From contig NZ_CP133319.1 in assembly GCF_038811545.1 (NCBI RefSeq), forward strand, positions 1,550,001 through 1,614,000: a stretch of 64,000 nucleotides of DNA, written 5' to 3'. The position numbers and the translations under genes were made by a program. This DNA is from Rhodoligotrophos sp. CJ14. GTDB taxonomy: Bacteria; Pseudomonadota; Alphaproteobacteria; Rhizobiales; Im1. Positions 1 through 64,000 of this stretch are shown in pieces (positions within the stretch are counted from its first letter, which is position 1; each line of letters begins with the position of its first letter). The notes under the pieces were generated by a model. The model did no database searches, had not been told where the DNA came from, and saw nothing but the letters and a program-made list of their open reading frames with translations.

Positions 1-151
1 GCAGAAACTGCATGGCAAGCGTCGTCTTGCCGGATCCAGGCGTGCCCTCGATGAGGTAAATATGTTCGCGGTGAAGCCCGCCCCCAAGAATGTCATCGAG
101 CCCGGGCACACCAGTGTTGACAATGGATCCCAATGCCTTTGGATCTACCAT
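1..151 (-). CDS. KaiC-like RecA-fold ATPase, N-terminus only (cut by window edge)
   Basis: The first ~50 codons are visible on the minus strand. They read VNTGVPGLDDILGGGL followed by the Walker A GTPGSGKTT, the usual opening of KaiC/RadA-type circadian-clock-like ATPases, which hydrolyse ATP and often act as bacterial signalling modules beside histidine kinases. The rest of the gene lies to the left of the window. I placed the start at the ATG at 151 because the KaiC domain normally begins about 10-15 residues after the start. The frame stays open upstream to a GTG at 415 (88 more codons), so a longer N-terminus is possible. The shorter form fits the family better, but no strong ribosome binding site is visible for either. 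Confidence 0.8.
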   Translation of the reverse strand, partial: MVDPKALGSIVNTGVPGLDDILGGGLHREHIYLIEGTPGSGKTTLAMQFL

Positions 152-610
152 TCTGAGCCAGTTCCGATCCCACCTAAACACTTGGCCGCCGAAGCGAATT
201 TGGGCACCCAGGAAGGGATCTCCCTCCGTCGGCTGAACTCCCGCCGACGCTACAACTCCTTCGCAAGTCTCCAGTTCCGAAGATTTTTGCAGAGCCCTCG
301 TTAACCCGATTGGCCATTCATCAACCGGCTCTGGGCGAAGGGGATTTGGCGGCACGAGCGCACTAGCGTCGGTTGATCGCCCCGGATTGCGACACTGATG
401 CCGTGACAACGGCACCGATCAGACTTCAGGAGACAGCGAGGATCCAGATGCCGCTTTGTGAACCAATATCCGCAAGCAGAGTTGAATGCGAGACGGGAGT
501 TCGGCTGAGGGGTTCCTGATTATGTCTGGGTCTTGAGACACTGCACGGCTCATCGCCCCACTGGCAATCGTCTCCGTGCCCTCGGTTGAGAATTGGAGGG
601 ATTAACCCCG
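152..610. other. Gene-poor stretch between the KaiC-like gene and a secreted protein
   Basis: No convincing gene is seen here. The only relevant feature is the open minus-strand frame that continues the KaiC-like gene up to 415; its translation has no recognisable domain. The Shine-Dalgarno of the next gene (GGAGGG) lies at 595-600. Confidence 0.4.
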
Positions 611-1054
611 ATGCTGGAATGCCAATTCGCGGATGTCTTCTCGGGGGTGCGCGCACCCAGCGTGGTCGCCTCTGGAATGATGATGCTGTTCGGTTTGACC
701 GGCGACGCGATAGCTCAACACGCTAGCGATGGGGCGTCGAAAGGGTCGCCGCCCAGGCTGCAGCCGATGACGAGCAAAATGCTGAGATCGCTGTTTCCGG
801 GCAAATTCGAAGCCATCTGGCAGGGGTCGGTGAAGCTCGTGATCAACGCAGATGCCAGAGGCAACCTGAAGGCCCATGCCGGACAGAACTCCGACACGGG
901 CCGTTGGGAGATCAATGGCAACAAGCTTTGTGTCACCTTCGCGGTCTGGACGGATGGCAGCCGGAAGTGCAGTGAGGTCTATCGCGCTGACGGCTGGTAT
1001 GTCGTCTCGGTAACGAGGAACGGCAGTGCCAATTTGAGGTTCCGGCGGCAGTAG
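611..1054 (+). CDS. Small secreted protein of unknown function
   Basis: This 147-residue protein has a hydrophobic stretch at about residues 15-35 ending in DAIAQ, which looks like a signal peptide cut near residue 35. The mature part contains a compact beta-rich region with two Cys (around NKLCVTFAVW and GSRKCSEVY) that could form a disulfide, and Trp/Gly patterning reminiscent of small periplasmic lipocalin-like DUFs of rhizobia. I cannot assign a function. The ATG at 611 is preferred over a TTG at 593 because GGAGGG at 595-600 is correctly spaced for 611. It stands alone, so the neighbours give no clue. Confidence 0.6.
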   Translation: MLECQFADVFSGVRAPSVVASGMMMLFGLTGDAIAQHASDGASKGSPPRLQPMTSKMLRSLFPGKFEAIWQGSVKLVINADARGNLKAHAGQNSDTGRWEINGNKLCVTFAVWTDGSRKCSEVYRADGWYVVSVTRNGSANLRFRRQ

Positions 1055-1271
1055 CCGAGCTGGGAGACCCGGAGATCTGTGTTTGTTAGCACGACACACG
1101 CTTGGCCTTTCCAGCAATGGCCGGAAGCGCCGAAAGGTCCACGGAACGAATGCGCATATTCTAAGGTTTAGCAGAGGCGGCGGAGCGCTCACCTTGGTCC
1201 AACGTCGCTGCCCGGACACATAGGTTGGCAGCTCCGCCGTTCGATATCGCCATCGATCAGCCGAGGGAAGA

Positions 1272-1469
1272 ATGAAAGACGATCCGAGTAGGCGCGGCGC
1301 CAAAGACCGCTCCCGCGTTGCTGGCGACCAGGAGCATGAAGTGCGCTACTTCGCCAAGGAACATGGCATCTCCGTCGATGAAGCCCAAAAGCTCATCGAA
1401 CGCGTGGGGAATGCCCGCGATAAGCTTGATCAGGCGGCGAGGGAACTCAAGGCGCGACCGCCGCGCTAA
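1272..1469 (+). CDS. DUF3606-type small protein
   Basis: This 65-residue, strongly charged protein starts MKDDPSRRGAKDRSR and contains EVRYFAKEHGISVDEAQKLI. That resembles the short DUF3606 proteins common in rhizobia: an arginine-rich start followed by a helix-turn-helix-like segment in which the chain predicts two or three helices. The function of the family is unknown to me. A purine-rich GAGGGAAGA precedes the ATG. It has no operon partners; 217 bp without a recognisable gene separate it from the secreted protein upstream. Confidence 0.7.
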   Translation: MKDDPSRRGAKDRSRVAGDQEHEVRYFAKEHGISVDEAQKLIERVGNARDKLDQAARELKARPPR

Positions 1470-1622
1470 CTCGCTCGAAGCGTGCTGCTCAACGATCTCC
1501 AGGAACGCTCAGCGGGACGGCCCCAGATGATCCGGAGTTCTTAGAGCTCAGCCGAGATGTGCCGGCCGACAAGTCTCGCCCGAACGGACTCGTGCTGACG
1601 GCCGAGCCCGAATCCGCACCGG

Positions 1623-2783
1623 TCAGTCTGGACGACGAGCGGAACTTTCAATCGGATAAGTTGGAAAGTCCGTGTAGCCCACCTCGCCGCGTCGCGTGTA
1701 ATAAGTCGATCGGTCCGCTTCGGCCAATGGCCAGCCGTGCTTAAGACGTTCAGCAAGATCTGGATTTGCGATATATGGCCTGCCAAAGGCAATCAGATCC
1801 ACCAACCCGGTATCGAGAGCAGCCTGAGCGTTATCGCGACTCTTGAAGCCGCCGCACCAAATGATCGCGCCGGGAAACGCTGCCCGAACCTTGGCCAGCA
1901 AGGTGTGGTCGATATAGCGAGCTTTGAATTCAGCCGTTTCCATATTTCCCGCGGGCATCAGCTCATAGACCAGATGCAAATACGCGACCCCTCGGCGACC
2001 CAGCTGTTCGGAAACATAGAGCAAGGTCTCCGCGGCAAGAGGGTCCGCCGGCATAGAATTGAACGTGCCGAACGGGGCTAGGCGAACGCCAACACGCCCG
2101 GGGCCCAATTGGCGAACCGCCGCGTCGACGACTTCCATCAGGAATCGTGTGCGATCTTCGACGCGAGCTCCTCCATAGCGATCAGTGCGCGTATTGAGCA
2201 CCGAGTTCATAAACTGGTCGAACAGATAGCCGTTGGCTCCGTGGATCTCCACACCATCGAAGCCTGCTTCCCGGGCGTTGACAAAGGCTTGGGAAAAGGT
2301 CTCCACCAAAGCCGATATCTCGTCCGTCCTGAGGCTTCTTGGCCTGCCTGCACGCACATAGCCCAACTTGCCATCGGCATCGTGGGCGAACACGTCGGAA
2401 TTCTCAGCCCTTTCCTCGGTGACACCCCAAGGAGCCTCACCATTCGGCATGAGCGATGGATGCGCCATTCTCCCGACATGCCATATTTGCAAGAATATCG
2501 TGCCGTTGTTGCGGTGAACTTCATCGGTCACCAAGCGCCAGCCCTGCCGCTGGGCTTGCGTATAGATCCCAGGTGTCAGGGCATAACCTTTGCTGGACGG
2601 AGCAACATCCGCTGCCTCGGTCACGATCAGGCCGGCGCTGGCGCGTTGCCCATAATAGGTGGCCATCAGTTCATTCGGGACATCACCTTCCGACGTCCGC
2701 GTCCGAGTCATGGGTGCCATGACAATGCGGTTTTTCAGCGGAACCGTGCCGCCGAGGACTTGAGGTTCAAACAGGTGTGCCAT
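1623..2783 (-). CDS. Old Yellow Enzyme family FMN oxidoreductase (NemA-like)
   Basis: This 386-residue protein is a full-length OYE, an FMN-dependent, NADPH-using ene-reductase that reduces activated C=C bonds or nitro/maleimide electrophiles in the cytoplasm. Visible signatures are the start LFEPQVLGGTVPLKNRIVMAPMTR, the substrate-binding pair in EIHGANGYLFDQFMN near residue 180, the arginine-rich DRYGG segment, and the late IIWCGGF and LIAFGRPYIANPD phosphate-binding loops. The frame extends upstream, but the family start is the ATG at 2783. It is divergent from an HxlR regulator 84 bp away, the usual arrangement for electrophile-inducible OYE genes, and a palindrome sits directly before its start codon. 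The exact substrate cannot be told. Confidence 0.93.
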   Translation of the reverse strand: MAHLFEPQVLGGTVPLKNRIVMAPMTRTRTSEGDVPNELMATYYGQRASAGLIVTEAADVAPSSKGYALTPGIYTQAQRQGWRLVTDEVHRNNGTIFLQIWHVGRMAHPSLMPNGEAPWGVTEERAENSDVFAHDADGKLGYVRAGRPRSLRTDEISALVETFSQAFVNAREAGFDGVEIHGANGYLFDQFMNSVLNTRTDRYGGARVEDRTRFLMEVVDAAVRQLGPGRVGVRLAPFGTFNSMPADPLAAETLLYVSEQLGRRGVAYLHLVYELMPAGNMETAEFKARYIDHTLLAKVRAAFPGAIIWCGGFKSRDNAQAALDTGLVDLIAFGRPYIANPDLAERLKHGWPLAEADRSTYYTRRGEVGYTDFPTYPIESSARRPD

Positions 2784-2790
2784 AGGTCTT

Positions 2791-2814
2791 CCCTCAATCG
2801 ATTTTGATCGAGGG
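2791..2814. promoter_or_regulatory. Candidate HxlR operator between the OYE and hxlR-type genes
   Basis: The inverted repeat CCCTCAATC (2791-2799) / GATCGAGGG (2806-2814) matches in 8 of 9 arm positions with a 6-bp spacer. It lies 8 bp upstream of the OYE start codon inside the divergent intergenic region, where an HxlR dimer would be expected to bind. This is inferred from position and symmetry only. Confidence 0.45.
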
Positions 2815-2867
2815 ATTACGCCTCGGTAGCAGACGCAATCTACACACCGTTTGGTCAGTGGTGGCAA

Positions 2868-3257
2868 ATGAGGATCATCAACAGATTGCCGGGCGTGCCG
2901 GTCGAGCGCGCGCTGGGTATTCTCTCCGGACGCTGGAAAGCTATCATCGTCTATACTTTGCTGGATGGCGCACAACGCACCTGCGAGTTGGAGAAGCGCA
3001 TTACCGGGATCTCGCAAAAGGTGTTGATCGAGCAGCTCCGGGCGCTTGAGGAACATGGAGTGGTGAGCCGGCAGCCCAGTACCGATGCTTTGCAAGGGGT
3101 CGAATACCTGCTCACCCCGCTCGGCGAAAGCCTGCGGCCAATCCTGGAGGCTCTAATCGACTGGGGAGCTCATCACGCCAAGGAACTCGACGAGGTCCAT
3201 AGGCTTCTGCCGTGCGACGCCGTCATTCGAGGGCGCACCCAAGGCGATCAGCTATAG
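2868..3257 (+). CDS. HxlR-family winged-helix transcriptional regulator
   Basis: This 129-residue protein shows the HxlR pattern: GVPVERALGILSGRWKAIIVYTLLDGAQRTCELEKRI, then the recognition helix ISQKVLIEQLRALEEHGVVSR and the wing ending in VEYLLTPLGESLRPILEAL. The family usually senses electrophiles or oxidants through a Cys near the N-terminus. Here a Cys occurs in the helix just before ELEKRI (about residue 43) and another near residue 115. It is transcribed away from the OYE gene, which is probably its target. The usual length is 110-130 residues, so it looks complete. The Shine-Dalgarno is weak. Confidence 0.9.
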   Translation: MRIINRLPGVPVERALGILSGRWKAIIVYTLLDGAQRTCELEKRITGISQKVLIEQLRALEEHGVVSRQPSTDALQGVEYLLTPLGESLRPILEALIDWGAHHAKELDEVHRLLPCDAVIRGRTQGDQL

Positions 3258-3461
3258 CTTGGCGCCCAACCGATCCCGGCCCATTCAGCCTGGGATCTCT
3301 CCGACCACATTCGGTAATTGCTGCGCTGAAGCAGCCAGGAAGAAAGTTGAGGCGGGTTCGGGGTGCCGGATCAATGCAGCGCTTGACCCGCCGCTGTTGC
3401 CTGAGACGTTACCTAGATCACCGGAAGGAAACGCCTTATCCGGCTAAACCACTGAAAGGAA

Positions 3462-3538
3462 TGGTACAGCTGCCCCGGCTCGAACGGGGGACCTCCTGAT
3501 CCACAATCAGGCGCTCTAACCAACTGAGCTACAGCTGC
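3462..3538 (-). tRNA. tRNA-His (GTG), alphaproteobacterial type without G-1
   Basis: A complete cloverleaf is visible on the minus strand. The 5' acceptor GCAGCTG pairs with 3' CAGCTGT, the D arm is GCTC/GAGC, the anticodon stem CCTGA/TCAGG encloses loop TTGTGGA (anticodon GTG), the T arm is CCCCG/CGGGG, and CCA is encoded. The base before G1 is T, position 72 is U pairing with G1 by wobble, and the discriminator is A73. This is the divergent tRNA-His identity set reported for Caulobacter and relatives instead of the universal G-1:C73. Confidence 0.95.
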
Positions 3539-3640
3539 AGTGCCATTTGGCGCGCAAAATAAGCACACGCTCCTGGCTTGGCAAGGTGGGATCAGCGTCT
3601 TTCCATCAGTTTCCCCAGCATGCCGCGCGCAATGCCGGGC

Positions 3641-4354
3641 CTAATCGGCTTTTGCGGCCGGATTTGCGGTCTGGCTGAAGCCAGACTGCAACGGCTTCAT
3701 TGTTTCGCTCACGACCCGGCCGGCAAGGTCCGAAAGCTCCCGCACCTGCCCGCTCACCGTGGCGAAGCTGTCGCGCAGAAAGGCCTGCTGAATCGATAAG
3801 AGCTCCACGGGATCCCGCGAGGCAAGCATCTGCTGGAAATAACCAAATCCCAACGCAATGTTGAGCGTCATACATTGATGCAGCTTCTGCTGCAGCGCCA
3901 TTGCCCCATCCGGCCAGTCGAAGCCGCTGAGGCCGGAGCCGAATATCCTCTCCGCATCATGCGCCTCTTGCGTCTCGTGCGCGTCAGTGGAAGCGGCCAT
4001 CCTGTCAGCCGCTGCCGAAGCCCGAGCCGATGTGGCGCCAGCGCGGCCTCGGCCTGATCTCGTCTTTCCGCCTTTGCGGCTCTCTGTCGCGACCGCCCGA
4101 CGATTCCTTGCAACCCCGTCGGCAGGCTCTGCGTTCTCGGTCGAACCTTTCGCATCAATGGGCGACTTGTTCACCTTTCTCGGCTTGTTTGGGCGAGCCG
4201 GGCGCTGAGGAACACCAGCATCGACGGAGCTCACTGGCGCGGTCTCCGACGCGGACTGAGTCCCGGCCGCGGGGTTCTGAATAGCATTATTGGCCGGTTG
4301 TATTTCGGCCTTGGGCGCGCCAGTTCCGGTTTTCGCAGCGGTGTCTTCGGTCAT
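3641..4354 (-). CDS. Phasin family protein (polyhydroxyalkanoate granule associated)
   Basis: This 237-residue protein has a disordered, Ala/Pro/Lys-rich N-terminal half (to about residue 130) followed by a helical phasin-2 type domain. The domain reads LHQCMTLNIALGFGYFQQMLASRDPVELLSIQQAFLRDSFATVSGQVRELSDLAGRVVSETMKPLQ. Phasins coat PHB granules and regulate their size. The basic N-terminal tail resembles the nucleic-acid-binding tails of some phasins; that is inference. Acetoacetyl-CoA synthetase, used in PHB/acetoacetate turnover, is encoded 3.5 kb away. The gene is single, with the tRNA-His downstream on the same strand. Confidence 0.85.
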   Translation of the reverse strand: MTEDTAAKTGTGAPKAEIQPANNAIQNPAAGTQSASETAPVSSVDAGVPQRPARPNKPRKVNKSPIDAKGSTENAEPADGVARNRRAVATESRKGGKTRSGRGRAGATSARASAAADRMAASTDAHETQEAHDAERIFGSGLSGFDWPDGAMALQQKLHQCMTLNIALGFGYFQQMLASRDPVELLSIQQAFLRDSFATVSGQVRELSDLAGRVVSETMKPLQSGFSQTANPAAKAD

Positions 4355-4695
4355 GAGGAGTTCCTATTAACCTTGCCGACGGGTGGTCGAGGCATAGACA
4401 ATTTTTTCTGCAGCTGTAGGCCGAGATTAGGGATATCCTATTCACATGAATGCTGCGTTGCAACATCATCGCCCGCCATAATCGATCGTCAAACGTGATC
4501 GAGAGCAGTCTCGTCCTCCCCGGGGGTTGGCGGAGAATGCGGGGACGGGAGAGCGGCAGTCCATGATTTGGGCACGTTTTCAGTGGATAGGAGGAAAGCA
4601 CCAGCTTGCGATTGCGCCTTTTTGAAAGGGATCGGGGCTAAGGTGCGGTTGGTGTTGGTGCACATCCTGGTAAGGATGGCCCAGGAGAAGCGAGC
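4355..4695. other. Divergent intergenic region, phasin / histidine kinase
   Basis: These 341 bp must carry both divergent promoters. I see no convincing small gene, strong palindrome or -35/-10 pair that I would defend. An AGGAGAAG ribosome binding site for the kinase lies at 4683-4690. Confidence 0.4.
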
Positions 4696-7600
4696 GTGAC
4701 GAGAGGGGCACTACCGAGCCTGGATTCGCTGCAGCAGGCGGCCGAGGCGGCATGGCTGTGGGATATCGCCAGAGTGCGAATCGTCTGGGCGAACGAAGCC
4801 GGTATTCGCTTCTTCGGAGGCGAGTTGCTGTTCGACCTCCTTGATCGGCGTTTTGACCGCGGCGAGCCCGGGGTTGCCCGCCTCATTGCTCTTGCCGATG
4901 AGCTGGTCCGACCTGGCCAGGCCTCGGAAGAGGTTTTGAGTTTTCCCTCGAGCCCGTTTGGCGAGCCGATTGCCTGCGATTGCTATGCCCACCGCCTGAG
5001 CGATGGCCGGTCGGGCCTTCTCGTGATTGCGAAGCCGGTCGCCCCTGCCGAAGATGTTCCGCCCGCAGATCTTGCCAGCGCCGTGATCGATGCCCTGCCT
5101 CAGGCGGTGCTCACGCTCGATCGCGACGGGCGAACATTGCATGCCAATGCACCTGCGTCTGACCTGTTGAGCGACGCGCGCCGGCGAGGCCTTTCTGAGC
5201 TTTTCGCCCATGAGCGCAATGCGGCGCGGTTTATCGAGCGTGTGATTCAGGCCGGCATTGTCGGGGAATATCGCCGCATCGAGACCCGTTACGGCGCGCG
5301 CGATGTTCGCATCGAGGCCCGTCGCATCGGCCCTCGTGGCGGCGCCGAGCAAAGCGCCAACGCGCGCATTCTCCTCCTCATCGAGGATGTTGCCGAGCGC
5401 CGCGCGCTGGAGCGCAGTCTCCAGGAAAATGCCGCCCGCCTTGCAGATTTCGTTGCCGCTGCGGCCGACTTCACCTTCGAGCTTGATCAGAACCTGGCGT
5501 GGCAGGCCATAGGCCCCGATTTCACCGAGGCAACCGGCGTGCCTGCGGAAGAAATCGTAGGTGAAACTTGGCAGGCCGTTGCGCAGCGCTTCGACTTTGA
5601 TCGCGACGGCCTGATCGCCCAAGCCATGGCCGAGCGCAAGTCCTGGCGTGCGACCGTTGAATGGCGCAAGGCGCATGACGTGCTCGCCACCACCACCTTG
5701 AGCGCGGTTGCTGTCGATGGTGATGATCGCCGCCACACCGCCTATCGGGGCATCGGTGCCTTGGTGAGCGGGGCCTCGCGACCGGCGCCTTCCCCCGCGC
5801 CGCAATCTGCCGCTGCAGCGGGCCAAGCCTCATCAGAATCCGCCGCATCCGCGGAGCAAACTAGACCTGAGGCCACCGCGGTCAGTGATGGTGGCCCTGC
5901 GGCTAAGCCAGCCGATAAACCTGTCGTTGCGCTCTATCATGCTGAAGCCGGGACGGAGGCCATTGCCCCCGCGCCCCAGGACGATGCCAAACCGTCCCGG
6001 TCTGCCATGCCCGTAGCGAATACCGGCATCGCCGCACCCGCCGACCACATACCGGTAACTGATGGCGGGCACGCCATTGCGTCGACCGATCACACCCCTG
6101 CGGTTGACCCTACGCCCCAGCGCGAATCGAAATCCTCGACGCAACGCCGCCTCACCCCCGAGGAAGCGGAAGCTTTTCTTCGCTTGGCACAGCGAATCGA
6201 GCGCGATCTCGCCAGTGTGACTGCGAGCGAGCCGGATCTGCCGAAATCGGTTCGCGAAACCGCGCCCGCTTTGGCAGAAGTGGCAACTGCCGAACTTGCC
6301 GTGGTTCAACCAGAACCGGCCGTGATCGAGCCAGAGGCGGAACCGGTACCTGCTCCCGCCCCGTCGAGCGGCCACCCTAAGCCGGAAAGCCTGGCCGTAA
6401 CCGTCGCACGCGAGCTGCTGGCGGGCATCGAGATGCCCTCGCTCATTCACCGCGACGGGCAGGTTCTGGCCGCCAACCAGGGCGCAGCCGAGGCCCTGGG
6501 CTATGACAACCCCGAAGCGCTAGAAGTGGTGGGACTGGATGCCCTGCTGCCCGATTGGCGCAGCCGGGGCGAGGAGGCCTGTTTCTCCACGCCCGAAGGT
6601 CACATTGCCAGCAATTCCATCACCGCCCGCTCCTTGGACTGGCCCGGCGGCCCCGTCCGTCAGCTGATCTTCACGCCGCGCGGCAAGCCGCTGCCCGGCA
6701 AGGATGCTGCGGCCGTGCCGGATGTCTGGGCCCCCAGCGATTCGACCCTGAAGGCCATTATCGAGACCGCGACCGACGGCATCATCATGCTGGAGCGCAA
6801 TGGCACGATCCGCAGCATCAACGCCGGCGCGCAGGCCATTTTCGGCATTGATGCGCGCGAGGCCCTGGGTCGCCCTCTCAGCGATTTCCTCACCGCCGAG
6901 AGCGCCAAGACCTTCAAGGATTACCTCGCCGCCTTGGTCGATGGCACCCTCACCACAATCTTCAATGACGGGCGCGAGGTGACCGGCATCGAGCGCCAGG
7001 GCGGCGAGATCCCGCTCTTCCTCACCATGAGCCCCGTTGAGGATGGCGACCGTTTCTGTGCGGTGCTGCGCGACATAACCCACTGGAAGAAGGCGGAAGC
7101 CGACCTGAGGGCAGCGAAGGAAGAGGCCGAACGCACCAGCGCCCAGAAATCCGAGTTCCTCGCCAATATTAGCCATGAACTGCGCACCCCTCTGAATGCG
7201 ATCCTCGGCTTCTCCGAGGTGATGAAGGCCGAGCGCTTCGGCGCGATCCGCAACGACAAATATCTCGGCTATATCGGCGACATCCATGCCAGCGGCGAGC
7301 ACCTGCTGAGTCTCATCAACGACCTTCTCGATCTGTCGAAGGTCGAGGCCGGCAAGCTCGAGCTCAATTTCACCGCCGTGAACCTTGTCGATGTGGTCGA
7401 CCAGGCCGTGCACATCATGCAGGATCAGGCCCGCGAAGGCCGCGTGCTGATGCGGACCAGCATCCCAGCCGATCTGCCGCCCGTGGTGGCAGACCAGCGC
7501 TCGATCCGGCAGATCGTGCTGAACCTGCTGTCCAACGCAGTGAAATTCACCGAACCCGGGGGGCAGGTCATCATCTCCCTGCTCACCACGCCCCAAGGCG

Positions 7601-7842
7601 AAGTGAAGCTGCGGGTCAAGGACACCGGCATCGGCATGACCGAGGATGAGCTTCAGGAGGCGCTGAAGCCGTTCCGCCGGGTGGAGACCAAGCGCCGCCG
7701 CGCCGGCGGCACGGGCCTGGGTCTGCCGCTCACCAAGGCGCTCACCGAAGCAAACCGTGCCGGCTTTGCCATTTCCAGCCGGCCGGAGAGCGGCACCATG
7801 GTCGAGATCACCTTCCCGACGACCCGGGTCTTGGCTGAATAA
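4696..7842 (+). CDS. PAS-domain sensor histidine kinase of the PdhS/PleC/DivJ type
   Basis: This 1048-residue protein has no membrane segments. In order it has PAS-like segments at ~15-110, 125-225 and 240-345, a Pro/Ala-rich disordered linker at ~350-560, two more PAS domains (~570-650 and ~680-795), a HisKA domain with SHELRTPLNAILGF (phosphoacceptor His827), and a HATPase_c domain with NLLSNAVKF (~945), KDTGIGM (~975) and GGTGLGLPL. The DHp sequence ERFGAIRNDKYLGYIGDIHASGEHLLSLINDLLDLSKVEAG carries the hallmark of DivK-directed kinases (PleC, DivJ, PdhS). Length and cytosolic architecture fit Brucella-type PdhS best. It would then set DivK phosphorylation and cell polarity. The start is a GTG with AGGAGAAG. 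The exact paralogue (PdhS, PleC, DivJ or CbrA) is uncertain. Confidence 0.8.
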   Translation: MTRGALPSLDSLQQAAEAAWLWDIARVRIVWANEAGIRFFGGELLFDLLDRRFDRGEPGVARLIALADELVRPGQASEEVLSFPSSPFGEPIACDCYAHRLSDGRSGLLVIAKPVAPAEDVPPADLASAVIDALPQAVLTLDRDGRTLHANAPASDLLSDARRRGLSELFAHERNAARFIERVIQAGIVGEYRRIETRYGARDVRIEARRIGPRGGAEQSANARILLLIEDVAERRALERSLQENAARLADFVAAAADFTFELDQNLAWQAIGPDFTEATGVPAEEIVGETWQAVAQRFDFDRDGLIAQAMAERKSWRATVEWRKAHDVLATTTLSAVAVDGDDRRHTAYRGIGALVSGASRPAPSPAPQSAAAAGQASSESAASAEQTRPEATAVSDGGPAAKPADKPVVALYHAEAGTEAIAPAPQDDAKPSRSAMPVANTGIAAPADHIPVTDGGHAIASTDHTPAVDPTPQRESKSSTQRRLTPEEAEAFLRLAQRIERDLASVTASEPDLPKSVRETAPALAEVATAELAVVQPEPAVIEPEAEPVPAPAPSSGHPKPESLAVTVARELLAGIEMPSLIHRDGQVLAANQGAAEALGYDNPEALEVVGLDALLPDWRSRGEEACFSTPEGHIASNSITARSLDWPGGPVRQLIFTPRGKPLPGKDAAAVPDVWAPSDSTLKAIIETATDGIIMLERNGTIRSINAGAQAIFGIDAREALGRPLSDFLTAESAKTFKDYLAALVDGTLTTIFNDGREVTGIERQGGEIPLFLTMSPVEDGDRFCAVLRDITHWKKAEADLRAAKEEAERTSAQKSEFLANISHELRTPLNAILGFSEVMKAERFGAIRNDKYLGYIGDIHASGEHLLSLINDLLDLSKVEAGKLELNFTAVNLVDVVDQAVHIMQDQAREGRVLMRTSIPADLPPVVADQRSIRQIVLNLLSNAVKFTEPGGQVIISLLTTPQGEVKLRVKDTGIGMTEDELQEALKPFRRVETKRRRAGGTGLGLPLTKALTEANRAGFAISSRPESGTMVEITFPTTRVLAE

Positions 7843-7919
7843 GCGGTATGACAGGCACGCTGCCAGGAACTGGCCTGACAGCGCTTGCCCCGGAAACCCG
7901 CAATTCAGCGGATGGGCCC

Positions 7920-9875
7920 TCAGTCCTCCAAGGCGGCAAGGTCCTTATAGAGATCCAGCGCTTCCGGATTGGCGAGCGCCTCCCGGTTCTTGACCTCACG
8001 TCCATGGATCACGTCACGAACGGCGATCTCCGTGATCTTGCCCGATTTGGTGCGGGGAATATCGGCGACGGCGATGACCTTCGCCGGCACATGCCGCGGT
8101 GATGCCCCCGTGCGAATTTGCCTCTTGATCCGGCTGATGAGCTCTTCATCGAGCTTCACCCCGTCTCTGAGCCTGACGAACAGCACGACCCGCACGTCAT
8201 TATCCCAGCTCTGGCCAACCGCGATGGCCTCGATCACCTCGGGGATCTGCTCGACCTGTGCATAGATTTCCGCGGTGCCGATGCGCACCCCGCCCGGATT
8301 GAGCGTCGCATCCGACCGTCCGTGGATGATCATCCCCTCATGCTCGGTCCACTCGGCAAAATCCCCATGCGCCCAGATATTGGGAAACCGCGCGAAATAG
8401 GCGTTGAAATATTTCTCGCCCCCGGGATCGTTCCAGAACATCACCGGCATCGAGGGAAATGGCGCGGTGCACACCAGCTCACCCTTGCCTCTCGCCAGCG
8501 GCTTGCCCTCGTCATCGAACACATCGACCGCATTGCCCAGGCTCGGTGACTGGATCTCACCTTCATAGACCGGCAGAAGCGGATTGCCGCTGACAAAACA
8601 ACCGCAGAGATCCGTGCCGCCGGAAATAGAGGCAAGATGGATGTCGGACTTGATACCGGAATAGACGAAGGCGAAGCTTTCCGGCGCCAGCGGCGAGCCC
8701 GTCGAGAACATCGTGCGCACGCTGGTAAGCTTATGCGTATCCATCGGGTGCCATCCGGTCTTCTTCACCGCATCGATATATTTCGCCGACGTCCCGAACT
8801 GCGTAATGCCAACCTCATCCGCATAGTCGAACAGCACCCGCTCCGATGGCGCAAACGGCGAGCCATCATAGAGGATGAGGGTTGCTTCCGACATGAGACC
8901 CGACATCAGCCAATTCCACATCATCCAGCCGCAGGTGGAGAAATAGAACAGCCGGTCGCCGGCTTTGATATCCCCATGCAATTGCTGCTCGGTCAGATGC
9001 TTGAGAATGATCCCGCCAGTGCGGTGCACGATGCATTTGGGAATGCCGGTCGTGCCGCTGGAGAACAGAATGAAGATCGGATGATCAAAGGCCACCTGCT
9101 CGAAGGTGATTTCGCCACCGGGCTCGGCGCCGAGGAAATCCTCATAGGTCTTCGCATTGCGCAGCTTGCGCACCGCATCATTGCCCGCGCCGATATAGTC
9201 GATCACCACCACGGTCTCGACCGATGGCAGCTGCTTCAGCACTTGCCCGATCTTCTCCGAAATATCGAGCGCCTTGCCGTTGTAATAATAGCCGTCACAG
9301 GTGACGAGCACCTTGGGCTCAATCTGGCCGAACCGATCGAGAATGCCTCGCTCACCGAAATCCGGTGAGCAGGACGACCAGATGGCGCCGATCGCCGTAG
9401 CGGCGAGAAAGGCCACCGTGGTTTCCGGCATGTTGGGAACCGCCGCGGCCACCCGGTCCCCCGGCTTGACCCCCGCCTGCCGGAGCGCCCGCGCCATACG
9501 CCCGACCGCATCGTAGAGCTCGGCCCAGCTGAGCTCGGAGCGCACCTTGTCCTCACCGCGGAAGATGATGGCAGGACTGTCATCCCGGCGGCGAAGCGCA
9601 TTTTCGGCATAGTTCAGCCGGGCATCCGGGAAATAGCGTGCGCCAGGCATCTTGTCCGCATCGATCAGCACGCGCGTGCCACGTTCCGACGCGATGACGC
9701 CGCAGAAATCCCAGACGGTGTTCCAGAAATCCTCCTGGCGCTCGATCGAGAAGCGATGCAGCCCGTCATAATCGCTGATGGGCAAGCCGTAACGCTCACC
9801 GACCGCTTTCATGAAAGCCGCCATCCGGCTCGTCGCCTTGCGCTCCTCCGAGGCAGTCCAGAGGGGTTGCATCAT
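7920..9875 (-). CDS. Acetoacetyl-CoA synthetase (acetoacetate-CoA ligase)
   Basis: This 651-residue cytoplasmic ANL-superfamily ligase activates acetoacetate with ATP and CoA. Visible features are the acetyl-CoA-synthetase-like N-terminal segment (LWTASEERKATSRMAAFMKAV, then DFWNTVWDFCGV), the P-loop FSSGTTGIPKCIVH near residue 270, ISGGTDLCGCFVSGN, the HGRSDATLNPGGVRIGTAEIY hinge region, and the C-terminal catalytic Lys in PRTKSGKITEIAVRDVIHG. The FSSGTTGIPKCIVH and TDLCGCF motifs and total length separate acetoacetyl- from acetyl-CoA synthetases. It is convergent with the kinase gene 77 bp away. It probably salvages acetoacetate from PHB or leucine-type catabolism. Confidence 0.92.
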   Translation of the reverse strand: MMQPLWTASEERKATSRMAAFMKAVGERYGLPISDYDGLHRFSIERQEDFWNTVWDFCGVIASERGTRVLIDADKMPGARYFPDARLNYAENALRRRDDSPAIIFRGEDKVRSELSWAELYDAVGRMARALRQAGVKPGDRVAAAVPNMPETTVAFLAATAIGAIWSSCSPDFGERGILDRFGQIEPKVLVTCDGYYYNGKALDISEKIGQVLKQLPSVETVVVIDYIGAGNDAVRKLRNAKTYEDFLGAEPGGEITFEQVAFDHPIFILFSSGTTGIPKCIVHRTGGIILKHLTEQQLHGDIKAGDRLFYFSTCGWMMWNWLMSGLMSEATLILYDGSPFAPSERVLFDYADEVGITQFGTSAKYIDAVKKTGWHPMDTHKLTSVRTMFSTGSPLAPESFAFVYSGIKSDIHLASISGGTDLCGCFVSGNPLLPVYEGEIQSPSLGNAVDVFDDEGKPLARGKGELVCTAPFPSMPVMFWNDPGGEKYFNAYFARFPNIWAHGDFAEWTEHEGMIIHGRSDATLNPGGVRIGTAEIYAQVEQIPEVIEAIAVGQSWDNDVRVVLFVRLRDGVKLDEELISRIKRQIRTGASPRHVPAKVIAVADIPRTKSGKITEIAVRDVIHGREVKNREALANPEALDLYKDLAALED

Positions 9876-10109
9876 CTTGCCACTCCAGCGTTTCCATTCA
9901 CTTTTGCGCGCACCATAAGAAAAGATCAGCCTTATCCCAAGCGCTTTTCAGAGGCAGGTCTCGTCAGCAGTTTCGAGGCCGCAAGCATTGCCTTTGCAGG
10001 AATGCTAAAGTAACTCACTCGAATCAGCCGAACGCGCCGGTCGCAAATCTGCCTTGACCTTGGCGTAACGGGGGGCGTTCCCCCGCCTATTGAAGAGGAA
10101 GCGGCTCTC

Positions 10110-12683
10110 GTGAAACGTCTCGTTATTGGTCTGACGGCTGTCGTCCTTGTGGCGATTCTTGCGCTTGCCGCCTTGCCCTTCGTCATCAGTGCCGATTTCG
10201 TCGCGCGGCAGATCACCGAGGCGGTGCGAGAGCAGACCGGCCGTGAGATCACCTTGGGAGAGCCGCCGAGTCTCAGCTTCTACCCGGACTTTGGGATCGA
10301 GCTCAATGATGTCGCCCTGAGCAACCCGCCTGGCATGCCATCCGGCAATGTCATGTTGACGGACAGTCTCCGGGTGAAGGTGGCGCTTCTGCCGCTCCTG
10401 TCCGGCAAGCTCGACATCAAGGCCTTCGTTGTGGATATGCCCCGGCTTAATCTGCTGATCGATGGGGAGGGCCACAGCAACTGGGTCTTTGACAGCAGAG
10501 GCCAACCCGCCACCAACGATCAGCAGAGCGAAGCTGCCGCTGCGGATGAGGAGCCTGCCGACGCCTTGGATGCGCCCACCGATCCCACGGATTATCCGGA
10601 TACGGCCGCACAAGCGGTAACTTTCGCGCCCATCGAGATCCGGAACGGCACCGTGCGCTACCTCGACGAGCGCAACGGGGTCAACTTCATGGCCGAGCAG
10701 GTGAATGTCACCCTCACGCTCGCCAATCTCGATGCTCCCTTCCAGGCGAAGGGATCTCTCATCTGGAATGGCCAGCAGGTCTCTTTCGACGGCACGCTCC
10801 GCCAGCCGACCCAGCTTGCGGCCGGGTCCGCATCCGCAGCGGATCTGACCCTGACCTCGCCGCTGATGAATGTCGGCTATGACGGGCAGATCTCGTTGAA
10901 GGACGGGCTGTCCCTTGCCGGGGTGATCGGCTTCACCACGCCAAGCCTGCGCGAGCTCATGCAATGGGCCGGAAAGCCACTGCCGGACGGGCGCGGACTG
11001 GGCAGCTTCCGCGCGGAAAGCGCCATCGGCCTGCAGCACGACGTGCTGACCCTGAAAGAGGCGGAGATCACCCTGGATGGAATGCAGGGCCGAGGGAACG
11101 TCCGCGTCGAGCTGGAAGGGCCCCGCCCGAAGGTGATCGCGACCTTGGGCGTCGATACGATCGACGTGAATGTTTATCGGGCCAGCACGGGGCCTCAGAC
11201 CGAGCCGCAGGGGGAGCGGGAGCCGTCCGCCCTCGTGGATGGCTGGAGCAGCGAGCCCATTGATTTGTCTGGGCTGAAAGCCCTTGATGCGGATCTGACA
11301 CTGAACACCGGCCGGGTGATCTTCGGAGATCTGAAGACGGAAGCTGGCGGCCTCAGGTTGCTCATCGACGACGGCCTCTTGGAGGCGCAGCTCAACGATC
11401 TGTCCCTCTATGGCGGGACCGCGGCCGGCAATATCCAGATCGATGGCTCCAAGGAGGTGCCGGTCCTTCGCATGGTGCTCAGCGCCAATAATTTCGACAG
11501 CTACGGCCTCTTGCGGGACTTCTCCGGGCTCGATCGCATCGAGGGACGCGGAGCAACGTCGATTTCCCTTACCGCGCAGGGAAGCAGCCAGGCAGCGCTC
11601 ATGTCCACAATGCGTGGCCAGGTTACCTTTCGCCTCACAGACGGGGCGGTCCGTGGCGTGAACCTGCCGGGAATGGTCCGCAATGTGGCGGCTCATGTGG
11701 TGGATGGTTGGCAGGGCACCGGCCAGGATCTCACCGATTTCAGTATTTTCGAGGGCACCTTCGACATTGAGAACGGATTGGCCGCCAATAGCGATCTCAC
11801 CCTGATGGGGCCCTTGGTTCGTGTGACGGGTGAAGGCTCGATCGACCTGCCGAGCCAGACCATCGATTATCGCATCGATCCGAAGCTCGTGGCCATGCTG
11901 CAGCCGAAGGAAGGCGAGCAGGCATTTGAGGGCTTCAACGTTCCCATCGTGGTGAAGGGTCCCTGGGCCAGGCCCAAGATCTACCCTGATTTGGAAGGTA
12001 TCCTGAAGGATCCACAGGCCGCCTATCGGCAGTTCAAGGGGCTGGTAAAGGCGGCTGGCGCGATCAATCCCGCGGCCGGTCAGAAGCTCCTGGAGGATGC
12101 CATGGGTGGCGCCGGCGTGCTGCTTGGCGACAGGATTCGCACGGGATTGGGGGGTCAGACAGAGAGCTTGACCGGCGATGGGGCTAGCCGGTTCATCGAA
12201 GGCTTGACCAGCGGCGGTTTCGGCAAACCCGCCGAGGTTAAGCCGGAGGAAAAGGCAGCATCGCCTGATGCTCCACAAGAGCCAGGATCGAAGGGGGATC
12301 CGATCGGCCAGGTGCCATTGGCAGCACAGCCTCCCGGAACCGCGCCGGGCGAGACTGGAACGATAACGCCCGATGCCGGTACCCCAAGCGAGCGATCCGG
12401 GAATGCCGCTCGCCAGGACACCCCTGACCAGGCGACGCCCCTTTCGGGGACAGCACAGGGCGCCCCCCTCCAGGCCCCGCCGCCCGCGGCAACGGCACCC
12501 GCGCCGGCACCATCCGGGGTGACCGCCGCCAAGGGCGACCCGCTTCAGCAGCCGCCGCTGGGCGGAGCGGCCGCCAAAGGCGACTTGCCGCCAAACGTTG
12601 ATCCCCAGCCACTGGCCCCGCAGCAGCAAGCCCCACAATCACCGGTGCCGCAGGCGGATGGCAAGGGCGATGCCCAGCATTGA
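10110..12683 (+). CDS. AsmA family envelope protein with KGD-repeat tail
   Basis: This 857-residue protein is anchored by an N-terminal membrane helix (KRLVIGLTAVVLVAILALAALPFVI, residues 2-26) and starts with the AsmA domain (ITEAVREQTGREITLGEPPSLSFYPDFGIELNDVALSNPPG). A second AsmA-like region follows (about 380-640, including SLYGGTAAGNIQIDG and TDFSIFEGTFDIENGLA). Such proteins span the periplasm and are linked to outer-membrane biogenesis and phospholipid traffic. After residue ~700 the chain is Pro/Ala/Gly-rich and carries four KGD repeats (SKGDPIGQ, AKGDPLQQ, AKGDLPPN, GKGDAQH). It is followed closely by moaE, probably without functional connection. Confidence 0.88.
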   Translation: MKRLVIGLTAVVLVAILALAALPFVISADFVARQITEAVREQTGREITLGEPPSLSFYPDFGIELNDVALSNPPGMPSGNVMLTDSLRVKVALLPLLSGKLDIKAFVVDMPRLNLLIDGEGHSNWVFDSRGQPATNDQQSEAAAADEEPADALDAPTDPTDYPDTAAQAVTFAPIEIRNGTVRYLDERNGVNFMAEQVNVTLTLANLDAPFQAKGSLIWNGQQVSFDGTLRQPTQLAAGSASAADLTLTSPLMNVGYDGQISLKDGLSLAGVIGFTTPSLRELMQWAGKPLPDGRGLGSFRAESAIGLQHDVLTLKEAEITLDGMQGRGNVRVELEGPRPKVIATLGVDTIDVNVYRASTGPQTEPQGEREPSALVDGWSSEPIDLSGLKALDADLTLNTGRVIFGDLKTEAGGLRLLIDDGLLEAQLNDLSLYGGTAAGNIQIDGSKEVPVLRMVLSANNFDSYGLLRDFSGLDRIEGRGATSISLTAQGSSQAALMSTMRGQVTFRLTDGAVRGVNLPGMVRNVAAHVVDGWQGTGQDLTDFSIFEGTFDIENGLAANSDLTLMGPLVRVTGEGSIDLPSQTIDYRIDPKLVAMLQPKEGEQAFEGFNVPIVVKGPWARPKIYPDLEGILKDPQAAYRQFKGLVKAAGAINPAAGQKLLEDAMGGAGVLLGDRIRTGLGGQTESLTGDGASRFIEGLTSGGFGKPAEVKPEEKAASPDAPQEPGSKGDPIGQVPLAAQPPGTAPGETGTITPDAGTPSERSGNAARQDTPDQATPLSGTAQGAPLQAPPPAATAPAPAPSGVTAAKGDPLQQPPLGGAAAKGDLPPNVDPQPLAPQQQAPQSPVPQADGKGDAQH

Positions 12684-12710
12684 TGAGGCGCTGGGCGAAG
12701 GCAGGTGAGC

Positions 12711-13187
12711 ATGATCAGGGTTCAGGCTGAAGCCTTTGATGTTGGCCGGGAGCTCGCCGCGCTCAAAGCTGGCAACACGGCCATCGGTGGCATCGCGCTT
12801 TTTGTGGGCACCGTTCGCGACGCCTCCGGTGGGACGGCTGTGGCCGAGATGACCCTCGAGCATTATCCCGGCATGACCGAGAAGGCTCTGGCTGAGATCG
12901 AAGAGGAGGCTCATCGCCGCTGGCCGCTTGAGGCGTCCCTGATCATCCATCGTTACGGGCGGCTCACGGTCGGCGAGGACATCGTGCTGGTGATAACCGC
13001 ATCGGCCCATCGCGAGGCCGCCTTTTCCGCTTGCGAGTTCCTGGTCGATTGGCTCAAGACCAAGGCGCCGTTCTGGAAGCTGGAAGCAGCCCCTGGTCAG
13101 GCCGGTGAGGCGCGTTGGGTTGCCGCGCGCCAAGAAGATGACGAGGCTGCGCGCCGCTGGCACGAGCCGTCGCAACCTGAGGGGTAA
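12711..13187 (+). CDS. moaE: Molybdopterin synthase catalytic subunit MoaE
   Basis: MoaE forms a heterotetramer with thiocarboxylated MoaD and converts precursor Z (cPMP) to molybdopterin. The 158-residue sequence shows GGIALFVGTVRD, LEHYPGMTEKAL, HRYGRLTVGEDIVLV, SAHREAAFSACEFLVDWLKTKAPFWKLE, with the catalytic lysines in LKTKAPFWK. The start at ATG 12711 fits AGGTGAGC spacing and the family start MIRVQAE; an in-frame GTG at 12705 would add two residues. No moaD is adjacent; it may be elsewhere. The next gene starts two bases after its stop, so they are probably co-transcribed. Confidence 0.95.
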   Translation: MIRVQAEAFDVGRELAALKAGNTAIGGIALFVGTVRDASGGTAVAEMTLEHYPGMTEKALAEIEEEAHRRWPLEASLIIHRYGRLTVGEDIVLVITASAHREAAFSACEFLVDWLKTKAPFWKLEAAPGQAGEARWVAARQEDDEAARRWHEPSQPEG

Positions 13188-13189
13188 AC

Positions 13190-14095
13190 ATGGCTGAGGC
13201 AGCCGAACATCTGACCCTCGCGCTCTGGGCGGTCAATCTGGGACGGCCGCTTAACGGGCTTTCAGCCTGGGTGGCCGGCATCGAAGCTAAGATGCAGGAG
13301 CTGAAATCAGAAGGCGTCGACCTCCTGATCCTGCCCGAATATGCCTGCGAGCAGTGGCTGTCCTTCAAACCCGAAGGTCTCGAGCCGACCGCGGAAATCG
13401 CCTGGATGGCCGAGCAGGCGGATCTCGTGCTGCCGATGCTCGAGCCGCTGGCCCGCAACTACGATATGGCTTTGCTCGCGGGCACCATGCCGGCGGCTCA
13501 TGAAGGCGGCTTCCGCAATCGCGCCTGGCTGTTTCTCCCCGATGGCCGCAGGATCGGTCAAGACAAGCTCTGCTTGACCCCCTTCGAGAAGGACCCGGCA
13601 GCCTGGCTGCTCGAGCCCGGCGAGCTTATTCATGTGGTCGAATGGCGCGGCGCGCGGCTTGCAACCTGCATCTGCCTTGATGTGGAACTGCCGGCCCTAT
13701 CGGCAAAGCTCGCCCCGCTTGAGCCTGACCTCGTCCTGGTCCCCTCGATGACCGCGGGCTTGTCCGGCTATTCCCGCGTGTTCGGCTGTGCCAAGGCCCG
13801 CGCGGTCGAGCTTATGGCGGCGGTCGCTGCCGTGGGCGTGGTCGGGGCAGCCCCCGGCACGACGCAGAACGACACCAATGTCTCGGGCTGCTCGGTCTTC
13901 CTGCCCTGCGAGCCGAGCTTGGGCGAGACCGGCCTTTACGCTGAGATTGCACCGGTTGCGACCCATGACGGCGAAGGTCCGCTGCTGATCGCACGCAATG
14001 TCCCCATCGGAGCCATTCGCGCATTGCGGGCCAGCGCGGCCGAAGTCTGGCCCGGCGCCTTCTCGGCCCAGGCGCTCAAGACCGCGATCGTCTAG
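13190..14095 (+). CDS. Carbon-nitrogen hydrolase (nitrilase superfamily)
   Basis: This 301-residue protein carries the Glu-Lys-Cys triad of the nitrilase fold: Glu in DLLILPEYACEQW (~49), Lys in GQDKLCLTPFEKD (~126) and Cys in ARLATCICLDVELPAL (~162). Members hydrolyse amides or nitriles. The CICLDVE context resembles the amidase-like branch more than true nitrilases. No membrane segment is seen. It starts two bases after moaE and is probably translationally linked to it. The substrate is unknown. Confidence 0.85.
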   Translation: MAEAAEHLTLALWAVNLGRPLNGLSAWVAGIEAKMQELKSEGVDLLILPEYACEQWLSFKPEGLEPTAEIAWMAEQADLVLPMLEPLARNYDMALLAGTMPAAHEGGFRNRAWLFLPDGRRIGQDKLCLTPFEKDPAAWLLEPGELIHVVEWRGARLATCICLDVELPALSAKLAPLEPDLVLVPSMTAGLSGYSRVFGCAKARAVELMAAVAAVGVVGAAPGTTQNDTNVSGCSVFLPCEPSLGETGLYAEIAPVATHDGEGPLLIARNVPIGAIRALRASAAEVWPGAFSAQALKTAIV

Positions 14096-14156
14096 AATAT
14101 TGGCGGAAAAAGGGATCCGGTCCTCAAAGCGCGCGAGCGCGGCCTCGGTGGCGTGA

Positions 14157-14432
14157 TCACTTATCCCAATGGCGCGGGCGATTGGCCTTCCATTCCCGGC
14201 CCGCCGTCGGGCTCGGGCTGTCGGTCGCGTGCGACTTCGAGCTGCGCATGCCATCCACGTGGCTATGCTTCTCATCCCGCTCGCCACCGCCGCCAGAAAC
14301 CTGGCTGACAGGCGGATTGGTCGATGATCCCGCGGGGCGAGGGTCGTGCTTCTCCGGCATGGGCTTGCTGCGGTCCTCGTGACTGGCACCCGGACCGCCC
14401 CATCTCTTGGTATTCGGGTGTTTCTCAGGCAT
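14157..14432 (-). CDS. Small hydrophilic protein, unknown function
   Basis: This 91-residue protein is low-complexity and rich in Pro, Gly, Ser, His, Lys and Arg. It has an imperfect repeat at its start (MPEKHPNTKRW and PMPEKHDPRPAG) and is likely disordered. A well-spaced GAGGAGAC precedes the ATG at 14432, which supports translation. I do not recognise a family; stress-related disordered proteins of rhizobia look like this. It lies antisense and downstream of the nitrilase-like gene. Confidence 0.55.
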   Translation of the reverse strand: MPEKHPNTKRWGGPGASHEDRSKPMPEKHDPRPAGSSTNPPVSQVSGGGGERDEKHSHVDGMRSSKSHATDSPSPTAGREWKANRPRHWDK

Positions 14433-14548
14433 GACTGTCTCCTCGATCAGATACCGCCTTCAGCCGCGCCGAACCTTGCGCCCGCCTCGCAGCCATAAGC
14501 GCTCTAATGGTCAACCTGATCTGGGGCCGGTCGTTCCCGAGTAAGCCT

Positions 14549-14971
14549 TCAGGCTTTTTGCTTAGCCTTCTCCGACACCCGCGCCATGAACCTGTCGACG
14601 TCGATGATAGCGCGTTCGTGGAAACCCTCACCGATGAAGCCGGCCTCATCCCTGCAGATCACCTTGAAGCGCAGCTTGCGCCCCTCGATGGCGATAAGCT
14701 CGACCTCCGCGGTCACGGTCATGCCGAGCGGCGTGGCCGCCGCATGGCTTACATCCACATGCGTCCCAACGGTCCGCTCATGCGCATCGAGAAACGGCCG
14801 CAAGCCTTCGATGCAGGTGCATTCGATGAAGCCCACCATGAAGGCCGTGGCAAACACCGGCGGCATGTCGGCAAAGCCCGCAAAGGCCTGCGATACGAAC
14901 GGTACCGTGAGCGACTGATCCACCGTGATGCTTTGCGAATGCCGCAGCCCGACCACTAATCCCGACTTCAT
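14549..14971 (-). CDS. Thioesterase/hotdog-fold protein (FlK-like)
   Basis: This 140-residue protein resembles the fluoroacetyl-CoA-thioesterase-like hotdog family: TVPFVSQAFAGFADMPPVFATAFMVGFIECTCIEGLRPFL, then ERTVGTHVDVSHAAATPLGMTVTAEVELIAIEGRKLRFKVICRDEAGFIGEGFHERAIIDVDRFM. The THVDVSHAAATPLG and GFHERAI segments are typical. It probably hydrolyses or binds a small acyl-CoA in the cytoplasm. The ATG at 14971 is preferred over 15007 because the longer start overlaps an intergenic repeat and adds residues not seen in the family. It lies just downstream of the acyl-CoA ligase/ABC operon and may act on its CoA esters. Confidence 0.8.
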   Translation of the reverse strand: MKSGLVVGLRHSQSITVDQSLTVPFVSQAFAGFADMPPVFATAFMVGFIECTCIEGLRPFLDAHERTVGTHVDVSHAAATPLGMTVTAEVELIAIEGRKLRFKVICRDEAGFIGEGFHERAIIDVDRFMARVSEKAKQKA

Positions 14972-14993
14972 GAGACCCCCGCTTGAGCTTAGA

Positions 14994-15019
14994 GCAATTC
15001 CAGGCAAGTCCGGAATTGC
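14994..15019. repeat. Short copy of a rhizobial-type intergenic palindrome
   Basis: Perfect 8-bp inverted arms GCAATTCC (14994-15001) and GGAATTGC (15012-15019) are separated by 10 bp and preceded by TTAGA. The arms match the outer arms of a dispersed intergenic element I know from rhizobial genomes (AGAGCAATTCC ... GGAATTGC); here the centre is shortened. It sits between the livF-type gene and the thioesterase gene and could also work as a weak terminator. Confidence 0.5.
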
Positions 15020-15041
15020 ACCAGAACCAAGAACTTGGCCC

Positions 15042-15917
15042 TCAGGCCAGCCAGCGCTTGCGCCGGCGATAATGCTTCACATCCTTGAACGAGCGACGTC
15101 CGGCACCGGAGATGCCGAGATAGAACTCGCGCACATCCTCATTCGCCCGCAGATTATCAGCCGTGCCGTCCAGCACGATCCGGCCATTCTCCATGATATA
15201 GCCATAATCCGCATAGCGCAGCGCTATACTCGTGTTCTGCTCGGCAAGCAGGAATGACACCCTTTCGGTCTTGTTCAGGTTCTGAACGATCGAGAAGATC
15301 TCCTCGACGATTTGCGGCGCGAGCCCCATGGACGGCTCGTCCAGCAGCACCATGGCGGGCCGGGACATGAGCGCCCGGCCGATTGCGCACATCTGCTGCT
15401 CACCTCCGGAAGTATAGCCGGCCTGCGAGCTGCGCCGATCCCTCAGGCGTGGGAAATAGCTGTAGACCATCTCCAGATCGCGCGCGATGGCAGCCCGGCC
15501 ATCCCGCCGCGTGAAGGCGCCCGTCAGCAGGTTCTCCTCGATGGTGAGATGCCCGAAACAGTGGCGCCCCTCCATCACCTGAATGCAGCCGCGGCGCACC
15601 AGCTCGTTCGGTGAGAGCTTCTCGACGCGCTCACCCCTGAACTCGATCGAGCCCTTGGTGACCTCGCCGCGTTCGGCCTGCAGCAGGTTCGAGATCGCCT
15701 TGAGCGTCGTCGTCTTGCCCGCGCCATTGGCACCCAGCAGCGCGACGATATGGCCCTCAGGCACGCTCAGCGACACGCCCTTGAGCACTAGGATGACGTG
15801 ATCGTAGATCACCTCGATATTGTTGACCGAAAGGATCGCCCCGCCGGGGGCATCCGGCACCGCATCCCCTGCCCTATCTGTTCCCGATGCTGTCGCAGCG
15901 ATGGTCTGGCTCATCAT
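15042..15917 (-). CDS. Liv-type ABC transporter ATP-binding protein (LivF-like)
   Basis: This 291-residue ATPase of the branched-chain amino acid/acyl acid (HAAT) ABC family energises uptake at the inner membrane. It has Walker A GANGAGKTT (62-70), signature YTSGGEQQMCAIGRAL (~167) and Walker B AMVLLDEPSMGLAP. An N-terminal extension of ~28 residues is rich in Ala/Asp. It is the last gene of the ligase-livG-livH-livM-SBP-livF operon and the partner of the LivG-type ATPase. Ligase and liv genes in one operon suggest an organic acid rather than an amino acid as cargo. Confidence 0.92.
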   Translation of the reverse strand: MMSQTIAATASGTDRAGDAVPDAPGGAILSVNNIEVIYDHVILVLKGVSLSVPEGHIVALLGANGAGKTTTLKAISNLLQAERGEVTKGSIEFRGERVEKLSPNELVRRGCIQVMEGRHCFGHLTIEENLLTGAFTRRDGRAAIARDLEMVYSYFPRLRDRRSSQAGYTSGGEQQMCAIGRALMSRPAMVLLDEPSMGLAPQIVEEIFSIVQNLNKTERVSFLLAEQNTSIALRYADYGYIMENGRIVLDGTADNLRANEDVREFYLGISGAGRRSFKDVKHYRRRKRWLA

Positions 15918-15992
15918 TGGCTCCGGGGCTGTTTGGAGATCATCGCACGGGCATCCGGGTTCGGGAGCCAGAACCCGTGCGATGAACCAAGC

Positions 15993-17318
15993 TCAGTTTG
16001 TAGCGCAAGCCTCCGTCCGCTCCGGCCAGGGCTGGTTCGCGGCCACATATTCCTTGGCCGCCTTGTCGAGAAGCGGTTGCACCACGTCCGTCATCGGCGA
16101 GAACCATTCGCTGGCCTGCTCGTATTCCTTGCCGTTCCAGCGCTGGATATAGAGCTGCGTATGGCCGGAATGGTCGGTGCAGGTGAGCTTCACCGGCTGG
16201 GCGAAATTGGCAAAACCGATCTCGGCCCAGCGCTCAGGCGTTATCTGGAGGTTCTCGAGGCCAATCCGCATATCCTCGCCCGTGATCACCTTCTTGCCCG
16301 TCAGCTTCTGCGCAGTGCGAATGGCCTCCGCGATCAGCACCGAGTTATAGACGCCGCGGTTATAAAGATTGGTCCCGACGAGATCCGGGCTCGAAACCTG
16401 GCTGAGGCCCTTGTCCACCACGAACTTGCGGATATCGTTCAGGGCCGGGAAATCCGACCGCGCCGAGTGGAAGTTGAGGATCATGAAGCCCTTCGCCCCC
16501 TCGCCCGTCTGGCGCGCGTCATCCTCCGTCGGCCACCACATGGAGATCAGCTTGTCCATGGGGAAGCGGGTCTTGGCGGCCTCCTTGATGGCCGTCGGGT
16601 TCATGGCACCCCAGCCTTGCAGATAGACCCAGTCCGGCCTGTCGCGGCGCACATTGAGCCAGGTCGATGACTGGTTCTGCATCTGCTGAGCCGGCACCGG
16701 ATATTTCAGGAGCTCGAACCCATATTTGCTGGCCAGCTGTTCGAGCAGCGGTATTGGCTCGCGACCATAGCCTGCATCAAGAAAGACGAAGCCGATCTTC
16801 TTGCCCTTGAGCTTGTCGAGCCCCCCTTCCGTATTGGCGATGTGCAGGATGATTGCCGATGCGCCATCCCAATAGGTGTCCGGCGGGTTGAAGATCCAGG
16901 GGAACACGTTGCCATCCGCGGCGGCCGAAAGCCCATAGGCCATGGAGAGGATCGGGATCTTGTCCTTGGCCGCAAGCGGGATCAGCGGCAAGGTAATGCC
17001 CGTCGACCACGGGTTGAACACCACCGGCTTGCGCCCGCGCATGGCTTGATAGCATTCGACGCCTTTTTGCGTGTCATAGCCCGTCTCGCATTCCTCGATT
17101 TCGAGCCTCACGCCGCCGATGCCCCCGTCGCGCTCGTTGAGCATGGTCAGGTAATCGCGCAGTCCGTTGGCGATGTGGGTCCCGGATCCGGCGAACGGCC
17201 CGGTGCGATAGGTCGGCAGCGGGATAAAGATCGAATCCTGCGCCTTCACGGGAACGCTAGCAGGTGCCGATAAGGCGACCGCCAGCGCGGCGGCGAGCCC
17301 CAACAGTTTCGCTTTCAT
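15993..17318 (-). CDS. Periplasmic substrate-binding protein of the Liv-type ABC transporter
   Basis: This 441-residue type I periplasmic binding protein has a signal peptide (MKAKLLGLAAALAVALSAP, cut near VKA-QDS). The mature chain starts FIPLPTYRTGPFAGSGTHIANGLRDYLTMLNERDGGIGG, typical of HAAT receptors, with the second-lobe pattern VFLDAGYGREPIPLLEQLA and a C-terminal disulfide candidate (RTEACATN). It is longer than LivK (~370), like receptors for aromatic or other organic acids. It lies between the livM- and livF-type genes. A second receptor for possibly the same transporter is at 27353-28561. The ligand cannot be deduced. Confidence 0.9.
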   Translation of the reverse strand: MKAKLLGLAAALAVALSAPASVPVKAQDSIFIPLPTYRTGPFAGSGTHIANGLRDYLTMLNERDGGIGGVRLEIEECETGYDTQKGVECYQAMRGRKPVVFNPWSTGITLPLIPLAAKDKIPILSMAYGLSAAADGNVFPWIFNPPDTYWDGASAIILHIANTEGGLDKLKGKKIGFVFLDAGYGREPIPLLEQLASKYGFELLKYPVPAQQMQNQSSTWLNVRRDRPDWVYLQGWGAMNPTAIKEAAKTRFPMDKLISMWWPTEDDARQTGEGAKGFMILNFHSARSDFPALNDIRKFVVDKGLSQVSSPDLVGTNLYNRGVYNSVLIAEAIRTAQKLTGKKVITGEDMRIGLENLQITPERWAEIGFANFAQPVKLTCTDHSGHTQLYIQRWNGKEYEQASEWFSPMTDVVQPLLDKAAKEYVAANQPWPERTEACATN

Positions 17319-17378
17319 CTGCCTTGAACCTCCTCCCTTGATTGCACCGCATCTTCAGGCGGTGTCCGCGGCCGCGCC

Positions 17379-18455
17379 TCAATAAGGGAACGGCCAAACC
17401 CTGAGTTTCTGCTTGCCCACCTGCCACAGCCGCGCGAGCCCATGCGGCTCGACGATGAGGAAGGCGATGATCAGCGCGCCGATCACAATGAACGACAGAT
17501 GCTCGACCGTTTCAGCCCCAATCGCGATGCCAAAGACGCTCGGTATGGCGCGCAGGAATGCCGGCAGGATCCAGATGAAGGCGGCCCCCAGAAACGAGCC
17601 GACCAGCGAGCCCAACCCGCCGATGATCACCATGAACAGGATCTGGAACGACAGATTGATGGAAAAGGCGGTTGGCTCCGTTGCCCCCAGCCAGAAGAAC
17701 ACCATCGCAGCCCCGGCGACCCCGCAATAGAAGGACGAGACCGCAAAGGCGAGCAATTTGGTCTGGAAGAGCTTGACCCCCATCAGCTCGGCCGCGATGT
17801 CCATGTCGCGCACCATCATCCACGACCGGCCGATGCGCCCGCGCACCAGGTTCGAGGCGATCCAGGTCATGACGACCACGATGGTGAGCACGACCAGATA
17901 ACGCGCGGTCGCATTGGCACCGGGTCCGGTGAGGACGATGTTCAGTCCACGCCGCGCAGGGGCCTCGATCGCGCCAGACGGATTGTAATTGTAGAGCCAC
18001 GGGATGCGGATGAAGCACCATTCCAGAAAGAACTGCGCGGCAAGCGTCGTCACCACGAGATAGAAGCCCTTGATCCGCAGGGAGGGCAGCCCGAACAGCA
18101 CCCCAATGGCGGCGGACACGAAGCCCGACGCCAGCACCAGGAGAATGATGTCGGCATCTGGAAAGAAGGTGGTGAGCTTGTAGCAGGCATAGGCGCCGAC
18201 CCCCATGAAGGCGCCGGTGCCGAGGGACAATTGCCCGGCATAGCCCGTGAGAAGATTGAGCCCGATCGTGGCAAGCGCCAGGATCAGGAACGGGATCATG
18301 ATCGTGCTGATGAAGAAATTTGTCGCAAACAGCGGGATGCCGATAAAGGCGACCGCCAGGATGATGGCAATCCCGATCCGATCCTGCAGGATCGGAAAGA
18401 TCGATTGATCCGCCGCGTAGCTCGTCTTGAATTGACCGGCTTCCCGATAGAACAT
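17379..18455 (-). CDS. Liv-type ABC transporter permease (LivM-like)
   Basis: This 358-residue inner-membrane permease has about nine to ten hydrophobic segments. The conserved LivM core reads LATIGLNLLTGYAGQLSLGTGAFMGVGAYACYKLT, and a cytoplasmic loop with MVRDMDIAAELMGVKLFQTKLLAFAVSSFYCGVAGA is the EAA-like ATPase contact. It ends with the GLARLWQVGKQKLRVWPFPY tail common in alphaproteobacterial LivM proteins. It starts 3 bp after the LivH-type stop codon, so the two permeases are co-translated. Confidence 0.92.
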   Translation of the reverse strand: MFYREAGQFKTSYAADQSIFPILQDRIGIAIILAVAFIGIPLFATNFFISTIMIPFLILALATIGLNLLTGYAGQLSLGTGAFMGVGAYACYKLTTFFPDADIILLVLASGFVSAAIGVLFGLPSLRIKGFYLVVTTLAAQFFLEWCFIRIPWLYNYNPSGAIEAPARRGLNIVLTGPGANATARYLVVLTIVVVMTWIASNLVRGRIGRSWMMVRDMDIAAELMGVKLFQTKLLAFAVSSFYCGVAGAAMVFFWLGATEPTAFSINLSFQILFMVIIGGLGSLVGSFLGAAFIWILPAFLRAIPSVFGIAIGAETVEHLSFIVIGALIIAFLIVEPHGLARLWQVGKQKLRVWPFPY

Positions 18456-18458
18456 CGC

Positions 18459-19415
18459 TCACACCCGCTCGATGATGCGCTCGCCGAACAGGCCCTGCGG
18501 CCGGAACAGCAGGACGATGAGCGCGATGAAATAGGCAAGCCAGGTCTCGATCCCGCCGCCGATCAGCGGCCCCCAATAGATTTCGCCGAGCTTCTCCCCG
18601 ATCCCGATGATCAGCCCGCCAACGATGGCGCCGGGAATGGAGGTGAGCCCCCCGAGCACCAGAACCGGCAGCGCCTTGAGTGCCACGATCTGGAGCGCGA
18701 AGGATACATCCGACCGCGCGCCCCACATGATGCCTGTGGCCAGCGCCACGATGCCGGCGGCAAACCACACGATCACCCAGATCTGGTTGAGCGAGATGCC
18801 GACCGACAGCGCCGCCTGGTGGTCGTCCGCCACCGCCCGCAGCGCCCGGCCGATGCGGGTCGAATGAAAGAACACCGCGAGTGATCCCACCATGATGATG
18901 GCGATCACCGCGGCCGCGATATCGATCTGGTTCAGGATGACGAGCCCACCGAACAGCTCGAGATCATAGGAGCCGGTGGGCAGACCCAGCTCTTGCGTGA
19001 TCATGACCTTGGGCTCGCCGCCGAAGATGAACTCACCGAGCCCGATGAGCAGATAGGTGAGCCCGATCGTCGCCATGAGCAGGATGATGTCCGGCTGATT
19101 GACCAGCGGCCGCAGCACCACCCTTTCGATCGTCACCGCCAGGAGGAACATGATGCCGATGCAGATCAGCAGGGCAAGATAGGCCGGCACTCCCGCCTCG
19201 TGTAGACCCACCAGCGAGAGCACTGCGAACACCACCATGATGCCTTGGGCGAAGTTGAACACGCCCGATGCCTTGAAAATCAGCACAAAGCCGAGCGCGA
19301 TCAGCGAATAGAGGATGCCGGCGACGAACCCTTCCCAGAGCACTTGGAGGAAGAAGTCCGGGGTCGTCGCCATCTGCATGAAAGGATCAACGAACAGGCT
19401 ATAGAGCAGGCTCAT
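18459..19415 (-). CDS. Liv-type ABC transporter permease (LivH-like)
   Basis: This 318-residue inner-membrane permease has eight or so hydrophobic segments. The LivH core includes LWEGFVAGILYSLIALGFVLIFKASGVFNFAQG near the N-terminus and the coupling loop STRIGRALRAVADDHQAALSVGISLNQIWVIVWFAAGIVA. It pairs with the LivM-type protein to form the channel. Its start overlaps the LivG-type stop by 4 bp (ATGA), showing translational coupling within the operon. Confidence 0.93.
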   Translation of the reverse strand: MSLLYSLFVDPFMQMATTPDFFLQVLWEGFVAGILYSLIALGFVLIFKASGVFNFAQGIMVVFAVLSLVGLHEAGVPAYLALLICIGIMFLLAVTIERVVLRPLVNQPDIILLMATIGLTYLLIGLGEFIFGGEPKVMITQELGLPTGSYDLELFGGLVILNQIDIAAAVIAIIMVGSLAVFFHSTRIGRALRAVADDHQAALSVGISLNQIWVIVWFAAGIVALATGIMWGARSDVSFALQIVALKALPVLVLGGLTSIPGAIVGGLIIGIGEKLGEIYWGPLIGGGIETWLAYFIALIVLLFRPQGLFGERIIERV

Positions 19416-20248
19416 GCGTCCGGCACCCCCAGATAGGCATCGATCACCGCCTGGTTCGTCCTGACCTCGTCCGGCACCCCATCGGCGATCTTGCGTCCAT
19501 ATTCGAGCACCACCACCCGGTCGGAGAGGTCCATGACCACGCCCATATCATGCTCGATCAGGGCAATGGTGGTGCCGAACTGGTCGCGCACATCGAGGAT
19601 GAAACGGCACATATCCTCCTTCTCCTCGACATTCATGCCGGCCATCGGCTCATCCAGCAGCAGAAGATCTGGTTCGAGCGCCAGCGCCCGGCCGAGTTCG
19701 ACGCGCTTCTGCAGCCCATAGGGAAGCCTGCCCACCGGGGTCTTGCGGATATGCTCGATCTTGAGGAAATCGATGATCTCTTCCACCCGGCGCCTATGGG
19801 CGATTTCCTCCGCCCGCGCCGGCCCGTAATGGATCATCTGCCAGAAGAAGCCGCGATGCATCTTGAGCTGCCGGCCGGACATGATGTTGTCGAGCGTGGT
19901 CATGCCCTTGAACAGCGCGACATTCTGGAAGGTCCGGGCAATGCCGCCGGCGGCTGCCTCATGGGGCCGCATTTTCCGCCGCGTCTCGCCCTTGAAGGTG
20001 ATCGTTCCCTCCTGGGGCGTGTAGAAGCCGTTGATGATGTTGAGCATCGACGTCTTGCCCGCACCATTGGGGCCGATAATGGCGCGGATCTCGCCCTTGG
20101 CGATATCGAAGGAGACATCCGAGATCGCCTTGATGCCACCGAACGACAACGACACATTGCGCACGTCCAGCAGAATCTCCCGCCGTGCGGCCTCCGGCGC
20201 GGGCGCCCGCGTGGGACTGGGAGCGGTCTTGACGGCAGCCTCGCTCAT
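19412..20248 (-). CDS. Liv-type ABC transporter ATP-binding protein (LivG-like)
   Basis: This 278-residue ATPase has Walker A GPNGAGKTS (59-67), the characteristic LivG signature LPYGLQKRVELGRALA in place of the canonical LSGGQ, Walker B LLLLDEPMAGMN and the switch His in IALIEHDMGVVMDL. It pairs with the LivF-type subunit. It overlaps the preceding ligase gene and the following permease gene by 4 bp each. An Ala/Pro-rich leader of ~22 residues is unusual but common in rhizobial homologues. Confidence 0.93.
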   Translation of the reverse strand: MSEAAVKTAPSPTRAPAPEAARREILLDVRNVSLSFGGIKAISDVSFDIAKGEIRAIIGPNGAGKTSMLNIINGFYTPQEGTITFKGETRRKMRPHEAAAGGIARTFQNVALFKGMTTLDNIMSGRQLKMHRGFFWQMIHYGPARAEEIAHRRRVEEIIDFLKIEHIRKTPVGRLPYGLQKRVELGRALALEPDLLLLDEPMAGMNVEEKEDMCRFILDVRDQFGTTIALIEHDMGVVMDLSDRVVVLEYGRKIADGVPDEVRTNQAVIDAYLGVPDA

Positions 20249-22221
20249 TCCGCAGCCTCCCGGAGCGACATGGGTTCCACCTCCATGTCCCGGATTTTCA
20301 CATTGGCGCGGATAACGCCCTTGCGACCATCCTCGAAGGTCACCTCGGTGGCGATATCGCAGCTCTGAGCGCCGCTATAGAGCGCCTCGATCAACGGGCC
20401 GTAGCGCTCGGCAATGAAGCCGCGCCGCACCTTCTGAGTCCGGGTGAGCTCGCCATCATCCGGGTCGAGCTCCTTATGCAGAATGAGAAAGCGGCGGATC
20501 TGGCTTGCCGCCATCTGCGGCTCCGCGACGAGATCCGCATTCACCCTCGCGACGTCCGCAGCGATCATGTCATAGACCAGCGGATGGCCGGCAAGTTCCT
20601 GATAGGACGCATAGGCGATATTGTTGCGCTCGGCCCAATTGCCCACGGCCGTCAAATCGATATTGATGAAGGCGGTCACAAAGTCTCGTTCATTGCCGAA
20701 CGCCACGGCCTCCTTGACCCTCGGGAAGAACTTCAGCTTGTTCTCGATATATTTCGGCGCAAACAGCGCGCCATTGTTGAGCCGACCCACATCTTTTGCA
20801 CGATCGATGATCTTGAGCTGCCCATCTTCGGTGAAAAATCCGGCATCCCCCGTTTTGACATAGCCATCCTCGGTGAGGAGCTGCGCCGTGTTCTCCGGAT
20901 CCTTGAAATAACCGACCAGCATGCCGGGCGACTTGAACTGGACCTCCCCGCTCGGCGCGATGCGAATATCCACGTCCCGTAGAGGCGGCCCCACCGCATC
21001 CGAGCGCACTTGCCCATCATGCTGCATGGTGAGAAAGACGCTTGCCTCGGTCTGCCCGTACAGCTGCTTCAGGTTGACCCCGATCGAGCGATAGAAGGAG
21101 AAGAGGTCCGGTCCGATCGCCTCTCCCGCCGTATAGGCGACCCGGATGCGCGAGAAGCCGAGCACGTTCTTGAGCGGCCCATAGACCAGGATATGCCCCA
21201 ACGCATAGTTGAGCCGGCCAGCAAGCCCTACTGGCTCGCCATTCAAGATCTTCTCGCCATGGCGCTTCGCCACCGCAAGGAAATGGTGAAACAGACGCTG
21301 CTTGAGCCGGCCCGCGTCCTCCATCCGGATCATGACGGTCGTGAGCAGGTTTTCGAACACCCGCGGCGGCGCGAAATAGAAGCTCGGCCCGATCTCCTTC
21401 AGGTCCTGCAGCACAGTCTCTTCGCTTTCGGGACAAGAGATGCAGAACCCTGCCCAATGCGCCTGGCCATAGGAGAAGATGTGATCGCCCGCCCAGGCGA
21501 TCGGCAGATAGGCGAGCATTTCCTCTCGCTCGGTGAGCTGATCGAGCAGGCAGGCGTTATGCGCGGTGGTGATCAGATTGTCATGGGACAGCATCACGCC
21601 CTTGGGACGTCCCGTGGTGCCGGACGTATAGAGGATCACTGCGGTATCTGATCCCTGCCCCTCCGCGATACCCTCCTCCCAGCGTGTTCGCGCCGACGGG
21701 TCATGAGCCAGGGCCTTGGTGCCGAGATCCTGAACCTCGGCGAAGCTCTTCAGCCGACGATGGTCGTAATCCAGAAGGCCGCGTGGATCGTCATAGATGA
21801 TCTGCTTGAGCGCGAGCCCTTGGGGAAGGGAAAGCAGCTTGTCGACCTGCTCCTGGTCCTCGACCACCGCGAAGCGGGCTTCTGCATGCTCGAGCACATA
21901 GCCCATCTCTTCAGCCACCGCGTCCGCATAGATCGGCACCGGGATCGCGCCGAGCGATTGTGCGGCGGTGATGCTCCAGTAGAGGTGCGGCCTGTTCCGG
22001 CCGATAATGGCAAGCTTGTCGCCCGGCTCGAGCCCGAATGCCTTGAGACCGAGGGCGAAAGCCGCGATCTCATCCAGCACTTCGGCCCAGCTCCAGCTCT
22101 GCCAGATCCCGAGATCCTTATGCCGAATCGATGGACGCTGCCCCCTTTCACGGGCATTCCGCAGCAACAGTTTGGGAAAGGTATTGCCGGCGGCGCCGAC
22201 ACTGCCCTTCGCATTGGCCAT
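20245..22221 (-). CDS. AMP-forming acyl-CoA ligase (long-chain FadD type), first gene of the liv operon
   Basis: This 658-residue ANL-family ligase converts an imported carboxylic acid to its CoA thioester. Features are SWAEVLDEIAAFALGL at the start, the P-loop ILYTSGTTGRPKG (196-208), a long-chain-type gate segment, LYGQTEASVF as the adenine motif, and TGDAGFFTEDGQLKIIDRAKDV as the hinge. It lacks the usual C-terminal PXTXXGK lysine motif and has ELTRTQKVRRGFIAERY instead, as in bubblegum/ACSBG-like long-chain ligases. It starts the operon ligase-livG-livH-livM-SBP-livF and overlaps livG by 4 bp, so import and activation are coupled. Two palindromic operators lie upstream, in the region shared with the divergent acyl-CoA dehydrogenase gene. 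Confidence 0.92.
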   Translation of the reverse strand: MANAKGSVGAAGNTFPKLLLRNARERGQRPSIRHKDLGIWQSWSWAEVLDEIAAFALGLKAFGLEPGDKLAIIGRNRPHLYWSITAAQSLGAIPVPIYADAVAEEMGYVLEHAEARFAVVEDQEQVDKLLSLPQGLALKQIIYDDPRGLLDYDHRRLKSFAEVQDLGTKALAHDPSARTRWEEGIAEGQGSDTAVILYTSGTTGRPKGVMLSHDNLITTAHNACLLDQLTEREEMLAYLPIAWAGDHIFSYGQAHWAGFCISCPESEETVLQDLKEIGPSFYFAPPRVFENLLTTVMIRMEDAGRLKQRLFHHFLAVAKRHGEKILNGEPVGLAGRLNYALGHILVYGPLKNVLGFSRIRVAYTAGEAIGPDLFSFYRSIGVNLKQLYGQTEASVFLTMQHDGQVRSDAVGPPLRDVDIRIAPSGEVQFKSPGMLVGYFKDPENTAQLLTEDGYVKTGDAGFFTEDGQLKIIDRAKDVGRLNNGALFAPKYIENKLKFFPRVKEAVAFGNERDFVTAFINIDLTAVGNWAERNNIAYASYQELAGHPLVYDMIAADVARVNADLVAEPQMAASQIRRFLILHKELDPDDGELTRTQKVRRGFIAERYGPLIEALYSGAQSCDIATEVTFEDGRKGVIRANVKIRDMEVEPMSLREAAE

Positions 22222-22414
22222 GAGCCTGTTCCCTCCAACTCGCGCCCATCTCTTGATGGATGGTGCGCCGCTGCACGTCCGGCTTAATGCCGCTCATGCC
22301 GCTGTGTTCTGATGGACTTGAGCCCCCACGCCGTGGCGGTAAGTCTCTTTTTCTGCGATCATGCGCCTTTGCGCAGGCCGCGCAACCCCGACGAAGGGCG
22401 GGTTGCGCTCGGCG

Positions 22415-22430
22415 CCTAACGCATGTTAGG
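22415..22430. promoter_or_regulatory. TetR-type operator, copy 1 (CCTAACGCATGTTAGG)
   Basis: Perfect 6-bp inverted arms CCTAAC/GTTAGG are separated by 4 bp in the divergent region between the acyl-CoA ligase/liv operon and the acyl-CoA dehydrogenase gene. The same arms and spacer recur at 22440 and 27272, all inside promoters of this cluster, which also encodes two TetR repressors. Confidence 0.8.
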
Positions 22431-22439
22431 TTCTACGGC

Positions 22440-22455
22440 CCTAACATCTGTTAGG
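22440..22455. promoter_or_regulatory. TetR-type operator, copy 2 (CCTAACATCTGTTAGG)
   Basis: This is the second palindrome with identical arms, 25 bp centre-to-centre from copy 1. The pair could bind two repressor dimers on similar faces of the helix (about 2.4 turns). Confidence 0.8.
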
Positions 22456-22514
22456 TCAAGCTTTATCGCCACAACAAGCGCACCCGCGACGCTGCAATGA
22501 GAGGACCACGATCG

Positions 22515-23702
22515 ATGACCCAGCTCCAGGCCAGCATGCCGGCGTCCCGTACGTCGTTTTCTCCGTATTTCGGAGAAGAGCATGAGATGCTGCGCCAGCA
22601 GGTGCGGCGCTTCGTCGAAACGGAGATCAAGCCCCATGCCGCCGCCTGGGAGGAGCAGGGTTTCGTGCCGCGCGAGGTCTTGCGGCACATGGGAGAGCTT
22701 GGCTTCTTTGGCATCCGCTATCCCGAGGACTATGGCGGCAGCAATATGGATACCCTGGCGACGGTGGTGCTCGCCGAAGAGCTCGGACGCTCGACCTTTA
22801 GTGGCGTCGCCATCACCGCGCTGGTTCACACCGACATGGCATCCGTGCATGTCTATAACTACGGCAATGAGGCCCAGAAACAGCGATACATGCCCGGCAT
22901 CATTGCCGGGACCATCATCACGGCTATTGCCGTCACGGAACCGGGCGCCGGCTCCGATGTCAAATCGATCCGCACGACAGCCCGCCGCGAGGGTGATCAT
23001 TACATCCTGAACGGCGCCAAGATGTTCATCACCAATGGGGTGCATGCCGACCTCTATTGCGTGGCTGCGAAGACCGACACCTCCGCCAAGCCCTCGCAAG
23101 GCGTGTCCATGTTCCTTGTGGAAAAGGGAACGCCCGGCTTCACCGTCTCCCGTGCGCTGGACAAGCATGGCTGGCGCTCATCCGACACGGCCGAGCTTGC
23201 CTTCCAGGATTGCCGCGTTCCCGCCGAGTGCCTGCTCGGACAGGAAGGCCGCGGCTTCTACGCGATCATGCGCAACTTTCAGAACGAGCGCATCGTCATC
23301 TCGGCCATGGCCATGGGCGAAGCGCAGGCCGCCCTCGATCTGACCCTCGATTATGTGACCACCCGCCAGGCCTTTGGCGCCACCCTCTATGAGAAGCAGG
23401 CCATCCGCCAGCGCCTGGCCATGCTGTCAGCGAAGGTTGAGGCCGGCCGCCAGCTCGTCTATCGCGCCGCATGGTTGGACACCCAAGGCATTGATTGCGT
23501 GCGCGAGGTCTCCATGGCCAAGGCCTATTGCGGCGAGCTGGTGAACGAGGTCATGTATGCCTGCGTGCAGTTCCATGGTGGCATGGGCTTCATGCGCGAA
23601 AGCACCATTGAGCGCATGTCGCGCGATGCCCGCGTCCAGGCGATCGGCGGCGGCGCAACCGAGGTCATGCTGGAAGAGGTGGCCAAACGCCTTCACATCT
23701 AG
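22515..23702 (+). CDS. Acyl-CoA dehydrogenase, isovaleryl/long-chain clade
   Basis: This 395-residue flavoprotein oxidises an acyl-CoA to the 2,3-enoyl-CoA and passes electrons to ETF. Visible are the FAD/substrate signature AIAVTEPGAGSDVKSI (~138), FITNGVHADLYCVAAKT, RQAFGATLYEKQAIRQRLAML and VQFHGGMGFMRES. At the canonical catalytic-Glu position the sequence has IGGGATEVM (no Glu), but a Glu is present at residue 258 in NFQNERIV, the position used by isovaleryl- and long-chain acyl-CoA dehydrogenases. A branched or long substrate is therefore favoured. The start at 22515 fits AGAGGA at 22499. The gene is monocistronic and controlled by the two upstream operators. Confidence 0.93.
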   Translation: MTQLQASMPASRTSFSPYFGEEHEMLRQQVRRFVETEIKPHAAAWEEQGFVPREVLRHMGELGFFGIRYPEDYGGSNMDTLATVVLAEELGRSTFSGVAITALVHTDMASVHVYNYGNEAQKQRYMPGIIAGTIITAIAVTEPGAGSDVKSIRTTARREGDHYILNGAKMFITNGVHADLYCVAAKTDTSAKPSQGVSMFLVEKGTPGFTVSRALDKHGWRSSDTAELAFQDCRVPAECLLGQEGRGFYAIMRNFQNERIVISAMAMGEAQAALDLTLDYVTTRQAFGATLYEKQAIRQRLAMLSAKVEAGRQLVYRAAWLDTQGIDCVREVSMAKAYCGELVNEVMYACVQFHGGMGFMRESTIERMSRDARVQAIGGGATEVMLEEVAKRLHI

Positions 23703-23704
23703 GA

Positions 23705-23720
23705 AAAGCGGAAACGCTTT
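23705..23720. terminator. GAAA-loop hairpin between convergent genes
   Basis: The hairpin AAAGCG-GAAA-CGCTTT starts 3 bp after the acyl-CoA dehydrogenase stop codon and faces the convergent tetR-type gene. A GNRA tetraloop with A/T-flanked arms could act as a short bidirectional terminator. No long T tract is present. Confidence 0.4.
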
Positions 23721-23726
23721 AGCGCT

Positions 23727-24338
23727 TCAGGCGGTGCTCGCCCTGCCGCTGGTGACGATGGCCGAAAAGGCGGCCGCAAGCTCCGCCACGCTGAGACGCC
23801 CCGGCTGGTACCAGTCTGGTGTCTGATTCATGGCACCCAGCAGCATGAGTCTCAAGGCTGCCGGTGGCGCATCTTTCGGCAGGATGTTCTCCGCCTCCAA
23901 TTGCGCCACGAGCTCACGCCAGATCGCCTCGTATTCCCGGCGCGCCGGCAGCGAGCGCTCTCTCACCGGCGCGGGCACCGTGGCGAAGGCCTTGATACTG
24001 GCCGAGGTGTAATCGCCGTGCTCGAGAAGAGCGGTGAGATGTGCCGTGATCGCCGCCTGGAGCCGCGCCTCCGCTGTGGCATCATCCGGCAGCGCCGCGA
24101 GCGCTGTCCGCACCGCCTTATCGACGACCCGCACCCCTTCGGTCAGCACCGCCTCGACGATCTCATCCTTCCCTGAGAAATGGTGATAGATGCTGCCGGC
24201 CTTGATCCCCACCGCATCGGCAATGTCGCGCAAGGTGGTCGCCTGGTAGCCACGGGTCCGCAGCAGCTTTGCCGTCGCATCCAGGATGAGACGCGCCGAT
24301 CTCCCATTGTTGGCCGTGAGTTCCACAGCTGATCCCAT
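23727..24338 (-). CDS. TetR-family regulator, distal of two tandem paralogues
   Basis: This 203-residue regulator has the TetR helix-turn-helix ILDATAKLLRTRGYQATTLRDIADAVGIKAGSIYHHFSGKDEIVEAVL near residues 18-65 and an all-helical ligand domain with DYTSASIKAF and LRLMLLGAMNQTPDWYQPG. The latter segment is shared with the neighbouring TetR paralogue. The ATG at 24338 is preferred; an upstream ATG at 24446 would overlap the preceding gene. It is the last gene of the ligase-maoC-tetR-tetR operon whose promoter carries the CCTAAC palindrome, so it is probably autoregulated and a candidate repressor of the whole cluster. Confidence 0.88.
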   Translation of the reverse strand: MGSAVELTANNGRSARLILDATAKLLRTRGYQATTLRDIADAVGIKAGSIYHHFSGKDEIVEAVLTEGVRVVDKAVRTALAALPDDATAEARLQAAITAHLTALLEHGDYTSASIKAFATVPAPVRERSLPARREYEAIWRELVAQLEAENILPKDAPPAALRLMLLGAMNQTPDWYQPGRLSVAELAAAFSAIVTSGRASTA

Positions 24339-24397
24339 CTCGCGATCCGACAGGGTCTTGCCCCTTCCACCATCCGCCAGGATGAACCCAAAGATAT

Positions 24398-25093
24398 TCA
24401 ACCGCGCGCGGAGCGTCGCCGGCCCGGAGCCTTCTCTCGCTCGCAAACGACGCTGGCCGCGAAATCATGCGCGATTTTCTGAATGCTGAGCCGGCCGGGG
24501 CGGTACCATTCGCCCGCCCAATTGACCGCACCGAGCAGCATCAAGCGCACCGCGTCCTCCGACACGCCCTCCGCCAGCAATCCGCTCCTGTCGGCATCCG
24601 CGATGATCTCCCGCCAGATCTCTTCGTAATTGCGCCGCTCGACCCGGCAGTTCTCGCGCACGTTGCGCGGCAGGAAACTGAAGGCACGGATGCTGGCCGA
24701 GGTATAATCGCTATGCTCGAGCGATGACAGGAGGTGTGCACGCACCGCCGTCTCGAGACGCAGCCGCGGGCCCGCATCGTCGGGCAGTGCCGCTAAGGCC
24801 TCGGTCACCGCCTCGTGCACCACCCGAACCCCCTCGTTCACGACCCGCTGGATGATGTCGTCCTTGGTGGGAAAGTGATGATAGATGCTGCCGGCCTTGA
24901 TGCCAACCTCGAGCGCGATGGCGCGCAGGGTGGTTGCCTCATACCCCTTGTGACGGAGAAGCCGCGCGGCCGCGTCCAGGATCTGGCGGGCAGCACCCAT
25001 CGGCTTGAGCCCGCCGCCGGACTGGCTCGTGTCGGCCACCCTCTCGGGGTGAGCGCGCCCCACGAGCCCTGTTGCACTGGCCTTGCCCGTCAT
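24398..25093 (-). CDS. TetR-family regulator, proximal of two tandem paralogues
   Basis: This 231-residue regulator has helix-turn-helix ILDAAARLLRHKGYEATTLRAIALEVGIKAGSIYHHFPTKDDI and a ligand domain closely similar to its neighbour (LAALPDD, HSDYTSASIRAF, LRLMLLGAVNWAGEWYRPGRLSI). The recognition-helix segment VGIKAGSIYHHF is identical in the two, so they may bind the same palindrome or form heterodimers. It starts at 25093, overlapping the maoC stop by 4 bp (ATGA), which supports this start despite a ~30-residue extension before the helix-turn-helix. Confidence 0.88.
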   Translation of the reverse strand: MTGKASATGLVGRAHPERVADTSQSGGGLKPMGAARQILDAAARLLRHKGYEATTLRAIALEVGIKAGSIYHHFPTKDDIIQRVVNEGVRVVHEAVTEALAALPDDAGPRLRLETAVRAHLLSSLEHSDYTSASIRAFSFLPRNVRENCRVERRNYEEIWREIIADADRSGLLAEGVSEDAVRLMLLGAVNWAGEWYRPGRLSIQKIAHDFAASVVCEREKAPGRRRSARG

Positions 25094-25587
25094 CCCGTCT
25101 GCACGCCCTCATCTCCCTCTGTCACGGCGCCCCAGGAGCCGGAAGGATGCCGCTCGCGCCGCATCAGCAAGCGCGCGGTGCCCTCTTGCACCACTCTGTC
25201 ATCCTGATCAAGGATCGTGAAAGCGAGCCCCAGCAGGCCCCTTTTCGGGTCTTTGACGTCCCGCTTTTCCGTAACATCGATCACAGCCCGGATCGTATCT
25301 CCTGCGCGAACCGGCGCCCGGAAATCCCAGGTTACACCCAGCAGTGCCACCACCGTGCCATCGATGAGATCAAGCCGCGAGGCAAGTCCGAACGCGATGC
25401 CGATTCCCATCGGCCCATGCGCGATCCGGCCGCCGAACGCCGTTGCCCGCGCGAAGACCTCATCCGTATGCACCGGATTATAGTCGCCGGTCAGCCCGGA
25501 GAAACTGGCGATGTCGAATTCGGTGATCGTCCGCGCCGGCGTCACGAAACGCTGGCCGACCGAGAATTCGCCGAACAGGCGTCCCAT
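25090..25587 (-). CDS. MaoC-like enoyl-CoA hydratase
   Basis: This 165-residue single hotdog domain is of the R-specific enoyl-CoA hydratase type. The catalytic Asp/His are in FSGLTGDYNPVHTDEVFA, followed by FGGRIAHGPMGIGIAFGL and VTWDFRAPVRAGDTIRAVIDVTEKR. It hydrates a 2-enoyl-CoA, the product expected from the acyl-CoA dehydrogenase in this cluster. The ATG at 25587 is preferred. It lies 40 bp after the ligase gene and overlaps the tetR-type gene. Confidence 0.9.
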   Translation of the reverse strand: MGRLFGEFSVGQRFVTPARTITEFDIASFSGLTGDYNPVHTDEVFARATAFGGRIAHGPMGIGIAFGLASRLDLIDGTVVALLGVTWDFRAPVRAGDTIRAVIDVTEKRDVKDPKRGLLGLAFTILDQDDRVVQEGTARLLMRRERHPSGSWGAVTEGDEGVQTG

Positions 25588-25627
25588 TACGCAAACCTCC
25601 ACCGGTCCCGGGCTATGATCCCGCCCA

Positions 25628-27250
25628 TCATCGCTTGGCCGCCGCCTCTTCGCGCAAATCCTTGCGCCGGATCTTGCCGGTAATCGTCATCGGCAGGGAC
25701 TGGCGAAACTCGATCTGCCGGGGATATTCGTGGGCGGAAAGCCGGGAGCGGACGAACCCCTGGATCTCCGCTTGAAGGGCCTCGTCAACCGCGATCCCGC
25801 TCTTGGGCACGATACAGGCTTTGACCACCTCGCCGCGGATGGGATCAGGCACGCCCACGACGGCCACCATGGCCACAGCCGGATGGCGCATCAGGCAATC
25901 CTCGATCTCGGTCGGCCCGATGCGATAGCCGCCGGAGATGATGACGTCGTCATTGCGGGCATGGAACCAGAAATAGCCCTCCTCATCCCGTTGGCCCGTA
26001 TCCCCGGTGAGCAGCCAGCCATTGCGGATCTTCTCTTCCGTGGCCTCGGGCTTGTTCCAGTAACGCAGGAAGAACACCGGGTCGGGCGCCTTGACCGCGA
26101 TCGTGCCGATGGTGCCTGGCGGCACCGGCTGGCCCTCATCATCGACGATCTCGACCACATGGCCTGGAATGGCTCGCCCCATGGAGCCTTCTTTCAGGTC
26201 CATGATCGAGGCGCAATTGCAGACCGTGAGATTGGCCTCGGTCTGCCCATAGAACTCGTTGATGGTGAGGCCGAAGGTCTCCCGGCCCCATTCCAATGTC
26301 TCATCCCCCAGCCTTTCCCCACCGCTCGCGATCGAGCGCATCGAATAATCGAAGCGGGATTTGGGGTCCGAAACCTGCCGCATCATCTTGAGCGCCGTTG
26401 GCGGCATGAAGGCATTGCGGATGCCATGCTGCGCGATCAGCGCGAAGGCCTGCTCCGGATCGAATTTCTGCAGGCGCTTGGCGAGCACCGGGACCCCGTG
26501 AAACAGCGAGGGGAGCAGCACATCCATGAGACCGCCCGCCCAGGCCCAATCGGCTGGTGTCCACATGCGGTCTCCTGGCTGGGGGAAGAACTCATGCGGC
26601 AGCTCCACCCCCGGCAGATGGCCCAGCAAGACCCGATGCGCATAGAGCACACCCTTGGGGTTGCCCGTTGTCCCCGAGGTATAGACGATGATCGCCGGGT
26701 CGTCCGCCGCCGTCGCGACGCGCTCATGCTCGGGCGAGCCCGCCTCGATCAACCCGTTCCAATCGTGCACCCGGCCATCTTCCCGCTCATCGATGCTGAT
26801 GAACAGAGGTGCAGACTCGAGCTTGTCCGCGAGGGCAAGCAGCTTCTGAATGCCCTCCTTATACGAGATCACCGCCTTGGCGCCGCTGTCATTCAGGCGG
26901 TATTCGATCGCTTCCGGTCCGAACAGGGTGAACAGCGGCAAGGCGACCGCGCCGATGCGGTAGGCGGCCAGATGCGCGATGAGCGCCTCCGGACATTGCG
27001 GCAGCAGGATCCCGATCCGGTCGCCACGCCCGATGCCGAGACCCGTGAACGCATTGGCGAGACGCCTCGAACGCTCCTGGAGCTGTTCGAAGCTCATTTC
27101 GGATGTCCCGGAAGCCCCATCGAAAATCAGCGCGGTCCGGTTCGCGCCGACATGCCGGTCGCAGATCGCCTCTGCGATGTTGAAGCTCTGAGGGATGTCC
27201 CAACGAAAATTCCTGAGGATTTCCTCGTATGTGCGCCCAGCAAGCGTCAT
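25628..27250 (-). CDS. AMP-forming acyl-CoA ligase (medium-chain/AcsM-like), second ligase of the cluster
   Basis: This 540-residue ANL ligase has P-loop IIVYTSGTTGNPKG (187-200), adenine motif INEFYGQTEANLTVCNC, hinge HARNDDVIISGGYRIGPTEIED and the catalytic C-terminal Lys in PMTITGKIRRKDLRE. It resembles medium-chain/benzoate-type acyl-CoA synthetases rather than FadD. It is the first gene of the operon with maoC and the two tetR genes and is divergent from the solute-binding-protein/carboxylase operon. Two different ligases in one regulon imply two substrates or a two-step degradation in which an acid is re-activated. Confidence 0.92.
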   Translation of the reverse strand: MTLAGRTYEEILRNFRWDIPQSFNIAEAICDRHVGANRTALIFDGASGTSEMSFEQLQERSRRLANAFTGLGIGRGDRIGILLPQCPEALIAHLAAYRIGAVALPLFTLFGPEAIEYRLNDSGAKAVISYKEGIQKLLALADKLESAPLFISIDEREDGRVHDWNGLIEAGSPEHERVATAADDPAIIVYTSGTTGNPKGVLYAHRVLLGHLPGVELPHEFFPQPGDRMWTPADWAWAGGLMDVLLPSLFHGVPVLAKRLQKFDPEQAFALIAQHGIRNAFMPPTALKMMRQVSDPKSRFDYSMRSIASGGERLGDETLEWGRETFGLTINEFYGQTEANLTVCNCASIMDLKEGSMGRAIPGHVVEIVDDEGQPVPPGTIGTIAVKAPDPVFFLRYWNKPEATEEKIRNGWLLTGDTGQRDEEGYFWFHARNDDVIISGGYRIGPTEIEDCLMRHPAVAMVAVVGVPDPIRGEVVKACIVPKSGIAVDEALQAEIQGFVRSRLSAHEYPRQIEFRQSLPMTITGKIRRKDLREEAAAKR

Positions 27251-27271
27251 GTGTTTTCTCTTGATCGCCTT

Positions 27272-27287
27272 CCTAACGACTGTTAGG
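27272..27287. promoter_or_regulatory. TetR-type operator, copy 3 (CCTAACGACTGTTAGG)
   Basis: The same 6-4-6 palindrome as copies 1 and 2 lies 22 bp before the ligase start and 66 bp before the solute-binding protein start. It can control the divergent operons ligase-maoC-tetR-tetR and SBP-carboxylase-SDR together. Confidence 0.8.
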
Positions 27288-27352
27288 TATAACGCCTACA
27301 GAAAACGGTCGCAAGCCGCTTCGGACTTAAGCGAGCCATGGGAGGACGCCAG

Positions 27353-28561
27353 ATGAGGAAACCCTTTTGGATCACGACACTCGGCGCTGTACTTTTCGCG
27401 ACCAGCGCTGCGGCGCAGGTCTCGGACGATGTGGTCAAGATCGGTGTGCTGAACGACCGCTCCGGCATCTATTCCGATTTGTCCGGTGAGGGATCCGTCG
27501 TGGCGGCCCGCATGGCGGTCGAGGATTTCGGTGGCAACGTGCTGGACAAGCCAATCGAGATCATTTCCGCCGACCACCAGAACAAGCCCGACGTGGGCTC
27601 TGCCATCGCCACCCGCTGGTATGATGCGGAAAATGTGGACGCGATCGTCGACGTGCCGGTCTCATCCGTAGCCTTGGCGGTGCAGGAGGTGGCCAAGCAG
27701 CGCGAGCACATCGTGATGTTCTCATCGGCCGGCAGCTCCGACCTGACCGGGAAAGCCTGCTCGCCCTATGGCACCCAGTGGGCCTTCGACAGCATTGCCC
27801 TGGCGAAAGGCACAGCGACAGCGGTCACCAGATCCGGCGGTGACACGTGGTTTTTCCTCACGGCAGACTATGCCTTTGGCATCGCCATGGAAGCCGATGC
27901 CAAGCGCTACATCGATGAGGTCGGCGGCAAGGTGCTCGGCAGCGTGCACCATCCTCAAGCAACCGTCGACTTCTCCTCATATCTCCTGCAGGCACAGAAT
28001 TCCGGCGCCAAGGTCATCGGCCTCGCCAATGCCGGCAACGACACCATCAACGCAATCAAGGGCGCCTCTGAATTCGGCATCACCTCCAGCGGGCAGAAGC
28101 TCGCAGCGATGCTGATCTTCCTGTCGGATGTGCACTCCCTCGGCCTCGATGTCTCCCAGGGCCTCAACCTCACAGAAAGCTTCTACTGGGACATGACCGA
28201 CGACACCCGCGCCTGGTCGAAGCGCTTCGCCGAGCGCATGAACGGACGCATGCCCACCATGGCCCATGCGGGCGTCTATAGTGCGGTCACCCATTACCTC
28301 AAGGCCATCAAGGCGGCGGGAACCGATGAGGGCAAGGCGGTTGCCGCGAAGATGCAGGAGATCAAGGTGTCAGATCCCGTCCTGCCCTCCGCCGAGGTGC
28401 GCAAGGACGGCCGGGTGATGCGGCCCTTCTATCTCTTCGAGGTCAAGGCGCCGGCCGAATCGAAGGGCGAATATGACTATTACAAGCTCGTTCGCGAGAT
28501 CCCCGCGGAAGAGGCCGCCCGGTCCCTGAGCGAAAGCCCCTGTCCGCTGGTCAACAAGTGA
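27353..28561 (+). CDS. Second Liv-type periplasmic substrate-binding protein
   Basis: This 402-residue type I binding protein has signal peptide MRKPFWITTLGAVLFATSAAA cut before QVSDD. The mature chain reads VVKIGVLNDRSGIYSDLSGEGSVVAARMAVEDFGG, then AAVARSG-like lobe 2 features (SGGDTWFFLTADYAFGIAMEADAKRYIDEVGG) and a HAAT receptor C-terminus. It belongs to the long-length receptors associated with aromatic or acyl acids. The ATG at 27353 fits GGAGG at 27341-27345. No permease lies beside it; the permeases at 17379-19415 share the same operator type, so they are the likely partners. Confidence 0.9.
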   Translation: MRKPFWITTLGAVLFATSAAAQVSDDVVKIGVLNDRSGIYSDLSGEGSVVAARMAVEDFGGNVLDKPIEIISADHQNKPDVGSAIATRWYDAENVDAIVDVPVSSVALAVQEVAKQREHIVMFSSAGSSDLTGKACSPYGTQWAFDSIALAKGTATAVTRSGGDTWFFLTADYAFGIAMEADAKRYIDEVGGKVLGSVHHPQATVDFSSYLLQAQNSGAKVIGLANAGNDTINAIKGASEFGITSSGQKLAAMLIFLSDVHSLGLDVSQGLNLTESFYWDMTDDTRAWSKRFAERMNGRMPTMAHAGVYSAVTHYLKAIKAAGTDEGKAVAAKMQEIKVSDPVLPSAEVRKDGRVMRPFYLFEVKAPAESKGEYDYYKLVREIPAEEAARSLSESPCPLVNK

Positions 28562-28607
28562 GCGGGCCTTATCACGACATGAATGGATGAATGTGGAGAG
28601 TGGCGGA

Positions 28608-30206
28608 ATGCCGGTGTTGGAAAGTTCAGCGCAGCTCGGACCGAAATTCGAGGCAAATGACCGCGCCTATGCGGAACTGCTCGAGACCTTGCGCGACCGC
28701 CACCGGCATGTGCTGAAAGGCGGCGGAGAGCGGCTGCGCCAGCGCCATATCGAGCGCAACAAGATCCCCGTGCGCGAGCGCATCGACCACCTCCTCGATC
28801 CGCTCTCTCCCTTTCTGGAACTCTCGCCGCTCGCCGCCTGGGGCCTCTATGGCAATGAGGTGCCCTGTGCCGGCATCGTCACCGGCATCGGCATGGTCGC
28901 GGGCGTTGCCTGCATGATCATTGCCAATGATGCGACAGTAAAGGGCGGCTCATTCTTCCACGAGACTGTCAAGAAGCACCTCCGCGCCCAGGAGATCGCC
29001 TTCGAGAACCACCTGCCCTGCATCTATCTCGTGGATTGCGGCGGCGCCTTCCTGCCCGAGCAGGACCGGGTCTTTCCGGATCGGGATCATTTTGGCGGCA
29101 CCTTCTATCAGCAATGCCGCATGTCTGCGGCAGGCCTGCCGCAGATCTCGGCGGTTTTCGGCGGCTGCACCGCGGGCGGCGCCTATATTCCAGCCCTCTC
29201 GGATGAAGTGGTGATGGTGCGCGGCACGGGCCGCATTCATCTCGGCGGACCGCCCATCGTCAAGGCGGCGATCAACGAGATCGTGGATGGCGAGACCCTG
29301 GGCGGGGCCGAGATGCATTCCCAGGTCTCCGGCGTCTCCGATTATCTCGCACATAGCGAGCTGGAGGCGATCGCCAAGGTCCGTGATATCGTAGCCGCGC
29401 TCAACTGGCCGGCCAAACCCTCCTTGCGGAGCCGACCTCCGAAGCCGCCGCGCTATGACCCCGCTGAAATACCGGGGATTGTCGGCACCGATCTCAAGCA
29501 GCCCTTCGATGTGCGCGAGGTGATCGCGCGCATGGTGGACGACAGCGAATTCCAGGAATTCAAGCCGGCCTATGGCGCGACCTTGGTCTGCGGCTTCGCC
29601 TGGATCCATGGCGAGCCCGTGGGCATCCTCGCCAATAACGGTGTTCTCTTCTCGGAATCCTCCGTCAAGGGCGCCCATTTCATCGAGCTCTGCGACCAGC
29701 GCAACATCCCGCTCCTGTTCCTCCAGAACATCACCGGCTTCATGGTGGGCACGGAAGCCGAGCGCGGCGGCATCGCCAAACATTCCGCCAAGCTCGTCTA
29801 TGCCGTCTCCAATTCCCGCGTGCCCCGCTATACCGTGATCATCGGCGGCTCCTACGGCGCGGGCAATTACGGCATGTGCGGCCGGGGCTTTCAGCCCCGT
29901 TTCCTCTTCGCCTGGCCCAATGCGCGTATCGCCACCATGAGCGCGGATGTGGCCGCAACCGTCGTGACCGATTTGCGGCGTGCGAGCCTCACCCGCGATG
30001 CGGCGGATGAGGAAGAAATAGCCAAGCTCGACCGGAAGACCCGCGCGCAGTTCGAGGAGCAGAGCACCCCCTATTACGCCACCGCCCGCCTGTGGGATGA
30101 CGGGATCATCGAGCCTGCTCAGACCCGTGACGTGCTCGGCCTCTGCTTGGCCCTTGCCGCGCGCGAGATCGATCTGCCCGGCAATCGCCCCGTCTACCGG
30201 ATGTAA
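28608..30206 (+). CDS. Acyl-CoA carboxylase beta subunit (carboxyltransferase; MCC/GCC type)
   Basis: This 532-residue carboxyltransferase moves CO2 from carboxybiotin to an acyl-CoA. It shows RQRHIERNKIPVRERIDHLLD, LPCIYLVDCGGAFLPEQD, FGGCTAGGAYIPALSDEVVMV and GGSYGAGNYGMCGRGFQPRFLFAWPNARI, as in 3-methylcrotonyl-CoA and geranyl-CoA carboxylases. With the alpha subunit downstream (4-bp gap) it forms a complete enzyme. The context (IVD-type dehydrogenase, acyl ligases) suggests a beta-branched enoyl-CoA substrate. I cannot separate MCC from geranyl-CoA carboxylase by eye. The start at 28608 is preferred over 28587 on spacing to GGAGAG. Confidence 0.92.
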   Translation: MPVLESSAQLGPKFEANDRAYAELLETLRDRHRHVLKGGGERLRQRHIERNKIPVRERIDHLLDPLSPFLELSPLAAWGLYGNEVPCAGIVTGIGMVAGVACMIIANDATVKGGSFFHETVKKHLRAQEIAFENHLPCIYLVDCGGAFLPEQDRVFPDRDHFGGTFYQQCRMSAAGLPQISAVFGGCTAGGAYIPALSDEVVMVRGTGRIHLGGPPIVKAAINEIVDGETLGGAEMHSQVSGVSDYLAHSELEAIAKVRDIVAALNWPAKPSLRSRPPKPPRYDPAEIPGIVGTDLKQPFDVREVIARMVDDSEFQEFKPAYGATLVCGFAWIHGEPVGILANNGVLFSESSVKGAHFIELCDQRNIPLLFLQNITGFMVGTEAERGGIAKHSAKLVYAVSNSRVPRYTVIIGGSYGAGNYGMCGRGFQPRFLFAWPNARIATMSADVAATVVTDLRRASLTRDAADEEEIAKLDRKTRAQFEEQSTPYYATARLWDDGIIEPAQTRDVLGLCLALAAREIDLPGNRPVYRM

Positions 30207-30210
30207 GCCT

Positions 30211-32205
30211 ATGATCTCCTCCCTGCTCATTGCCAACCGCGGCGAGATCGCCGTGCGGATCATCAGGACCTGTCGCAGGCTTGGCATCCGCACCATTGCC
30301 GTCTTCTCCGATGCCGACCGCAACGCACCCCATGTGGCGGCCGCTGATCAGGCGGTGAGGATCGGTCCCGCCGCAGCGCGCGACAGCTACTTGAGGCTCG
30401 ACGCGATCATGGATGCGGCCGCCAGGACCGGTGCCGAGGCCATTCACCCTGGCTATGGCTTCCTGTCCGAACGTCCGGAACTCGCGCTAAGCTGCGCTGA
30501 GGCCGGCATCGTCTTCGTCGGCCCCTCCGCCGCCTGCATCGAGGCCATGGGCCAGAAGATCGGCTCCAAGCTCATTGCGGAGAAGGCTGGCGTTGCGAGC
30601 GTCCCCGGCTATATCGGCGATGATCAGTCAGCCGATCGCCTGGTAAAGGAAGCGCTGCGCATAGGCCTACCCGTCATGGTCAAGGCTTCGGCAGGCGGTG
30701 GCGGCAAAGGCATGCGCCGCGTGCTGACGGAGGCTGAACTGCGGCCCGCAATCGAGATCGCCCGGCGTGAGGCCGAGGCATCTTTCGGTGATCCCTCGCT
30801 GCTGATCGAGAAGCTCGTCATGCGGCCGCGACACCTCGAGGTGCAGGTCGCAGGCGACAAGCACGGGCACGTCATCCATCTCTTTGAGCGCGATTGCTCG
30901 GTCCAGCGCAACAACCAGAAGCTCATCGAGGAAGCACCGGCCCCCAACCTTGATCCGGCGATCCGCGAGAAGCTGCTGGAACGCGCGGTCCGTCTTGCCC
31001 GCGCCATCGACTACGACAATCTCGGCACGGTCGAGTTTATTCTCGAGGATGGCGAGGCCGAGCCCTGGTTCCTCGAAATGAACACGCGCCTTCAGGTGGA
31101 GCATCCCGTCACCGAGGCGATCACCGGCTTCGACCTGGTGGAATGGCAATTGCGCATTGCCTCGGGCGAGCCGCTGCCGGTCGATCAGGACCGGGTGCGC
31201 GCCAGGGGGCATGCGATCGAAGCCCGAATCACCGCCGAGCAGGCCGACCATGACTTCCGCCCGGATGCGGGAGCGATCCTCGCCTATCACGAGCCCCCCA
31301 GCATCCGTGTTGACAGTGGCATAGAGGCTGGCAGCGAAGTCACCCTGTTTTACGATTCCATGCTCGCCAAGGCGATCGCATCGGGCGAGGACCGGAACGA
31401 GGCACGCACCAAGCTTGCCTCGGCGCTGCGGGATTTCACGCTGCTGGGTCCTGCGACCACCATTCCCTTCCTCGCGGACTCGCTCGAACATGCGATCTTC
31501 GCGGAAGGTCGCGCCACCACCCGCTTCATCGCCGAAGCCTTCCCGGATGGCTGGCAGCGGCCCAAGCCGAAGCTGCGCCTCGCCCGCGCCGCCGCAACCC
31601 TGATCGCTGGCGAACGAGCATCGGAGCAAACGAGCGCCTCTGCCTGGACGCAGCTCCAAGGTTTCCGGGTGCTTGCTCCCGCAGGCGGACGCGCCGAAAC
31701 CCATCTCGTCATCTCCACAGCGGGAGCACCTCCGGCAAAGGTCACCGTTTTCGCCGAGACCGGCGGCGCGCGCGGCATCCGCGATGATGAGGGCGAGTTG
31801 ATCCTGAACCTGCGCCACACCGGCAACCGGCTAGAGCTTGAAACGGCCGATCAGGTTCTGCGCGGCTTTTTCGATCGCCAGGGCGGGATGATCCGCCTGG
31901 GCTTTGGCGACGAGACCTATGCCTTCGAGATCGCATCCGCTGCCGCGGCCGCCCTCGGCGCCGCAGCCAAAGGTGCAGGCTCCGGTGCGATCACGGCTGC
32001 CCTTCCCGGCCTCATTTCCGAGGTCAATGTGGCCGAGGGCGATCACGTCGAGGCGGGCCAGCAGGTGATTGTGCTGGAATCGATGAAGCTCTTCATTCCG
32101 CTCACCGCCGATGTGTCGGGGACAGTGAGCGAGATCGCCTGTCGGCCGGGCCAGACCGTTCAGAGCGGCCAGCGGCTTCTCGTCATCGACCCCGATCCCG
32201 CGTGA
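30211..32205 (+). CDS. Acyl-CoA carboxylase alpha subunit (biotin carboxylase + biotin carrier)
   Basis: This 664-residue protein has a biotin carboxylase domain (SLLIANRGEIAVRIIRTCRRLGI, ATP-grasp loop KASAGGGGKGMRRV, EMNTRLQVEHPVTEAITGFDLVEWQ; residues 1-450), a linker/BT region (450-585) and a biotinyl domain (590-660). The biotinylated Lys is in VLESMKLFIPL, where the usual AMKM is replaced by SMKL. Length and order match the methylcrotonyl/geranyl-CoA carboxylase alpha subunits. It is co-transcribed with the beta subunit and overlaps the region before the SDR gene. Confidence 0.93.
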   Translation: MISSLLIANRGEIAVRIIRTCRRLGIRTIAVFSDADRNAPHVAAADQAVRIGPAAARDSYLRLDAIMDAAARTGAEAIHPGYGFLSERPELALSCAEAGIVFVGPSAACIEAMGQKIGSKLIAEKAGVASVPGYIGDDQSADRLVKEALRIGLPVMVKASAGGGGKGMRRVLTEAELRPAIEIARREAEASFGDPSLLIEKLVMRPRHLEVQVAGDKHGHVIHLFERDCSVQRNNQKLIEEAPAPNLDPAIREKLLERAVRLARAIDYDNLGTVEFILEDGEAEPWFLEMNTRLQVEHPVTEAITGFDLVEWQLRIASGEPLPVDQDRVRARGHAIEARITAEQADHDFRPDAGAILAYHEPPSIRVDSGIEAGSEVTLFYDSMLAKAIASGEDRNEARTKLASALRDFTLLGPATTIPFLADSLEHAIFAEGRATTRFIAEAFPDGWQRPKPKLRLARAAATLIAGERASEQTSASAWTQLQGFRVLAPAGGRAETHLVISTAGAPPAKVTVFAETGGARGIRDDEGELILNLRHTGNRLELETADQVLRGFFDRQGGMIRLGFGDETYAFEIASAAAAALGAAAKGAGSGAITAALPGLISEVNVAEGDHVEAGQQVIVLESMKLFIPLTADVSGTVSEIACRPGQTVQSGQRLLVIDPDPA

Positions 32206-32237
32206 GGGGCGACCGCGTCCGAGAGACAGAGATAGCC

Positions 32238-32993
32238 ATGCAGCAGAATGTGCTCATCACCGGCGGAACCTCCGGCATCGGCCTTGCAACCGCCATGCGC
32301 TTTGCCGAACAGGGCGCGCGCCTTATCGTGAACGGGCGCAACGCTGAGCGGGGTGCCGAGGCCTGCGCGGCCGTTCGGGCGCACTATCCCGATGCCGATA
32401 TCGAATTCATCGCCGCCGATCTGTCGGAGCAGGATGAGGCTGCAAGTTTGATGCAAGGATCTGCCACTCACTTTGGCGGCACGATCCATGTCCTCGTGAA
32501 TTCGGCCGGCGGCGACTTCACACCGGCTTTGTTCCACGAGACGGACCTCCAGACGATCGAGCGGGTCGTGCGCCATTGGCTGCTCTCGGCGATGTTCAGC
32601 TGCCGCTGCGCCCTGCCCCACATGGCAACCGGGAGTGCTATTGTGAATGTTGCCTCCGACGCAGCGAAAGTCCCAACCCCGGGCGAGACGGTCATCGGCG
32701 CAGCCTTGGCCGGCATCACCATGTTCTCGCGCACGCTTGCCATGGAGGCGAAGCGCCAGGGCATACGGGTGAATGTCGTAACCCCCTCGCTCGTGGCGAA
32801 CACCCGGACCCATGCGCGTATCACCGCCGGCGGCTTCAGCGCCAAGCTGTTCGAGAAAGCGGCGCGGGCGGCCCATCTGGGTGTGCCGGAGCCTGAGGAC
32901 GTGGCCGATCTCATCATCTTCCTGGCAGGCCCGCAGGCAAAGCGGATCACCGGCCAGGTGGTCAGCGTCAACGGAGGCATCTCCGCAGGCTGA
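32238..32993 (+). CDS. SDR-family protein lacking the catalytic Tyr and Lys
   Basis: This 251-residue Rossmann protein has an intact NAD(P)-binding TGGTSGIGLATA motif (10-21), an NSAGGD loop and the active-site Ser140 (NVASDAAK). The Tyr-x-x-x-Lys motif is replaced: the aligned stretch GETVIGAALAGITMF has Ile153 for Tyr and Leu157 for Lys. A classical 3-ketoacyl/hydroxyacyl reductase mechanism is therefore unlikely. It may bind the cofactor non-catalytically or use other residues. The end (GGIS) and IRVNVVTPSLV are FabG-like. It is co-oriented 32 bp after the carboxylase alpha gene, so it is probably in the same operon. Confidence 0.88.
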   Translation: MQQNVLITGGTSGIGLATAMRFAEQGARLIVNGRNAERGAEACAAVRAHYPDADIEFIAADLSEQDEAASLMQGSATHFGGTIHVLVNSAGGDFTPALFHETDLQTIERVVRHWLLSAMFSCRCALPHMATGSAIVNVASDAAKVPTPGETVIGAALAGITMFSRTLAMEAKRQGIRVNVVTPSLVANTRTHARITAGGFSAKLFEKAARAAHLGVPEPEDVADLIIFLAGPQAKRITGQVVSVNGGISAG

Positions 32994-33115
32994 TATGCGC
33001 GTATGGCATATTGGCCCCTGCCAACCAGCACTTGACCCGCGGCGCATCAAGGCGGACGCTTTCGCTGACCCGCGTCAAACAATGCGGGATGTGACTGCGC
33101 AAGGGAGGGCGTGAA

Positions 33116-34186
33116 ATGCCTTTGGCGTTCGATCGGCGGCTTGTCAACCTGTTGGAACTTGAGCATCCCATCATCCTCGCGCCGATGGCCGGTGTGGTGA
33201 CCCCCGCCTTGGCGGCGGCGGTCTCGAATGCGGGCGGACTTGGCTCCATGGGACTGGCAACCAGCACCGTCGATGCCGCGCGCCAGATGATCAATGCCTA
33301 TCGCGCCCAGAGCAACCGTCCCTTCAACGTCAATCTCTTCTGTCATAAGCCCGCGGTCGCGAACCCCGCCGTCGAATCTGCATGGCTGGCGCGTCTACGC
33401 CCGGAATTCGAACGCTTCGGCGCTGAGCCGCCCTCACAGATAACGGAGATCTACAAGACCTTCCTCGACAATGACGAGATGCTCGCCATGCTGCTCGAGG
33501 AGAAGCCCAAGGTGGTCAGCCTGCATTTCGGCATCCCTTCAGCGGATAAGATCAGGGCGCTGAAAGCCGCGGGAATTACCCTGTTCGCAACCGCGACAAA
33601 TCTGCGGGAAGCACAAGCGGTAGCGGCAGCAGGCGTGGATGCCGTCGTGGCGCAAGGCTATGAGGCCGGTGGACATCGCGGCGTATTTGATCCCGAGGCG
33701 CCGGACCAGCAGCTGGGCACCATGGCCTTGACGCGCCTCCTCGTCCGCCACCTCGATATTCCCGTCATCGCCGCTGGTGGAATCATGGACGGCGCCGGCA
33801 TTGCGGCCGTCCTGCGCCTCGGTGCCGCCGCAGCCCAGCTCGGGACCGCCTTCATCGCCTGCCCGGAATCCCAGGCCGATGACGGCTACCGCGCTGCCCT
33901 GCGGAGTGAGGCTGCCCAGCACACGGTCTTAACCTCCGCCATTTCGGGAAGACCCGCTCGCAGCCTCAGCAACCGCTTCACCGCCCTTGGCGCCACCGTC
34001 TCGCCCAAGGACATTCCCGCCTACCCCATTGCCTATGATGCGGGCAAAGCCCTGATCGCGGCCGCCAAGGCCGCGGGCGAGACCGGCTATGGTGCCCATT
34101 GGGCAGGTCAAGGAGCACCGCTTTCCCGAGCGATGCCCGCAAAGGAGCTGATGCAGGAGCTGGTGACCGAGCTCGAGGCGGCCTGA
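33116..34186 (+). CDS. Nitronate monooxygenase-like FMN protein
   Basis: This 356-residue TIM-barrel flavoprotein is of the NMO/2-nitropropane dioxygenase/FabK family: ELEHPIILAPMAGVVTPALAAAVSNAGGLGSMG, VVSLHFGIPS, VVAQGYEAGGHRGVF with the catalytic-type His, and IPVIAAGGIMDGAGIAAVLRLGAAAAQLGTAFIACPES. NMOs oxidise alkyl nitronates, but many members near acyl-CoA genes have unknown or enoyl-reductase-like roles. It lies 122 bp after the SDR gene in the same direction and may be the last gene of the carboxylase operon. Confidence 0.88.
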   Translation: MPLAFDRRLVNLLELEHPIILAPMAGVVTPALAAAVSNAGGLGSMGLATSTVDAARQMINAYRAQSNRPFNVNLFCHKPAVANPAVESAWLARLRPEFERFGAEPPSQITEIYKTFLDNDEMLAMLLEEKPKVVSLHFGIPSADKIRALKAAGITLFATATNLREAQAVAAAGVDAVVAQGYEAGGHRGVFDPEAPDQQLGTMALTRLLVRHLDIPVIAAGGIMDGAGIAAVLRLGAAAAQLGTAFIACPESQADDGYRAALRSEAAQHTVLTSAISGRPARSLSNRFTALGATVSPKDIPAYPIAYDAGKALIAAAKAAGETGYGAHWAGQGAPLSRAMPAKELMQELVTELEAA

Positions 34187-34269
34187 TCTCGAATGGCAGC
34201 GCAGACGGCAGCGCCTTAATGCTGCCGCCCCAATCACAAGGTAATCAAAGAAAAGCAAAAAAGCTTTAG

Positions 34270-35532
<1,263 letters not shown>

Positions 35533-35540
35533 ATCGGTTT

Positions 35541-35559
35541 CGCGATTCAAAGAATCGCG
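35541..35559. repeat. Palindromic repeat remnant after the aminotransferase gene
   Basis: The perfect stem CGCGATTC-AAA-GAATCGCG is followed at 35570-35588 by CTAGACATTTTCGAGCAAAG-like sequence. That resembles another dispersed rhizobial element (CTAGAGCATTTTCGAGCGAAG). No T tract follows, so it reads as a repeat remnant rather than a classical terminator, though it may stop transcription weakly. Confidence 0.45.
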
Positions 35560-35638
35560 GAGACGCCCTAGACATTTTCGAGCAAAGCTTGTGCGCGCTC
35601 AGCCCGCAGGATCTGCCTGCCCGGCGCACTCTCCGTGA

Positions 35639-35899
35639 TTATGAAATGTCCAGCGGATCTCGGCTGATCACCACCAGCTGATCCGCACTCAAATCACGAT
35701 CAGGCTCGGGCGCCAATTGATGGGCGGAAATGACTTCAGTCTCGAATTTCTTCAGCATCGCCGCGTTATCTGCCTTGAATTCCTCATAATCCCAACGATC
35801 GGCCTGCTCGTACCGAAAGTCTCGCTCTTGTTCGTCATATGCACCGACCCGATACCCAAGCCACGCATCAACACGCAGAATTGCCGATCGAATGCCCAT
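35639..35899 (-). CDS. Small conserved-looking protein of unknown function
   Basis: This 86-residue acidic protein (MGIRSAILRVDAWLGYRVGAYDEQERDFRYEQADRW, then a helical EEFKADNAAMLKKFETEVIS) has no domain I recognise. A good GGGAGAT ribosome binding site precedes the ATG at 35899. It sits 110 bp downstream of minE on the same strand and could be read through from the min operon; no functional link is evident. Confidence 0.6.
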   Translation of the reverse strand: MGIRSAILRVDAWLGYRVGAYDEQERDFRYEQADRWDYEEFKADNAAMLKKFETEVISAHQLAPEPDRDLSADQLVVISRDPLDIS

Positions 35900-36009
35900 T
35901 CACGATCTCCCTTTCCCAGAAAGGGGCGACATGCCGGGCCATCGCGGCAAAAAGGGGCTCAGTGGGCGGCGAAAGAACGGCCTGCCTGCGCTCCTCTGCG
36001 GTAGGCGTC

Positions 36010-36279
36010 TTAAACCGCCATCGCTTGCAGCGTGGCGCCATTCGGGATCTGGATGTCGATTTCCAGCGTCGACACGTTCTCGCCGCGATCCATGGTCACC
36101 TGCACGTCATCCAGGTCGATCTGAATGTGCTTGGCGATCGCAGCCATGATCTCCTTGTGCAGCATGGCCACCAGGTCGGGCTGGTCCCTATTGTTGCGCT
36201 CGTAAGCCAACAGCACCTGCAGGCGCTCGCGCGCGACCGGCGCGCTGCCCCGGCGTTTGATCAGGTTCCAAAGATTCAT
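36010..36279 (-). CDS. minE: Cell division topological specificity factor MinE
   Basis: The 89-residue MinE drives MinD pole-to-pole oscillation by stimulating its ATPase. It has the anti-MinCD/membrane segment MNLWNLIKRRGSAPVARERLQVLLAYERN and the topological domain (EIMAAIAKHIQIDLDDVQVTMDRGENVSTLEIDIQIP). The true start at 36279 overlaps the minD stop by 4 bp; a longer open frame upstream is a shadow of minD. Confidence 0.96.
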   Translation of the reverse strand: MNLWNLIKRRGSAPVARERLQVLLAYERNNRDQPDLVAMLHKEIMAAIAKHIQIDLDDVQVTMDRGENVSTLEIDIQIPNGATLQAMAV

Positions 36280-37091
36280 GCTGCCCTCCTTCCCAGGAGC
36301 CGACCGAGCAAACTCTTCTTTTCCATCGGCACGACGAGCGGTAGGTCCTCGCCCTGCAGGCGTCTTGCGGCATCGCGATAGGCGCATGCTGCCGGATTGT
36401 TGGGATCGCTGAGTGTCACCGGCGAGCCCAGATTGGAGGCGCGCAGAACGCCTTGGCTCTCAGGCACGATGCCGAGCAGCGGCGTCGACAGGATCTCCAG
36501 AACGTCTTCGATCCTGAGCATTTCCCCCCGTGCTGCCCGGGCCGCATCATACCGCGTGACGAGGATATGCTTGGTGATGCTCTCACCGGTCTCGGCTTTC
36601 AGCGTCTTGGCATCGAGCAGGCCGATGATGCGATCGGAATCGCGAACGGAACTCACCTCCGGATTGGTGACGATCACCGCTTCATCGGCAAAGCGCATGG
36701 CAAGCTGGGCACCGCGCTCGATCCCCGCCGGGCTGTCGCAGATCACATAATCGAAGACCTCGCGCAGGCTTTTGATGACCTCGGCGACACCCTCCTCCGT
36801 AAGAGCATCCTTGTCGCGCGTCTGGGAAGCCGGCAGCAGGAACAATGTGTCGACCCGCTTGTCCCGAATCAGAGCCTGCGAGAGCTTGGCCACGCCCTGA
36901 ATGACATTGACCAGGTCGAACACGACCCGGCGCTCGGCCCCCATCACGAGGTCGAGATTGCGCAGACCGACGTCGAAATCGACCAGGGCCACCCTTTTGC
37001 CCGTCTGCGCCAGGGCAGCACCAAGAGCGGCCGATGAGGTCGTCTTGCCGACGCCTCCCTTGCCGGATGTGACCACAATGACTTTGCCCAT
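36276..37091 (-). CDS. minD: Septum site-determining ATPase MinD
   Basis: The 271-residue MinD recruits MinC to the membrane in its ATP form. It has deviant Walker A SGKGGVGKTT (9-18), DFDVGLRNLDLVMG, DYVICDSPAGIERGAQLA and the C-terminal amphipathic membrane-targeting helix (KKSLLGRLLGR). The start at 37091 (MGKVIVV) is preferred to an ATG 12 bp upstream. It is the middle gene of minCDE with overlapping or short junctions. Confidence 0.97.
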   Translation of the reverse strand: MGKVIVVTSGKGGVGKTTSSAALGAALAQTGKRVALVDFDVGLRNLDLVMGAERRVVFDLVNVIQGVAKLSQALIRDKRVDTLFLLPASQTRDKDALTEEGVAEVIKSLREVFDYVICDSPAGIERGAQLAMRFADEAVIVTNPEVSSVRDSDRIIGLLDAKTLKAETGESITKHILVTRYDAARAARGEMLRIEDVLEILSTPLLGIVPESQGVLRASNLGSPVTLSDPNNPAACAYRDAARRLQGEDLPLVVPMEKKSLLGRLLGRRAA

Positions 37092-37108
37092 ACATGCCTC
37101 CAATCCAA

Positions 37109-37834
37109 CTAACTGAGGGGTGCAACCCAGATCACGCCATTCTCGAAATATGCCTGTATCGCCTTACCGCGCGAGGATGTGTCCATGTCCTCCGCGGTCC
37201 GGTACCAGCCGTCCACTGCCAGGAGTTCGGCCTCATTCCTCAGGCAGAAGATACGAGCCTTGGGATTTCCCGTGGCACCCGCGATCGCGCGTCCACGCAG
37301 CGTGCCATAGACGTGAATGGACCCCCCTGCGATGATTTCCGAACCGGAGCTGACCGAACCCAGCACGATCACATCCCCATGCGGATGAAAGATCGATTGG
37401 CCTGAGCGGATTGGTGAGGCGATGGTCAGTGAATTCGGCCCTTTCGGCTCCTCCACCTTGACCGGAGGAGCAGTCTTGGGAGCCGGGCCCGCCGGCATCT
37501 CAACGCCGGCGAGTGGGACCTCCTTGGCGCCTGTGAGCAACGGAGGCAGATCGGTGCTCAACGTGGCCATGTCACTGGCCTCGATCGCATAGATGCGAAT
37601 GCCACGCTCGGCCAGTTTTGAGACGATCCCCCCGATCTCGCTCGCCTTCGGCTTGAGGAGATTCAGATCAAGCACGACCGGCCGGCCGCTGAAGAACCCG
37701 GGAGAATTCTCGGTCCAGCGGTCGAGGGTCTCGAGCCACTCCGCAAGGGGTGGCTCGGGCGTGAGCGCAAAGGCAACGAAGGAGCGCGCTCGAAAGCGTA
37801 TGGACTTCTTCTGAATGGGATTGGCGCAATTCAC
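37109..37834 (-). CDS. minC: Septum site-determining protein MinC
   Basis: The 241-residue MinC inhibits FtsZ assembly. The N-terminal domain (residues 8-105; PVVLDLNLLKPKASEIGGIVSKLAERGIRIYAIEAS) binds FtsZ. A Pro-rich linker leads to the C-terminal beta-helix (IRSGQSIFHPHGDVIVLGSVSSGSEIIAGGSIHVYGTLRGRAIAGATG), which binds MinD. It is the first gene of the operon, 17 bp before minD. Confidence 0.95.
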   Translation of the reverse strand: MNCANPIQKKSIRFRARSFVAFALTPEPPLAEWLETLDRWTENSPGFFSGRPVVLDLNLLKPKASEIGGIVSKLAERGIRIYAIEASDMATLSTDLPPLLTGAKEVPLAGVEMPAGPAPKTAPPVKVEEPKGPNSLTIASPIRSGQSIFHPHGDVIVLGSVSSGSEIIAGGSIHVYGTLRGRAIAGATGNPKARIFCLRNEAELLAVDGWYRTAEDMDTSSRGKAIQAYFENGVIWVAPLS

Positions 37835-38035
37835 GGAGGCGAACCCTTACTGACTGGTTAATGCTAGGCGCGCCATGGTTAATTAAAGGTAAACTGAAGA
37901 AGCCTCTCCACCTCGAGATAGGCTGGCCAGAAGAGATTTTCGGTTACGTCCGCATGGGTCCGGTTGGCTGATGGGGAACGCGACCAGGTGGTCGAAGCTG
38001 TCCGGGCGATGCCAGCCGTGAGAGCAGCCAAGGGC

Positions 38036-38524
38036 TCAGCCGTCCAGCCATGCTGCCAGCCCGTCCAGCGTCTGCAATCCATATTCCACCGCGCCGAAGC
38101 CGATGACCACCTGACGCCGCTCGCGGCTGGGATGGAGCTGCCGCATGGTCAGCACCGTCTTGCCGTCCGCCTGCTCATCGAAGGTCACTGTCATGCGGAA
38201 ACGATCGGGATCTTCGGGGTCGGGCGTGCCATAGTCCATCACGATCCGCTCATTCGGCACGACCTCCAGAAAGCGCATGAGGTTGGGGAAGCGCTGCTCC
38301 CGACCCTCGAACACGCCCACCATGTCGAAGCGCCAGACCCCGCCCTCGCGGATATCGGCCTCGTGGGTCTCGATGCTGAGGCCGGCCGGGCCGTACCATT
38401 GGGCCAGCGCCTTGGGGTCCATCCAGGCGGCAAAGACCTTCTCGCGTGGGTGGTTCAGCAGCTTGACCAGCACGATTTCGCGATCGAGCGACCAGGTCTC
38501 AAGCACGTTAGCCATGTCCGTCAT
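38036..38524 (-). CDS. SRPBCC/AHSA1-domain protein
   Basis: This 162-residue protein has the AHSA1-type START-like fold: RVLNHPREKVFAAWMDPKALAQWYGP-like opening, GVWRFDMVGVFEGREQRF, and FDEQADGKTVLTMRQLHPSRERRQ with the C-terminal helix GLQTLDGLAAWL. Such proteins bind small hydrophobic ligands and are commonly paired with an upstream ArsR regulator, as here; the genes overlap by 17 bp. The ligand or reaction is unknown. Confidence 0.9.
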   Translation of the reverse strand: MTDMANVLETWSLDREIVLVKLLNHPREKVFAAWMDPKALAQWYGPAGLSIETHEADIREGGVWRFDMVGVFEGREQRFPNLMRFLEVVPNERIVMDYGTPDPEDPDRFRMTVTFDEQADGKTVLTMRQLHPSRERRQVVIGFGAVEYGLQTLDGLAAWLDG

Positions 38525-38852
38525 CCTCTTCCGCCTTATCCAAATAGACTTCCAGCCGCTCTAGCCGCTCGGCCCAACGCCGGCGTTCCGTTTCCATCCA
38601 GTCCGCCGCCTCGTCAAAGCGCGCCCGCACCAGTCGGCACCAGCGGCTGCGTCCTCGCTTCTCGCTGACGATCAGCCCGCAATCTTCCAGCACCTTGAGA
38701 TGTTGCGCGAAGGAGGGCAGCGCCATGTCGAAGGGCTCGGCCAGGACGCTGACCGGCAGTTCGCCCTCAGCCAGCCGCGATACCACCGCGCGGCGGGTTG
38801 GATCGCTGAGAGCGTGAAAAGCGAGGTCCAGCGGGGTCGAATGGTAAGGCAT
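38508..38852 (-). CDS. ArsR-family winged-helix regulator
   Basis: This 114-residue regulator has the ArsR/SmtB core (AFHALSDPTRRAVVSRLAEGELPVSVLAEPFDMALPSFAQHLKVLEDCGLIVSEKRGRSRWCRL). It lacks the CxC metal-binding motif, as expected for the non-metal class paired with AHSA1 proteins. Its start codon lies inside a perfect palindrome and a second similar palindrome is 48 bp upstream, which points to autorepression. It overlaps the downstream AHSA1 gene. Confidence 0.92.
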   Translation of the reverse strand: MPYHSTPLDLAFHALSDPTRRAVVSRLAEGELPVSVLAEPFDMALPSFAQHLKVLEDCGLIVSEKRGRSRWCRLVRARFDEAADWMETERRRWAERLERLEVYLDKAEEDDGHG

Positions 38853-38859
38853 ATGCCTT
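38846..38859. promoter_or_regulatory. ArsR operator, proximal (AAGGCATATGCCTT)
   Basis: This perfect palindrome has arms AAGGCA/TGCCTT and contains the start codon of the arsR-type gene (its complement is at 38850-38852). With flanking T/A it extends to 16 bp. Binding would block translation initiation or elongation of its own gene. Confidence 0.65.
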
Positions 38860-38893
38860 AGTACGACAGCCGGGAGCGCTGGTCAAGGACAAT

Positions 38894-38907
38894 AAGGTAC
38901 TTACCTT
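38894..38907. promoter_or_regulatory. ArsR operator, distal (AAGGTACTTACCTT)
   Basis: Arms AAGGTA/TACCTT have the same 6-2-6 layout and the same outer AAGG/CCTT as the proximal palindrome, 48 bp away. This is a likely second dimer site in the arsR-type promoter. Confidence 0.6.
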
Positions 38908-39037
38908 TGTATCCAGCCAGAATACAAAGGGCGGCGCAGTCTTGTGCGCGGCATCCCGCCTAGGGGACGATCTGCGCGGCTTGGAAGCTGGCCGCACCGT
39001 CAAAGCAGAGACGAGTTGGTCTGTTGATGTGAAGTTC

Positions 39038-39645
39038 TTATACGGTCACGCGTGCGATATAGGCCGCAATCATCAGATCGAGATCTGCTCCGCCGTCATT
39101 CTTGAAGACGGTAATAGACGCTTCCGAGACACGCGCCGACGCGGATGAGGCTGCAAGATCGTAGAGATCGCCGATCACGTGCTCGCGCGTGACGACCCTC
39201 CAGCGATGCACCGCCGCTTTCAGATCGCATACTACAGCAACATCGATTCCCGATTGTCCAAGCGTAGCGACCAGCGCCTCGACCTGTTCGGGCGGCGGGC
39301 CCAATCGAGATCCGATCCAGATCGGGGAAGACAGCGCCGTAGGCGCGGACAAGGCCCCTGCGACGCTCTCCCGCTCCCACGATGACGAGATGGCGGCTCC
39401 GAGCGTGCCAGAAGTTTGGCACCAAGAACCGAGTCGCTTGCGGTCTTGTATTCTGTGACCAGTCTGCTCTCGATGATCGCGCGCACCGAGCCTGTTTCGG
39501 CATCGAACAGCAGCATCGATCCTTGCACGGAAGGACGTCCCCGTGCGGCACGAACACGGTTTCCGCTTTTACCGCATAGCCGAGACCCTCGATGAAAGCG
39601 GCGCGGTTAAGCTCCTGCGCCCAAGCAGAAGGACGCCCAGTTGGG
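39038..39645 (-). pseudogene. Decayed ornithine cyclodeaminase-family gene
   Basis: Pieces of one ornithine cyclodeaminase/mu-crystallin protein are spread over three frames. From 39645 downward: ELNRAAFIEGLGYAV...FVPHGDVLP, then MLLFDAETGSVRAIIESRLV in a second frame, then SRHLVIVGAGERRRGLVRAY back in the first, then EQVEALVATL...ITVFKNDGGADLDLMIAAY in a third. The middle of the NAD domain, between CDLKAAVHRW and HVIGDLYDLA, is missing about 80-90 residues. Several frameshifts plus a deletion make function very unlikely. Confidence 0.8.
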
Positions 39646-39884
39646 GCTTAGCTAGAAGATGGCCTTGACGCACCTCCCCTTAGCGGCCGCCCATGTGAGA
39701 CAACTGACATTCTCGTCGTAGTCAGCAAAGGCGCTACGCGGCATTCCGGCGGCATTCGAAATATATTTCCTCCATCACGTACAAACCTAATGCCCTTCAA
39801 TCGTTTTTCTCTCAACCAACTGGCTTTGATTCAGATGAAGTGACTACTATCGGTTGCTTCTTTAATTATTAAATTTTATTCGTT

Positions 39885-40850
39885 TTAATAAAAATAGTAT
39901 GATGATACTTTATAAACTCCTTTCGGTTGTTTTTCCGATTCTATTAGTTTGACCTCTTCGATTTGGAGACTGTCCGCGACTGCTTCCGGTTCGAATTCCT
40001 TTATAAAGTTAAGGGCCTCTTCTTCGCCGTCGGCCACCACGTCATAGGTAGTAAAGAACTTAGGAATTTCTTTTTCACCTTCAAACGGCTCATGCCATTT
40101 ACCATGTAGCATGATGCGCATGTATTTTGCGTTCTGATAGTTAGTTTTCCTGATTTCGCGCAACAGGAATTGCGCATCTTGATTTTGCCTGTCGAAATGA
40201 ATAGCCCGCAACGCGGCACCAATAGCCTCTTCCTTTTTCTTGGTTTTCCAAAACGCAGTTGACAACTCGGAATAAATTTCAGATAGACCATTACTATACA
40301 CATGATGTAAATGATAATCTCTGAAAAATACTTCAAACGCGTATTTGGTGGCATCGTAATTTTTTTGCTGATTGTTCAGATTCATCAGAAGAGAAAAGCC
40401 TAATTGTATTAATTCTTTACTAGATTGGCCAAAATGCTGATCCGCAAAAGCAAGCTGCAGTTTATTCATTGCCGCATCCACTTTCCCATAACGCGTTAAC
40501 GCATTAGCGTAATTATAATATAGGGAAACCATATCCGAATTCTTTGTTTTCAAACCGTTCTCAAATGCATTTACCGCTTTATCGTAATGGCCGAGATCGG
40601 ATTCATAATTTCCAAGCAACTGCCAAAGCAGCCAAGCTTCCGGAGCTAATTTTACTCCCTTTTCTAGAATCTTTACGGCTTTATTCTTTTTGTCCAGCCT
40701 CGCGCAGGCTATAGCCTGTATCTCGAAGGCACCGGAATAGCGCATTTTTTCGAGCCGCATTCCTATCTTTAAAGCAGTTTTGGGATCACCTGCTTCAATC
40801 AGCTCAAACGCCTGCGACACAAGGGTTTCAGGATTTTGATCTGGTTTCAT
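39885..40850 (-). CDS. AT-rich TPR-repeat protein, probably horizontally acquired
   Basis: This 321-residue protein has tetratricopeptide-like helix pairs (AFELIEAGDPKTALKIGMRLEK; AVKILEKGVKLAPEAWLLWQLLGNYESDLGHYDKAVNAFENGL; SLYYNYANALTRYGKVDAAMNKL) over about residues 1-240. A unique C-terminal part ends KGVYKVSSYYFY. Base composition and codon use (many AAT, AAA, TTT, ATA) differ sharply from all neighbours. It stands between a decayed gene and tRNA-Ser, a common integration neighbourhood. It has no signal peptide or membrane segment. TPR suggests protein binding; the partner is unknown. An orphan immunity- or defence-like role is possible but unsupported. Confidence 0.8.
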   Translation of the reverse strand: MKPDQNPETLVSQAFELIEAGDPKTALKIGMRLEKMRYSGAFEIQAIACARLDKKNKAVKILEKGVKLAPEAWLLWQLLGNYESDLGHYDKAVNAFENGLKTKNSDMVSLYYNYANALTRYGKVDAAMNKLQLAFADQHFGQSSKELIQLGFSLLMNLNNQQKNYDATKYAFEVFFRDYHLHHVYSNGLSEIYSELSTAFWKTKKKEEAIGAALRAIHFDRQNQDAQFLLREIRKTNYQNAKYMRIMLHGKWHEPFEGEKEIPKFFTTYDVVADGEEEALNFIKEFEPEAVADSLQIEEVKLIESEKQPKGVYKVSSYYFY

Positions 40851-41137
40851 ACTTGTATTTCCGTACGCGGAGAATGTATTGTGTCTCTAACTCGATAAGA
40901 GTTTATTTTACGAAATGCCCAGAGGCTACGAGGTCGCTTTACATGCGGAATAAAAATTCTTGACACTTTTGTTGTTTACAGATCTACGGTGATTTACAGA
41001 AGAAAATCACCTCAACAATGCATATATTAATTAATTTTTGAGGTGTGTGGGATGGTTTTCTATTTAGATCGAGGCTCCACAGCCTCATTCTGCGGGTTCT
41101 CAAAAACCTCGCGGAGATAACTTCGACAGAAATAAAC

Positions 41138-41227
41138 TGGCGGAGGGGGTGGGATTCGAACCCACGGTACGCTCGCGCGCACAACGGTTTTCGAGACCGC
41201 CCCAATCGACCACTCTGGCACCCCTCC
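41138..41227 (-). tRNA. tRNA-Ser (CGA)
   Basis: A type II tRNA is visible on the minus strand. Acceptor GGAGGGG pairs with CCCCTCC, the discriminator is G and CCA is encoded. The anticodon stem GCGGT/ACCGT holds loop CTCGAAA (anticodon CGA), a long variable arm (GTGCGCGCGAGCGTAC region) follows, and the T loop is TTCGAAT. The downstream side is the AT-rich region with the TPR gene. Confidence 0.95.
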
Positions 41228-41371
41228 GCGGGATAGGACGGCAACGAGCCGCCTTGGTCGCATTGGCGCGTTCACATAGCGCCGAATGAACGCTCTGCCA
41301 AGCCCTTGCAGCCTCCCTGCCGTGAAATCTCCTCAGCCAGGCTTCCATCGCCGAAAAAGCCGGCGCATTTC

Positions 41372-41399
41372 TTGACAGCGGAACCGTTCCGCGTATATT
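41372..41399 (+). promoter_or_regulatory. Sigma-70-type promoter of rplU-rpmA
   Basis: TTGACA at 41372-41377 and TATATT at 41394-41399 with a 16-bp spacer lie 72 bp before the rplU start. This is the best promoter match in the window and fits a strongly expressed ribosomal operon. Confidence 0.75.
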
Positions 41400-41470
41400 G
41401 CGCCGCAAATGCCGGGCGCAGGCTTTTGCGCGCGGCCTGACTTGTTTCTAAGCCAGGCGGATTGGTCAAC

Positions 41471-41809
41471 ATGTACGCAGTCATCAAGACGGGCGGCAAG
41501 CAATATAAAGTTGCCGCGAACGACGTGATCGAGGTCGAGCGGCTTTCCGCCGAGCCGGGCGACGTGGTCGAGATCACCGACGTCCTGCTCGTGGGTGGCG
41601 AGGGTACACCCGTGGTCGGCGCGCCGCTGGTTGCCGGCGCCAAGGTTTCGGCCAAGGTGCTCGAGCAGCATCGTGGCAAGAAGATCATCGTCTTCAAGAA
41701 GCGCCGCCGCAAGCACTACCAGCGGAAGAATGGCCATCGCCAGCTTCTGACAAAGCTGCAGATCACTGAGATTCTGACCGACGGTAAGAAGGCTGCCGCA
41801 TCGGCCTGA
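41471..41809 (+). CDS. rplU: 50S ribosomal protein L21
   Basis: The 112-residue L21 binds 23S rRNA. It begins MYAVIKTGGKQYKVAANDVIEVERL, contains VVGAPLVAGAKVSAKVLEQHRGKKIIVFKKRRRKHYQRKNGHRQ (the basic rRNA-binding loop) and ends with a short Ala/Lys tail. ATG 41471 matches the universal L21 start; a GTG at 41462 is rejected. It forms an operon with rpmA, 74 bp downstream. Confidence 0.98.
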   Translation: MYAVIKTGGKQYKVAANDVIEVERLSAEPGDVVEITDVLLVGGEGTPVVGAPLVAGAKVSAKVLEQHRGKKIIVFKKRRRKHYQRKNGHRQLLTKLQITEILTDGKKAAASA

Positions 41810-41883
41810 GGTCTTCGGCGCCAGCCGGTCTCTTGAATAGCACAGGCGCCCGACGCGCCATCTGAACTCTACGGGAGCATATC

Positions 41884-42141
41884 ATGGCTCATAAAAAAGC
41901 AGGCGGTTCCTCGCGCAATGGTCGCGATTCGGCTGGCCGCCGTCTCGGTGTGAAGAAATTCGGCGGCGAGCACGTCATTCCCGGCAACATTGTTGTGCGC
42001 CAGCGCGGCACGAAAGTGCATCCGGGCAACAATGTCGGCCTCGGCAAAGACCACACGATTTTTGCCCTTATTGAGGGCACGGTGGAGTTTCGCACCGGCC
42101 GTGGTCAACGGACCTATGTATCCGTAGTACCGGCCACCTGA
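41884..42141 (+). CDS. rpmA: 50S ribosomal protein L27
   Basis: The 85-residue L27 reads [52 protein letters not shown]. Its N-terminal tail reaches the peptidyl-transferase centre. The start has no cleavable Firmicute-type extension. It is followed by a hairpin and a strong terminator. Confidence 0.98.
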
Positions 42142-42158
42142 CGGCGGATGAAAGTTCA

Positions 42159-42190
42159 GATCCGCCGGCGTCCCATTGAACCGGCGGATC
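42159..42190 (+). other. 3'-UTR hairpin after rpmA
   Basis: Perfect 10-bp arms GATCCGCCGG (42159-42168) and CCGGCGGATC (42181-42190) with a 12-nt loop lie between the rpmA stop and the terminator. It may protect the 3' end of the rplU-rpmA mRNA. Confidence 0.5.
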
Positions 42191-42212
42191 GGATGATCCA
42201 TATCGCGAAAGC

Positions 42213-42251
42213 AAACGGGGAGATGGCGGCGCCTTCTCCCCGTTTCTTTTT
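42213..42251 (+). terminator. Intrinsic terminator of rplU-rpmA
   Basis: The 11-bp arms AAACGGGGAGA (42213-42223) and TCTCCCCGTTT (42235-42245) are perfect complements and are followed by CTTTTT (42246-42251). This is a textbook rho-independent terminator. Confidence 0.88.
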
Positions 42252-42274
42252 GCTGCCTGATAAGGATCGTCCCC

Positions 42275-42865
42275 ATGGATATGGCAGTCAGATTAGCCGC
42301 TCCTGCGCCATTCATTGAAACCGGCAGGTTGATACTCACGGCCCCCGCCTCAGCCGACGCCGGGCGTATCGCAGCCCTGTGCAACGATCGCACGGTTGCA
42401 GAAAATACCGCGCTGATCCCGCACCCCTATGCCATCGATGATGCGCTCTCCTGGCTTGCGAGCCTCGAGTCCAAATCCATCGCCGATGCGCTGGTGCTCG
42501 CGATCCGTCTGAACATTCCGGACCCCGTGCTGATCGGCGTGGTCGGCATCGAGCGGAAGCATACGAATGGCGAGCCCGAGCTGGGCTACTGGCTCGGCGC
42601 CGGCTATCGCGGCCGCGGTTTTGCAACCGAGGCGGCGAAGGCTGCCATCCGCTATGCCTTCCAGACCTGCGGCCATCCCGCAATCGCCGCGTCCTGCCGG
42701 CTCACCAACATCGCCTCGCGCCGGGTGATCGAGAAATGCGGCTTCAGTTATGCCGGCCTGATCCGCACCCACATGCATGCCCTGGGCAAGGAAGAGCCCA
42801 TGGACTTCTTTCGCCTCAGCCGCGATTACTGGCTCAGGCGCCAGTCGGGCTCGAGCCACGCGTGA
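42275..42865 (+). CDS. GNAT-family N-acetyltransferase (RimJ/RimL-like)
   Basis: This 196-residue acetyltransferase has FIETGRLILTAPASADAGRIAALCNDRTVAENTALIPHPY, GVVGIERKHTNGEPELGYWLGAGYRGRGFATEAAKAAIRYAF (the acetyl-CoA pyrophosphate loop RGRGFATEA) and SRRVIEKCGFSYAGL. This is the pattern of RimJ/RimL-type enzymes that acetylate protein or small-molecule amines. A GNAT gene after rpmA is a common rhizobial arrangement. A terminator separates it from rpmA, so it probably has its own promoter. Confidence 0.9.
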   Translation: MDMAVRLAAPAPFIETGRLILTAPASADAGRIAALCNDRTVAENTALIPHPYAIDDALSWLASLESKSIADALVLAIRLNIPDPVLIGVVGIERKHTNGEPELGYWLGAGYRGRGFATEAAKAAIRYAFQTCGHPAIAASCRLTNIASRRVIEKCGFSYAGLIRTHMHALGKEEPMDFFRLSRDYWLRRQSGSSHA

Positions 42866-42960
42866 TCTTGCCCCGTCGCTGTCTCGGCCCCGAGGCAGCC
42901 ACTTCACACCCGAATCGCGGGATTATCCCGATCCCGGCGATACTACAGTAATCAAACTTC

Positions 42961-42988
42961 AACCCTGAGTTGTACAACACCCTGAGTT
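42961..42988. repeat. Short direct repeat and palindrome upstream of a GNAT gene
   Basis: ACCCTGAGTT occurs at 42962-42971 and again at 42979-42988 (17 bp apart). The perfect palindrome GTTGTACAAC lies at 42969-42978 between them. It sits in the 242-bp gap before the acetyltransferase at 43108 and may be a regulator site; nothing else is seen in that gap. Confidence 0.35.
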
Positions 42989-43107
42989 TGGTAGAGTTGT
43001 GTGGTCGCTGACCGGCGCCGCACCAATTCAGCGGAACGTCTCGGTCCATTTCAGCACCTAAGCAAGCGGGGATTGGCGTTCGTCATCCCCGCTTTTCGGA
43101 ACGGCAA

Positions 43108-43761
43108 ATGATCCGGACCACGATCGATATTGATTTATCTCGCAAAGAAGTCATCCAAACCGAACACTTGATCTTCCGTTGTTTGGATCGTGAGGACATC
43201 CCGCAGCTGATGGAACTCACTCGCGATCCCAAGCTGATCGAAAATGCCATCATGCGCGTGGATTTTACGGAAGAAAGCTTCGGCGAATTCCTCGACAGCC
43301 TGCCAAAGACGCCAACCCCCGCGGTCACCATGTTCGGCATGTTTATGAAGGATGACCCCACGGAACTCTACGGCATGATCTCATACACGCTGATCAGCCT
43401 CCAGGAGGCGCCTCGAATGAGCCTGTGGATCAGAGAACGCCACCGCCGCCGCAGAATGTTTTCGGAGGTTGTGCCCGCCCTTCTGGATTTTGCCTTTCTC
43501 GTTCACCGCCTCGACGCCATTCACGCCGACGCGTTTCCATGCCAGCGCATGACGCCGACGATGGCGTTGAAATACGGATTCAAGTTCATCGGCTACCGCC
43601 GCGAATTCGCTGCCATGCAAGGCCGCGAGATCATCATGTCGGTTATGGAACTCACCCGGACCGATTGGCTTGCCAACCGCGAGCAATTTGTCCGCCGCTC
43701 CTCCATGGTCCACCCCTTGCCGCAGCGTAGCCTCAGCCCTCAGCTCTCATCCCTCGCATAG
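43108..43761 (+). CDS. GNAT-family N-acetyltransferase
   Basis: This 217-residue protein has a RimJ/RimL-type acetyltransferase layout: HLIFRCLDREDIPQLMELTRDPKLIENAI, ELYGMISYTLISLQEAPRMSLWIRERHRRRRMFSEVVPALLDFAF and MTPTMALKYGFKFIGYRRE. The CoA loop (RERHRRRRMFSEV) is degenerate compared with the RGRGFATEA of the neighbour, so activity is uncertain. Its end overlaps the convergent XRE-cupin gene by 22 bp. Confidence 0.8.
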   Translation: MIRTTIDIDLSRKEVIQTEHLIFRCLDREDIPQLMELTRDPKLIENAIMRVDFTEESFGEFLDSLPKTPTPAVTMFGMFMKDDPTELYGMISYTLISLQEAPRMSLWIRERHRRRRMFSEVVPALLDFAFLVHRLDAIHADAFPCQRMTPTMALKYGFKFIGYRREFAAMQGREIIMSVMELTRTDWLANREQFVRRSSMVHPLPQRSLSPQLSSLA

Positions 43762-44372
43762 GAGATCACCGACAGGAATCGAATGGGGAGCGTAATCATT
43801 TCCTCCGGTCCATGCGGCGCATCCGCATCGAAGAACAAGCTATCGCCCGGCCGGAGCGTGTAGAGCTGGTCGGCGTGGCGATAGACCACCTCCCCTTCCA
43901 GCACATAGATGAATTCCATGCCCTCATGCTGAAAGAGCGGGAAGACATCTGAGTCTTTCGTCAGCGTGATCAGATAGGGCTCCACGACCACGCGCCCCAT
44001 CAGCCCGCCACTATGCCCGAGCAGTTGATACTGGTGGCCTGCCCGCGTACCACGCCGCTCGATGACCAGCCCCTGCCCCGCCTTCACATGCACCGCATCC
44101 CGTCGCTCCTCGTAGCGGCGAAAGAACGACGTCACGGGTACCCCGAGCGCCTGTGACAGCGTCTGCAGCGTCGTCAGCGATGGCGAGGTCAGCCCGTTTT
44201 CGATCTTCGACAACATCCCTGGCGAAAGTCGTGCCGCGCTCGCGAGATCTGCGACGGTCATCCCGAGCTTCGTGCGGAAGTGGCGCACCTCCCGACCGAT
44301 TGCAACCTCTAGAAGATTCGCGCGCGCGCCGCCGATTTGATGTGGATTTTGTCCGTCTCGTTCTTTCAACAT
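43740..44372 (-). CDS. XRE-cupin transcriptional regulator
   Basis: This 210-residue regulator has an N-terminal Cro/C1 helix-turn-helix (REVRHFRTKLGMTVADLASAARLSPGMLSKIENGLTSPSLTTLQTLSQALGV, ~28-80) and a C-terminal cupin sensor (LFQHEGMEFIYVLEGEVVYRHADQLYTLRPGDSLFFDADAPHGPEE, ~140-190). This is the PuuR/SutR-type architecture that usually controls amine or amino-acid catabolism. It is divergent from the permease operon across 171 bp and is the likely regulator of that operon and perhaps of glxBCD-glnT. Confidence 0.92.
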   Translation of the reverse strand: MLKERDGQNPHQIGGARANLLEVAIGREVRHFRTKLGMTVADLASAARLSPGMLSKIENGLTSPSLTTLQTLSQALGVPVTSFFRRYEERRDAVHVKAGQGLVIERRGTRAGHQYQLLGHSGGLMGRVVVEPYLITLTKDSDVFPLFQHEGMEFIYVLEGEVVYRHADQLYTLRPGDSLFFDADAPHGPEEMITLPIRFLSVISYARDES

Positions 44373-44543
44373 GCTTGGCCTTTTCTGCCGGACAGCTTCT
44401 ATAGTCTTGGTACGATCTGAACAATTTTGTGCGCCGCAGCAATCACGAACGATTGACAGCGATCCCGTCTCTCATCACACTTTCATAACAAGAAAAAAAG
44501 TTTCTCCACTATCCGAGAGCGATTATGTCTAGGGAGAAGGAAA

Positions 44544-44879
44544 ATGTCAGTAACTCCAAAGCAGGTCGCCGATGATGGCGGCATGCCTATCCTGAGCCTT
44601 GAGCAACGCATCGACAGAATGCATGGCCGCGACCGGCTCGGAGCTCTGACCTTCGTGGCGGTTCTGTGGGTGGTCGTGCTCTTTGTCCTCTACACGATCT
44701 GGCCCGCCGTTACCAACCCGACCATCCACGCCATATTGGTCATCGCTGGCGGCCTCGTCCTCCTCTTCAACTCCGCTGCCATCTTTGCGATGCTGAAGCA
44801 CTATATCGAGGATAAGCACTTCATTTACGGCCTCGACATCAAGCATCTCGACGCCATGCGGCGCCGCAACCGCATCTGA
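44544..44879 (+). CDS. Small membrane protein 1 of the permease operon
   Basis: This 111-residue protein has two hydrophobic helices: about residues 38-58 (LTFVAVLWVVVLFVLYTIW) and 66-90 (IHAILVIAGGLVLLFNSAAIFAMLKHY). The N-terminus is cytosolic-type and charged (LEQRIDRMHGRDRLG) and the end is basic (LDAMRRRNRI). I do not recognise a family. It is the first gene of a tight cluster (gaps 8, 9 and 11 bp) that ends in an APC permease, so it probably assembles with or assists that permease. Confidence 0.8.
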   Translation: MSVTPKQVADDGGMPILSLEQRIDRMHGRDRLGALTFVAVLWVVVLFVLYTIWPAVTNPTIHAILVIAGGLVLLFNSAAIFAMLKHYIEDKHFIYGLDIKHLDAMRRRNRI

Positions 44880-44887
44880 GGTGCCCC

Positions 44888-45268
44888 ATGGCCAATTATC
44901 AACCACCCAAGCAGAGCCTTATCGGCCAAGTGATCGATGTGGTGATCCTGCTGGTGCTCACCGTTGGCGCGCTCTATCTCCCGCTCTATCTCGGCTTGGC
45001 CGGTGCAGCCAAGACCCCCAATCCAATCGAGAATCCCACCTGGGAGGCCCTGAACCAGAATGCTGGCGAGCAGGCCCAATGGGCACAGCTCGGCTATACG
45101 GACCCCGCCGCCGCCCAAGACATCATCACGGCCCGGTTCGACTATTCCTTCAACTGGCTCGCACTGCTGGTGATGACGGTCCTGATCGTCGGTTACTTCA
45201 TCATGGTGGTCCGCCTGTCCGACCGGGAATACCGCGAGGTCATCGCCGAGCGGTTCGGCGAGCGATAG
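44888..45268 (+). CDS. Small membrane protein 2 of the permease operon
   Basis: This 126-residue protein has one helix near the start (IDVVILLVLTVGALYLPLYLGLAG, ~15-38), a ~55-residue polar loop rich in Asn/Gln/Ala (EALNQNAGEQAQWAQLGYTDPAAAQD) and a second helix (LALLVMTVLIVGYFIMVVRL, ~95-114), ending in a charged tail (REVIAERFGER). The loop would lie on one side of the membrane and could contact a substrate or a binding protein. I recognise no family. Confidence 0.8.
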   Translation: MANYQPPKQSLIGQVIDVVILLVLTVGALYLPLYLGLAGAAKTPNPIENPTWEALNQNAGEQAQWAQLGYTDPAAAQDIITARFDYSFNWLALLVMTVLIVGYFIMVVRLSDREYREVIAERFGER

Positions 45269-45277
45269 GGGGCACAG

Positions 45278-45445
45278 ATGGATCTCTGGAACATCCTCGA
45301 ATATGCCGCCTGGCTGCTGTCGGCCGGCTTCGCCGCGATGCTCGTCTACGACATGGTGAAAGTCGACAGCACCTATGACAACGAATTGCTGACGTCCTCG
45401 CGCGAGGGCGAGCTCGAAGCTGCGCAGGAACGTCATGAAATCTGA
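45278..45445 (+). CDS. Small membrane protein 3 of the permease operon (55 residues)
   Basis: The frame begins MDLWNILEYAAWLLSAGF and has a single hydrophobic helix (residues 3-24), then YDMVKVDSTYDNELLTSSREGELEAAQERHEI. It lies between two genes of the cluster with gaps of 9 and 11 bp and has GGGGG upstream of the ATG. The size and single helix resemble small accessory subunits of secondary transporters. Function is unknown. Confidence 0.75.
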   Translation: MDLWNILEYAAWLLSAGFAAMLVYDMVKVDSTYDNELLTSSREGELEAAQERHEI

Positions 45446-45456
45446 GGGGGAACACA

Positions 45457-46854
45457 ATGGTTGATCAGACAGCCGCCCCTGAAACGGGCGAAAGGCTGAG
45501 CCTGCTGCGTGTGCTGGGACCCGGCCATGTATGGGCGCTCGGCGTCGGCATCGTGCTCGTCGGCGAATATATGGGCTGGAACTTCTCCGTCGGCAAAGGC
45601 GGGATGATCGCCGGCCTCGTGGCCTGCTGGGTGGCCGGCGTGCTCTATACGTGCGTGGCCATGATCGATTCCGAGGTAACCTCGACCGTCGCCTCCGCTG
45701 GCGGCCAATATGCCCAGGCCAAGCACATCATTGGGCCGCTCATGGCCTTCAATGTCGGCCTGTTCCTGGTCATGGCCTACACCATGCTGGAATCGGCCAA
45801 CGCCATCACCGTGGGCTTCCTCTTGGATGCGGTCGCCAATATGAGCGGCCATCAGGGCCTTGATCAGCGGCCCTTCATCATCCTCGCCATCATGTTTCTG
45901 GCCTGGCTGAACTATCGCGGTGTCTTGGCCACCCTGACCTTCAACTTCGTGATCACCGCCATCGCCTTCGTGGCCATCATCGTGTTGTTCCTCGCCGTTC
46001 AGTTCGGCGTTTCCGCAACACCCCTGGATTATTCCGCCATCACCGAAGAGCCGCTGCCCTATGGCTGGGTTGGCATTCTCGCCGCCCTGCATTTTGGTCT
46101 CTGGTATTATCTGGGCATTGAAGGCACCTGTCAGGCGGCTGAGGAAGTTCGCTCCCCTGCCCGCTCCCTGCCTCTCGGCACCATGTGCGGGATCATGACC
46201 CTGCTGATCGCGGCAACCCTCACCTGGTATGTGTGCTCGGGGCTGTTGCCTTGGGAATATCTCGGCCAGGCCGGCACCCCCCTGTTCGATGCGGCCCGTG
46301 TCACCGGGAGCTTCGGCCTGATGGTCCTCCTGTTCATCGGCACCATCTTCTCCACCTTGGCCTCCGCTAATGGCTGCATCAACGACAGCTCACGCGCATG
46401 GTTCTCCATGGGCCGTGACCGCTATCTGCCGGCTTGGTTCGGCGCCGTGCACCCGCGATACCGCACCCCCTATCGCGCCATCGTGTTCCTGGTGCCCATT
46501 GCGCTGATCTTCGCTCTCGGCGCGCCGCTGGATCAGGTTGTGACCTTCTCGATTCTCTCGGGCCTGCTCGGCTATACGTTCATGTCCTTCAACATGATCA
46601 TCTTCCGGCGAAAATGGCCGTTGGGCTCGATCCAGCGCGGCTATGTGCACCCCTTCCACCCGATCCCCGCCGTCGTGCTGCTGGTGCTGTGCTCCACGAC
46701 CTATGTGGCGGTGTTCTTAGGCTATGGAACGCAGCTCATTGCCATGCTGCTCTTCTATATCGTGGCCTCGCTCTGGTTCCACTTCTGGCGCTATCGCTTC
46801 GTGAAGCGCGGCGACCAGTTCACCATGCCTTGGCCTCGTCCGCGCGGCTATTGA
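45457..46854 (+). CDS. APC-superfamily amino acid/amine permease
   Basis: This 465-residue inner-membrane transporter has 12 hydrophobic segments. The APC signature is in GPGHVWALGVGIVLVGEYMGWNFSVGKGG (TM1) and FGLWYYLGIEGTCQAAEEVRSPARSLPLG (TM6 and following loop), with the late loop ANGCINDSSRAWFSMGRDRYLPAWFGAVHPRYRTP. It is closest in pattern to ethanolamine/amino acid permeases (EutP-like, 2.A.3.5). Together with the XRE-cupin regulator and the downstream glx-glnT genes it suggests uptake of an amine or amino acid that is then processed through glutamine/glutamate. Confidence 0.9.
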   Translation: MVDQTAAPETGERLSLLRVLGPGHVWALGVGIVLVGEYMGWNFSVGKGGMIAGLVACWVAGVLYTCVAMIDSEVTSTVASAGGQYAQAKHIIGPLMAFNVGLFLVMAYTMLESANAITVGFLLDAVANMSGHQGLDQRPFIILAIMFLAWLNYRGVLATLTFNFVITAIAFVAIIVLFLAVQFGVSATPLDYSAITEEPLPYGWVGILAALHFGLWYYLGIEGTCQAAEEVRSPARSLPLGTMCGIMTLLIAATLTWYVCSGLLPWEYLGQAGTPLFDAARVTGSFGLMVLLFIGTIFSTLASANGCINDSSRAWFSMGRDRYLPAWFGAVHPRYRTPYRAIVFLVPIALIFALGAPLDQVVTFSILSGLLGYTFMSFNMIIFRRKWPLGSIQRGYVHPFHPIPAVVLLVLCSTTYVAVFLGYGTQLIAMLLFYIVASLWFHFWRYRFVKRGDQFTMPWPRPRGY

Positions 46855-46915
46855 TCAAAGCCTGGTGCCATCCGCTGATGGATGGCGCCAGGCCTGCAAA
46901 GAGATCTGGACCGGG

Positions 46916-47704
46916 ATGTTCGAGACAGTCGCATTCCTCGCTTTCACCCTTGCCGGCACCGCCGGGCTGTTCGCAATGGGCTTGCGCGATCAGCGACAGG
47001 CCCGGGCGGCGCGCGCCAGGCTGCTGGATGACGCCGCCGGTGCGATCGGATGTTCCCGCACCTCTCTCGGTCCGGATGGTTTTCCCATCCTGACCGGCTG
47101 CCTTGCGGATGGACGAGGCGTGAGGATCACGCTCATTCACGACACTTTGGTCACGCGCCGCCTGCCGCAACTGTGGCTCTCCGTCACCTTGGCCGACCCC
47201 GATGAGCAATGCCCCAGGATCGGCATCCTTGCCCGTCCGACGGGAGCAGAGTTCTACAGTGCGGTTCACGCCATGCCCTCGCGTTTCGATCCACCGCCGC
47301 CTCTTGACCCCGCCCTGCTCATCCGCGGCGGATCCGAAACTGATATCCGCGCCGTAAGAATGGCCGCCCCCCTCCTCGCTGGGCTCTTTGCTGATCCCAA
47401 GGTGAAGGAGGCCGTGGTCGCGCCTTCGGGCGTGCGGATCATTCGTCAAGTGGCGCAAGGCGATCGTGCCGCTCATGTGGTGCTGCGCCAGGCCCGCTAT
47501 GAGATCGCGCGGGTCCCACGTGATCTTATCCATCGCAGCCTGGCGGAAGCCGATGCCCTCAGCGCCATATTCCGCCGGCCGCATGTCCTTCAGCGTGACG
47601 CCGAGTGGCGGTCGGTTTTTGAAGAAGAATCGTGCTCAAGTCAGGACCTGGAGCGGAATGGGGGCGCGCCGATACCTTATCCCTCTCAGCCTCTGTCAGC
47701 CTGA
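46916..47704 (+). CDS. Membrane-anchored protein of unknown function
   Basis: This 262-residue protein has an N-terminal helix (ETVAFLAFTLAGTAGLFAMGL, residues 3-23) followed by a soluble domain with beta-rich segments (LPQLWLSVTLADPDEQCPRIGILAR; AVVAPSGVRIIRQVAQGDRAAHVVLRQARYEIARV). I do not recognise it. The ATG at 46916 places the helix at the start; an upstream start at 46865 is possible. It stands 62 bp after the permease and its stop overlaps the next gene (TGATG), so the two are coupled. Confidence 0.65.
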   Translation: MFETVAFLAFTLAGTAGLFAMGLRDQRQARAARARLLDDAAGAIGCSRTSLGPDGFPILTGCLADGRGVRITLIHDTLVTRRLPQLWLSVTLADPDEQCPRIGILARPTGAEFYSAVHAMPSRFDPPPPLDPALLIRGGSETDIRAVRMAAPLLAGLFADPKVKEAVVAPSGVRIIRQVAQGDRAAHVVLRQARYEIARVPRDLIHRSLAEADALSAIFRRPHVLQRDAEWRSVFEEESCSSQDLERNGGAPIPYPSQPLSA

Positions 47705-47973
47705 TGCACCGCCCCATAAATCCATACCTGGTGCTCGCCTTGGCAATTGTCTTGCCGGGTATGGGCCATGTCGCCATTGGCGCTCCGAGGCGCGGCCTGG
47801 TCTTCGCCTTCTTTACGGTCTTCTTCGGCGTGTTCACCTACCTGTTCTCCTCGCCTGACCAGTCCTTTATCGCCCGGCACGCTGGCGGCATCTTCATCTG
47901 GGCGCTCTCGATCCCAGACGCGTATCGACGAGCGCGCCTTGCCTATGAACTTGCTGGACGGAGGGAATCGTAA
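47704..47973 (+). CDS. Small membrane protein of unknown function
   Basis: This 89-residue protein has two hydrophobic segments (YLVLALAIVLPGMGHVAIG and GLVFAFFTVFFGVFTYLF) and a third weak one (GGIFIWALSIPDAYRRARLAYELAG). The P-G-M-G-H pattern near the first helix and the IPDAYRRA end resemble TM2-like/DUF5683-type proteins. It is translationally coupled to the previous gene. Its role in the amine cluster is unknown. Confidence 0.65.
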   Translation: MHRPINPYLVLALAIVLPGMGHVAIGAPRRGLVFAFFTVFFGVFTYLFSSPDQSFIARHAGGIFIWALSIPDAYRRARLAYELAGRRES

Positions 47974-48065
47974 TTCATCTCGGGAAACATTATTTCTTGT
48001 CAGTTGAGTTGGCGCAGCCACCCTGCTAGGGTGCCGGCCATGCAGTTTTTGGAGGAGGTGACGCC

Positions 48066-48959
48066 ATGTGCGGCATCGTGGGCTTGTTTCTGAAGGACAG
48101 GAGCTTGGAGCCAAAGCTTGGCGCGATGCTGGCGCCAATGCTGGCGAGCATGGGGGATCGTGGGCCGGACAGTGCCGGCTTTGCGGTTTATGGTGACGAC
48201 GCGGGCGCCTTGAAGATCACCGTGCAGTCTGCACATCCCCAGGCGGACTTTCCGCGCCTTGAAAGCGCGCTCAAGGAAAGGCTGGGCGCGCCGGTGAAGG
48301 TGACTGTGATCGAGACCCATGCGGTCATCGAGTTGCCTCTTGGCAAGGAGGAGGCCGCCCGCGAGGCTTTGCAGGCAATCAACCCTGACCTTAGAATAAT
48401 GAGCGTCGGCACCGCGATCGAGATCTACAAGGAGGTCGGCCTGCCGATCGATGTCTCGCGCCGCTTCGGCCTCGACCGCATGACGGGCACGCACGCGATC
48501 GGCCATACCCGCATGGCAACCGAATCAGCCGTGACCACCCTGGGCGCACATCCCTTCTCGACCGGCGCCGACCAGTGCCTGGTGCACAATGGCTCGCTTT
48601 CGAACCACAACAACCTCCGTCGTCAGCTTAAGCATGATGGCATGCGGTTCGAGACGGAGAACGACACCGAGGTGGCCGCCGCCTATCTCACCTGGCGGAT
48701 CAAGCAGGGGCTTGATCTCGGTCAGGCGCTCGAGAAGAGCCTCGAGGATCTCGACGGGTTCTACACCTTCGTCGTGGGCACGAAGGACGGATTCGGCGTG
48801 CTGCGCGATCCCATCGCCTGTAAGCCCGCCGTTCTGGCCGAAACCGACCAGTATGTGGCATTCGCCTCTGAATATCGCGCGCTCGTCGACCTGCCGGGCA
48901 TCGAGAAGGCCAAGGTGTGGGAGCCCGAGCCTGCAACCGTCTATTTCTGGAAACATTGA
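48066..48959 (+). CDS. glxB: Class II glutamine amidotransferase (GlxB / MgsA-like)
   Basis: This 297-residue Ntn hydrolase has catalytic Cys2 (MCGIVGLFLKD), RGPDSAGFAVY, GHTRMATESAVTTLGAHPF, and LVHNGSLSNHNNLRRQL with the glutamine-binding residues. It releases ammonia from glutamine for the partner FMN synthase. It is a split glutamate-synthase N-terminal domain, followed 3 bp later by the GXGXG-domain protein and then the FMN domain, as in glxBCD of rhizobia and mgsABC of methylamine users. Confidence 0.9.
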   Translation: MCGIVGLFLKDRSLEPKLGAMLAPMLASMGDRGPDSAGFAVYGDDAGALKITVQSAHPQADFPRLESALKERLGAPVKVTVIETHAVIELPLGKEEAAREALQAINPDLRIMSVGTAIEIYKEVGLPIDVSRRFGLDRMTGTHAIGHTRMATESAVTTLGAHPFSTGADQCLVHNGSLSNHNNLRRQLKHDGMRFETENDTEVAAAYLTWRIKQGLDLGQALEKSLEDLDGFYTFVVGTKDGFGVLRDPIACKPAVLAETDQYVAFASEYRALVDLPGIEKAKVWEPEPATVYFWKH

Positions 48960-48962
48960 TCC

Positions 48963-49649
48963 ATGGTGACCATCAATCTCGCCGAGACGTCGCTGCGCGA
49001 GCTCAATCAGCAACTCCATCGGATCGATCCCGGCACCAATGACCGCGAGTTCATCGTGCTCAATCCGCGGGGCGCCCATGCTGTGGCCGTTGGCGTGGAC
49101 GCCCCGGTGAACATCGAGATCAAGGGCAGCGTCGGTTATTACTGTGCCGGCATGAACAAGCGCGCCACCATCGTCGTCGATGGCAGCGCCGGCCCAGGCA
49201 TTGCCGAGAACATGATGTCGGGCACCGTGGTGGTGAAGGGTGATGCCAGCCAATATGCCGGTGCCACCGGTCGCGGCGGCCTGCTCGTCATTGAGGGCAA
49301 TGCCTCGTCCCGCTGCGGTATTTCCATGAAAGGCATCGACATCGTGGTGAAAGGCAATATCGGCCACATGTCCGCCTTCATGGCTCAGTCAGGAAGCCTG
49401 GTCGTGCTCGGCGATGCGGGCGATGCCTTGGGCGATTCGATCTACGAGGCGAAGCTCTTCGTTCGCGGATCGGTGAAAAGCCTCGGTGCCGACTGCATTG
49501 AAAAGGAGATGCGGGCTGAACATCTGGAGCTGCTCACCCGCTTGCTGGACCGTGCTGGCGTCACCGACGTGAAGCCGCAGGAATTCAAGCGCTACGGCTC
49601 GGCGCGCACTCTCTACAACTTCAACATCGACAACGCTGACGCTTATTGA
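48963..49649 (+). CDS. glxC: GXGXG-domain protein (GlxC / MgsB-like)
   Basis: This 228-residue protein corresponds to the C-terminal right-handed beta-helix of glutamate synthase: GSVGYYCAGMNKRATIVVDGSAGPGIAENMMSGTVVVKGDASQYAGATGRGGLLVIEGNASSRCGISMKGIDIVVKGNIGHMSAFMAQSG. It is a structural subunit of the GlxBCD/MgsABC complex. It lies 3 bp after glxB and 12 bp before glxD, which indicates an obligate operon. Confidence 0.92.
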   Translation: MVTINLAETSLRELNQQLHRIDPGTNDREFIVLNPRGAHAVAVGVDAPVNIEIKGSVGYYCAGMNKRATIVVDGSAGPGIAENMMSGTVVVKGDASQYAGATGRGGLLVIEGNASSRCGISMKGIDIVVKGNIGHMSAFMAQSGSLVVLGDAGDALGDSIYEAKLFVRGSVKSLGADCIEKEMRAEHLELLTRLLDRAGVTDVKPQEFKRYGSARTLYNFNIDNADAY

Positions 49650-49661
49650 GCGGGACAGGAA

Positions 49662-50990
49662 ATGACGTATCACAATCCGCCCACCACACCCCGCAAGTCG
49701 GCGACATTCGACGACTACACCCTGTCGGAGATCAGGCGCGCCGCGGCCACCGGCATCTACGATATTCGCGGCGCTGGCGCCAAGCGCAAGCTGCCTCATT
49801 TCGATGATCTCCTATTCCTCGGAGCATCGATCTCGCGCTATCCGCTCGAAGGCTATCGTGAGCGCTGTGCGACCGATGTTGTGCTCGGCAGCCGCTACGC
49901 CAAGAAGCCGATCGAGCTCAAGATCCCGATCACCATCGCCGGCATGAGCTTTGGCTCTCTGTCCGCCCAGGCGAAGGAAGCCTTGGGGCGTGGCGCGACA
50001 CTGGCCGGCACCTCCACCACCACCGGCGATGGCGGCATGACTGAGGAGGAGCGCGGGCATTCCCAGAAGCTCGTCTATCAATACCTGCCCTCCCGCTATG
50101 GGATGAACCCGGACGATCTGCGCCGCGCCGATGCGATCGAGATCGTGGTGGGCCAGGGCGCAAAGCCCGGCGGCGGCGGCATGCTGCTGGGCCAGAAGAT
50201 CTCGGATCGCGTCGCCGAGATGCGCACATTGCCCAAAGGCATCGACCAGCGCTCCGCCTGCCGTCATCCTGATTGGACCGGACCGGACGACCTCGAGATC
50301 AAGATCCTGGAAATCCGCGAGATCACCGATTGGGAGAAGCCGATCTACGTGAAGGTCGGTGGTGCGAGACCCTATTACGACGTCGCCCTCGCGGTCAAAG
50401 CCGGTGCCGATGTGGTCGTCGTCGACGGCATGCAGGGCGGCACGGCCGCAACCCAGGAAGTGTTTATCGAGAATGTCGGCCAACCGACACTTGCCTGCAT
50501 CCGCCCGGCCGTTCAGGCCCTGCAGGATCTCGATATGCACCGCAAGGTTCAGCTCGTCGTCTCCGGCGGCATCCGCTCCGGCGCCGATGTTGCCAAGGCT
50601 CTTGCCTTGGGGGCCGATGCGGTCTCGATCGGCACGGCCGCTCTGGTTGCCATCGGTGACAACGACCCGGCCCTCGAAGAGGAATACCGCAAGCTGAACA
50701 CCACCGCGGGCGCCTATGACGATTGGCACGAGGGGCGCGATCCCGCCGGTATCACCACGCAGGATCCGGAATTGGCAGCCCGCCTTGACCCGATCAAGGC
50801 GGGGCGGCGGCTGGCCAATTTCCTCAAGGTGATGACGCTCGAAGCACAAACCATCGCGCGCGCCTGCGGCAAGAACCATCTGCATAATCTTGAGCCGGAG
50901 GATCTCTGCGCGCTCACGATTGAAGCAGCTGCCATGGCGCGGGTGCCGCTGGCGGGTACCAGCTGGATACCGGGCCAGACGCCGTTCTGA
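49662..50990 (+). CDS. glxD: FMN-binding glutamate synthase-like subunit (GlxD / MgsC-like)
   Basis: This 442-residue TIM-barrel protein is the FMN/glutamate-synthase central domain: GAGAKRKLPHFDDLLFLGAS, ITIAGMSFGSLSAQAKEALGRGATLAGTSTTTGDGGMTEEE, VGQGAKPGGGGMLLGQKI, IYVKVGGARPYYDVALAVKAGADVVVVDGMQGGTAATQ, VVSGGIRSGADVAKALALGADAVSIGTAAL. It lacks the GltB Fe-S Cys cluster in a clear form. With GlxB and GlxC it should make glutamate or N-methylglutamate from glutamine-derived or methylamine nitrogen. The reaction is inferred from gene order. Confidence 0.92.
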   Translation: MTYHNPPTTPRKSATFDDYTLSEIRRAAATGIYDIRGAGAKRKLPHFDDLLFLGASISRYPLEGYRERCATDVVLGSRYAKKPIELKIPITIAGMSFGSLSAQAKEALGRGATLAGTSTTTGDGGMTEEERGHSQKLVYQYLPSRYGMNPDDLRRADAIEIVVGQGAKPGGGGMLLGQKISDRVAEMRTLPKGIDQRSACRHPDWTGPDDLEIKILEIREITDWEKPIYVKVGGARPYYDVALAVKAGADVVVVDGMQGGTAATQEVFIENVGQPTLACIRPAVQALQDLDMHRKVQLVVSGGIRSGADVAKALALGADAVSIGTAALVAIGDNDPALEEEYRKLNTTAGAYDDWHEGRDPAGITTQDPELAARLDPIKAGRRLANFLKVMTLEAQTIARACGKNHLHNLEPEDLCALTIEAAAMARVPLAGTSWIPGQTPF

Positions 50991-51102
50991 CCTGAGATCG
51001 AGCCGCTGCAAGCCTCGCTTGCGGCGGCTTTTGCATTGGATGGACCTTTGGCATAGCTTTCCCAAAGCAAACCTGGCCGCCAAAGGTCGAGCAGTGAAAT
51101 TT

Positions 51103-51206
51103 GGGGTGGGAGTGATATGGCTGAAGATCTGAGCACTTATGACGTTGTCAGCCGCGAGCCTGGCGATGAGCGGAGGGGTGGGACGAAGATGGCTAAAGAT
51201 CTGAGC
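51103..51206 (+). repeat. Duplicated translation-start region of the GS-III gene
   Basis: Two 32-bp copies, 51103-51134 and 51175-51206, match at 27 of 32 positions and are 72 bp apart. Each contains GGGGTGGGA, an ATG and the codons MA(E/K)DLS. The offset is a multiple of three, so both ATGs (51117 and 51189) are in the same frame. Confidence 0.85.
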
Positions 51207-52496
51207 GCGTTCGCCAAGGAAAATGGCGTGCGCTACTTCATGATCTCCTTTACGGACTTGTTTGGCGGCCAGCGCGCAAAGCTGGTGCCCGCGGCAGCCA
51301 TTGCCGACATGCAGAAGGACGGCGCTGGCTTTGCAGGCTTTGCAACCTGGCTCGATCTCACCCCCGCCCACCCCGACATGCTGGCCGTGCCCGATCCCTC
51401 CTCCGTGATCCAGCTGCCCTGGAAGCCCGAAGTCGCGTGGGTTGCTGCCGATAGCGTGATGGAAGGCAAGCCGATCAATCAGGCGCCGCGCGTGGTGCTG
51501 AAGCGGGTCATCGCCGAGGCCGCCGAACAGGGCCTGCATATGAAGTCGGGCGTCGAGCCGGAATTCTTCCTGATCACGCCCGATGGCAAGGCCATATCCG
51601 ACGAATATGACCATGCCACCAAATCCTGCTACGACCAGCAGGCGCTCATGCGGCGCTATGACGTGATCGCCGAAATCTGCGATTGCATGCAGCAGCTTGG
51701 CTGGGGGCCATACCAGAACGACCATGAAGATGCCAACGGTCAGTTCGAAATGAACTGGGCCTTTGCGGATGCGCTCGTCACTGCCGACCGGCATGCCTTC
51801 TTCAAGTTTATGACCCGCTCGATCGCCGAGAAACACGGGCTGAGGGCGACCTTCATGCCCAAGCCCTTCCCCGGCCTCACCGGCTCCGGCTGCCACGTGC
51901 ATCTGTCCTTGTGGGACAAGTCCGGCAAGAAGAATACCTTCGCCGATGGCAACGACCCGCTCGGCCTCTCCGCGCAAGGCTACAATTTCCTTGGCGGCAT
52001 CATGAAACATGCCTCGTCCATGGCGGCGATCACCAACCCGACGGTGAACAGCTACAAGCGCATCAACGCGCCCCGCACCATCTCAGGGGCCACATGGTCG
52101 CCCAACTCGATCACCTGGACCGGCAACAACCGCACGCACATGGTTCGCGTGCCCGGCCCCGGCCGCTTCGAGCTCCGTTTGCCCGATGGCGCCGCCAACC
52201 CATACCTTCTGCAGGCCGTCATCCTTGCCGCCGGTACCGCCGGCGTTCAGACCAAGGCCGAACCGGGCAAGCGCTATGATATCGATATGTATGCCGATGG
52301 GCATAAGGTGAAAGGCGCGCCCAAGCTGCCGCTCAACCTCCTCGATGCCTTGCGCGCCTTCGAGAAGGACAAGGGCCTGCGCCAGGCCCTCGGGGATGAC
52401 TTCGCCAACGCTTACCTGAAGCTCAAGCACCAGGAGTGGAACTCATATGCCTCCCACTTCACGGAGTGGGAGCGGATGAACACGCTGGATATTTGA
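51189..52496 (+). CDS. glnT: Type III glutamine synthetase / gamma-glutamylmethylamide synthetase family (GlnT/GmaS-like)
   Basis: This 435-residue ligase has AFAKENGVRYFMISFTDLFGGQRAKLVP, GFAGFATWLDLTPAHPDMLAVPD, the metal-site run GWGPYQNDHEDANGQFEMNW, GLTGSGCHVHLSLWD and NRTHMVRVPGPGRFELRLPDGAANPYLL. It ligates glutamate with ammonia (GS-III) or methylamine (GmaS), which I cannot distinguish. It is adjacent to glxBCD but 126-198 bp downstream, so it may also have its own promoter. The start at 51189 gives the family's usual length. An in-frame ATG at 51117 in a duplicated copy of the start region would add 24 residues. Confidence 0.9.
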   Translation: MAKDLSAFAKENGVRYFMISFTDLFGGQRAKLVPAAAIADMQKDGAGFAGFATWLDLTPAHPDMLAVPDPSSVIQLPWKPEVAWVAADSVMEGKPINQAPRVVLKRVIAEAAEQGLHMKSGVEPEFFLITPDGKAISDEYDHATKSCYDQQALMRRYDVIAEICDCMQQLGWGPYQNDHEDANGQFEMNWAFADALVTADRHAFFKFMTRSIAEKHGLRATFMPKPFPGLTGSGCHVHLSLWDKSGKKNTFADGNDPLGLSAQGYNFLGGIMKHASSMAAITNPTVNSYKRINAPRTISGATWSPNSITWTGNNRTHMVRVPGPGRFELRLPDGAANPYLLQAVILAAGTAGVQTKAEPGKRYDIDMYADGHKVKGAPKLPLNLLDALRAFEKDKGLRQALGDDFANAYLKLKHQEWNSYASHFTEWERMNTLDI

Positions 52497-52569
52497 GCAG
52501 AGACTTGAGACCTGGGTTGGCGCTTCGAAAGCGAAAACGTCCAGGAAAACCGAGATCAGTCCCTTATGG

Positions 52570-52598
52570 CCCTCCCCTGTCGGGGGAGGGTTTCTTTT
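52570..52598 (+). terminator. Intrinsic terminator after the glx-glnT genes
   Basis: The stem CCCTCCCC (52570-52577) / GGGGAGGG (52583-52590) is followed by TTTCTTTT (52591-52598). It is properly placed 74 bp after the glnT stop. The rest of the 332-bp gap to ahcY holds only the ahcY control region described next. Confidence 0.85.
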
Positions 52599-52709
52599 GC
52601 GCGAGCAATGCCTGCGTGACCTCGATAATGGGGCAAGCTCTATGGCCATCGGGTCGATAGCGAAACGAAAGCTCACCCGCGGCATGTCCCGGTGCGAAAG
52701 CGACAGAAC

Positions 52710-52731
52710 GATATAAAGATTTCTTTATATC
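52710..52731. promoter_or_regulatory. Candidate methionine-cycle (SahR-type) operator upstream of ahcY
   Basis: Perfect 10-bp arms GATATAAAGA (52710-52719) and TCTTTATATC (52722-52731) have a 2-bp spacer. They lie just upstream of a -35-like TTGCCC. AT-rich palindromes of this shape are the sites of the ArsR-family regulator of S-adenosylhomocysteine metabolism in alphaproteobacteria. The match is from memory and so tentative. Confidence 0.6.
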
Positions 52732-52736
52732 ATCCA

Positions 52737-52765
52737 TTGCCCTCCTCTCCCAGTCTTGCTATACC
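52737..52765 (+). promoter_or_regulatory. Candidate ahcY promoter
   Basis: TTGCCC (52737-52742) and TATACC (52760-52765) have a 17-bp spacer. The operator palindrome ends 6 bp before the -35, where bound repressor would hinder RNA polymerase. Confidence 0.5.
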
Positions 52766-52828
52766 GCTCGCTTCGAAGCTGCCGCCAGCGGCGGCGGCCG
52801 CATCGCAAACGATCCTGAGGACTAGGTC

Positions 52829-54229
52829 ATGACGTCGTTTACCGATTACATCGTCAAGGATATCTCGCTCGCCGACTGGGGCCGCAAGGAAATCCAGATG
52901 GCTGAGGTCGAGATGCCCGGCCTCATGGCCATCCGCGAGGAATTCGGTGCACGCCAGCCTTTGAAAGGGGCGCGGATCGCCGGCAGCCTGCACATGACCA
53001 TTCAGACCGCGGTGTTGATCGAGACGCTGGTCGCGCTTGGCGCCGAAGTCCGCTGGGTCTCCTGCAACATCTTCTCAACCCAGGACCACGCCGCCGCGGC
53101 CATTGCCGCAGCCGGCATTCCTGTCTTCGCCAAGAAGGGCGAGACATTGCAGGAATACTGGGATTACTCCGACAAGATCTTCGATTGGGGCAACGGCGAG
53201 ACCGCCAATATGATCCTGGACGATGGCGGCGATGCGACCATGCTCGTGCTGCTGGGCGCCAAGGCCGAGAAAGATCCCTCCGTCCTCGCCAATCCTCAGA
53301 ACGAGGAAGAGGAGTGCCTCTTTGCCACCATTCGCCGGCGGCTCGCTGCAAATCCCGGTTGGTACTCCAAGGTGAAGGCTGCGATCCGCGGCGTCTCGGA
53401 AGAGACCACCACCGGTGTTCACCGGCTCTACGAACTGCAGAAGAAGGGCGAGCTTCCCTTCCCCGCCATCAATGTCAATGACAGCGTCACCAAGTCGAAA
53501 TTCGACAATCGCTATGGCTGCCGCGAGTCGCTCGTCGACGGCATCCGCCGCGCAACCGACGTGATGATGGCCGGCAAGGTGGCCGTGGTCTGTGGCTATG
53601 GCGATGTCGGCAAAGGCTCGGCCCAGAGCCTGCGCGGCGCTGGCGCCCGTGTCATCGTCACCGAGATCGATCCGATCTGCGCACTGCAGGCGGCCATGGA
53701 TGGCTATTCCGTGATGCCGCTCGAGGATGCAGCTCCGACCGCGGACATTTTCGTCACGGCCACCGGCAATAAGGACGTGATCACGATCGATCACATGCGG
53801 GCGATGAAGGATATGGCCATTGTCTGCAACATTGGCCACTTCGATAACGAGATTCAAGTGGGCGCCCTTAAGAACTTCAAATGGACGAATGTGAAGCCGC
53901 AGGTCGACCTCATTGAGTTCCCCGAGGGCAAGCGGCTGATTCTCCTGTCCGAGGGTCGTCTGGTCAATCTCGGCAACGCCACCGGCCATCCGAGCTTCGT
54001 GATGTCGGCCTCCTTCACCAACCAGGTTCTCGCCCAGATCGAGCTGTGGGCCAATGAGGCCAAATACAAGAATGAGGTCTATGTGCTGCCCAAGCATCTC
54101 GACGAGAAAGTGGCGCGGCTGCATCTGGACAAGCTCGGCGTGAAGCTGACCAAGCTCACCGAGGAGCAGGCCGCCTATATCGGCGTTAACGAGAACGGTC
54201 CGTTCAAGCCCGATTATTACCGCTACTGA
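52829..54229 (+). CDS. ahcY: S-adenosylhomocysteine hydrolase (adenosylhomocysteinase)
   Basis: This 466-residue NAD-dependent enzyme splits S-adenosylhomocysteine into homocysteine and adenosine, keeping methylation running. Signatures are [92 protein letters not shown] (NAD loop) and the end [11 protein letters not shown]. The length includes the ~40-residue insert of many proteobacterial forms. It is the first gene of a conserved neighbourhood with divL, tsaE-amgK, murU and add genes; a stem-loop at 54251 suggests it ends its own transcript. Confidence 0.97.
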
Positions 54230-54250
54230 TGCCAATCCGCATCATACAGG

Positions 54251-54285
54251 CAAAGGCTTAAAAACCGCAGATTTTCAAGCCTTTG
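54251..54285 (+). terminator. Stem-loop after ahcY
   Basis: CAAAGGCTT (54251-54259) pairs with AAGCCTTTG (54277-54285). The inner AAAA and TTTT can extend the stem. The T-run after it is weak, so this is a probable but not certain terminator. Confidence 0.55.
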
Positions 54286-54476
54286 TATGCAGCTTTCATC
54301 CGCCCTCCCGTGCACTCCCCCCGGCCAGGTTGCTCGCTTGGCCGGTGGGCAATTAACTATTTCCCCTGTATAGATTTGCTTGTCGTTTTGCGGGGTGATT
54401 CGCTGGGATTACCGGCGTATCTCGAACATCGCCTGGGCGATGTGATGAAGCAATTGAGGGGAACAGCCGGGCTCTG

Positions 54477-57023
54477 ATGTTGGCGGGTGGACCGAAAGGC
54501 ATGCCTTTTGCACCAGGTCATAGAACCGCTGGTGCGCTTGTGGCCGTGTTAGGCATAGCGGCCCCATTGCCAGCACTGGCCGAACCGGCTGCCGAAGCGG
54601 TCCCGGCGCTGCGTTTGGGAACCCTCGGCAATGCCGATCTCATTACGCTGTCAACCGCCGTCATCGCGCTTATGGTCCTGCTCTGGGCACTCGTTGTCAC
54701 GCGTCGCCTGGAACGTAATCTTGACGGCGAGCGCCGCCGCCGTGCGGAGATCGAGGCGCAGCTGAATGAATCCGAGGCGCTGCTCACCGCCGAACCGCAT
54801 CTGCTCTTCATCTGGCGCGGACGCAGCGACACGGTGGAGCGTGTGGTGGGCGACATGCGGGGGACCTGCACCTGCCCGACGGACCGCAATGCGCAGGCCT
54901 GGTTTCCCGGCTGGCTGGAGGCAGAATCCGCCGCGACCTTGGAAGCAGCGCTCCGGGACCTGAAGATGCGCGGTTCGGCATTCAACATTGGCGTGAAGAC
55001 CGTGGCCGGCGAATTGCTCGAGGCCGATGGCCGCGCGGCCGGAGGCCTGGCGACGCTGAGGCTGAGGCCGCTGGCCGGCGAACGCCGCGAAGTCACCAAG
55101 CTCGCCCACGAAAGCCGTAAGCTCTCCCGTCAGGTCGAGCGGCTCACAGCAATTCTCGATAATGCGCCTCTGCCGATCTGGCTGCGGGATGCCGACCAGC
55201 AGATCGTCTGGGCCAATCAGGCCTATGTTCAGGCTGTTGAAGCCGATGGCATCTCGACGGTCGTGCGGGACCGGATCGAGCTCGTGCCGCCGGAGCCGTC
55301 CACCGGCAGCAACTTGCCCGCCTTGGCCAACCGTCCGGCTGCGGCCATGACCGAGCGGCGGCGCCGTCACGCCGTCATCAACGGCAATAAGCGCGCTCTT
55401 GACATTTTCGAGGTCAAGCTTGCCGAAAGCGAGGCGGGCTTTGCTCTCGATGTGACGGCCATGGAAGAGCTCGAGAAGGAACTGCGGCGGCATATTCGCG
55501 CCCACGCCAGCACTCTCGACAAGCTCGCAACGGCCATTGCCATTTTCGGCGCCGACCAGCGCCTCCGCTTCAGCAACGCCGCTTTCGCCAATCTCTTCGG
55601 CCTCGATTCCGAATGGCTCGCAACCGCCCCCAGTGACGGCGAGATCCTCGATCGGCTGAGAGAGGAACGGGTTCTGCCCGAACAGGCAAACTTCCGCGAA
55701 TGGCGTGCCCGCCATCTCGAGGTTTATAGCGCGGTCGATACCCGCGAGGACTGGTGGCACCTTCCCGACGGGCGCACGCTCAGGGTCATCGCTGAACAGC
55801 ACCCCTTCGGCGGCGTGACCTATCTCTATGAGAACATCACCGAACAGATCCGCCTGGAGAGCCAGTATAACGAGCTCATCGGCGTCCAGCGGGAAACCCT
55901 CGACAATCTCAACGAAGCGCTCGCTCTCTTCGGGTCGGATGGCCGCTTGAAGCTGTTCAATCCCGCCTATGCCGCCCTCTGGGGCCTCGACAGCGACTTC
56001 CTCGCGACCGAGCCGCATATCGACGTGGTATTCTCAGCCTGCCACCAGACGCTGCCCGATGACCTGATCTGGGACGAGATCAAATATGCGGTCACCTCGA
56101 TCGACGATGGCAGACGTCCCCTCCAAGGGCGCATCGAGCGGCCCGATCGGAAGATCTTCGATTTCGCCCTGGTGCCACTGCCCGATGGGAACACCCTGCT
56201 CACTTATACCGATGTGACCGACAGCACCCGCATTGAGCGGGCCCTGCGTGAGCGCGCGGAAGCGCTAGAGACCGCTGACCGGCTCAAGACCGATTTCCTC
56301 TCGAACGTGTCCTACGAACTGCGCACCCCGCTCACCAACATCATCGGTTTCGCCGATAGCCTCGCGCTCGGCTTTGCTGGCGACCTCACCTTCAAGCAGA
56401 AAGAATACATCCACGATATCCTTACCTCTTCCGCTGATCTTTTAAGCATCATCGATGCGATCTTGGATCTGACCACCATTGATGCGGGCGCGATGGAGCT
56501 CCGCTTCCAGGAGATCGAGATCCCGAGCCTCTTGACGGAAGCCGCTGGCATGCTTCAGTCGCGCATTGAGAAGCGCAGGATCACTCTTCAGGTCGAAATT
56601 CCCGAGGAAGGTGGCACCCTTGTTGCTGATCGCAAGCGTCTGCTGCAGGTTCTGTTCAACCTCTTGTCCAATGCGGTTGGCTTCAGCCCTGATGACAGCA
56701 CGATCCGTATGGGCGCACGGCATGAAGGTGAGACAGTTGTGCTTTGGGTGAGCGACCTCGGTAAAGGCATGGATCCCGAGTTTCAGAAAGCAGCCTTTGA
56801 ACGCTTCCGCGCCCGCCCTGGGGTATCGGGCCATCGCGGCCCCGGGCTCGGCCTGTCGCTGGTCAAGAGCTTCGTTGAGCTGCATGAAGGCAAGGTCATC
56901 TTGCGCTCTCGTCTCGGTGAGGGCACGACGGTTGTCTGCCGCCTGCCGGCCCGCGGGCCCTCATCGGCGGCCCGTACGCTCCGCCCCGCACGCGATCAAT
57001 TGCCAAAGGCGCACGCGCTGTGA
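54477..57023 (+). CDS. divL: DivL: pseudo-histidine kinase with Tyr at the phosphoacceptor site
   Basis: This 848-residue membrane-anchored protein has a hydrophobic N-terminus and a helix at ~55-72 (ITLSTAVIALMVLLWALVV), a coiled coil (~75-100), PAS domains at ~220-320, ~345-450 and ~475-580, a DHp domain (~597-665) and a HATPase_c domain (NLLSNAVGF, SDLGKGM, GPGLGLSLVKSFVELHEG). At the H-box the sequence is NVSYELRTPL: Tyr613 replaces the phosphoacceptor His. This is the hallmark of DivL, which in Caulobacter receives DivK-P and controls CckA-CtrA. It overlaps tsaE-amgK by 4 bp. Confidence 0.88.
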   Translation: MLAGGPKGMPFAPGHRTAGALVAVLGIAAPLPALAEPAAEAVPALRLGTLGNADLITLSTAVIALMVLLWALVVTRRLERNLDGERRRRAEIEAQLNESEALLTAEPHLLFIWRGRSDTVERVVGDMRGTCTCPTDRNAQAWFPGWLEAESAATLEAALRDLKMRGSAFNIGVKTVAGELLEADGRAAGGLATLRLRPLAGERREVTKLAHESRKLSRQVERLTAILDNAPLPIWLRDADQQIVWANQAYVQAVEADGISTVVRDRIELVPPEPSTGSNLPALANRPAAAMTERRRRHAVINGNKRALDIFEVKLAESEAGFALDVTAMEELEKELRRHIRAHASTLDKLATAIAIFGADQRLRFSNAAFANLFGLDSEWLATAPSDGEILDRLREERVLPEQANFREWRARHLEVYSAVDTREDWWHLPDGRTLRVIAEQHPFGGVTYLYENITEQIRLESQYNELIGVQRETLDNLNEALALFGSDGRLKLFNPAYAALWGLDSDFLATEPHIDVVFSACHQTLPDDLIWDEIKYAVTSIDDGRRPLQGRIERPDRKIFDFALVPLPDGNTLLTYTDVTDSTRIERALRERAEALETADRLKTDFLSNVSYELRTPLTNIIGFADSLALGFAGDLTFKQKEYIHDILTSSADLLSIIDAILDLTTIDAGAMELRFQEIEIPSLLTEAAGMLQSRIEKRRITLQVEIPEEGGTLVADRKRLLQVLFNLLSNAVGFSPDDSTIRMGARHEGETVVLWVSDLGKGMDPEFQKAAFERFRARPGVSGHRGPGLGLSLVKSFVELHEGKVILRSRLGEGTTVVCRLPARGPSSAARTLRPARDQLPKAHAL

Positions 57024-58567
57024 ACGTTCTGACCGACCATATCCGCCTCGACGGCATCGATGCCATGACCGAGTTCGGGCGCGAGCTGGCGGCGGTCGTG
57101 CAGGTGGGCGATACCATCTTGCTCGGCGGTGATCTCGGTGCCGGCAAGACCACCCTTGCCCGTGCCATCATTCGCGCCTTGGCGCCACATCACGGTGAGT
57201 TCGAGGTGCCAAGCCCGACTTTCACCCTGGTGCAGGCCTACGACATCACTCGCATCCCGGTGGTCCATGCCGATCTTTACCGCGTGACGGGAAGCGACGA
57301 GGCCGCCGAACTTGGGCTCACCGACGCGGCAAAGGACAGCCTGCTCCTGGTGGAATGGCCTGAACGTGCACCGGATCTGTTCAAGGGCTCGGTGCTCGAA
57401 GTTGTCCTGGAAGAAACACTCGAGGGTGACGGGCGCATCGCCCGGCTGACCCCCCGTGGCCGCTGGCACGAGCTTTTGCCGCGCATGGAGATGCTCAAGG
57501 GCTTCCTTGCTCGCGCGGGTTGGTCGGATGCGGAGCGGCGCTTCCTGCAGGGAGACGCCTCCTCTCGTCGCTATGAACGCTTGTATCGCACCAACGGCAC
57601 CGGCATTCACCCGGCCGTTCTCATGGATATGCCCCCCAAGCCCGATGGGCCGCCGGTCCGCGATGGCCTGCCCTACAGCCGGATTGCTCACCTTGCCGAG
57701 GATGTTCGCCCCTTCGTCGCTGTCGGTGAGTTTCTGCGGGCTGAGGGGCTGAGTGCGCCGGCCCTTTACGCCGTGGATCTCGCGGAAGGGTTCATCGTGA
57801 TCGAGGATCTCGGCGATGCGGTCTTCGGCGAGATGGCGCGCGCCGGGGCCGACATGACCGAGCCCATGACTGCGGCGGTTGACGTCCTTCTGCGCCTGGC
57901 CTGCGTGGAGGCGCCGCAACTATTGCCTCTGCCCGGCGGTCAGCATCATCTCCTCCCCGACTATGACCGCCGCGCGCGCGAGATCGAGGTGGAGCTGCTG
58001 CTCGACTGGTACTGGCCGCAAGCGAAGGGTTCATTGCCGCGCGACGAGATCCGCGCGGCCTATCTCGAGGAATGGCGCACGCTTTGGCCCCTGGTCGAGG
58101 CTGATGAGCCCGTCGTGATGCTTCGCGACTATCATTCGCCCAATCTCCTGTGGCTGCCCGAGCGGCGGGGCATTGAGCGTGTCGGCATCATCGACTATCA
58201 GGACGCGATGATCGGACATGCGGCCTATGATCTCGCCTCTCTGCTCCAGGATGCGCGGGTTGACTTGCCCGAGGACATGGAGGAGCGCCTGCTGGAGCGC
58301 TACCTCGCCGAGCGGAAAGCGCAATCACCCGACTTCGATCGCGCGGCATTCACGGCCGCCTATGCGGTGTTTGGAGCGCAGCGCGCAGCCAAGATCCTCG
58401 GTATTTTCACGCGCCTCTCGAAGCGCGACAACAAGCATGGCTACCTTCCCCATCTGCCCCGCATGCGCCGGCATCTCGAGCGCAATCTGCGTCATGAAAG
58501 GCTCACAAGCTTGCGCCAATGGTTCGAACGGCATTTGCCGGAAGCCCTGAGCGCAACGGGTGTGTGA
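57020..58567 (+). CDS. TsaE-AmgK fusion: t6A ATPase subunit and sugar kinase
   Basis: The 515 residues split in two. Residues 1-155 are TsaE (GGDLGAGKTTLARAII Walker A at 36-51, EVPSPTFTLVQAY, HADLYRV, LVEWPER), which works with TsaB/TsaD in tRNA t6A37 synthesis. Residues ~175-510 are an aminoglycoside-phosphotransferase-type kinase (FLQGDASSRRYERL, VVMLRDYHSPNLLWLPE catalytic loop, GIIDYQDAMIGHAAYDLASLLQDARVDL) matching AmgK, the N-acetylmuramate/N-acetylglucosamine kinase of cell-wall recycling. The next gene is murU, the following step, which supports AmgK. Fusion of these is common in alphaproteobacteria. The start is a GTG overlapping the divL stop. Confidence 0.93.
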   Translation: MNVLTDHIRLDGIDAMTEFGRELAAVVQVGDTILLGGDLGAGKTTLARAIIRALAPHHGEFEVPSPTFTLVQAYDITRIPVVHADLYRVTGSDEAAELGLTDAAKDSLLLVEWPERAPDLFKGSVLEVVLEETLEGDGRIARLTPRGRWHELLPRMEMLKGFLARAGWSDAERRFLQGDASSRRYERLYRTNGTGIHPAVLMDMPPKPDGPPVRDGLPYSRIAHLAEDVRPFVAVGEFLRAEGLSAPALYAVDLAEGFIVIEDLGDAVFGEMARAGADMTEPMTAAVDVLLRLACVEAPQLLPLPGGQHHLLPDYDRRAREIEVELLLDWYWPQAKGSLPRDEIRAAYLEEWRTLWPLVEADEPVVMLRDYHSPNLLWLPERRGIERVGIIDYQDAMIGHAAYDLASLLQDARVDLPEDMEERLLERYLAERKAQSPDFDRAAFTAAYAVFGAQRAAKILGIFTRLSKRDNKHGYLPHLPRMRRHLERNLRHERLTSLRQWFERHLPEALSATGV

Positions 58568-58600
58568 CGCGAAGGGCATCGTCCACAAGCAGGGTGAATG

Positions 58601-59335
58601 ATGAAAGAAGACCGCAAGGCGGCGATCAAGATCAATCGTGCCATTGTGCTCTCGGCTGGCCTTGGCCTGAGGATGCGTCCGCTGACGGAAAAGCGCCCAA
58701 AGCCCCTGATCGAGCTTGCCGGTCGCCCACTCCTCGACTACGCGCTCACGAGGCTTGCCGAGGACGGCGTGACCACCGTCGTCGTCAATGTGCACTATCT
58801 CCCCGATCAGATTGAAGACTATCTGAAGGACAGAAAACGGCCGAAGGTCATGATCTCCGACGAGCGCGAAGCGCTGCTGGATACCGGCGGCGGCGTGCGC
58901 AAGGCTCTGCCCCTCCTTGGAAAGGAGCCTTTTTTCGTACTGAACTCCGATAGCCTGTGGATTGAGGGGGCAAGCCCGGCTTTGAAGCGCTTGCGCGAAG
59001 CTTGGCGGGACGATGAAATGGACTGCCTGATGATGCTGGCAAGCACCGTCACCAGCATAGGCTATGATGGCAGCGGAGATTTCACCATGGACCCCACCGG
59101 CCGGCTGAGCCGGCGTATGCCCAATGAGGTCGCGCCCTTTGCCTATGCCGGGCTGTGCATCGCCCATCCCCGGCTGTTCGCCGACGCCCCCGAGGGCGCG
59201 TTCTCGATGAACCTGCTATGGGACCGGGCGATCGAGGCAGGGCGCCTGTTCGGCCTGCGCCACGACGGCATCTGGCTGCATGTGGGAACGCCCGAGGGCA
59301 TTGGCGCTGCCGAACGAGCCCTGCGGGAGCTCTGA
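58601..59335 (+). CDS. murU: N-acetylmuramate-1-phosphate uridylyltransferase MurU
   Basis: This 244-residue nucleotidyltransferase has AIVLSAGLGLRMRPLTEKRPKPLIELAGRPLLDYALTRLAEDGV (the GXGXRXXPLT...K motif), MISDEREALLDTGGGVRKALP, FFVLNSDSLW and LFGLRHDGIWLHVGTPEGIGAAERAL. It makes UDP-MurNAc from MurNAc-1-P in the AmgK-MurU recycling route that bypasses de novo synthesis. AGGGTGA precedes two ATGs; 58601 has the better spacing and 58598 is the alternative. It is followed by addB with a 1-bp gap. Confidence 0.9.
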   Translation: MKEDRKAAIKINRAIVLSAGLGLRMRPLTEKRPKPLIELAGRPLLDYALTRLAEDGVTTVVVNVHYLPDQIEDYLKDRKRPKVMISDEREALLDTGGGVRKALPLLGKEPFFVLNSDSLWIEGASPALKRLREAWRDDEMDCLMMLASTVTSIGYDGSGDFTMDPTGRLSRRMPNEVAPFAYAGLCIAHPRLFADAPEGAFSMNLLWDRAIEAGRLFGLRHDGIWLHVGTPEGIGAAERALREL

Positions 59336-59336
59336 C

Positions 59337-62300
59337 GTGACGGAGGCGCAAGCCAGCCTCCCGCTTCTCTGGACACCGCGTGTCTTCACCATCCCGCCGG
59401 ATGAGCCATTCCTGGCTCGGCTGGCCGAGGTGATCGTTTCGGGCAAGCTGTTCCCGGACCTGCCGGCGCCGACGGCCCTCGACCTCGCGCAGATCAGCAT
59501 CCTGCTGCCCACGCGCCGGTCAGCCCGTGCGCTCACCCATGCCTTCCTCGACCGAGGTCCTGGCGGCGCGACCCTTCTGCCGCGGATCCGCCCCTTGGGC
59601 GATGTTGATGAAGAGGATTTCGCCTTCGAGGCAGAAGAGGACCGCGGCGGCCTTGATCTGCCGCCTGCTCTGTCGGGGCTAGGCCGGCAGCTCGTTCTGA
59701 TGCGCCTGCTGCTCGATTGGGCTGAACGCAATCCCGACCATCATCTCGGCCGCGCCCTGCGCTCCGGCCCAGGCCAAGCGGTCGCGCTCGCCCGATCCTT
59801 GGCGAGCCTCGTTCAGTCCTTCGAGACGGAAGAGGTCTCGCTAGATGCATTGGATGCGATCCGTGAAGGCGACTATCCCGAGCATCGCGGCAGCCTCCTC
59901 GACTTCCTCGACATGGTTCGTCACCGCCTGCCCGACGAGCTCGCGAGCCTCGGCAGAATAGGCCAGCAGCTAAGGCGCAGCCTGTTGATTTCACTGGAGG
60001 CCGCGAGGCTGTCGCAGCGCGCGCCCGAGCATCCCATCATCGCGGCGGGCTCCACCGGCTCCATCCCGGCAACCGCGCGGCTTCTCTCTGTCATTGCGCG
60101 CTTGCCCCATGGTGCCGTTGTGCTCCCGGGCCTTGATCTGAGCCTCGATGACGCGAGCTGGGCCGAGCTGCCGCAGCAGCATCCACAATACGGATTGAAA
60201 CGGCTGCTCCAGACGCTCGGGATCGAACGGCGTGACGTCGAGCCCCTGCCCGGCACGCACAAGGGCGAGGGCGGTGCAGGTAGCCCGAAGCAGCGCCTGT
60301 TCAGCGAAGTGATGCGACCTGCCGCGACCACCGAGCAATGGCGCGATCTCACCAAGAAACTGCCCGCGGACGAGCTTCGGCTGGCAAGCGATGGCATTGA
60401 GCTTATCGAAGCCCCGAGCCAGCGGGAGGAAGCGCTGGTCATCGCGCTGATCATGCGGCAGGCGCTCGAGACACCCGGCCAGACCGCTGCGCTCATCACG
60501 CCCGATCGCCGCCTGGCCCGGCGGGTTGCCTCCGAGCTTGCCCGCTGGAACATCGCGGTTGACGACACCGGCGGCATACCGCTCGCGCACACGCCCGAAG
60601 GGGCATTCCTGTTGCACTTGCTTGATGCAGCCCTCGATGATTTCGGTCCGGTGCAGCTGCTCGCACTCCTCAAGCACCCGCTTGCAGCTTTCGGGCTGGA
60701 GCGGCCCGAACTGCGCCGGCGCGCGCGCCTTCTCGAGCTTGTGGCGCTGCGTGGCCTGCGCCCCCCACCCGGCATCGACGGTATCCGCCACGCGCTTGCG
60801 AATGCCCGGCGCGCACCGCCGCGCGGTGCACCATCCGGAATAACTGGCGCGGATTGGCGTGCTCTTGAGGATCTTCTCGACCGGATCGAGGCGACGGTCA
60901 AACCTTTGACCGAGGCCCTCGCCTCTGGTGCCTCCCCGATCGATGTCATCACGCGTGCCCATCTCGAGGCAGGCGAAGCGGCATGCTTTGGAGATGCTCA
61001 TGGACCGGCGCTCTGGCGCAGCGAGAACGGCCGTGGCCTCGCAGCCTTGTTCGCCGGCTTGCTTGAGGAAAGCCCCCTTGGTCCGGAAATCAGACCAGCA
61101 CTCTATGCCCCCCTCTTGCGTGACCTCATGATGAGCCGGGTGGTGAGGCCGCAGGCCAGCCGCCACCCGCGCCTTGCCATTTACGGCCTCTTGGAGGCGC
61201 GCCTCATCACCGCCGACACCACTATTTTGGGCGGGCTCAACGAGGCCGTCTGGCCCGCCATTCCGCAGGAAGATCCCTGGCTCAACCGCCCGATGCGGCA
61301 GGCGATTGGCTTAGATCTGCCCGAGCGTCGCCTAGGCCTTGCTGCCCATGATTTCGTGCAGGCGATCTCCGGCGCCCGCATCTATGCCACCTGGTCGAGC
61401 AAGATCGACGGAGCACCGGCAGTGCCCTCCCGCTGGATCTTGCGCCTCAAGACCCTCTTGGCTGCATCGGGCGCGGACGAGCTCGTTGCGCCCCGTACGC
61501 CATGGCTGGCCTGGGCGGCCCATCTTGACCGGCCCGCACGGCAGGAACTGGTGACCATCCCCAAGCCGCGGCCGCCGCTGGCCCTGCGCCCACGCCGCCT
61601 CAGCGTCACCGAGATCGAGCGCTGGATCCGGGATCCATACGCGATCTTCGCCCGTCATGTTCTCAAGTTGAGGCCCTTGGAGGAACTCGACCAGCTGCCA
61701 GGCCCTGCCGAGCGCGGCATTCTCGTCCATGCAGCCCTGCAGCGCTTTGCCGAGGCCTGGCCCGAGCAGCTGCCGCCTGATCCGGTTGCAAGCCTTATCG
61801 AGCACGGCCGCGCGATCTTCGCAAACTGGATGGCCTATCCCGATGTTGCAAGCTTCTGGTGGCCGCAATTTCTTAAGATGGCCCAGTGGTTCGCGACAGA
61901 AGAGACCTTGCTGCGGCGGGCCATGCTGCGCCAGCTGGTCGAGCTTCGCGGCCGTATTGAGATTGAGGCACCGGGCGGACCTTTCGAGCTCACCGGCCGC
62001 GCCGACCGCATCGATCTGCTCACCGACGGCTCGGCGCGTATTCTGGATTACAAGACCGGGGCGCTGCCTACCCACAAGCAGGAAGCGGCGAATTTCAGCC
62101 CGCAATTGCTGCTCGAAGCCAAGATGGCCGAGCTTGGCGGCTTCGAGGCGCTCGGGCCCGCCCCCGTTCGCGAGCTCATCTATATCAGGCTCACCGGCGG
62201 CAATCCCGCGGGCGAGCTGCGCATGATCGAGGCTGATCCCGGCCTCATCGACCGGATCTATGGCGGCCTTCAGGAACTGATCGCCGCCTATGATAATGAT

Positions 62301-62441
62301 GCGCAGCCCTATCTCCCGCGGGTGCGCATCCATCGCGAGGACGCGGTGCTCGATTATGACCACCTCTCCCGCTTCGCCGAATGGCAGGCTCTGGCCCAGG
62401 ACAGCGGTATGGCGAATGGCAATGGAGAGCGCCAGGAATGA
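59337..62441 (+). CDS. addB: Double-strand break repair protein AddB
   Basis: AddB (1034 residues) is the second subunit of the AddAB helicase-nuclease, which resects double-strand breaks and loads RecA in alphaproteobacteria. It starts as a degenerate helicase (ISILLPTRRSARALTHAFL, RIRPLGDVDEEDF) and carries a C-terminal RecB-type nuclease (ERGILVHAALQRFAEAWPEQL; RADRIDLLTDGSARILDYKTGALPTHKQ). I start it at GTG 59337, directly after the murU stop. A start at 59280 would overlap murU by 56 bp and adds residues that do not fit. It overlaps addA by 4 bp. Confidence 0.95.
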   Translation: MTEAQASLPLLWTPRVFTIPPDEPFLARLAEVIVSGKLFPDLPAPTALDLAQISILLPTRRSARALTHAFLDRGPGGATLLPRIRPLGDVDEEDFAFEAEEDRGGLDLPPALSGLGRQLVLMRLLLDWAERNPDHHLGRALRSGPGQAVALARSLASLVQSFETEEVSLDALDAIREGDYPEHRGSLLDFLDMVRHRLPDELASLGRIGQQLRRSLLISLEAARLSQRAPEHPIIAAGSTGSIPATARLLSVIARLPHGAVVLPGLDLSLDDASWAELPQQHPQYGLKRLLQTLGIERRDVEPLPGTHKGEGGAGSPKQRLFSEVMRPAATTEQWRDLTKKLPADELRLASDGIELIEAPSQREEALVIALIMRQALETPGQTAALITPDRRLARRVASELARWNIAVDDTGGIPLAHTPEGAFLLHLLDAALDDFGPVQLLALLKHPLAAFGLERPELRRRARLLELVALRGLRPPPGIDGIRHALANARRAPPRGAPSGITGADWRALEDLLDRIEATVKPLTEALASGASPIDVITRAHLEAGEAACFGDAHGPALWRSENGRGLAALFAGLLEESPLGPEIRPALYAPLLRDLMMSRVVRPQASRHPRLAIYGLLEARLITADTTILGGLNEAVWPAIPQEDPWLNRPMRQAIGLDLPERRLGLAAHDFVQAISGARIYATWSSKIDGAPAVPSRWILRLKTLLAASGADELVAPRTPWLAWAAHLDRPARQELVTIPKPRPPLALRPRRLSVTEIERWIRDPYAIFARHVLKLRPLEELDQLPGPAERGILVHAALQRFAEAWPEQLPPDPVASLIEHGRAIFANWMAYPDVASFWWPQFLKMAQWFATEETLLRRAMLRQLVELRGRIEIEAPGGPFELTGRADRIDLLTDGSARILDYKTGALPTHKQEAANFSPQLLLEAKMAELGGFEALGPAPVRELIYIRLTGGNPAGELRMIEADPGLIDRIYGGLQELIAAYDNDAQPYLPRVRIHREDAVLDYDHLSRFAEWQALAQDSGMANGNGERQE

Positions 62442-64000
62442 CCGACGCGATCCGGCGCGCCACCGACGCCCAGTCTCGCGCTTCCAACCCCGACGTTTCC
62501 GCCTGGGTATCCGCCAGCGCCGGCTCGGGCAAGACACGGGTGCTGGTGGACCGCGTGATCCGGCTGATGCTGGCCGGCACTCCCCCTGAACGCATTCTTT
62601 GCCTGACCTTTACCCGTGCCGCCGCCGCGGAAATGGCCAATCGCCTCTTTCAGACCCTGTCCAGCTGGGTCGGGTTTGATGACGATACCCTCTCCAAGAG
62701 CATCGAGCGCCTGACGGGAGCGCGCCCAGGAGAGTTCGGCTTGATCGAGGCACGCCGCCTGTTCACGCGCGCGCTGGAGACGCCCGGCGGCCTGAAGATC
62801 CAGACCATTCACGCCTTCTGCGAGAAATTGCTGCAGCGTTTTCCCGTCGAGGCCGGCATCGTGCCGGGTTTCGAGGTGATGGATGAACGCACCGCCGAGG
62901 AAATGCTACGCGACGTGCGCGACGACTTCATGCACCGCGCCGGCACCGCGCCCGAAGGCCTGCAAGCCCAGTCCTTCGCCACGGTGGTCTCCTATGTCGG
63001 CGCCGCCAGGTTCGACAAGGTGCTGAAGGAGGTCCTGGCCTCCCGCGCGTCCCTCGTCAGACTGCTCGATGCGAGCCTCTTTCAGGAAAGCATCGTCAAT
63101 CTCGGACGGCATCTCGGGTTGGGCCCCGATGACACCCCGGAGGCGATAACCCTCGAATTCGCTCACGGATTGAACAGGCGAGCCCTCGCCGAGGCCCGTG
63201 AGATCCTGAGTACTGGCTCGACCAAGATGGTCGCCCAGGCGCGGCATCTTGCGGCACTCCTCGCAGCGGATGATCCGGAGCTTGCCTTCGCGGCCGCCCG
63301 TGAAGCCTTTTGCAAGGGCAAGGATGAACCGAAGGCCGACAGCTCCATCATCACCGGCAAGCTCGCCGCTGCCCATCCCCATATTGCCGAAGCCCTCTTC
63401 GCCGAGCGGGCGCGGGTCATCGACCTCCTTGAACGGCAGCGCTGTGTCCATATCCGTCGCGCAACGGAAGCATTGCTGTTTGTGGCGCTTTCCATGCTGG
63501 GCGACTATGAGGCCGAGAAGCGCCGACGCGGCCAGTACGACTATGAGGATCTGATCGAGCGAACACTCGCACTGCTGACGGAGCTCGACGATGCGGGCTG
63601 GGTGCTGTTCAAGCTCGATGGCGGCATCGACCATATCCTCATTGATGAGGCGCAGGACACGAGCCCGCCTCAATGGCGCATCATCTCGGCCATTGCCGAG
63701 GAATTCTTTGCGGGCGCCGGAGCCCGGGAAGGGGCCCACCGCACGCTGTTCGTGGTGGGCGATCACAAGCAGTCGATCTACAGCTTCCAGGGCGCTGATC
63801 CGCAGGTCTTCGATGAGATGCACCGTGCCTTTCGCGCGCGGATCCGCGATGCAGGCCGGCGCTTCGAGGACGTGCCGCTCAGTGTTTCCTTCCGCTCGAC
63901 TGCCGATGTGCTGCAAGCGGTGGACTGGGTCTTCGAGCAAGTCGAGGCGCAAGCCGGCCTCAAGCCCCGCGACGGTGAGCTCCTGCCGCACCAACCGACA
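62438..64000 (+). CDS. addA: Double-strand break repair helicase AddA (N-terminal ~520 residues, cut by window edge)
   Basis: The first ~521 codons show an UvrD/RecB-like superfamily 1 helicase: Walker A VSASAGSGKTRVLVDRV (24-40), ERILCLTFTRAAAAEMANRL, GLKIQTIHAFCEKLLQRFPVEAG, YDYEDLIERTLALL and Walker B HILIDEAQDTSPPQW, then VVGDHKQSIYSFQGADP. The rest, with the nuclease domain, lies beyond the window. The ATG at 62438 overlaps the addB stop (ATGA). Confidence 0.95.
   Translation, partial: MTDAIRRATDAQSRASNPDVSAWVSASAGSGKTRVLVDRVIRLMLAGTPPERILCLTFTRAAAAEMANRLFQTLSSWVGFDDDTLSKSIERLTGARPGEFGLIEARRLFTRALETPGGLKIQTIHAFCEKLLQRFPVEAGIVPGFEVMDERTAEEMLRDVRDDFMHRAGTAPEGLQAQSFATVVSYVGAARFDKVLKEVLASRASLVRLLDASLFQESIVNLGRHLGLGPDDTPEAITLEFAHGLNRRALAEAREILSTGSTKMVAQARHLAALLAADDPELAFAAAREAFCKGKDEPKADSSIITGKLAAAHPHIAEALFAERARVIDLLERQRCVHIRRATEALLFVALSMLGDYEAEKRRRGQYDYEDLIERTLALLTELDDAGWVLFKLDGGIDHILIDEAQDTSPPQWRIISAIAEEFFAGAGAREGAHRTLFVVGDHKQSIYSFQGADPQVFDEMHRAFRARIRDAGRRFEDVPLSVSFRSTADVLQAVDWVFEQVEAQAGLKPRDGELLPHQPT

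Follow-up and report, generated by a model that had tools for sequence, protein, structure and literature searches.

Methyl branches in the beta position block ordinary beta-oxidation; to our knowledge, the gamma-carboxylases usually named as the way past them are two, MCC and GCC. Described gene sets of this kind include liu (LiuA-E), from leucine degradation, and atu (AtuA-G), from terpene degradation. According to PMC3920632, the bkaR regulon of Mycobacterium comprises Rv2502c-Rv2498c (accD1-accA1-fadE19-Rv2499c-citE), a hydratase other than a crotonase fills the crotonase place, bkaR of M. tuberculosis has the ligase gene fadD35 as a neighbour, and the BkaR operator has the core GTTA-N-T-N4-A-N-TAAC. 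The pRLTp73_3 operon of R. leguminosarum (IVD-CT-BC-MaoC-CoA ester lyase) provides a gene order with MaoC and a CitE-like gene in an alphaproteobacterium.

We analyzed a stretch of 64,000 nucleotides from Rhodoligotrophos sp. CJ14 (the window), in which family scans, translation and PDB matches confirmed that all of the parts named by an initial annotation at 15042-34186 are encoded (Table 1). Like the bkaR operon, this block combines TetR, an MCC-family carboxylase, an acyl-CoA dehydrogenase and a non-crotonase hydratase; unlike it, the block has its own carboxylase clade, a Liv importer with two binding proteins and a different operator sequence, CCTAAC-N4-GTTAGG, and has neither CitE nor bkd genes. 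It shares dehydrogenase, carboxylase and MaoC with the R. leguminosarum operon, which differs in a carboxyltransferase of the LiuB/AccD1 group, in bkd-type genes and an AraC regulator nearby, and in having no importer in the stretch viewed. The dehydrogenase and both carboxylase subunits are shared with liu, while crotonase and HMG-CoA lyase are missing and the carboxylase clade is another. Dehydrogenase and carboxylase also recall atu, but AtuA, crotonase and the GCC signature are absent. The initial annotation had noted the lack of crotonase and HMG-CoA lyase, and indeed neither of these, nor CitE, AtuA (PF07287), an oxygenase or an alcohol dehydrogenase, was identified among the block proteins scanned; no bkd genes were identified in the block. 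The dedicated importer, which it counted as an addition, is not unusual: within this genome a Liv importer also lies beside atu and another beside a second carboxylase cluster.

Table 1. Genes and operator-like sites of the block (positions in the window)
Feature	Position	Strand	Basis or remark
LivF-type ABC ATPase	15042..15917	-	NCBIfam/Pfam scan
Periplasmic binding protein 1, Peripla_BP_6	15993..17318	-	family scan; top PDB match 4ru0
LivM-type permease	17379..18455	-	family scan
LivH-type permease	18459..19415	-	family scan
LivG-type ABC ATPase	19412..20248	-	family scan
FadD-type acyl-CoA ligase; probably leads the importer operon	20245..22221	-	family scan
Operator-like palindrome CCTAACGCATGTTAGG	22415..22430	.	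fadD/ACAD divergent promoter
Operator-like palindrome CCTAACATCTGTTAGG	22440..22455	.	fadD/ACAD divergent promoter
Acyl-CoA dehydrogenase, IVD/LCAD type	22497..23702	+	translation, PDB matches
TetR-family regulator 1; overlaps regulator 2 gene, start codon uncertain	23727..24446	-	family scan
TetR-family regulator 2; 56% identity to regulator 1	24398..25093	-	family scan
MaoC-type hydratase	25090..25602	-	translation, PDB matches
Acetate/MbcS-like acyl-CoA ligase; under both curated cut-offs	25628..27250	-	family scan
Operator-like palindrome CCTAACGACTGTTAGG	27272..27287	.	ligase/binding-protein divergent promoter
Periplasmic binding protein 2	27338..28561	+	family scan; top PDB matches 3i09, 3n0w
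Acyl-CoA carboxylase carboxyltransferase (beta)	28587..30206	+	family scan, PDB matches, trees
Biotin carboxylase + BCCP (alpha)	30211..32205	+	family scan; ESMKL biotinylation-like motif
SDR-fold protein without catalytic Tyr and Lys	32202..32993	+	family scan; start 32238 possible
NMO/FabK-like flavoprotein, closes the + run	33116..34186	+	family scan

The reading frame of the alpha subunit opens at 30097; because the domain begins at Met39 of that frame, the start is probably 30211. In the dehydrogenase, the Glu of NFQNERIVIS aligns with a Glu of LCAD by residue comparison, and Gly stands where the butyryl-CoA dehydrogenase-like 5ol2 carries Glu in the alignment, positions that we take to be catalytic-residue sites of acyl-CoA dehydrogenases. 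Likewise, we take the Tyr and Lys that the SDR-fold protein lacks to be the catalytic residues of SDRs.

Three copies of the palindrome CCTAAC-N4-GTTAGG occupy both divergent promoters of the block. The window contains these three exact palindromes, where shuffled versions average 0.01, and they are the only sites with at most one mismatch in the 4.81-Mb genome searched. Across 54 related loci we found 27 sites at this threshold in 22 loci, 19 of which have a site no more than 1.8 kb upstream of the carboxylase, while three control patterns gave 3, 0 and 1 sites, none in that upstream position. The other 32 loci have no such site, including that of the nearest genome, G001 (carboxylase 86% identical), whose three sites all lie on other contigs. 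In most of the 26 genomes or records searched, sites of a reversed control pattern outnumber operator sites, and seven have no operator site, so that the case for the operator rests on the placement of sites rather than their number. Nitratireductor has a second site, with one mismatch, in front of an SDR-ATPase-FadD-permease-permease-ATPase run, and an exact site in Polaromonas JS666 fronts ATPase-FadD-permease-permease-ATPase-binding protein; both sites in JS666 lie away from its own window-type carboxylase. These two cases are independent links of the importer and ligase to the operator. A one-mismatch site of G176 stands ahead of a gene run that includes MaoC, CitE, TetR, beta, alpha and dehydrogenase. 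Neither G441 nor G150 has an operator site at its carboxylase locus; elsewhere, the G441 site lies beside a TetR gene (36%), and thiolases and a ligase with 54% identity to the short ligase of the window are nearby, while the G150 site falls between thiolase-like and mutase-like genes. No neighbour of one of the two G176 sites or of the G535 site matched the gene panel.

The block thus looks like one regulon under a shared palindrome, to which we infer that TetR binds. That importer and carboxylase are adjacent by chance is hardly credible: LivM lies near the carboxylase in only 8/54 related loci and most have no counted importer nearby, which would speak for chance, but the palindrome is common to both promoters here and also fronts the importer operon in Nitratireductor and Polaromonas. 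The initial annotation is supported in part: its reading of the block as a single dedicated unit for import, activation and carboxylation, apart from both liu and atu, is borne out.

To place the carboxylase, the beta-subunit phylogeny against LiuB that had been proposed for it was run by a quick method. Among the 80 loci listed, 41 (at least 61% identity) were treated as window-type and 39 (57-61%) went to the comparison group; L057 is absent from the trees, as its gene gave no one frame of the required length. In the full tree the window carboxylase sits in its own clade of 64 rows (including two identical pairs) on one side of a branch with an SH-aLRT of 99. AtuC falls next to this clade with a support of 81 on a branch of 2.85, its placement being unsure, as is that of the long PCC-like, JS666 and Achromobacter branches. 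With those long branches (for JS666, the other carboxylase only) and two more rows excluded, a second tree separated the clade from 66 LiuB/AccD1-type rows with a support of 100. The LiuB/AccD1-type rows and the orphan LiuB-clade gene of the same genome fall outside, and the clade probably groups with neither the known leucine nor the known terpene pathway enzymes. For the carboxylase, the grouping with LiuB that the initial annotation had named as refuting its reading therefore did not occur. Membership of liu was rejected on these trees and on the LiuB-clade gene at 300 kb, which adjoins gatA/gatB; its alpha subunit was not found, and two alpha-subunit candidates lie at 283.8 and 4380.7 kb. 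Judged by identity only, all six genomes in which one search located a window-type gene also have one at 56-59%.

Published work consulted comprised PMC4673880, PMC3920632 and PMC4347857. As described in PMC4673880, MCC has a Phe with a 3-residue insertion (Jurado 2015), the pocket Phe of MCC excludes geranyl-CoA, and in AtuC Gly replaces this Phe and is preceded by a 3-residue deletion (the GCC signature); the motif RQDEVFPDREHFGRIF with three binding Phe is a trait of methylcrotonyl-CoA carboxylase (Ehebauer 2015). The window carboxylase has the Phe and the 3-residue insertion and not the GCC signature. Phe occupies the MCC Phe191 position in 64/64 clade members, and the remaining two Phe of the AccD1 motif are likewise kept in 64/64, so that all three binding Phe of RQDEVFPDREHFGRIF are kept; the Arg and Ile next to the pocket Phe, ahead of the last Phe of the motif and conserved in 66/67 and 67/67 LiuB/AccD1 rows, respectively, are replaced in all 64. 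Because the three methylcrotonyl-CoA-binding Phe are kept, a short 3-methyl-2-enoyl-CoA would be a likelier substrate than one of geranyl size, and because Arg and Ile are replaced, the substrate may not be methylcrotonyl-CoA itself. Membership of atu was rejected on the absence of AtuA from the block proteins scanned, the Phe in 64/64 and the atu cluster proper, with AtuA, at 4.57 Mb.

The top PDB matches of the beta subunit are AccD1 and PaMCC. PCC-type alpha carboxylation, which the shared carboxyltransferase fold (about 257 bits for PCC) would allow, is very unlikely and was rejected on the PDB scores, which place the subunit in the MCC family by 400 bits; moreover, the adjoining dehydrogenase and hydratase suit gamma carboxylation, and a 34%-identical beta subunit at 22 kb is probably PCC. 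A second ordinary leucine/isovalerate MCC, moved under an importer, is a less remote but still unlikely reading. The bkaR operon (PMC3920632) has the same set of TetR, carboxyltransferase, biotin carboxylase, dehydrogenase, hydratase and ligase, and the PDB matches and binding Phe agree with it. Against it stand the clade's separation from AccD1-type and LiuB-type rows, the LiuB-clade gene elsewhere in the genome, the lack of bkd genes identified in the block and an operator that differs from the BkaR core.

We favour, at a probability of roughly 55%, a single catabolic regulon under TetR control, separate from leucine degradation, whose substrate would be a short carboxylic acid with a beta-methyl branch, taken up from outside. 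This acid, of the size of isovalerate/3-methylcrotonate or slightly larger, would be captured by the two binding proteins, enter through the LivFGHM channel and be activated to its CoA ester by the FadD-type or the acetate/MbcS-like ligase. The IVD/LCAD-type dehydrogenase would yield a 3-methyl-2-enoyl-CoA, the alpha/beta carboxylase would add CO2 to the gamma carbon and a MaoC hydratase would then add water; the product would be cleaved by a CitE-like C-C lyase, for which a MaoC-CitE pair at 4.71 Mb is the likeliest source. An acyl-CoA intermediate would probably free the operators of TetR.

The lower pathway can be followed among the 54 related loci, in which an alpha subunit lies near the carboxylase in 49, a dehydrogenase at least 58% identical in 37 (those of G015, G066 and L069 are only 34-35% identical) and a TetR at least 38% identical in 34; binding protein 1 (cut-off 28%) and the NMO-like protein (cut-off 45%) have no counted relative there. 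MaoC of the R. leguminosarum type occurs in 16/54 loci, 10 of them with CitE and none with HMG-CoA lyase; a crotonase of the type placed between carboxylase genes occurs in 13/54, one with HMG-CoA lyase and none with CitE, although 8 of the 13 are plasmid loci, some near-copies, and on two of these plasmids HMG-CoA lyase and citryl-CoA lyase lie further off. No locus has both types, and 25/54 have neither nearby, other crotonases (e.g. L056, L064, L081) being outside these counts. The window's own MaoC is a paralogue present in 9/54 loci, distinct from the MaoC that follows the carboxylase in relatives. By stereochemistry, MaoC-CitE is labelled R-type and crotonase with HMG-CoA lyase S-type. 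Rv2499c is presumably a MaoC-type hydratase, and Wang et al. reportedly described in 2019 the functions of the lyase Rv2498c and the MaoC hydratase Rv2499c. The relatives' MaoC, often with a CitE-like lyase, or crotonase is likely the answer to the missing crotonase and HMG-CoA lyase. The initial annotation had treated the missing crotonase as a gap, a view undone by the other hydratase in the bkaR operon (PMC3920632) and by MaoC in R. leguminosarum. Nor was a liuC/liuE pair under the same control found: the genome has no HMG-CoA lyase match over the cut-off (two weak ones, 62 and 50 bits), in a search that gave signal in all 14 control genomes and passed the cut-off in 3, and it has no further operator at up to one mismatch. 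By the same measure, no operator accompanies the pair of MaoC and CitE at 4.71 Mb.

Relatives also occur on plasmids carrying up to three carboxylases. The islands of JS666, Sulfitobacter BSw21498 and Nitratireductor thuwali resemble the block in carboxylase clade, plasmid operator pattern, Liv importer with FadD and related TetR (41-48%); they differ in a crotonase, set between the carboxylase genes, in place of MaoC, in further carboxylases and in HMG-CoA lyase, and JS666 additionally in a P450 and alcohol/aldehyde dehydrogenases. In six of eight plasmid loci inspected (Polaromonas JS666, Sulfitobacter, Nitratireductor, Roseovarius, Paracoccus and Pseudosulfitobacter DSM 107133), AtuA, HMG-CoA lyase, thiolase-type genes or FadD-containing Liv importers accompany one or two additional carboxylases; the Frigidibacter stretch has no such extra genes, and the eighth record stops at the operon end. 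Ten proteins, eight recurrent carboxylase neighbours and two Sulfitobacter genes, were scanned for substrate hints and gave no clear lead; those named included DctP, a binding protein of TRAP type, and an acyl-CoA mutase dependent on B12, and a literature search on pivalyl-CoA mutase found nothing.

These islands speak for a regulon for terpenoid/isoprenoid hydrocarbons, in which the window carboxylase would treat one among several beta-methyl branches of a larger skeleton, alongside a 3-subunit carboxylase and atu. An exact operator copy in JS666, flanked by genes for a PQQ alcohol dehydrogenase and for an aldehyde dehydrogenase and close to a P450 that we take to be a CYP153A alkane hydroxylase, points the same way, as do the 3-subunit carboxylase (pocket Ala instead of Phe) and true atu cluster of the Rhodoligotrophos genome. 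We nevertheless consider it rather doubtful, given the retained Phe that blocks geranyl-CoA in MCC, the absence of an identified oxygenase or alcohol dehydrogenase among the scanned block proteins and the confinement of the operator, at up to one mismatch, to the block in this genome. The terpenoid-like substrate first suggested is thus weakened by that Phe, and kept in view by the multi-carboxylase plasmid islands, which could be terpenoid- or hydrocarbon-related.

Beyond the short-acid regulon favoured here, we tentatively propose, as possible rather than probable, a third gamma-carboxylase lineage with a TetR/operator code common to alpha- and betaproteobacteria: a mobile module on chromosomes and plasmids for beta-methyl-branched, possibly isoprenoid, skeletons, with an R-type or S-type lower pathway and a 3-methyl-2-enoyl-CoA other than methylcrotonyl-CoA as substrate. 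In the open-licence literature, covered mostly by titles and the beginnings of abstracts, we recognised no description of this clade or operator. If it exists, a third clade under a regulator of its own would give bacteria, plasmid-bearing marine ones included, a further dedicated route for branched/isoprenoid acids, and the operator would serve as a sequence tag for regulons in other genomes and a handle on inducer and substrate.

The window (C1:1550001-1614000) lies in a genome consisting of a single 4.81-Mb contig. The initial annotation had described a contiguous block encoding an importer, two acyl-CoA ligases, a dehydrogenase, a hydratase, a carboxylase, an SDR and an NMO-like protein, and this gene list is correct, with all of the named parts encoded. 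The dehydrogenase has a Glu aligned with a Glu of LCAD and a Gly at the position of the Glu in the acyl-CoA dehydrogenase 5ol2, positions that we take to be catalytic; judged by alignment, this is an IVD/LCAD-type pattern. The catalytic Tyr and Lys are absent from the SDR and from all five of its relatives (43-49% identical), which adjoin the carboxylase in loci L056, L069 and L087 and in genomes G015 and G066. Across these proteins the Tyr of the Tyr-x3-Lys motif is replaced by Ile and the Lys by Leu or Met, and the window protein is a conserved, non-classical SDR. The G+C content of the window dips locally to 0.50 in one 2-kb step, and is at least 0.59 in the remaining steps.

Location and strand of the features discussed (window positions unless contig C1 or another locus is named)
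Feature	Location	Strand
LivF, binding protein, LivM, LivH, LivG, FadD-type ligase	within 15042-34186	-
Acyl-CoA dehydrogenase	within 15042-34186	+
Two TetR genes, MaoC, acetate/MbcS-like ligase	within 15042-34186	-
Second binding protein, carboxyltransferase beta (28587-30206), biotin carboxylase alpha, SDR (32202-32993), NMO-like flavoprotein	within 15042-34186	+
Operator sites, first divergent promoter	22415 and 22440	
Operator site, second divergent promoter	27272	
Local G+C dip	40001-42000	
L007, cluster with three-subunit carboxylase	C1:1090000-1109900	
L008, atu cluster	C1:4565000-4584900	
L006, orphan carboxyltransferase	C1:300349-301884	
Acyl-CoA mutase genes, Sulfitobacter plasmid	L199 9738-12844	
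Mutase-like pair, genome G150	L237 9936-12090	

A PDB search with the carboxyltransferase beta subunit returned Mycobacterium AccD1 and Pseudomonas methylcrotonyl-CoA carboxylase (MCC) at ~658 bits, geranyl-CoA carboxylase (GCC) at 462 and propionyl-CoA carboxylase (PCC) at ~257. In a 141-row tree built by a quick method, a branch with support 99 set 64 window-type rows apart; LiuB-type and actinobacterial rows, the Rhizobium leguminosarum operon and an orphan gene of the source genome at 300 kb lay outside this group. AtuC also lay outside, as a neighbour of the group (support 81), but its branch is very long and its place unsure. A second tree, which left out PCC-like rows, AtuC and other long rows, placed the 64 window-type and 66 LiuB/AccD1-type rows on opposite sides of a branch with support 100. 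In one search, all six genomes with a window-type gene, the source genome included, also carried a gene 56-59% identical, in the LiuB range; that of the source genome alone was placed as such in the tree, the rest being assigned by identity. Window-type carboxylases are uncommon and patchily distributed: within the class, 11 of 385 genomes, including the source genome, have one that passes E 1e-220, and the named members among the matches listed belong to Alpha-, Beta- and Gammaproteobacteria, apart from a single record with the label Bacteroidota.

Passages of Jurado et al. (PMC4673880) describe Phe191 of MCC, which is Gly in GCC, as controlling geranyl-CoA access, and a 3-residue insertion as preceding it in MCC; this Phe and the insertion are kept in 64/64 window-clade rows. 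The three Phe of the AccD1 motif, described as critical for methylcrotonyl-CoA in the part of Ehebauer et al. (PMC4347857) drawn on here, are likewise present in every one of the 64. The Arg and Ile directly before the last Phe are kept in 66 and 67, respectively, of 67 LiuB/AccD1 rows, whereas all 64 window-clade rows have Gly, Asn, Thr, Ser or Gln instead of the Arg and Thr, Ser or Ala instead of the Ile. With the Phe residues kept and the Arg and Ile substituted, we read the pocket as small and altered. The candidate substrate is read from these residues as a short 3-methyl-2-enoyl-CoA, perhaps one that differs from methylcrotonyl-CoA.

The palindrome CCTAAC-N4-GTTAGG occurs in both divergent promoters of the block (three observed in the window versus 0.01 expected), and a genome-wide search allowing up to one mismatch gave no others. 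As a reversed-pattern control gave 15 sites in the same search, the case rests on where the sites lie and not on how many there are. Among 54 related loci (41 among the 80 matches listed, five genomes and eight plasmid loci) there were 27 sites in 22 loci, with a site within 1.8 kb upstream of the carboxylase in 19, versus 3, 0 and 1 sites for three control patterns, none of them within that distance; the 32 loci with no site include that of G001, a congener of the source strain. A search of 26 genomes or records gave sites in 19 and none in 7, and many sites stood away from the carboxylase. In Nitratireductor, another plasmid site, with one mismatch, stands ahead of an SDR-ATPase-FadD-permease-permease-ATPase operon. 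The plasmid of Polaromonas JS666 has an exact copy ahead of an ATPase-FadD-permease-permease-ATPase-binding protein run, with no site found beside the JS666 window-type carboxylase. A site in genome G176 precedes a run holding MaoC, CitE, TetR, beta, alpha and dehydrogenase genes. The TetR proteins of JS666, Nitratireductor and the Sulfitobacter carboxylase side are 41-48% identical to the window pair. The block is a real unit and probably a single regulon.

The absence of a crotonase and an HMG-CoA lyase, to which the initial annotation had drawn attention, holds for the block proteins scanned, with no HMG-CoA lyase over the cut-off in the genome, but known operons use other enzymes at these steps. 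In the mycobacterial bkaR operon, as described in passages of PMC3920632, the hydratase Rv2499c and the CitE protein Rv2498c hold these places. The R. leguminosarum plasmid has the gene order IVD-CT-BC-MaoC-CoA ester lyase. At identity cut-offs of 40-42%, and with five of the 54 loci shorter than 11 kb, MaoC of the R. leguminosarum type was found in 16 loci, with CitE in 10/16 and HMG-CoA lyase in 0/16. A crotonase of the type lying between the carboxylase genes, to which the count is confined (further crotonases stand nearby, for example in L056), was found in 13 loci, eight of them plasmid-borne, with CitE in 0/13 and HMG-CoA lyase in 1/13. No locus had both hydratases and 25 had neither. 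As Sulfitobacter and Nitratireductor plasmids carry both an HMG-CoA lyase and a citryl-CoA lyase, farther away in another carboxylase operon, the split between MaoC-CitE and crotonase is not absolute. The source genome encodes eight HpcH/HpaI proteins and has a MaoC-CitE pair at 4.71 Mb, whose MaoC is 50% identical to that of R. leguminosarum and whose CitE gave the top panel match to 7 of the relatives' 10 CitE genes; because the operator is absent there, this pair is probably common to other pathways too. The MaoC of the block is a different paralogue, seen in 9/54 loci, four of them with the short ligase.

Other carboxylases are encoded elsewhere in the genome. L007, with a Liv importer, FadD, a three-subunit acyl-CoA carboxylase (Ala at the MCC Phe191 position), an NMO-like gene, an acyl-CoA ligase and an MBL-fold protein, is a parallel to the window block. 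L008, with AtuA, crotonase, dehydrogenase and GCC-type beta and alpha genes adjoined by a divergent Liv-type importer, is a true atu cluster. The LiuB-clade carboxyltransferase of L006 directly follows gatA/gatB, with no match for an alpha subunit in the surrounding 20 kb, and a more distant beta at 22 kb is probably a PCC. Membership of the block itself in a liu, atu or bkaR operon was rejected by the features tested.

Window-type carboxylases are plasmid-borne in Polaromonas, Sulfitobacter, Nitratireductor, Roseovarius, Paracoccus, Frigidibacter and Pseudosulfitobacter, and in 6 of the 8 plasmid loci examined the plasmid holds one or two additional carboxylases with AtuA or HMG-CoA lyase. 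The large island on JS666 plasmid 2 (L198/L233) encodes two sets of carboxylase genes along with HMG-CoA lyase, P450, PQQ alcohol dehydrogenase and a Liv importer, and has two exact operator copies between its operons. One of its proteins comes near the cut-off for cyclohexanecarboxyl-CoA dehydrogenase but stays under it (542 of 575 bits). One exact operator copy of JS666 separates a PQQ alcohol dehydrogenase from an aldehyde dehydrogenase, with a P450 close by. With these islands and this operator position, a role in terpenoid or hydrocarbon breakdown stays plausible for the carboxylase family, though not specifically for the window. B12-dependent acyl-CoA mutase genes adjoin the window-type carboxylase on a Sulfitobacter plasmid. 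In G150, a pair of genes resembling mutases (32% and 43%) adjoins two exact operator copies; quaternary-carbon acids might enter the pathway through such mutases. The block in Rhodoligotrophos sp. CJ14 should work like an MCC-type branched-acid pathway.
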